From NCBI GenBank assembly GCA_027596945.1, contig JADGJH010000122.1:1-29370 (forward strand): a stretch of 29,370 nt of DNA, written 5' to 3'. The notes beneath the pieces are model-generated. The model was not told where the DNA came from. It searched no databases and saw only the letters and a list, made by a program, of their open reading frames with translations. Below, piece after piece: positions 1 to 29,370 of the stretch (positions within the stretch are counted from its first letter, which is position 1; each line of letters starts with the position of its first letter). A program made the position numbers and the translations under genes. This DNA is from Physocladia obscura (taxonomy: Eukaryota; Chytridiomycota; Chytridiomycetes; Chytridiales; Chytriomycetaceae).

Positions 1-848
1 GTTTGGTCACAAATTATACATGTTATACATGTGTAGTATGGTATATTTGTAATTTGAATAGAAATAAATAAAAAAGATTAGCATGCTATACATTGTAATT
101 TGAATTAAAATAAAAAATCTTTTATTTTTCATCATTTGAGTCTGAAATATGTGAATCATAATCACTTGTTGCTCCAGTCATCACTGAAGGTTGGTGGCTC
201 AGTGTTTTAGTGAGTGGCACAGAGTTGTAGCAAGTAACATACAGTTGTAACATGTAGCATGGTGTTGTGACAAGGAGCACAAGATTTTAAAAAACAGCAT
301 CAGGCTGTAACAAGTGTGATGTCATAGTAAGAAGCTCAATATTAAAAAACAGCCTGGGTTGTACAGAATGGCTTGACATAGCAACAAGCAGGTTAGTGTT
401 GCAGTAAGTGGGTTAGTGCTACAGCAAGTGATACAGATTTGTACCAAATAATGTAGAGTAGTTGTTGGAGAATTTTTTTTTTTTTTTTGCTGGATGAAAT
501 AAAAAGTGAGAAGTCAACAAAAAAAATTAAAAAACCCTAATGGGAGCTTTTCAATGACTTTGTCAACATATTAGTTTTAAACTTGGAGTTGTTATAGGAG
601 AAATTGATTTTTTGGTTTGATGGAATGAAAAATGAAAGACATTTTCAAGAAAACAATAGAAGAAATAAAATAACCAAGGTTTTAAATGATGTACATTTTT
701 CTACTAAAATATACTCTAGTGTAAAAAAAAAAAAAATTGACAAAATGAAAAAAACAACAAAAAAAAAAAACAAAAAAAAACAGCAATGGCACACTGACAA
801 CAAAAAAAAAAGGAAACCTATCAAATTTATCTCCAAGAAGATGAAATA
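1..848. other. AT-rich intergenic DNA, no gene seen
   Basis: This stretch lies downstream of gene A, which ends at 849 on the minus strand. It is AT-rich with long homopolymer runs (T run near 473-488, A runs near 723-735, 760-780 and 801-810). The open frames over 604-855 and 645-836 are only Lys/Asn or Phe/Leu runs made by these homopolymers, and I do not call them genes. A 20-bp minisatellite is listed separately. The part next to 849 probably holds the 3' end of the gene A transcript. Confidence 0.6.
203..430. repeat. Degenerate 20-bp minisatellite
   Basis: Adjacent 20-bp units are visible at 223-242 (agttgtagcaagtaacatac), 243-262 (agttgtaacatgtagcatgg) and 263-282 (tgttgtgacaaggagcacaa). 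More decayed copies occur at 203-222 and 303-322. A second pair lies at 391-410 and 411-430 (ggttagtg-tgcagtaagtg type). The units share a GTTGTAaCAaGtaGCA core. This is non-coding as far as I can see. Confidence 0.6.
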
Positions 849-3167
849 TCAATAGTACACCGAATCAGTACCATAGTTGCTCTGTGGATAATACGAGTCA
901 GTATTGGCCTGACCGCCATATAAGCTGGAAATTCGCGTGCTAATTCTATCCGGCCCACCACGTCTTCGTGCCGTCGAAGACGTCTCGTCTCTACTGGCAA
1001 GACAATCCAATGGCAATATCCCTTCTTTCTTTGTGTTCGTGTTGAAACCATAGGCCCACCTTTTTATATTAATTTTTTTTTTTGTCATATCATATCCATA
1101 ATTTTTTTTTTTTTTAGGTTTCTTGTACGTACCCGTCATCGTACTCATGCTTCAAAAGAACTCGATCACCAACCCTCAACGCAACTTCATCGCCATTCTG
1201 AGGTGCGAATTCGTAGACGACGAGAATCGAGCCGTCTGCCGCAACACTAGGTTGTTGTTGCTGTGGTGCCTCGTAGATGGACTCGCTGTCATAAATACTG
1301 GAAACGCGAGCTTTTTTTCCTTTTTTGGCAGCTGCGTTGTTGCTGTTGTTTGTTGTACCGTGCTCGCGTTCGTACGACGCCAAACAATCGTATGGGAAAT
1401 ATCCCGTGCGTTGGGTTGCCAGTACCGTTCCATAGCACCACCCATCGTCGAACGATTTTGAAACTAGGACGCGATCGCCGGGACCTGTCAAGCAATTTTT
1501 TTTTTGGGATTAAACTTTTTTCCTTTCTCTTGTTTTTTCGCTACATACTCAGCGAAACTTCATCCTTTCTCTCAGCATCAAACGGATAAACAGCCTCATC
1601 AGGTCCAATCTTGGCAACCTCCAACGGCTGTGACTCCATAATCGGATCATAAACTGAATTATTCGTTGCATACGTATACGTGGACTGATATTTGCTATTT
1701 GGACTGTTGTAGTCTTGAATAGACGCGGCAGCGGCAGACGGAGTCAAGTATATCGAATTTGTGTTGTTGTTATCGTAGTAGTCATTGTTTCCCCCATATA
1801 ATGACGACGATCGTTGAGAATAATCGTTTGATTTGTGGTTGTTGTTTTGCAACGGTTGCGCAAATTCTTGGAGGATTTCGATTGGAAAGTATCCTTCTTG
1901 TTTTGTTATCGTGTTGAGACCGAATGCCCATCTACGTTTCAGAAGTTTATTTGATGCCTTGATAAAATTTTTTGTCTTCATTTTGCTCGCTAATACTACA
2001 CTCTTTCCACCCATGCAATTTTCTCTTCTGCTATAGTTCGTCAATCTCGTTTTCTGCTCTCTTTTTTTTTTATTGTTGCTCACCCATGTAACCTATTTTC
2101 TTTTATTTTCATTTTCGCTGCGCTCACTGTCCTTTTTTTTGCTCGTATAAACTTACTCAAGTACAAACTTACCCATCATCATACTCCGTATTCAAAACAA
2201 TCTGATCGCCAATCGCACAATTAATCTCATCGGGATGCTGCGCCAAATAATCATACACAACGCGGTGGGACTTTTGTTGCTTCAACTGACTGCCGCCTCC
2301 AGCGTACGAACTTGCGGCACTCGTCGACGATGGAAGTGGCCTCTTGGTGAAGGCGTACGAGTCAGAAACGGTGGCGCGGGATTTCTTGCGCATGCAGCAG
2401 ACAGTGACGATGATGATAACGAGGAGGACAAAGCCACCACCCGCCGCGCCCGCGATGGTAGTGATGGAAACTGACGTGTCTGAGCTGGTTGTGCTGGTTG
2501 TATTGGATGCGGTAGCCGATGGTTGGACGGAGATTGTTGTTGTGGCTGACTGGGTGGTTGAATAGGAGCTGGTAGCAGACGAGGTTGTTGTGCTTTGGGT
2601 GGCACAGCAGGTGGCAGTCTGGGTGGCGGCACAGAAGGCCACGGCGTCGGCGGCGTCGGTGAAGCCGCAGTTGGCAGTATCCTGTGGCACGCTCGTGACG
2701 CAGCCAACGGCGTCCTGTAGCAGCGGCAGGGTGGCGTCGTATCCCGAAATGTACACCTGCAGGTTGGCCGCGTCGCCACCGTCGGGACACGAGGCGTTGT
2801 TGGCCGTCACGGCGGCCCACGAGGAGAGGAAGCTGTTCATCGTGGCGGCACACAGCGGATCCGCGCCCACGACCGCCTGGCTCGCGTTGCACGGCGTGCT
2901 GCCCGCTCCGTACTGCCCCGCGTAGTACACAAGCAGCCCGCACACTGCTGTCCGGTGGTAGCGCAGCCCCGTGCCGGTCCAGCCCGTGCAGCCCAACGCG
3001 GTCACCATCGATGACGCGAACGTGCCCGCATCCCCCGTGTCCGTCGTCACGCTCTGCTCCACGTATGCGTCAAACTCGGTCACCGATGTTGCGTTGAACG
3101 ACAGGTACCCCGTGTACCCCGCGAACGACGGGCACGACGTGCTGCCGACCAGCGAAATGCACGACAT
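849..3167 (-). CDS. Gene A: 12-Cys ectodomain, single-TM, three-SH3 membrane protein
   Basis: Four exons on the minus strand: 3167-2173, 1931-1549, 1484-1133 and 1059-849, giving 646 residues and a TGA stop. The phases (2, 1, 2) close exactly. The start ATG stands two residues before the first Cys, as in the four paralogs; no signal peptide is visible. Residues 1-190 hold 12 Cys (3, 12, 60, 76, 93, 106, 127, 156, 167, 179, 187, 188) with the GCTGWTGTGLRY motif and N-x-S/T sequons. A Ser/Thr stalk follows, then a membrane helix at about 236-258 and a basic stop (RKKSR). Three SH3 domains follow, at about 301-358, 440-500 and 550-605, each trailed by RxSS(L/I)Y. The tail ends in NTDSYY and GTDSVYY. 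Introns cut two SH3 domains at DDG|W and one before GD. Exon 1 is GC-rich and intronless in the ectodomain. The acceptor at 1060 lacks a pyrimidine tract and is the least certain junction. Family membership is clear; function is unknown (Fus1-like layout). Confidence 0.88.
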
Positions 3168-3238
3168 CTCTCTGTTTCAATTTTTTCGCGCAAATCAAAT
3201 CATGTGACCGCCAAATGACTTGCATTTAACACCTGACT

Positions 3239-3255
3239 CAACACACACACACACA
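3239..3255. repeat. (CA)n microsatellite upstream of gene A
   Basis: This is an uninterrupted CA dinucleotide run about 70 bp upstream of the gene A ATG, within the roughly 160-bp space between gene A and the stop of gene B. The promoter of gene A must lie in this short gap or inside the 3' end of gene B. I see no clear TATA box. Confidence 0.6.
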
Positions 3256-3327
3256 AACTGAATATACTTTTATGGAAACAAAAGAAGAAGAAAAATAAAT
3301 CTACCCATCTACCCCACTATAGAGAAT

Positions 3328-5275
3328 CTAATGATAGCTACGCCCAATCTGACTTGTCTCTGATTCATACAAACTGGATTCCCGATTATGATGCTTTTGG
3401 TTGTTGTGCTGCTGATACCCCACCTGCTGCTGTTCCACTGATGTATATCCATTCAAACAATCCAACGGCAACACACCCTCGCGCCCAGTATTCAAGTTTC
3501 TCCCAACACCCCATCCATCTATCAAACACATCCAAAAATTGACCATATTAGTAAATCGATCAACAAACAATAACAATATAATCTCACCATCAAATTCTTG
3601 CAATAGCTGCACCTGATCGCCAACTTTTAGCTCAATTTCATCCCTCAGTTCAGGCTCAAATCCACACATGACTATCCGCACTTTGGCAATCTTGTTGGAT
3701 CTTGCTGGCGGATTGAGCTCCATTGACAGGCGCATTATTGCAGGCTGTGGCGCCAGTGGCGACGCAGATGATGCTGGAATGACTGGAAGTGGAGATTTTG
3801 GGCCATTGGTAAGCGGGGACCTTTGTGCACTGCTACTAACGTATTCGGGCTGATATTGATGATGCTGCTGGTCTAAAATGTTTGTGGGTACCCGTGGAAC
3901 TGCTGGCACAGTTTGAATGACTGTTGTTGGCGCGCCGCGCAGTGACGAGATACGGTTTATGGACATGCCGTTGGCACTGTATGTCTCGGGTGTTGTTGCT
4001 ATTGGTGTGCTTCCTGACGGGATTGTAAATCCGCTCAAAATTCCCAACGGAAAGAATCCTTCTTCATGGGTCCTGTTATGTTGTTTCAAGTCAAATCAAG
4101 CCAATTTTACATATTCGTTGTGCCACTCGCTTTGTTGTTTTCTTTTTGTCGCTCGCTTTTCTTTACCTTGTGTTATATCCATATCCCCATCCATCATCAT
4201 ACCGCTCTTTAACAAGAAAAGTATCGCCAATCGCGGCATTCAATTCATCCATCTTCTGGGCGTAGTAACTGTAAACAACCGCATGAGCAGTCGGTTTCTT
4301 TCCCGCAGCATTCTCTCCTCTGATACTCTCATTGACACTCGGCGAGTCTTCGTCAGCTGTAGACGAATCAGCAATGCGGTTGTTTTTGGCAGTCGATTTG
4401 GCAACGGCGGCTTTGTTTTTTTTATCAGTAGCGCCAGCAGTGTACCCAGATGATTCTGTGGCGGCGGCATTTTCGTCATCTTCGGATTCAAAGTCTGAAT
4501 TTTTAGTGCGAATTCTTTTTGCTGTTTTGATACAAATGCAGATGGCAATACAGGTGAGGAGAAACACAGCGGAGCCAGCAGCACTGGCAATGACGGGAAT
4601 GGGGATGGTGTAGGCAGAGGGAGTACTTGCTGTCGTGTTTGAGTTGAGGGCTGTTGTTGTTGTCGTTGGTGTCAGGGAAGTAGAGATCTGCGACGGCACG
4701 GTCAGGAGACTACAGCACGGGTCGACGGTGCCATTGGACGAAGCGCAGTAGACGCGTTCCTCGGCGCTGGTCAGGAAGCCGCACTGTCCGCGGTCCTCGG
4801 CAAGACCCAGCAGACAGTCGTCGGCGGTGGACAGGAAGGGCGCGGCGGCCTCAAAGAAGTCGAGGTAGGCGGAGGCGGTGGACGAGGGGTCTGGACACAC
4901 GGAGGCGTTGGCCAGCAGCGCGCGGTACGAGGCAACGAAGGCCGCCAGCACGGACGCGCACATTTGAATTGGGGCACGCGCGGCCGCCATGCACGTGGTC
5001 GCGTTGCCTGTCGCGCCGCTGACAAACGCGTTGCCCACGAAGGCGGCACACAGCGCGCTCTGGTGGTAGCGCAGCCCCGCGCCCGTCCAGCCCGCGCAGC
5101 CGAACGTCGTCGTGAACGCACCGCCAAAGCTGCCGTTGACCGCAACCCCGTTCTCCACGTACGTGTCGAACGACGCCACGTCCGTGATGCCCAGCTGGCC
5201 CTCGATGTACGCCGTGTATCCCGACAAGGCCCCGCACGCCGTGCTGCCCGACAGCGAGAGGCATTGATCGCTCAT
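3328..5275 (-). CDS. Gene B: 12-Cys ectodomain, single-TM, two-SH3 membrane protein
   Basis: Three exons on the minus strand: 5275-4167, 4072-3588 and 3518-3328, giving 594 residues. The second intron (69 bp) is open in frame, so it could be misread as coding; removing it restores the SH3 core EFDDGWGVG. The 12 Cys are at 5, 14, 60, 76, 95, 106, 127, 154, 165, 177, 187 and 188, almost the same spacing as gene A. The motif GCAGWTGAGLRYHQSALC matches gene A. A Thr-rich stalk leads to a membrane helix at about 225-249, then KTAKRIRTK. SH3-1 spans about 330-388 and is split by an intron inside NTR|T; SH3-2 spans about 497-555. The linker between them is Pro-rich (SPLPVIP, PLAPQP), a possible SH3 ligand. 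The trailing motifs are RISSLR (variant) and RESSLY. The ectodomain exon is GC-rich and intronless. Gene A starts about 160 bp downstream on the same strand. Function unknown. Confidence 0.88.
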
Positions 5276-6348
5276 CGGAACAAATGAAATTTCTTCTGCT
5301 TTTCATTTTCACAAATCTTCTAAAATCTCATTGGAAAAATGGGTCGTTATGGATATTGTGGATACATGTTTACTTTTGTTTTCAGAGTATGTCAATATCC
5401 GCAGCATGTTGCAAAAGTATTCCTTATGTGTCACTTTTTGAAATCGATCCGTGGGTGTCCCACAAATAAAGTGATTACAAAGTGAAGTGGAAATTTTTAA
5501 AATTTTGTGCAAGCAAAATGAAAATTTTTTTCTTCTGTCAAATTGTATGTGTCCGCTCCTTACCGTAATATAAACTGATTTTATCCACCCCACTGTCAAT
5601 ATTTTCTATGCCGTTGATCTTTTTCACTGAAATGCATTTAATTACTTTAAACAAGAAAAAAAATTAAAATTAAAAAATTTTGCCACCTTCACTTTTTTCA
5701 AAAAACGATCAATAAGTCCAACAGTTGAATTTTCTCGTACGATACTGCGTATTGTTAGGAGTATTTAACAATTTTTAAATTCATGCGGGTACTAACAATG
5801 TGTTGAACACCCACTGTATTGAAAGAATTTTCGGAACTTACTAGGTTGCAGACAAGAATATCTCTAAGACAACTTGATTTTTTGTTTTTTTATTTTTTTT
5901 ATTTTTCACTTTTTTTTTATCTTATTTTTTCCAAAGCATGATACTGAAAGCAGCTTAATTCATGGCAGCTTGATTTTGGCATTCTCAGCAGAATTGACTT
6001 TTTGCTTATTTTTGCCACTTCCTCTCAGCATTTTCCAGCTTACCAATTTCTGCAACGCCCCTAGCATCACATATATCCATTTCTATCAACACCAAGTTGA
6101 TACGTGATTAAAATATGCAAAATACCTTGTCCTTGATATGAGCATAATTTCAAGCTGCCCAGTTCAATGACTTTGTTCCATGTTTTTTGAGTAGCATCAT
6201 GCCAATTATTTGATGGCACTGAAGTCAGTGTAGTGTTACTGTTTGGTTTTTAATTGGTTTTTTACTATTTTTATTGTTGAGCAAAGTAATATGAAGCCTA
6301 CTTGTACCTAAGTGTTATCATAAGATTATGCTCCAACCGACTTGGCAT
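5276..6348. other. Intergenic DNA, no gene seen
   Basis: AT-rich DNA between the start of gene B and the 3' end of the broken GNAT gene. Short open frames at 5309-5599 (minus) and 5874-6107 (plus) have no recognisable domain, and the second is a Phe-rich product of T runs. The 5276-5600 part presumably holds the gene B promoter, but I cannot point to a defined element. Confidence 0.5.
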
Positions 6349-6939
6349 TCACACTTTCTTCTCCAATTCCGGTGCACCTCTCTCCCTATCCCATGTGTCG
6401 GCAAGGTCGGTTGAAATACCAAGAAACACGCTTGACTTTTCAAACCTGCCAGGTTTGAGTGTGCCCGACTGTAACTCCCAGACCATCATGGCAACAACAA
6501 AGAAGCCATTGCTGTCAGTCACGTTGAAGCTTTCAGCTGAACGGAAGCCGAGCTTGCCGTAGAATCTACAGTCGCCGTAGGTAATGCACGCTGCCTATCC
6601 GAGATAGTGGGCGATGGCTAAAGATTCGCGGATGAGCTGGTGGGCAATTCCCCTTCCTTGATATTCTGGGAGTGTTGCGATGAGGCCGAACGTACAAGTG
6701 TCCGAGTACGATCCGTTGGGGTGGTGCAGGACTTTGGATTTTGAAAATGCAATGCACGCAACTGGCTTATTGACAATAAAGGCGGCCAAATACAGTTCGA
6801 CAATGTGGTCTGGATGGGGCTGCAGCACGTGCAGGAGATAGTGATCGTCGGCGCCCGGCTGATACACGTTGAAGAAAGCTGAACGTGTCAGCGAAAGAAG
6901 CGCGTTCTGTTCAGTCACATCATTGGAGTTGGCGCTGTA
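6349..6939 (-). pseudogene. GNAT-family N-acetyltransferase, broken by an in-frame TAG
   Basis: The minus-strand frame from 6939 down to the TGA at 6351-6349 reads as a GNAT (Gcn5-related acyl-CoA-dependent N-acetyltransferase) core. The acetyl-CoA loop appears as LPEYQGRGIAHQLI and the later strand as YGDCRFYGKLGFR. A TAG at 6597-6595 splits the frame between these two conserved blocks. Reading simply continues in the same frame after it, and no GT donor lies close upstream of the TAG, so a short intron does not explain it. No ATG begins the upstream part. A good 3' splice site (CACTAATACG branch-like box, then ATTAG at 6941-6940) suggests a lost or unrecognised first exon; a candidate donor lies at 6989. 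The substrate cannot be read from sequence. The TAG could also be an assembly base error. Confidence 0.7.
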
Positions 6940-7173
6940 CTAATTCGTATTAGTGGCGCGTCTTTTTTGGCACTCTGTGCACAAACCACCTGATTACAAT
7001 GTCTGAACTCTTTCTTAATCAAGATTTTCAGTTCAAAATTGGATATTTTGATCTCTATATATTTTCCAAATGCGCGCTAGAGTTATACCCACAAAAAAAG
7101 AGAAAAGAGAATGGAAGAGAGGAAAGGATACGGAAAAAAAAAAAAGAAACAAAATCATATCAAAATTATATTT

Positions 7174-10100
7174 TCAGTATCCATACAGAGACGAAGTCCT
7201 GTTCTTGTTTCCTGCCTTGGCTCCAGCGTCTGCACCAAATCCAGGAAGACAATCTAATGGGAACAAACCGGATTGGTTGGTCTCAAGGTTTCGTCCTAGA
7301 TAAGGGAATTTAATTTTAGAATTTGTAGTTGCAAAAAAAAAAGAAGCATTTCACCTTCAGCCCAGCCATCTTCAAATTTCTTCTTTAATTCAATCCGATC
7401 TCCCATGCGAATATCCATTTCATCTTTCTGGGTTGGCTGGTAATCAAAAACAGCCTTTAGAACTTGTGGCGCAGCACCTCCATTACCGCCGCCACCACCA
7501 TAAGACGAAAAGTCGGCATCATAAATGGACGAAATACGTTGTTTCTGAAGCTTCTTACCGTCAGGCTTCACGGGCTTCTGCTGTCCGCCCGAAAATCCAG
7601 CTAGACAATCCAACGGCAACAACCCAGTCTGGTTTGTGGAGGTGTTAAGACCTGTACACCATCCATCGTCATACTGCTTCTTGACTTGCACTTTATCGCC
7701 CACTCGCAGTTCAATCTCATCTGCATTCTCGGGATCAAAATCTTCGGTGACAGTGTAAATGCCGTTAGTATTTGAGGCAGCAGGTGCCGTCGAAGAAACT
7801 GGCGGAACAGCCGAGTAAGAAAAGTCAGCATCGTAAATCGACGACATGCGTTGTTTCTGCAATTTTTTTCCATCAGATTTCAGTTGCTTTTGCTGCCCAC
7901 TCGTGAATTCTGAAAGACAATCTAACGGGAACAGTCCAGTTTGGTTGGTTGCTGTATTGAGACCAGTACACCACCCGTCGTCATATTTTTTCTGGACTTG
8001 AACTTTATCGCCAACGCGCAGCTCAATTTCGTCGCCATTTTCAGGATCAAAGTCTTCAGCAACTGTGTAAGTGTCAGATTTTCCAACAGCAAGTGGGGCA
8101 ACAGCGGTTGGAGCAACAGATGGTGTGTCATACGAGAAGTTTGCATCATAAATTGATGACATACGTTGTTTCTGCAACTTTTTGCCGTCAGGTTTAACAG
8201 ACTTTTGCTGTCCAGTCGCAAATGAGGATAAACAATCTAACGGCAACAATCCCGTCAAGTTTGTTGCCATGTTAACTCCTGTGCACCATCCATCATCGTA
8301 TTTTTTCGTGATTTTTACTTTATCGCCAACTCTTAATTCAATTTCGTCGCCATTCTCGGGGTCAAAGTCTTCGACAACATCATACACATCTGATTGTCCT
8401 GATTTTAGAGTAGGTACCGAAGCGGATGCAACAGGTGGGGCGGCAGAATATGAAAATTCTGCATCATAAATTGATGACATTCGTTGCTTTTGTAACTTCT
8501 TTCCATCAGGTTTAACAAGCTTCTGCTGCCCAGTTGCAAATGCCGATAAACAATCTAACGGTAACAATCCAGTTTGGTTCGTAGTTGTGTTTAATCCAGT
8601 GCACCAACCATCGTCATATTTTTTCGTGACTTTAACTTTATCACCCACTCTCAATTCAAGTTCGTCACCATTCTCAGGGTTAAAGTCTTCAACGACATCG
8701 TATACGTCAGATGCCGGCGCAACTGCTACAGCAGTCGGTGCAACCGAATTAGCTCCGTATGAAAAATCGGCATCATAAATCGACGACATGCGTTGCTTCT
8801 GTAACTTTTTTCCGTCTGGTTTAACAACTTTCTTTTGTCCAGTTGCAAACGCCGATAAACAATCTAACGGTAACAATCCTGTTTGGTTTGTTGATGTGTT
8901 TAATCCAGTGCACCAGCCATCATCGTACTGCTTCGTCACTTTAACTTTATCACCAACGCGTAACTCAATCTCGTCGCCGTTTTCAGGGTCAAAGTCTTCA
9001 ATAACATCATACACATCTGATGCCGGCGCAGCCGCAGCAGCTGCCGGTGCAACCGAATTAGCTCCGTATGAAAAATCGGCATCTTAAATCGACGACATGC
9101 GCTGCTTCTGCAACTTTTTTCCGTCGGCTTTAACAGGTTTCTGCTGTCCAGTCGCAAACTCAAATAAGCAATCCAGCGGCAAAAGTCCAGATTGATTGGT
9201 GGCCAAGTTGAGTCCCGTGCACCATCCGTCGTCATATTTCTTTGTAACTTTAACTTTGTCACCTACACGCAACTCAATTTCGTCGCCATTTTCAGGGTCA
9301 AAGTCTTCAACTACATCGAATGTGTCAGAAGCAGGTGCTGGGGCACCAACAACGGCGGCGGCAGGTAGTTTTTGCTGTTGCTGTTGACCTGGGAATTTTG
9401 GGGTAGCGGAGGAACCCATCAAACTGGAGTTACGGACGTCATGCTTCTTGACTGATCGATCCACGCAGTCAAGTGGGAAAAGTCCGGATTGATTTGTTAC
9501 TTTGTTTGTTCCAAAGCCCCACCCGTCGTCGTATTCTTCTTTCACGAGAATTGGATCGCCAACACCTAGAGAAGAGTTAATAAAAATATGTGCTCAAAAA
9601 TTTAGAAAACTGTTATGAAAAATTTTTCTGTTCTTCTTTGAGATAACTTACGAAGTTCCATTTCATCCGATTGAGAAGGATCAAAGTCTTTAATAACATT
9701 AAGGATATTTTCTCCAACTTTTGCGCCGCCGCCAGTGTTGATATTTTTATTATTGTTAACGCTCTTGTTACCCATTGGCATTGGAATCACCACTGGTGGC
9801 GGTTGAATCGGTTGCTGATTCCAAGATTGTAATTGCTGTCCCACAGGAGGACCATATAAACTTGATACACGCTTATGAAAGCCAGAATCTTGTTTTTGCC
9901 CGCCTTGAATGAATGGATCCAAGTCAATGCCCTCTAAAAGATCAAGAGGAAACTGTCCCTCCAAGCCAGTTCTGAGAGAAAAATATAAAACACAACCGCG
10001 ACAAAAAAACAACAAAAAAAAAACAGACCTAGTGTTCAATCCATAACCCCACCCATCATCATATCTGTGCTTCACAACAACGCGATCTCCCGCAAACGTC

Positions 10101-10943
10101 TGCAATTCATCAGGCTGCTGTGGCTTATAATTAAATTTCGAAACATACGTGTCCTTCTGCATTTTGGAAGGGGGCGTCGATTTTCCAATCGGCGCTGGTT
10201 GCATTTTGCTCATCGCCATATCCCCATACTGGTCGTTTCCAGTTTTGCCGTATGCTTCATCGAGTGAAAGCGTCTTCTTTTTGCGAAAGCAAAAGCAGTA
10301 TACGCAGATTGCAATAATAATGAGGGCACCAGCGCCTGCGCCTGCGTATATGTATATCATGTTGCTTGAACTCGTTGAAGAGCTGGAGGAATTGGAAGAT
10401 GCGGAGTTTGATGAAGTTGAGGCGGAGGTGGATGCAACCGTCGATCCACTCCCAGATGATGAGCTGGTCGATTGAGCTGCAGCAGAAGTGGTAGCGACTC
10501 GAAAAGCGGTGCAGCACGAATCACCGGTTGTATCAGTGCTGCAAAAACTCTGGGCTTGTGTGGCTGTGGTAAACCCTGTGAGAATAACAATGACAGAAGT
10601 GCCACAAATAAGCAAAGGAGATTGAAATTATATTTTAAAAACACACCGCAATTGTTTGCTTCAGCAGCTTCACCAACAATACACGTCGAACTGGACGACA
10701 ATGACGAAGACAGTTGGGTTAAATACGTGACGTAATTAGTAGCGGCCGTGTTCTCTCCATTCGGGCAATATGCAGTGTTTGCAAAAACGGCATTCCATGC
10801 GTTGGTGAATTTTGTGACGGTGGATTGACATACTGGGAGAATCGTGCCAGCAGGATTACATGGCGTTGCAGTATCCGTGTTGCCGATACCAAACCCAACA
10901 AGTTCGATACATAGTGCTGTTGCCTGATAACGCAATCCTGTAC
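7174..10943 (-). CDS. Gene C, left contig copy (5' truncated): SH3-array membrane protein
   Basis: Minus strand, cut by the N gap at its 5' end. Exons: 10943-10647 (partial), 10575-10029, 9971-9652, 9565-7355 and 7295-7174, ending in TGA. It carries part of the ectodomain, the Ser-rich stalk, the membrane helix (MIYIYAGAGAGALIIIAICV) and FRKKK, then nine SH3 domains. Exon 9565-7355 holds most of them without introns, in units of 103-106 residues (SH3, then VKPDGKKLQKQRMSSIYDA, then an Ala/Pro/Val-rich spacer). The last SH3 is split by a 59-bp intron, and the protein ends RTSSLYGY. A TAA at 9086-9084 replaces the Tyr codon of one RMSSIY motif; the other copy has TAC there. With the missing 5' exons taken from the right copy, the chain would be 1234 residues. 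Linker PIQPPPVVIPMP is a possible SH3 ligand. Confidence 0.82.
7355..9565 (-). repeat. Tandem array of ~309-318 bp SH3 modules in one exon
   Basis: One intronless exon of gene C contains consecutive modules of 103-106 codons. Each module encodes YxVxEDFDPEN-DEIEL, GDKVKVTKxYDDGWCTGxN, TGLLPLDCL, then the RMSSIYDA linker. Modules 3 to 8 of the protein are much more alike than modules 1, 2 and 9, which suggests recent expansion inside the exon. Such an array is also a likely cause of the assembly break at 10944. Confidence 0.85.
8553..10943. repeat. First copy of a 2391-bp direct duplication abutting the gap
   Basis: This segment matches 10954-13344 at a constant offset of 2401 bp. Identity looks essentially complete from about 9090 to 10943, including introns. 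It drops over 8553-9090, where SH3 modules with different spacer sequences face each other. The right edge of this copy is the gap itself. Confidence 0.85.
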
Positions 10944-10953
10944 NNNNNNNNNN
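10944..10953. other. Assembly gap (10 N)
   Basis: Ten unknown bases. The left flank ends inside ectodomain exon 3 of gene C, five bases after the acceptor used in the right copy. The right flank begins inside an SH3 module of the same gene. An apparent open frame runs across the Ns but joins two unrelated parts of the gene and is not real. Confidence 0.95.
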
Positions 10954-13344
10954 ATCTAACGGTAACAATCCAGTCTGATTGGTCGTTGTATTTAATCCAG
11001 TGCACCAGCCATCGTCGTATTGCTTCGTCACTTTCACTTTATCGCCAACTCGCAATTCAATTTCGTCACGGTTTTCAGGGTCAAAGTCTTCAATAACTTC
11101 ATAAATATCCGATTGCGGTGCAACTGCAGCAGCTACTGGTGCAACCGAATTAGCTCCGTATGAAAAATCGGCATCATAAATCGACGACATGCGTTGCTTC
11201 TGCAACTTTTTTCCGTCGGGTTTAACAGGTTTCTGTTGTCCAGTTGCAAACGCCGACAAACAATCTAACGGTAACAATCCTGTTTGGTTTGTTGATGTGT
11301 TTAATCCAGTGCACCAGCCATCATCGTACTGCTTCGTCACTTTAACTTTATCACCAACGCGTAACTCAATCTCGTCGCCGTTTTCAGGGTCAAAGTCTTC
11401 AATAACATCATACACATCTGATGCCGGCGCAGCCGCAGCAGCTGCCGGTGCAACCGAATTAGATCCGTATGAAAAATCGGCATCGTAAATCGACGACATG
11501 CGCTGCTTCTGCAACTTTTTTCCGTCGGCTTTAACAGGTTTCTGCTGTCCAGTCGCAAACTCAAATAAGCAATCCAGCGGCAAAAGTCCAGATTGATTGG
11601 TGGCCAAGTTGAGTCCCGTGCACCATCCGTCGTCATATTTCTTTGTAACTTTAACTTTGTCACCTACACGCAACTCAATTTCGTCGCCATTTTCAGGGTC
11701 AAAGTCTTCAACTACATCGAATGTGTCAGAAGCAGGTGCTGGGGCACCAACAACGGCGGCGGCAGGTAGTTTTTGCTGTTGCTGTTGACCTGGGAATTTT
11801 GGGGTAGCGGAGGAACCCATCAAACTGGAGTTACGGACGTCATGCTTCTTGACTGATCGATCCACGCAGTCAAGTGGGAAAAGTCCGGATTGATTTGTTA
11901 CTTTGTTTGTTCCAAAGCCCCACCCGTCGTCGTATTCTTCTTTCACGAGAATTGGATCGCCAACACCTAGAGAAGAGTTAATAAAAATATGTGCTCAAAA
12001 ATTTAGAAAACTGTTATGAAAAATTTTTCTGTTCTTCTTTGAGATAACTTACGAAGTTCCATTTCATCCGATTGAGAAGGATCAAAGTCTTTAATAACAT
12101 TAAGGATATTTTCTCCAACTTTTGCGCCGCCGCCAGTGTTGATATTTTTATTATTGTTAACGCTCTTGTTACCCATTGGCATTGGAATCACCACTGGTGG
12201 CGGTTGAATCGGTTGCTGATTCCAAGATTGTAATTGCTGTCCCACAGGAGGACCATATAAACTTGATACACGCTTATGAAAGCCAGAATCTTGTTTTTGC
12301 CCGCCTTGAATGAATGGATCCAAGTCAATGCCCTCTAAAAGATCAAGAGGAAACTGTCCCTCCAAGCCAGTTCTGAGAGAAAAATATAAAACACAACCGC
12401 GACAAAAAAACAACAAAAAAAAAACAGACCTAGTGTTCAATCCATAACCCCACCCATCATCATATCTGTGCTTCACAACAACGCGATCTCCCGCAAACGT
12501 CTGCAATTCATCAGGCTGCTGTGGCTTATAATTAAATTTCGAAACATACGTGTCCTTCTGCATTTTGGAAGGGGGCGTCGATTTTCCAATCGGCGCTGGT
12601 TGCATTTTGCTCATCGCCATATCCCCATACTGGTCGTTTCCAGTTTTGCCGTATGCTTCATCGAGTGAAAGCGTCTTCTTTTTGCGAAAGCAAAAGCAGT
12701 ATACGCAGATTGCAATAATAATGAGGGCACCAGCGCCTGCGCCTGCGTATATGTATATCATGTTGCTTGAACTCGTTGAAGAGCTGGAGGAATTGGAAGA
12801 TGCGGAGTTTGATGAAGTTGAGGCGGAGGTGGATGCAACCGTCGATCCACTCCCAGATGATGAGCTGGTCGATTGAGCTGCAGCAGAAGTGGTAGCGACT
12901 CGAAAAGCGGTGCAGCACGAATCACCGGTTGTATCAGTGCTGCAAAAACTCTGGGCTTGTGTGGCTGTGGTAAACCCTGTGAGAATAACAATGACAGAAG
13001 TGCCACAAATAAGCAAAGGAGATTGAAATTATATTTTAAAAACACACCGCAATTGTTTGCTTCAGCAGCTTCACCAACAATACACGTCGAACTGGACGAC
13101 AATGACGAAGACAGTTGGGTTAAATACGTGACGTAATTAGTAGCGGCCGTGTTCTCTCCATTCGGGCAATATGCAGTGTTTGCAAAAACGGCATTCCATG
13201 CGTTGGTGAATTTTGTGACGGTGGATTGACATACTGGGAGAATCGTGCCAGCAGGATTACATGGCGTTGCAGTATCCGTGTTGCCGATACCAAACCCAAC
13301 AAGTTCGATACATAGTGCTGTTGCCTGATAACGCAATCCTGTAC
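10954..13344. repeat. Second copy of the 2391-bp direct duplication
   Basis: Counterpart of 8553-10943 at offset 2401. Its left edge is the gap. At 13344 the match ends only because the first copy runs out of sequence. This end-to-end containment on both sides of a gap is the pattern expected from two contigs that overlap but were not merged. Confidence 0.85.
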
Positions 13345-13729
13345 CATCCCTGTTTAGTTTTGTATATGCCATGTGTGTATGTGTGTATATGTGTGTTATG
13401 AATACAGATCCCAAAATAGAAGTTTAATTAAACAATTACCAGCCAGGGCAGTTGTAATATGAGCCAACCATTGCGGCGCCAAAGTCGCTAGGGTTAGTCG
13501 TGTCATCTGAAGAAGCGGCAGTAACGTATGCGTCGAACGACGTGACGTCTGTAATGCTGCTAGTAGTAATGTATGCACTATAACCTACCGTAGTTTACAA
13601 GAGTTAAATTGCATTAGCATTCATTCAGACGGAGACATTAATTAAGCCGTAGGAGCCAATTGAATACTCACTGGCAAAATCTGGGCAGAGTGCGCTGCCC
13701 GTCAGAGGTAAGCAGTAAGGCGTTGTCAT
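10954..13729 (-). CDS. Gene C, right contig copy (3' truncated): 5' part with ectodomain
   Basis: Minus strand, from the ATG at 13729. Exons: 13729-13672, 13584-13440, 13349-13048, 12976-12430, 12372-12053 and 11966 down to the gap. Phases are 1, 2, 1, 2, 1 and all agree. The first exon encodes MTTPYCLPLTGSALCPDFA, so the protein starts four residues before the conserved C-PLTGS-C motif, with no signal peptide. Twelve ectodomain Cys are present, including W-DGTGLRYQATALC and the closing CC pair. A Ser-rich stalk leads to a membrane helix at about 241-265 and a basic stop. SH3-1 lies at about 312-370, with its intron inside NTR|T as in gene B. SH3-2 lies at about 438-495, with its intron before GD as in genes A and E. 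Three further modules follow before the Ns, and no stop interrupts them here. This is probably the same gene as the left copy. Confidence 0.85.
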
Positions 13730-14001
13730 TCTTACAAACAAGAAGCTTTCAAAAGATTTCTTGTTTCAACTTTTTGATCAAGCCAAGACTCTTTGATTCA
13801 AAATTCCATGTAATTAACAGCCAAACCAATTATAAAATTTGATTCTTTTAATGCTCTCTATTACTTTTCTTTTGATCACAATAAACCCCGACTCCAGCCC
13901 AGGAAAAAAAAAAGACAAGGGAAAAAATGCTTGTAAAAAAGAGAAATACGTTTTGAAAAAAAAACAGCAAGGGAGGGCTGTAGAAAGTTAAGACGGTACT
14001 T

Positions 14002-16137
14002 TCAATTGTAGTAGACAGAATCCGTGTTGTTTCCATAATACACTGAATTAGTGTACACAGATTCCGCTCCATACATTGATGACACACGATTATTATATGT
14101 CTTTTTGCCTTGAGCGTCATATTGCTGTGCTCCATCAAATCCTTGAAGACAATCTAACGGGAATAGCCCTTCTTTGTTGATTGCCAAGTTCTTTCCTTGC
14201 GCCCATCTGTTCAATAATGAAATTAATAATGAATTTCATTAATATAAAAAAAGTAGTCAACTTTACCCATCATCATATTGGTGTTTTAATTCAACTTTAT
14301 CTCCTGCGCGTAGTTCAACTTCATCATCTTGTTCAGGTGTAAAATCGTAAACAACTTCATGGATGTTATTTTCACTACTGACGCCGCCTGGCACATAAAC
14401 GGAATCAGTGCCATATTCTGATTGCGGATAATACATTGAATCGGTGTTATTGCCGCCACCAGGTGCATAGTAAGAATCAGTATTATTGCCGCCATCATAG
14501 TATGAATCAGTATTGTTTCCACCAGGTGCATAGTACGAATCGGTATTGTTTCCACTGGCATAATAAGACTCGGTATTATTTCCACCATCATAATAAGATT
14601 CAGTATTGTTGTTTCCACTTGGGCCATACATTGATGAAACACGGTTGTTGCGATTACCATCATTGTACCCTTGAGGGCCGCTTTGGAATCTATCTAGAAT
14701 ATCAAGAGGAAATGCTCCCTCCTTCTTTGTTCTCGTATTGAATCCGTAGCCCCAGCCATCTAATTTCCATTCGATTCGGTTGAAATTGAAAAAATTTCAT
14801 TAGGAAAAATCACCAAATACAAAAAACATACCGTCGTATTCAACTTTCAAGATGATCTTATCGCCAACCATGGTACTAAGTTCATCACTAATACTGGCAG
14901 TGTAATCGTAAACGGCCTGACAAACATCTGATTGTTGCTGTTGGTTTCTTCCTGACATACCAACGGAGGGTGAGTTGGAAAAACCCATTGGGGCCGCACT
15001 CTTATTGAAGTTTTGAGTGTCTGTGTCCATTTCGTAGACCGTAGTGGCGGCTTTCTGCCGTCTCTTTCTCCAACAGCAGAATGCTATTAGGGCAATGACG
15101 ATGAGGAGTGCACCACCGCCCGCGCCGGCAATAATGGGAATTGGGAGAGAGGTGGATGAAGATGACGTGGCAGCAGTGGATGTCGAAGATGATACGGTGG
15201 AGGTGGTGGCTAAAGCCGTGTTAGTGCTTGAGGCAATGGTGGTTGTGGTGATACTGGTGGTGGTGGTGGTAGAGACGGCTGAAATAAAAGATGAGCAGCA
15301 CGACTCAGTTGCGACAGTCGTGGTTGCGCAAAACGCAGTGGCTTCAACAGCAGTCTCGAAGCCTACGACAGTCAATTGCCAGAATATCATTGGTTATTAC
15401 AATACGGTTAATAAAAAGAAAGCTGAAAGTACCGCAGTTTGCCGCGTCGACGGCCATGGATACGGTGCAAGTGGCAGCGTCGGTAGACATGTCAACTTCA
15501 ACGCCCTATTTCAAAGTATTTATTAAAATTGATTCAATACTTGATAATTGGATGCAACACCAACCTGGTACTCCGACGAAAGATCTATGGAGACTTGGGC
15601 CTCACCGTTGGGACAGAAGGCCGGGCTGGAGAGAGTTGTTGTCCACGAAGTCTCGAACTTGGAAAAGGTTGACAAACACAGCGGAAAAACGGTGCCGGCC
15701 GCAGTGCAAGCGGCCGAAGCGCCAGTAGCAACGACACCAATGCCCGATGCAATAAGATATGCGCAGTTGGAGGAACTACAATAAGAATCAGTATTGAAGT
15801 AACAGTGTCACAAGGAACGGATGACGGTTAACGGACACGAACCGGTAGTATCGCAACCCCGTGCCATCCCAGTTTGTGCAGTCATAGCCACCGGCCGATC
15901 GCACGGCGGCACCAAATGAATTCGTGTCGTTGGCCGTGTCAAATGCGTTGGCGAGGTACGCATCGAGAGACGCAGCATCAGTCACGCTGCCTGACAGTGT
16001 CGACGGAATGAACACATTGTACGCTGGATCATCAAATATCAAACATCCACCAAGCCATCGCAAAGGTGAAGGCAGCACAAACCAGCAAAATCCGAACACT
16101 GCGCTGATCCCGTCAATGGAAAGCACAGTGTCGTCAT
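14002..16137 (-). CDS. Gene D: 12-Cys ectodomain, single-TM, two-SH3 protein with Tyr-rich repeats
   Basis: Seven exons on the minus strand: 16137-16083, 16023-15843, 15775-15565, 15505-15433, 15362-14832, 14759-14267 and 14206-14002, giving 582 residues. Phases 1, 2, 0, 1, 1, 2 close exactly. It begins MTTLCFPLTGSAQCSDFA, four residues before the first Cys. All 12 Cys positions of the family are present, and NWDGTGLRYY matches the family motif. A Thr/Ser stalk is followed by a membrane helix at about 247-271 (LPIPIIAGAGGGALLIVIAL) and WRKRRQK. SH3-1 lies at about 320-378 and SH3-2 at about 482-540, each followed by RVSSMYG. Between them, residues 399-473 hold at least six repeats of GNNT(D/E)SYY, and the C-terminus ends in NTDSVYYN. 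Four ectodomain introns are present; the first and the NCG one coincide with gene C. Function unknown. Confidence 0.87.
14392..14616 (-). repeat. In-frame repeats encoding GNNT(D/E)SYY
   Basis: Within gene D, units of 8-11 codons repeat at least six times and drift into SMYY and GTDSVYV. The repeats sit on the cytoplasmic side of the predicted membrane helix. Each unit has a Tyr pair after an acidic residue and Ser. The same T-D-S-x-Y theme closes genes A and D. Confidence 0.85.
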
Positions 16138-17111
16138 CTCTCTCTCAATTTGGCCAAATTAACAACAAATGATATTTGATCAAAATCTTTCAACAACTTC
16201 GCAAACTATTCCAACTTTCAACACACATCCTCTAAAATTTACTCTGGCACCAAGTCATTCTCGTGCTTGCTAATTATTTTTTCGTACAACGTCCTGCATT
16301 TTTTTATTTAATCCTTTTGTATTTCTGACTTGATGAGGTGAAATCTCAAGCCCAAGGCACAATATTACATGCAATCTTGGGGCTTCTAGTTTATATTAAA
16401 GCGGTTAATAATTCCGCGAGTAAATTTTTTTTGAGAAATTGATTTCAGCATTACATCAAATCAAATGCTAGAAAAATAGTCGTTTTAATCTAGACATGAG
16501 AGACTTTGTGAAATATCTGGATTTGCCATTGAAAATAGACACATGATGTTGCTGCATTATGAAAACTTCTTGTTTTCAAAGCTGATTGTGAAGACACTTT
16601 GTTATGGATCTTTAATAATGATGTCAAAAAAAGATTAGATTATTTTAACGCAGTAAAATATTGTAGCAGCATCAAATTCTTTAAATTACCAAAATACTTG
16701 ATTCAGTAGGTCAAAGGTCAAAGTGTAAATATATAATATAATGTTTGGCAAATTCTGTCAGTGTTAGTACATAACTTCATCTGTGCTGTGTTTGCAGAAC
16801 TATGAAATGTGTTGCTGCAGTTTGCTGTCAACTTCAGTCAAATGTTAGCCCAAACCTACTTCCTCATGTGCATCTGATTTTTGTTAAGTAATTGTTTTCT
16901 TCTGCTGCAGTTTTGTTCGATTATCCAATTGGTATAATGGTATGCTAATTCAGAAAAAGCTTGATAAATGTTCTTTTCAATCAATAATTGCTGAAATTCT
17001 TCGAAATATTTGGGGTTAAATGACACCAATTTTTAATTTTTTGTTTTCAATTATTTTTTGTGGTGCATTTGGTATTGGTAATGCTATTTTTTTATTTAAA
17101 TTTTTTACCTA
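16138..17111. other. Intergenic DNA, no gene seen
   Basis: AT-rich DNA between the start of gene D and the left end of the transposon. The first few hundred bases presumably contain the gene D promoter. I found no open frame with a recognisable domain and no RNA gene. Confidence 0.5.
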
Positions 17112-17112
17112 C

Positions 17113-17158
17113 GAGTGCACAATCTTTTCCGTGCAAACCAATTTTTTCGTGTAACAAA
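17113..17158 (+). repeat. Left terminal inverted repeat of the transposon
   Basis: It begins gagtgcacaatcttttccgt and runs inward to gtaacaaa. Its reverse complement matches 18761-18806 at about 41 of 46 positions. Confidence 0.88.
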
Positions 17159-17221
17159 AAAAAAAAGTACAATCATTATTTGCGACACTGTTTTTGATCC
17201 TTATCAGCCAAATGATCCCTC

Positions 17222-18744
17222 TTTCATTCTGCAATTTCGTTTTGCTTCTTTTCTGATGCCTCTTTAAGCTCCTTTTTTCTCTCTTTCTCCTGTTCCATTT
17301 TTTTTTTGTTAAGCTTTAAGCAATCCTTCACCAGAATAAACTTTCGATTCATCAAACACTCGTTTTGCCTTAATCTTTACTTTCTTTATGCCTGAGCCAT
17401 TATTCTTATTCAGAATAAACTCTTTAATTGCCTTTACCGATTTATCTGTATTATCTTGAATTACAAAATCTTTTACAACATTACCGCTTACACAATCCAA
17501 AATTTTTTTTACATCAAAAAGAAACAACCCAACTTTTTACCAAAAAACAACAACAACAGATTTCAAAATATCTGCATGGATACAGCAATTTTTAATAGCT
17601 CTGAACCAAGTTTGCCTCTTGGTCCAGATGAAAATGCAACTCTTTGATGAAAATTTGCAGAAATTTTTCATTTTAAAACAGCAAAATAAAAACTGTCCAG
17701 CGGCTGTAGAAAATGGGCTGTATTTGCAAGAAAATAAAACAATTAGATGTTTTTGTGTGACAAAGTTTTAGGGCCTCAAAAGTCTGGTGAGTTCCAAGAT
17801 TGTCCATTAGAGCCAGGTGTTAAGCCTGGATGGGCTTGAGACCAAACATCCAAGAACTTTTCAAGTATTGGAATCCATTGTTTTTCAGTAAGATATCTAT
17901 TTTTACTAAAGGCAAAGTATACTGGCACATCACCGCGCCGAGTTTTCTTTGCAGGTTCAAAACCAAAATCAAATTTTTCGAAATCAAACAGCATGATTAT
18001 GAAATCCACAATATATTCACCTGCAGCAGAAATAAAAGGAATCATGCTTGCATAGTGGCTACGCTCACCAACATTAATATTTGGTCTTTCAATAGTATTG
18101 GTAACAATGTAAGTTTGTTGTGAATTGTCATTTTCAAGTTTGATTCGCACTTCATCAATATTGATGATATTTGAAGCTGTTAAGTGCTCTGCTGTAATCC
18201 AATTTTCGAAATGTTTAACCCATAGCTCACACTCTGAAAAGGTAAGTGGACCAATTCATGCAGCGCTCAAATACTTTGCAGCTTGCTGTGAAATTTGATT
18301 TTTGTGCCGACTCATGAATCCCACAAACCAACCATCAGGATTCCATTCAACAGCCCTATACTGTTTGGCATGATATTGATAAATAAAATCTAAGGAATCT
18401 GTGCAACGCAGAGGGTGGGGCACATTGCTTGTATAACAAATAAAGTCACAAAAAGAATCTCTATGATCGGCAAATGTTTGTCAACCATCCAGTCTGTCTT
18501 TGTGTTCCAGACTACGCTGATACAATTCTCTGGCCTGTCCAAAGGATAGATGATGTGTTTCGGCAACTTCATGAATAGCCTCAGAATGAGATGCTGTTGT
18601 TGGTAACAGGTTAGTAATTTCACTGAAAATTTGTCTCCGAGCTGCACGATCAAGGCCAGATTTCGGATCTGACAGCATTTTAATGCTCTTTTTATGTCTA
18701 TTTGGTGGTATTGATGTATTTGAGAGAGTTTCAATTTTAATGGT
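17222..18744 (-). pseudogene. DDE_1 (pogo/Tigger-like) transposase, multiply disrupted
   Basis: One minus-strand frame runs from 18744 through TGA codons at 18483-18481 and 18258-18256 to 17776, then on to about 17690. It shows an N-terminal helix-rich region (SFGQARELYQRSLEHKDRL), a catalytic-type NIDE at 18162-18151, FISAAGE, and the family hallmark ANTAHFLQPLD near 17700-17735. The C-terminal part, VGLFLFDVKKILDCVSG (17309-17527), resembles the GLxPFDPxxVL segment of the family but lies in another frame. A Lys/Glu-rich tail (MEQEKERKK) follows in yet another frame down to 17222. At least four stops and two frameshifts disable it. TGA ends the real genes A, C and D here, so the TGAs are not reassigned codons. 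Confidence 0.82.
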
Positions 18745-18760
18745 TCAAAATGTGTTTTTA

Positions 18761-18806
18761 TTTGTTGCACGGAAAAAATTGTTTGCATGGAAAAGATTGT
18801 GCACTC
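18761..18806 (-). repeat. Right terminal inverted repeat of the transposon
   Basis: It ends aaaagattgtgcactc, the mirror of the left end. The transposase frame opens just inside it at 18744. Confidence 0.88.
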
Positions 18807-18808
18807 TT

Positions 18809-20912
18809 TAATCTTTTCACCCAGCAAGAAAGTAACTGCTCCCAATTTTGGCACCAGCATCATTTTCAAACCAATCCCGAGCAATCTAGCAATCAACACT
18901 GCCAATAATCTTTAACAATAAAGAAACAACAATCAGAAAAAAAGCAAACCCAACTCCTTCAACTTTCCTCTCCACTTGAACTGAAGAGTTAAGATCTGCT
19001 TGTTTCCTGTCAGATATTTTTTTTGAATTTGAGTTGTTTTCAGTGCTTTGATTTGCAATGCATTTAAAATGACAAAAATGCCAGAGAGAAATTTTCAATG
19101 CAATATGAATGCATTTCACATATTTTTTATGCACTAATATTTATTGATGTTATTTCTAAGCCAATTGTAATAGCTGAAAATACTTTGCATGCAAACATTA
19201 ATAAAAAATATTCTCTTCTTTTTTTCCAACTAAACTCAGCATCTGCTACCTACTATACTGGTTTTAAAATAACTTTTTTCATTTAAAATGAAAGAAGAGT
19301 TTTCAATGCAATAAATTTATTATTTATAAGATTTAAAAAACATATATCCTAAAGTTCTTGCAAATTTTGAACTTTACAAATTTGTTGTTTATATGTATAT
19401 TCTATTATCTTTGATTTTTTTAAATTTTTTTTTTGTCAAAGTTAAGTCATTAAACCTTCCAACAAATGACATCCCAAATTTTAACAGACAGTGCCATGCA
19501 TGATTGCCCACTGCCACTCATTGTTGTTTGCCTCTACTTGCTGCTGTGTGCTATTGTTGCTCACTGCTGTCATGAGTTTTGAAGTCTACTTCCAAATTAA
19601 ATTGGGTCTCCAGTTTTGCCCTTTGATCTGCCTCACAATGCAACTGTCCTTTGTTCCAGCCATATCTTTGTTGTAAACAAACAAAAAAAAGGGTACCTAT
19701 TAAACAGGTGTACCTCCTCCAAAACTTACTAATCTTGTTTCTCTCTCATCAGACTTACTCTGGGGAAAATAAACAATTTAAGGTAACTCTGAAAAGAATC
19801 ACTCAAAATGGCTTGGGAAGGCATGAATGTATTTTCAAATAAATGTACATTTATTGGTCATTTCCATCCTAATTCTTTCTCTTCATATATCTTATCCAAA
19901 CGTCATTTACTATTATCACTATTCTCTTCCTCTTATGGCCAAAAAGTTGAAAATTGATGTTGTGTTTTTATCAAATTAAAAAACTGCTTCTTAATTTTTT
20001 AAATGAAATAATATTTTGTGTAACAGAAATGTCTGTCAGACAAATTTTAAATTATTATCAGGAATTTTCATAAATTTAAAATATTCAAAGAATAAAGAAA
20101 TAAGAATTTTTGCTAAAATTCCTTATCATACACAATCATAAATGGAGATTGCGGCAGGGGGTTGCATTGTGGTCATTGCTAACATTATAATGCCTTGTCA
20201 GAAATTGTCAGATATAGATATGTCTTTTAATGAGTTGCACTTGTTTCCTGATGTAGTTTCTTTGAATACAACACAAGTTGTAAAGCTTTCCTTTCAATCT
20301 CAAAGGCCTCATGCTCAGTCTCAAAATATTCTCTCCCTTCCATCAGTTTTATTATTTTATCAAATTGAGTTGATGTCTTCTTAACCTCTGTATCTTTTGA
20401 TATATTCCCACCACATGCTGATGAAAACTTTAACAAGGCAATTTGAGTTGACTCACAGTGTTGTGGAATATATTGTTTCAAAGAAGACAATCATTGTTGA
20501 ATTGATACAGTTTCAAAAGCAACCTGACAACATACCAAATTCAGAGATACATCGAAAACATATTTATTGCCATCAATAGTGTTATGCAGTTTTGGAATTT
20601 AAATGTAAGGAAGAATTTCTTTGTTTGTTTTTTTAATCAATTTCTTTTTGAGCTAAACACACTTGAGTCTTTCTGAATTCCAAAAATACTATTCGAAATA
20701 TAAATGAAAAGCAAATTTTTGTGCCAAATACAGTCTGATATTGTTCACCAAGTTACTTAAATTAATTCAAGTTTTTTTTCTATACTATTCCTATCTTATA
20801 AAGTTTATTTTATCAAATAAAGTCATTTATTATTTTTATAGAAGCTTTTCTTTTCTTTCTTTTTTCGGTTGAAAAACGATTTGTTCCTCTCCAATTTCTT
20901 TGATTGCTTTCT
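18809..20912. other. AT-rich intergenic DNA, no convincing gene
   Basis: About 2.1 kb of AT-rich DNA between the transposon and the PEBP gene. A frame over 20227-20490 (minus, 87 codons, Lys/Glu/Gln-rich) has no ATG start and no domain I recognise; it could be a relic. A short sequence ending in tttcaatgcaata recurs at about 19092-19104 and 19301-19313, each time about 30-40 bases after catttaaaatga. The part at 20090-20156 recurs at 28835-28901 and is listed separately. Confidence 0.5.
20090..20156. repeat. Dispersed repeat, copy 1
   Basis: About 67 bp starting gaataaagaaataagaattt and including ccttatcatacacaat. It closely resembles 28835-28901 in the same orientation. Both copies sit in gene-poor AT-rich DNA, suggesting the end of a decayed mobile element. 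Confidence 0.7.
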
Positions 20913-21566
20913 TCATTTTCTTTCAGCAATACCAATCCAATTTCCCCATCCCACAACCTTTCCCTCACAGTCCTTTGCTAACTCTTCCCTCTTTGCGGGT
21001 AACCGCATTTTGCCTAACGGTGCATTCAACGCCACTATCTGATAGAAATATCTGCTTGACTCATCAGCTCTACAAATTAAAGCAAAAAACTTCAATTACC
21101 GATGTGGGCCATGTCCCCTCAATGGCCTCGGCGCGCCATATACAGCCCCTGTCAACGTTTGCGCATACTGAAGGCCTCCCTTCAGCTCCCCCTTCTGACC
21201 ACGTACTCTCTCTAAATCGCTTTGGGTGATTTCTATCTTGTTTGTCGGAATGTGGTAAACTGCTCCATGCAAGGCAGGAGTTGAGCCAAGTGGCGCGTCT
21301 GCGTCTTCAACCACAAGAACATATTCCACCACATCAGATGCGTTAATTGTTGGCGGAAGAGTCCATGTGAGTGTGGGGAAAAGGCCGTCTCCATCTTCAG
21401 TGTAGTTTATTTCGAATGTGGATAGGGACGGACCACAGTCTGGAGAGGTGACAAGGATGGTTGGAGTAGGGTAGGCTGCGAATGCTGGACCATTGATGAA
21501 GAGTTTTGCGTCTAATCCTCTGCTGTTTTTGACCCAGCGGGCAATTGTTCGTTCCAATGCGTCCAT
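20913..21566 (-). CDS. PEBP-family protein (phosphatidylethanolamine-binding protein-like)
   Basis: Two exons on the minus strand: 21566-21100 and 21051-20913, giving 201 residues and a TGA stop. I chose the ATG at 21566 (context ACAAAAATGG), starting MDALERTIARWV; an ATG at 21764 in the same frame would add 66 residues unlike the family. The family's ligand-pocket motifs are in order: EDADAPLG, then LHGAVYHIP, LKGG, YGAPRPLRGHGPHR, and after the 48-bp intron YFYQIVALNAPLG, ending GWGNWIGIAERK. The intron falls between Arg and Tyr of the GPHRYF block. PEBP proteins are small cytosolic proteins that bind anionic ligands or phospholipid head groups and often regulate kinases or proteases; the specific role here is unknown. 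Sequence style fits the fungal YbhB-like branch. It shares no visible function with the SH3 genes around it. Confidence 0.9.
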
Positions 21567-22730
21567 TTTTGTGTGTGAATATTTGTGAACAATTACGTGG
21601 AACTTTGAAAAATACTGACGTGGGTCAAAAAAAATTTTATATTGAATTGATCGATCGCCAAGAAGCCCGCAAACCACTCGTAATATCCAATATTTAGTCG
21701 AATAAATCGAATAGAGCATCGTGCCCGCCAATTTGTCAATTAGAAAAACACGGCTCTCTTTCATGAAAAATTTCCAAATTTAATCTACTTGATAATTTGG
21801 AAGCTTACAAAAATTCTCTGGTTTTGCAAAAATAATGAACTATTATTATGCGCTATTTACTCACAAATATGACTTATTTTCTGCAACCATTATCAACAAA
21901 GTCTTACAGCTCTGTCAGGATATGTTGGTGAATGGAGAAACCATAGTTCAGAGAATTGAGTTGTTGTACACCAGCAGATTATAGAAGCTAGTTGCTTCAA
22001 TGATGGAATCCATGTACACTGACAGTCACATTGTATAGCATAAAAGAGAGACACATGTGTGGAAGGGTGGTGAATGGGTTGGTGCTATTTTCTTTAGAAA
22101 TTTTTGGATTCATGAGAACAATAAACATGACAGTAGTAAAACTTGTAGTCATGTGGAAAAGTGTAAAACAAGAAAATTGTTGTGTGAATTTCTGAACAAC
22201 ACAAGCACACTTTGGGAATCATATATAGGAATAAACAGAAATTACTTGCAAAGTGGCATGTAAACCATGAATTTGCAAAGTGGCATGTAAACCATGAATT
22301 TGCAAAGTAGCATACAAAGACCATGAATTTTGCAAAATAATGATTTTTAAAAATAAAACTATGGGTGTGGGAAACTCAATTGCAAAACCTACAAGTTACT
22401 TCACTACAAATTTTTTGAAAGAGCTATGACTGAAATTATGAGCATTATTGAATTTTGAATACTATAGTGCATGTTTTTATACACAATGCCAACTGGATGG
22501 CAACAACTAATTTTCATCTTTACACATTATTTCAGAATGGAAATCACTGCAGATAAACTCTTTTAATTGTTGGAGCCTCTCAGCTATGATAAGAACTTAA
22601 TTAATTTTTTGTGAAAATAAGCTTACTGGATACATCTAGGCCCACTCTATTGGAATTATTCTGCTAATTTGAGTTGCAATTCATAAAATTCATGAAAAAA
22701 TTTTTTGTTATTAAAAATTTGAAGATTTGA
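21567..22730. other. Intergenic DNA between PEBP gene and gene E
   Basis: AT-rich DNA between two divergently transcribed genes, so it must hold both promoters. Apart from the 27-bp tandem repeat at 22246-22330, I see no gene or defined control element. The frame over 22057-22263 has no recognisable domain. Confidence 0.5.
22246..22330. repeat. 27-bp tandem repeat, three copies
   Basis: Units start at 22246, 22273 and 22300. The first two are identical (ttgcaaagtggcatgtaaac followed by catgaat); the third differs at several bases and has a small insertion. A further partial unit (ttttgcaaa) follows at about 22328. Confidence 0.9.
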
Positions 22731-25700
22731 ATGACAGTTGCAGGCTGTACTTCGCTCACGGGATCAACAGTGTGTGACAGCGGCTTTAGTGGTATGTAGT
22801 TAATGAGAGAACGACTAATAGGTGGGGTGGGCGAGGTAGAGCTCTGGCCGGCGGTTTGTGTCCGGTTGGAAACAGATCATGTGCCCTTCATCAAACCAAC
22901 AACCATCCATCAATCTATTATCCAGTTTCGCTGTCATATGGTGCTAACAATCAATCATATTTCGCAGAATACTATGCATGGGCTGACCCGACCGCCAATG
23001 CCTTCTCCAACGTAACCTCGTTCGATATATATATGGCCAGTTGGTTCGATACCAGCAGTGACTTTGCCAGTGAAATGGCCAATGCTTTTGGCTGCTCAAA
23101 TTGGACTGGCTCTGGCTTTCAGGTTGGTGCCCTGTATTGCGGCTTGAACTTTGCCATTTGTGTCAATGTTTAAAAAAAGATCTATAATTAGTATCACATT
23201 TCAGCGTATTGCGGCGTGTGGGCATACCTTGGATCTGCAAAAGGCTGTGCTCCATCGACTCCCTCTCCACTTTCGCCAATTTGCACAACAACAATTAACG
23301 ACTTTTATTTGTCCTGGAATAAAACGATGAATGATTCCACGATCTGTTCAACACCAACTACAGCTCAAGCCACCAAGAGAGCAGACTATATTAATTTGTT
23401 CATAGCTATAGATAACCCCTCTGCTACGTCTTCTTCGAACTGCACTGTGGCTGTATCTGTGGATTCAGCTTCCTACTGTGGATTTTCGACAACTGCTCTT
23501 GGTCAAGCTTTTTGCAACAACCAATACGATCCATGCTGCACATTGAATGGTTTAACGCAAGTTAAATCTGCGCCTGTTTCAAATGAGTCTAATTCGACAA
23601 CTTCTACTAGCACATCTGCATTTACTCAAACTCAAATTGAAATTGGCGCAGGTGTCGTTGCTGCCTTGCTGGTGGTTGTTCTCGTTTGTGTCTGTTACAC
23701 GAGACAACGAAAAAAGAATCGCGAGCCGAAAGAAAGCGAAGCTAATCTGACGTCTGCGCCATCCGTTCGTTCTGGAAACACAAATAACAACAATAATTTC
23801 AACAATAGCTACAAGGGCAACAGCTACAACAATAATTATGAAATGAACGCAAATCAGGTGCATACGCGTTTTGACTATGCACCATCTCTGTCTAACTCGC
23901 AAGGACAGTACCCGGCGACATACCCACAACAATATAACGACCACGGATCAGTATACAGCGGACAACAAAACAATATGCTACAACTTGATAGGGCTGGAAG
24001 CAGGGGTAGTGAATCGTATTACAAGTCGATCGTTCCACAGGGTAATGTCCCACCTTTGCCAAACTTGCAACTTGCACCACAATTCCTAAGACAGCAGCAA
24101 GAAAAAAAATACTGGGTTACCTTAAATTTCAGGGCTTTAAAACATGACGAAATGGAATTAAGTGAGCTGTATTTATTGTCTTTGCATCAACATTAACAAT
24201 TTAAACGCTCGAAGTTGTCGGAGATATTGTTGCTGTCAAAGAATCATACGATGATGGCTGGTGTCTTGGATCCAACCCAATGACGGGAGCATCTGGATTT
24301 TTTCCGTTAGATTGCCTTTCTGAAGTTCCAATTGGAAATGGCCCCTCAAAAGCCAAGAGCAAGTTCAACGATCGTGTTTCCAGTATTTATGGCCACGAAG
24401 GACTTGCGGATGATGGATCCTACTATGTTAAGTTTGATTATTATCCAGCAATGACTGATGAGCTGTCGCTACGAACCGGCGATCGCGCTGTTGTTTTTGA
24501 TGAATATGATGATGGGTTTGTCTTTTTTTCGTTTTTTTTTGATTTTTCTATTTATTTTTTTCTATTTCTTTGCAGATGGTGCTTTGGAGCAAATGCAATT
24601 ACGCGTGAGGAGGGTCTCTTTCCGTTGGATATTTTGGCAAACTTCGTTTCTAGAAAGTTTGCTCAAGTTACTTACAGAAAAGATAGAGGATCTTCGCTTA
24701 ATAGTAGTAATCTGAGAAAAGGTGCAGTAACCATCGGGTCAAAACCTCCTGCTACAAACAAAGCCGGGGCTGATACTTTCGAGGCAATTTATGATTTTAA
24801 CCCTGCACAGCCTGATGAGCTCACTTTGCGTGTTGGGGACCAAATTCTTGTCAAGCGCAAGTATGATGACGGGTAAATTTTGTTGTTTGTCTCTCTATCT
24901 ATTTTGAACTTTGCTTTATTTTTGCAAAATAGATGGGCATTTGGAACCAACTTGTCAAACGGCTCAGACGGTCTATTTCCTTTGGATTGTTTAGCTATGG
25001 ATTCTAAACCCCCAAGAAAACAGCGTGCTTCCTCAATTTTTGGGTCGCAAGATGACAGTAACGGAAATATTTACTCCGCATATGCCGAAAGTAACAATGG
25101 TACTGCTAAAAAAGATCCAAATAGCGACCGCGTTGTGTTCAATTATGCCCCTGAGAGACCTGATGAAATTTCTTTGACGGTTGGCGATGAAGTTATTGTA
25201 TCTCAGAAGTTTGACGATGGATGGGGTATTGGACGTAATATTTCGACTGGTCGTGAAGGAAATTTTCCTTTGGTTTGTGAATACTTGACATTTTTTTCCC
25301 TTCAGCTTTAATTGAATATCTTTGTTAATAGGATTGCCTGGCTTCATTCAGTGATCCGAATGCTGGAACCAATAATGGTTCCAAGCAAGTCAAGCAAAGA
25401 GTTTCCAGTATCTTTGAGGTCGACGCCTCAAAGACGCTCAGCACTTCAAGCGGAACTGAAAATGTGATTTACGATTATGAACCAGAAAGATCTGATGAAT
25501 TGGCGTTACGTGTTGGTGACAAGGTTATTGTTAGCCAGAAATTTGACGACGGGTAATCCAATTGAGTTTGATTTTTGGAGATAAAACTGACATAATATAT
25601 AAAAATAGATGGGCATTCGGTGTTTGTTTGTCAACTGGAGAATCAGGCAATTTTCCTCTGGTAAATTTGTTACGCAACCAAAAAAAAAAAATTAATATAA

Positions 25701-27618
25701 TTTATTTCTGCAGGATTGCCTTTCTTCATTTGCAGGTAATACTCCCAAGAAAACCAGAGCTTCAAGTATCTACGGAAATAACGAGTCAATATACGGAGAT
25801 AGACAGGCTCCTTCGACTCAATCTGCAGTAAAGCCCAATGGCCAAGACACGGCTCTATACGAATTTGCTGCTGAAAAATCTGACGAAATTTCGCTTCGAG
25901 TTGGAGATGTTGTTGTGATTGACAAGGCTTTTGACGATGGCTGGTGTTATGGAACGAATTTGACAAGTCAAAAGGAAGGATACTTCCCATTTGATTGTCT
26001 CGCTTCATACGTCAATGCAAACACTCCTAAGGACAATAAAAAGCAACGCACATCAAGTATTTACGATTCTGAGTACGGCGATAACGACACGGGCGGTGTT
26101 GAGATTGCTAAAGTCGGACCAGATGATGTTGCTGTTGCATTCACTCCCGAAAGCTCTGACGAGCTGGCACTTAGAGTTGGCGATAAAGTTGTTGTTGAAA
26201 AGGCATATGATGATGGTTGGTGCTTTGGTCGACTTGTTGTTTCGGGAAAGACAGGTTACTTCCCCTTCGACTGTTTGAAGAGTTACACTTCGAAGAGAAC
26301 CGGTGGTAAAAAGCAGCGTGTTTCCAGTGTCTATGGCACAGATAACGCAACAGGCGGTGCTGAAATCGCAAAAATCGGACAAGATGAAGCGTCGTATAGC
26401 TTTACTCCAGAAAATCCAGACGAACTGCCTTTAAGAATCGGAGAAAAGGTTGTGGTTGAAAAATCATATGACGATGGCTGGTGTTTCGGTCGAAGTTTGG
26501 CTACTGGAAAACAGGGATACTTTCCTTATGATTGCTTGAAAAGTTACCCTTCCAACAGAGCTGGTGGTAAGAAACAACGTGTTTCCAGTATCTACGGCGT
26601 GGACGAGATTTCCAGTGGGGTAGAAATCGCAAAAATCGGGCCTGATGAAGTAGCATATTCGTTCGTCCCTGAGAATTCAGATGAGCTGTCTCTGCGGGTC
26701 GGAGAAAAGCTTGTTGTTGAAAAAGCATACGACGATGGCTGGTGTTTTGGCCGAAGTTTGACGACTGGAAAGAAGGGATATTTCCCGTACGATTGCTTGA
26801 AAAGCTATCCATCAAATAGAACTGGCGAAAAGAAGCAACGTGTTTCTAGTATTTACGATGTTGAGCCAGAATTTACCGCGCCATCCCCAGCACCATCCCA
26901 ACCCAAACCTGTTCCTTCACCTGCTCCTTCACAAGCAAAAGGAAATATTGTTGTATATGCATTCGAACCAACGCACAACGATGAGATTTCTTTGCGTATA
27001 GGTGATCAAGTTGTTGTAAAACAAAAATATGATGATGGATGGGCCCTTGGTGTAAATCTCAGCTCTCGTCTTGAAGGACTTTTCCCACTAGATTGTCTTC
27101 AATTAGCGCCGACTGAAACATTACCAACGCCAAGTCAACGAATGTCCAGTATGTACGGCGCTTCTTCAAATGAAAATAGCCACAAAGTTATATACAACTT
27201 TGTACCAAGTCAAGGTGACGAACTTGCCCTGCAAGAAGGTGACCGAGTTATTATAACACGTTCATTCGATGATGGATGGAGCTATGGTATGAATGTGACA
27301 ACTGGAAAAGAAGGAAACTTCCCAAGGGATTGTTTAGAGGGTGCTTTGGTTGATCAAAGTAGCGGAAACGGGAAGCCGCAAAGAATGAGCAGCATTTATG
27401 GTGCTCAACAGAGTGAATATGGTAATTCAGTTTATGGCGGTGTACAGAGTGGGTATGGCCAGAGTGACGCCGGAAACTCAATTTATGGCGCACCAAGTGT
27501 TTATGGGGCAAATAACTCTTACTATGGACCTTCCGGAACTTATGGTCAGCAGCAACAGCAGCAACAACAGCAGCAAAATTATGGTGCAGGAGGAAATAAT
27601 CCATACTTCCGAAAGTAA
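22731..27618 (+). CDS. Gene E: 12-Cys ectodomain, single-TM protein with eleven SH3 domains
   Basis: Nine exons on the plus strand: 22731-22791, 22968-23122, 23192-24161, 24215-24515, 24576-24872, 24933-25272, 25332-25552, 25609-25660 and 25714-27618, giving 1433 residues. All phases agree. The start MTVAGCTSLTGSTVC places ATG five residues before the first Cys; no signal peptide is seen. Twelve Cys lie at 6, 15, 63, 79, 91, 103, 124, 156, 168, 180, 187 and 188. I chose the acceptor at 23192 because it restores GFQYHISAYC, matching GLRYHQSALC of gene B. The membrane helix is at about 221-241, followed by RQRKK. An Asn-rich stretch and PQGNVPPLPN precede the SH3 array (about 378-1345), and PSPAPSQPKPVPSPAPSQ separates SH3-9 from SH3-10. 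Every SH3 is followed by an RxSSxY-type motif. The tail has NSxYG repeats and a polyQ run. SH3-6 to SH3-11 share one intronless exon. Function unknown. Confidence 0.9.
26101..26883 (+). repeat. Three tandem 261-bp SH3 modules in the last exon of gene E
   Basis: Units start at 26101, 26362 and 26623, exactly 261 bp (87 codons) apart. Each encodes EIAK(I/V)G-DE, an SH3 domain, then KKQRVSS(I/V)Y. Their similarity is much higher than among other SH3 domains of the protein, indicating recent duplication in frame. Confidence 0.88.
27547..27576 (+). repeat. CAG/CAA run encoding polyglutamine
   Basis: A mixed CAG/CAA tract near the 3' end of gene E encodes ten consecutive Gln in the Tyr/Gly-rich tail. 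Mixed codons make it less prone to slippage than a pure CAG run. Confidence 0.8.
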
Positions 27619-29370
27619 GATGGGTTTGACTGTAAATTTTGGTAGACATTCTGTTATTTTGTCAGTTTTGTTTTCTAGTTTTAGTTTTATTCTTTCTCGT
27701 TTATGATTTAGTGTTTTATCTTCATTTGTATACTTAGAAGGAATATATGAGATATTTTTGACATTAAGTTTGAATTGAGTGGTTAGTTGAACTGTTCCAG
27801 CACTCAACACACCTCTCCTGTTTTTCAAAAAAATGCAAATCTCCACTTCAGCAAATTAACAGAATTGCTTAATACATACGTTCTTAAAGGAATAGCAGTT
27901 GTTGGAGCATATGGGAATCTGATAGTATTGTGATGAAAAATAATATGGTGAGAGATGAGTATTACGAAACAAGGAATGCAAAATAATTCTTTCTCTATTA
28001 ATTTAAGGCTTATTTATTTCTTCTCAAATAAAAAAATAGACTGTTTGTCAACAATCTAATTTTACAAAATGGTGAAATGGACAAAATTGTTATTCTCAAC
28101 TCCATTTATATGGAGCAGAATCAAGTGTGAGATTCTCACATGATGGTTGAGTTTGTTCAAAACTCCTTGACTTTATTTGATAATTATAGTTGTAAATATT
28201 TGTTTATTTATATTTTGTATATATTTATTTATTTATTAATCGTCTGTTTGTTTGGTTCTTTTTGATTATTCCTGTTTTGGGTTTTCTTATTAATTTGTTT
28301 GGGTTTTGGAGTTGAAATAATAAATTGAAGATGTTCTTAAAAATGGCATGTTGTCTGCAGGATGCAAACAGCTCTGTGAAGCCAGTGGTGCATTAAGCTC
28401 AACTGGTGTCTCTGCACCACTGCAGGTCTTCCACTATGAGAGTGATACTTGGAGCTGCTGTACTGAACTCACAGCAGCCCAAGGAGTAAGTGCCAACCCT
28501 CTTGTTGCACCCTTCCACCCCCTGCCCTCCATGACACTCAGGACAAATCTAGTGATGCTGTGGAATGCATTAGTGGTAATCCTACAGTAGTGCACCATCT
28601 GTTAAAGTGTAAAAGATTCAAGCTGTATTGAAAGATGAATTCACTCTTTATTGAAATAAATTGCTCAATTCACTTAAAAAGTAAAGAACAAAACAGTGGA
28701 CTTGTCATTTCCATCATTAAGCAGTAGCCTTTGTATTAATACAAGGAAGTTTTGTATGGGGAGGAAAATGCAAGATTTATTTAAAGACTGTTTTTGGAAT
28801 TTTGTGATTGAGAATTTTAAATAATGAAAATCTAGAATAAAGAAAATAGGAATTCTTGCTAAAAATCCTTATCATACACAATTGTAAACTGAGATTGCAA
28901 CACCATCCCTTGGGAGGCATATTCCCCAGGACTAAGAGGCGTCAGTATTACCAGGAATGGAATGGACTGCTTGATGATTGGACCAGCAAATATATGCTTG
29001 CAAGTAAAAGTATACCACCATGCAGACAAGACACAGTCAGGCAACCAGGGCAATGGGTGATGAGGCAACTCTAGATGCATGCATTGACAGAGCTTATTAA
29101 CCATATTTACCTGTTTCTGTTTATCCTATCTATTATATTTATCTCCGGAGCATGAAGGAAACTACCTGGTTATTCTAGCCAGGGTTCAGTTCAGACATCT
29201 CCCAAGTTAATTTTGGACCTATTTCCATTGCTTTGCTGTAGTGAGTTTCAGTTAGTTGATGCAGATGTTGTTAAGTCAGTTTACTGGCTGTTGAAGTTCC
29301 AATGACTCTATGGTGAGAGTTAAAGGAATAAAACAAGTAATGCAAATAAAAAGTAATAAATAAATAAAAG
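27619..29370. other. Downstream DNA without a convincing gene
   Basis: The first part presumably contains the 3' untranslated end of gene E. AT-rich DNA follows. Two patches with clearly higher GC, about 28340-28600 and 28895-29240, carry short open frames (for example 28348-28590, plus) with no recognisable domain; they may be fragments of a mobile element. The repeat copy at 28835-28901 lies at the edge of the second patch. Confidence 0.5.
28835..28901. repeat. Dispersed repeat, copy 2
   Basis: It starts gaataaagaaaataggaatt and includes ccttatcatacacaat, in the same orientation as 20090-20156. Differences are scattered single bases and one small indel. Confidence 0.7.

Follow-up and report, generated by a model that had tools for sequence, protein, structure and literature searches.

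A candidate family of Fus1-like receptors in Physocladia obscura with repeated pairs of an SH3 domain and a ligand-like motif

The window of Physocladia obscura DNA, meaning the whole analysed stretch of 29,370 nucleotides, contained five paralogues, G1 to G5, with 3, 2, 9, 2 and 11 SH3 domains in their spliced models, giving a total of 27. Each of these 27 domains was followed 10–28 residues downstream by exactly one R-x-S-S-[ILMV] motif, and this cassette of one motif per SH3 domain is a new observation here. The sequences point, with about even confidence, to a chytrid family of Fus1-like receptors made of repeated SH3-plus-ligand-like cassettes, which would act as membrane scaffolds with self-complementary multivalent pairs.

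Gene models and protein layout

The models of G1, G2, G4 and G5 were spliced by hand using GT-AG introns, and each was open from ATG to stop. G1 is located on the reverse strand at 849–3167 and encodes 646 amino acids with three SH3 domains in four exons (2173–3167, 1549–1931, 1133–1484 and 849–1059), the ectodomain being at 2448–3167 and the helix at 2391–2447. G2, on the same strand (3328–5275; 594 amino acids, two SH3 domains), has three exons (4167–5275, 3588–4072 and 3328–3518), with the ectodomain at 4586–5275 and the helix at 4529–4585. G4 (14002–16137, reverse strand) encodes 582 amino acids in seven exons with a helix at 15079–15135 and two SH3 domains, and G5 (22731–27618, forward strand) encodes 1430 amino acids in nine exons with a helix at 23642–23698 and 11 SH3 domains. 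The first exons of G1 and G2 both contain the ectodomain, the stalk, the helix and the start of the first SH3 domain in one stop-free frame, so that separate transcripts for ectodomain and SH3 domains, the observation that the original prediction had named as fatal to it, are excluded for these two genes. Public models P0006 and P0007 treat G1 and G2 as a single gene; this was rejected because the final tail and stop codon of G2 are identical in both copies (contigs C122 and C807) and missing at the P0006/P0007 junction. The public counterpart of G4, protein P0001 (HK100_001023), includes most of the gene but has another first exon. No signal-peptide exon was supported in the sequence read upstream of the ectodomain, which covered 160 bp for G1, 272 bp for G3 and up to 663 bp for G2, G4 and G5. 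The 160 bp before G1 hold a single hydrophobic ORF of 12 residues, the ATG of which is missing in the C807 copy, and the 272 bp before G3 just an ORF of 3 residues.

The predicted layout of a 12-Cys ectodomain, a Ser/Thr stalk, one membrane helix and an SH3 array was borne out in all five paralogues, and the variation of the cytoplasmic SH3 number from 2 to 11 among them agrees with the variable valency that had been suggested. Exactly 12 Cys were present N-terminal of the helix in 5/5 paralogues, and in 8/8 proteins counting those of Obelidium, Polychytrium and Chytriomyces. A full-length hydropathy scan of nine proteins gave one strong hydrophobic segment per protein, and the C-terminal flank of the helix, on the side of the SH3 domains, was net positive in 8/8 proteins. 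No Pfam family and no ligand was found for the ectodomain, and the sensor or adhesion role suggested earlier is hypothetical. P0009 alone had an above-threshold match to Pfam Orthoreo_P10 over the helix region (24.6 bits, cut-off 21.4), which was dropped.

G3 (7174–13729, reverse strand) is interrupted by a gap of 10 N at 10944–10953, which separates a 5′ part containing the ATG (upstream copy, 10954–13729) from a 3′ part with nine SH3 domains and one TAA at 9084–9086 (downstream copy, 7174–10943). The segments 8857–10943 and 11258–13344 (2,087 bp each) have two differences, at positions 9062 and 9084, the latter creating the TAA codon of the downstream copy. The fact that both duplicates stop at the gap is consistent with an artefact of assembly, and the near-identical duplication is probably of this kind. 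Two tandem G3 genes are not the preferred explanation, since the copies differ at two of 2,087 positions, each breaks off at the gap, and contig C947 carries one gene. The diverged G3 copy on C947, not spliced in full, has nine SH3 domains and nine motifs in open exons, so the earlier estimate of about nine for G3 was correct, and the counts of 3, 2, 2 and 11 for the other genes held in the spliced models. The window allele of G3 may have 10 SH3 domains. The G3 array also scored above the cut-off with Pfam Rad9_Rad53_bind (66.3 bits), a match read as a sum over SH3-like repeats.

SH3 surface and paired motifs

The arrays matched Pfam SH3_1 and SH3_9 far over the cut-off. At SH3 position 37 the window domains contain a small residue, namely Cys (13/27), Ala (7), Gly (6) or Ser (1), and at position 54 Cys (22/27), Ile (4) or Leu (1), with an aromatic residue at neither position in 27/27. 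In the yeast Fus1 SH3 domain both positions are Cys, while other SH3 domains have aromatic residues there, and its targets lack PxxP (PMC5823434). Judged by sequence, the window domains appear to share the Fus1-type loss of aromatics at 37 and 54, just in part as Cys. The cytoplasmic parts of the five window proteins contain neither class I nor class II PxxP motifs; bare PxxP was above shuffles in G2 (5 vs 1.45), and the Obelidium homologue has two class I PxxP motifs. Among solved structures, the SH3 domains of vinexin and SORBS1 resemble the window domains by sequence, and no Fus1 chain was named among the solved structures that matched.

On the reverse strand, the motifs are RISSLY (918–935), RVSSIY (1291–1308) and RSSSLY (1796–1813) in G1, RESSLY (3367–3384) and RISSLR (3937–3954) in G2, nine in the downstream copy of G3, from RVSSLY (9854–9871) to RTSSLY (7183–7200), and RVSSMY at both 14071–14088 and 14626–14643 in G4. 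The 11 motifs of G5 run on the forward strand from RVSSIY (24373–24390) to RMSSIY (27382–27399). Shuffled window proteins gave a mean of 0.05–0.15 motifs per protein and a maximum of 2. Fus1 ligands are described as R[ST][ST]SL and more broadly Rx[ST]SL (PMC5417721). The narrower pattern fits 2/27 window motifs. The residue after the two serines is Leu, as in the broader pattern, in 8/27 and Ile, Met or Val in 19/27. As a genome control, 27 other SH3 matches were used, 19 of which have an aromatic residue at position 37; the motif was present within 80 same-frame residues in 0/19, several control stretches meeting a stop or an intron before 80 residues. Six of the eight with a non-aromatic residue at position 37, C1125 among them, were without a nearby motif.

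The patterns R-x-S and R-x-x-S are common for basophilic kinases, and their resemblance to the motif suggests an alternative in which it is chiefly a phosphorylation site for such a kinase, perhaps involving 14-3-3, while the SH3 domains bind other proteins and the arrays are multivalent adaptors beneath a surface receptor, with no self-ligands. We regard this as unlikely, though deserving of weight: Lys and Gln often precede the motif Arg, and the Tyr directly after the motif in 21/27 lies outside the published Fus1 ligand, but a kinase site need not occur once per SH3 domain, as it does here in 27/27, and the SH3 domains bear Fus1-type surface changes. Phosphorylation and SH3 binding are also compatible, and both could hold.

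Conservation in other copies and genera

The occurrence of the family across other chytrids, which the original prediction had proposed to map, is indicated by homologues in four other genera, Obelidium, Entophlyctis, Chytriomyces and Polychytrium, where the SH3-motif pairing holds in 7/7 SH3 domains. Members from the first three have two SH3 domains and that from Polychytrium one. Between G4 and Entophlyctis the motif core is identical in 10/10 residues, compared to 78% for the SH3 domains and 43% for the linker; the corresponding values between G2 and Obelidium are 9/10, 71% and 28%. G3 and its C947 copy have roughly 83% DNA identity, with 95% identity in the SH3 domains, 34/35 in the motif and 79% in the linker. 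A motif that in every case follows its own SH3 domain and is conserved as much or more could be a structural tail folded on that domain, making the cassettes closed inert beads and the arrays spacers. This is decidedly doubtful, as a spacing of 10–28 residues through poorly conserved linkers is unlike a fixed extension, and cis binding would be a special case of the scaffold explanation. It is very improbable that the long arrays arose by neutral expansion of repeats and that the two-SH3 form alone is functionally important, because the C947 copy retains nine cassettes at the above DNA identity, even though two SH3 domains are found in the Obelidium, Entophlyctis and Chytriomyces members and, in an SH3-unit tree where most forks were weak, G3 units 3–8 (96/59) and G5 units 7–9 (98/93) clustered by gene.

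Second copies of the window genes elsewhere in the genome have 81–84% identity and may derive from a doubled whole genome. A GNAT-like stretch also has a second copy at 83%, and the genome search gave no second copy of the PEBP-like stretch or of the flank gene on C929. Profile search A2 had P0004 and P0005 among the matches listed; P0005, a sponge protein (E 1.5e-3), was dropped as a chance or odd match. The cassette, the G3 gap duplication, the diverged second copies and the homologues in four chytrid genera all extend beyond the original prediction.

Proposed scaffold and comparison with known systems

In the scaffold explanation the proteins would be oriented N-out/C-in, with the cassette of one SH3 domain and one R-x-S-S-[ILMV] present 2–11 times in each window protein and once in that of Polychytrium. 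The SH3 domains would bind these peptides in their own and neighbouring chains, and clustering of the ectodomains would cross-link the cytoplasmic regions into a patch. The strength of this patch would grow with repeat number and could be weakened if basophilic kinases phosphorylated the serines of the motifs. If the analogy with yeast Fus1 holds, such a patch would mark sites of polarity or fusion, such as the tips of rhizoids or places where rhizoids anastomose. More tentatively, the proteins could be natural self-complementary sticker arrays with a non-proline ligand for every SH3 domain, forming a genetically tunable cortical gel, possibly at rhizoid tips or sites of fusion. As each SH3 domain of such an array carries its own ligand, valency (1 to 11) would be set by duplicating one cassette.

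If the scaffold explanation is true, the Fus1 mode of SH3 recognition familiar from mating yeast would reach early-diverging fungi, and the presence of a ligand with each copy would give a reason why the SH3 domain could be multiplied. It would also become possible to test valency-driven membrane assembly with individual natural proteins that differ stepwise in length. The family would also provide concrete candidates for the driver of chytrid rhizoid fusion, posed as an open question in PMC10512372.

Several known systems share single features with the window proteins. The Sho1 osmosensor is described with four membrane spans (PMC4411306), and a Sho1-type identity was rejected on the one hydrophobic segment per protein. 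P0006, P0007 and P0008 are publicly labelled "Sorbin and SH3 domain-containing protein", but a Pfam scan at E 0.01 found no Sorb (SoHo) domain in them; unlike SORBS proteins, the window proteins have one helix and an ectodomain in place of this domain. Human intersectins have five tandem SH3 domains and DNMBP/Tuba six (PMC10453029). These are GEFs with other domains, whereas the window proteins combine up to 11 SH3 domains with a helix and ectodomain in one chain. In CIN85, phosphorylation is reported to modulate the contact of an SH3 domain with a motif of the same chain, and, as in the CIN85/SLP65 SH3-motif condensates described there (PMC10786037), the window proteins contain several SH3 domains and short motifs that may pair within or between chains. 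The CIN85 motifs are proline-rich, while those of the window are not, are matched one to one with SH3 domains in number and order and belong to a membrane-anchored chain.

The closest comparison is with Saccharomyces cerevisiae Fus1, described as a one-pass, O-glycosylated plasma-membrane protein (PMC3718343). Judged against its published features, the window proteins resemble Fus1 in having a Ser/Thr stalk, one helix and non-aromatic residues at positions 37 and 54. To our knowledge the 12-Cys ectodomain is absent from Fus1. Unlike Fus1, with its one SH3 domain, the window proteins have 2–11, with a ligand-like motif after each. The likeness to Fus1 goes deeper than had been predicted, as Fus1-type changes of the SH3 surface occur beside Fus1-type ligand-like motifs.

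Gene models and second copies

The five window genes (G1 to G5) were modelled by hand splicing at GT-AG junctions, which gave open and complete models for G1, G2, G4 (reverse strand) and G5 (forward strand). The conserved Trp of the SH3 domains was repeatedly preceded by an intron (YDDG^W), placing introns within the domain. A single exon of G1, and likewise of G2, encodes the ectodomain, the stalk and the helix together with the beginning of the first SH3. The combined layout of these two genes is therefore independent of splicing. The public annotation fuses G2 and G1 (849-5275) as 'Sorbin and SH3 domain-containing protein 2' (P0006), and P0007 is the same fusion for the copy on contig C807. 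Between the genes, stretches resembling an N-acetyltransferase (GNAT-like, 6349-6939, apparently with a broken frame) and a phosphatidylethanolamine-binding-like protein (PEBP-like, 21096-21779) were named by reading the translation, not by family search.

An N10 gap breaks the G3 model. The stretches 8857-10943 and 11258-13344 differ by 2 mismatches in 2,087 positions and both end at the gap; this near-identical duplication is read as an assembly artefact. Of the two copies, the one downstream contains 9 SH3 with a single in-frame TAA (9084-9086); the ATG lies in the upstream copy, which is cut by the gap within its fifth SH3. The counterpart on C947, ~81-83% identical, is a single gene with 9 SH3, 9 motifs and open exons.

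All five genes are duplicated elsewhere in the genome (21.76 Mb, 1,222 contigs) at a DNA identity of ~81-84%, with second copies of G1 and G2 on C807, of G3 and G4 on C947, and of G5 on C929, whose end truncates the gene to its 5' part. Across C807, C947, C929 and C1007 this identity (~81-84%) includes the introns and extends to the GNAT-like stretch, but no second copy of the PEBP-like stretch was found; the pattern may reflect a hybrid genome, high heterozygosity or segmental duplication. The ectodomain is also similar in two paralogues that are more distant and have one SH3 each, on C320 (tail RRSSLHY) and C1125 (Cys37, Cys54 and RRESR, the motif not being intact). C497 encodes a helix-like stretch followed by SH3 segments with RESSL and RSSSL in between.

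Homologues and evolution of the arrays

Protein searches, relying on shared words and a length filter, matched P0001, P0006 and P0007 within Physocladia itself. Homologues among the matches listed came from Entophlyctis luteolus (P0002, partial, and P0008), Obelidium mucronatum (P0003), and Chytriomyces hyalinus (P0009, a 14-sequence cluster). A further one, from Polychytrium aggregatum (P0004, E 4.9e-3), has the layout of the window genes. A sponge protein (P0005, E 1.5e-3) was dropped as a chance or odd match. No Pfam family covered the ectodomain in the sequences scanned.

In a tree of 34 SH3 units over 55 columns (15 of 31 inner branches drawn open), the juxtamembrane SH3s of G1-G4 clustered with their Obelidium, Entophlyctis and Chytriomyces counterparts (96/82), G2 pairing with Obelidium and G4 with Entophlyctis, and units 3-8 of G3 (96/59) and 7-9 of G5 (98/93) formed within-gene clusters. 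These groupings place the origin of some paralogues before the three genera, with the long arrays resembling later expansions of the downstream cassette. The ancestral form may have been like the one-SH3 Polychytrium protein.

The SH3-plus-motif cassette

Each SH3 was scored for the residue after Trp36 (position 37), the residue three after Pro51 (position 54) and an R-x-[ST]-S-[ILMV] motif before the next SH3, with G3 taken once, from its downstream copy. Exactly one motif followed each of the 27 window SH3s, 10-28 residues past the domain end, compared with a mean of 0.05-0.15 motifs per protein (maximum 2) in shuffles of the window proteins. The R, S and S were constant in 27/27, followed by Ile (15), Leu (8), Met (3) or Val (1) and then by Tyr (21), Phe (2) or four others including the G3 stop. 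The motif accompanied 7/7 homologue SH3s, P0008 having one additional RSTSV in its ectodomain, and 4/5 SH3s of the fused P0007, the fifth being found in DNA beyond the junction. The motif core was conserved while the linker drifted, with identities of 10/10 vs 43% (G4/Entophlyctis), 9/10 vs 28% (G2/Obelidium), 34/35 vs 79% (G3/C947), 15/15 vs 89% (G1/C807) and 14/15 vs 77% (G5 units 6-8/C929).

The genome gave 69 SH3 matches, 33 belonging to the family (C122, the window's contig, C947 and C929) and 27 read as a control that leaves out nine (C882:5216, two on C232, and C94, C748, C472, C561, C389 and C85). Position 37 was aromatic in 19/27 control SH3s, and in none of these 19 did an in-frame motif occur within 80 residues, a zero weakened by several reads that ended at stops or introns. 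The motif was present for 2 of the 8 with non-aromatic 37 (C320, C497). SH3s on C1078 (L013), C738 and C4, also with a non-aromatic 37, lack an in-frame motif over 80 residues; they may be partners that bind the motif in other proteins.

Topology and comparison with yeast Fus1

Each protein has one hydrophobic segment with a positive C-terminal side, so the SH3s are cytoplasmic by predicted topology. The Polychytrium homologue starts with a signal-peptide-like stretch. None of the five window models contains a signal peptide, their ATG (3167, 5275, 13729, 16137 on the reverse and 22731 on the forward strand) lying 1-5 residues ahead of the first ectodomain Cys. The nearby upstream sequence showed no conserved signal exon. 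The window proteins may insert N-out by the helix itself; yeast Fus1 is likewise not known to have a cleaved signal.

Neither the family nor a one-to-one array of SH3s and own ligands was described by title or abstract in the open-licence literature searched. Chytrid anastomosis is described as rare and probably tied to sexual reproduction, its driver being posed as a question (PMC10512372). Class I and class II PxxP motifs were absent from the cytoplasmic parts of G1-G5; the Obelidium homologue has two of class I, and bare PxxP in G2 exceeded the shuffle level (5 vs 1.45).

Fus1 is described as an O-glycosylated protein with one membrane pass, found both at the mating tip and at the site of fusion (PMC3718343), and the ligands of its SH3 are given as R[ST][ST]SL or, more broadly, Rx[ST]SL (PMC5417721). 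The Fus1 SH3 carries Cys at positions 37 and 54, which are aromatic in other SH3s, and its targets lack PxxP (PMC5823434). Matched to Fus1 through the Trp36 and Pro51 landmarks rather than by aligning Fus1, positions 37 and 54 are both non-aromatic in 27/27 window SH3s (Cys37 in 13, Cys54 in 22). Eight of the 27 window motifs match Rx[ST]SL and two match R[ST][ST]SL, whereas 19 differ from the Fus1 ligand in ending with Ile, Met or Val. By this analogy, we propose that the family could form a Fus1-like cortical scaffold carrying putative self-ligands.
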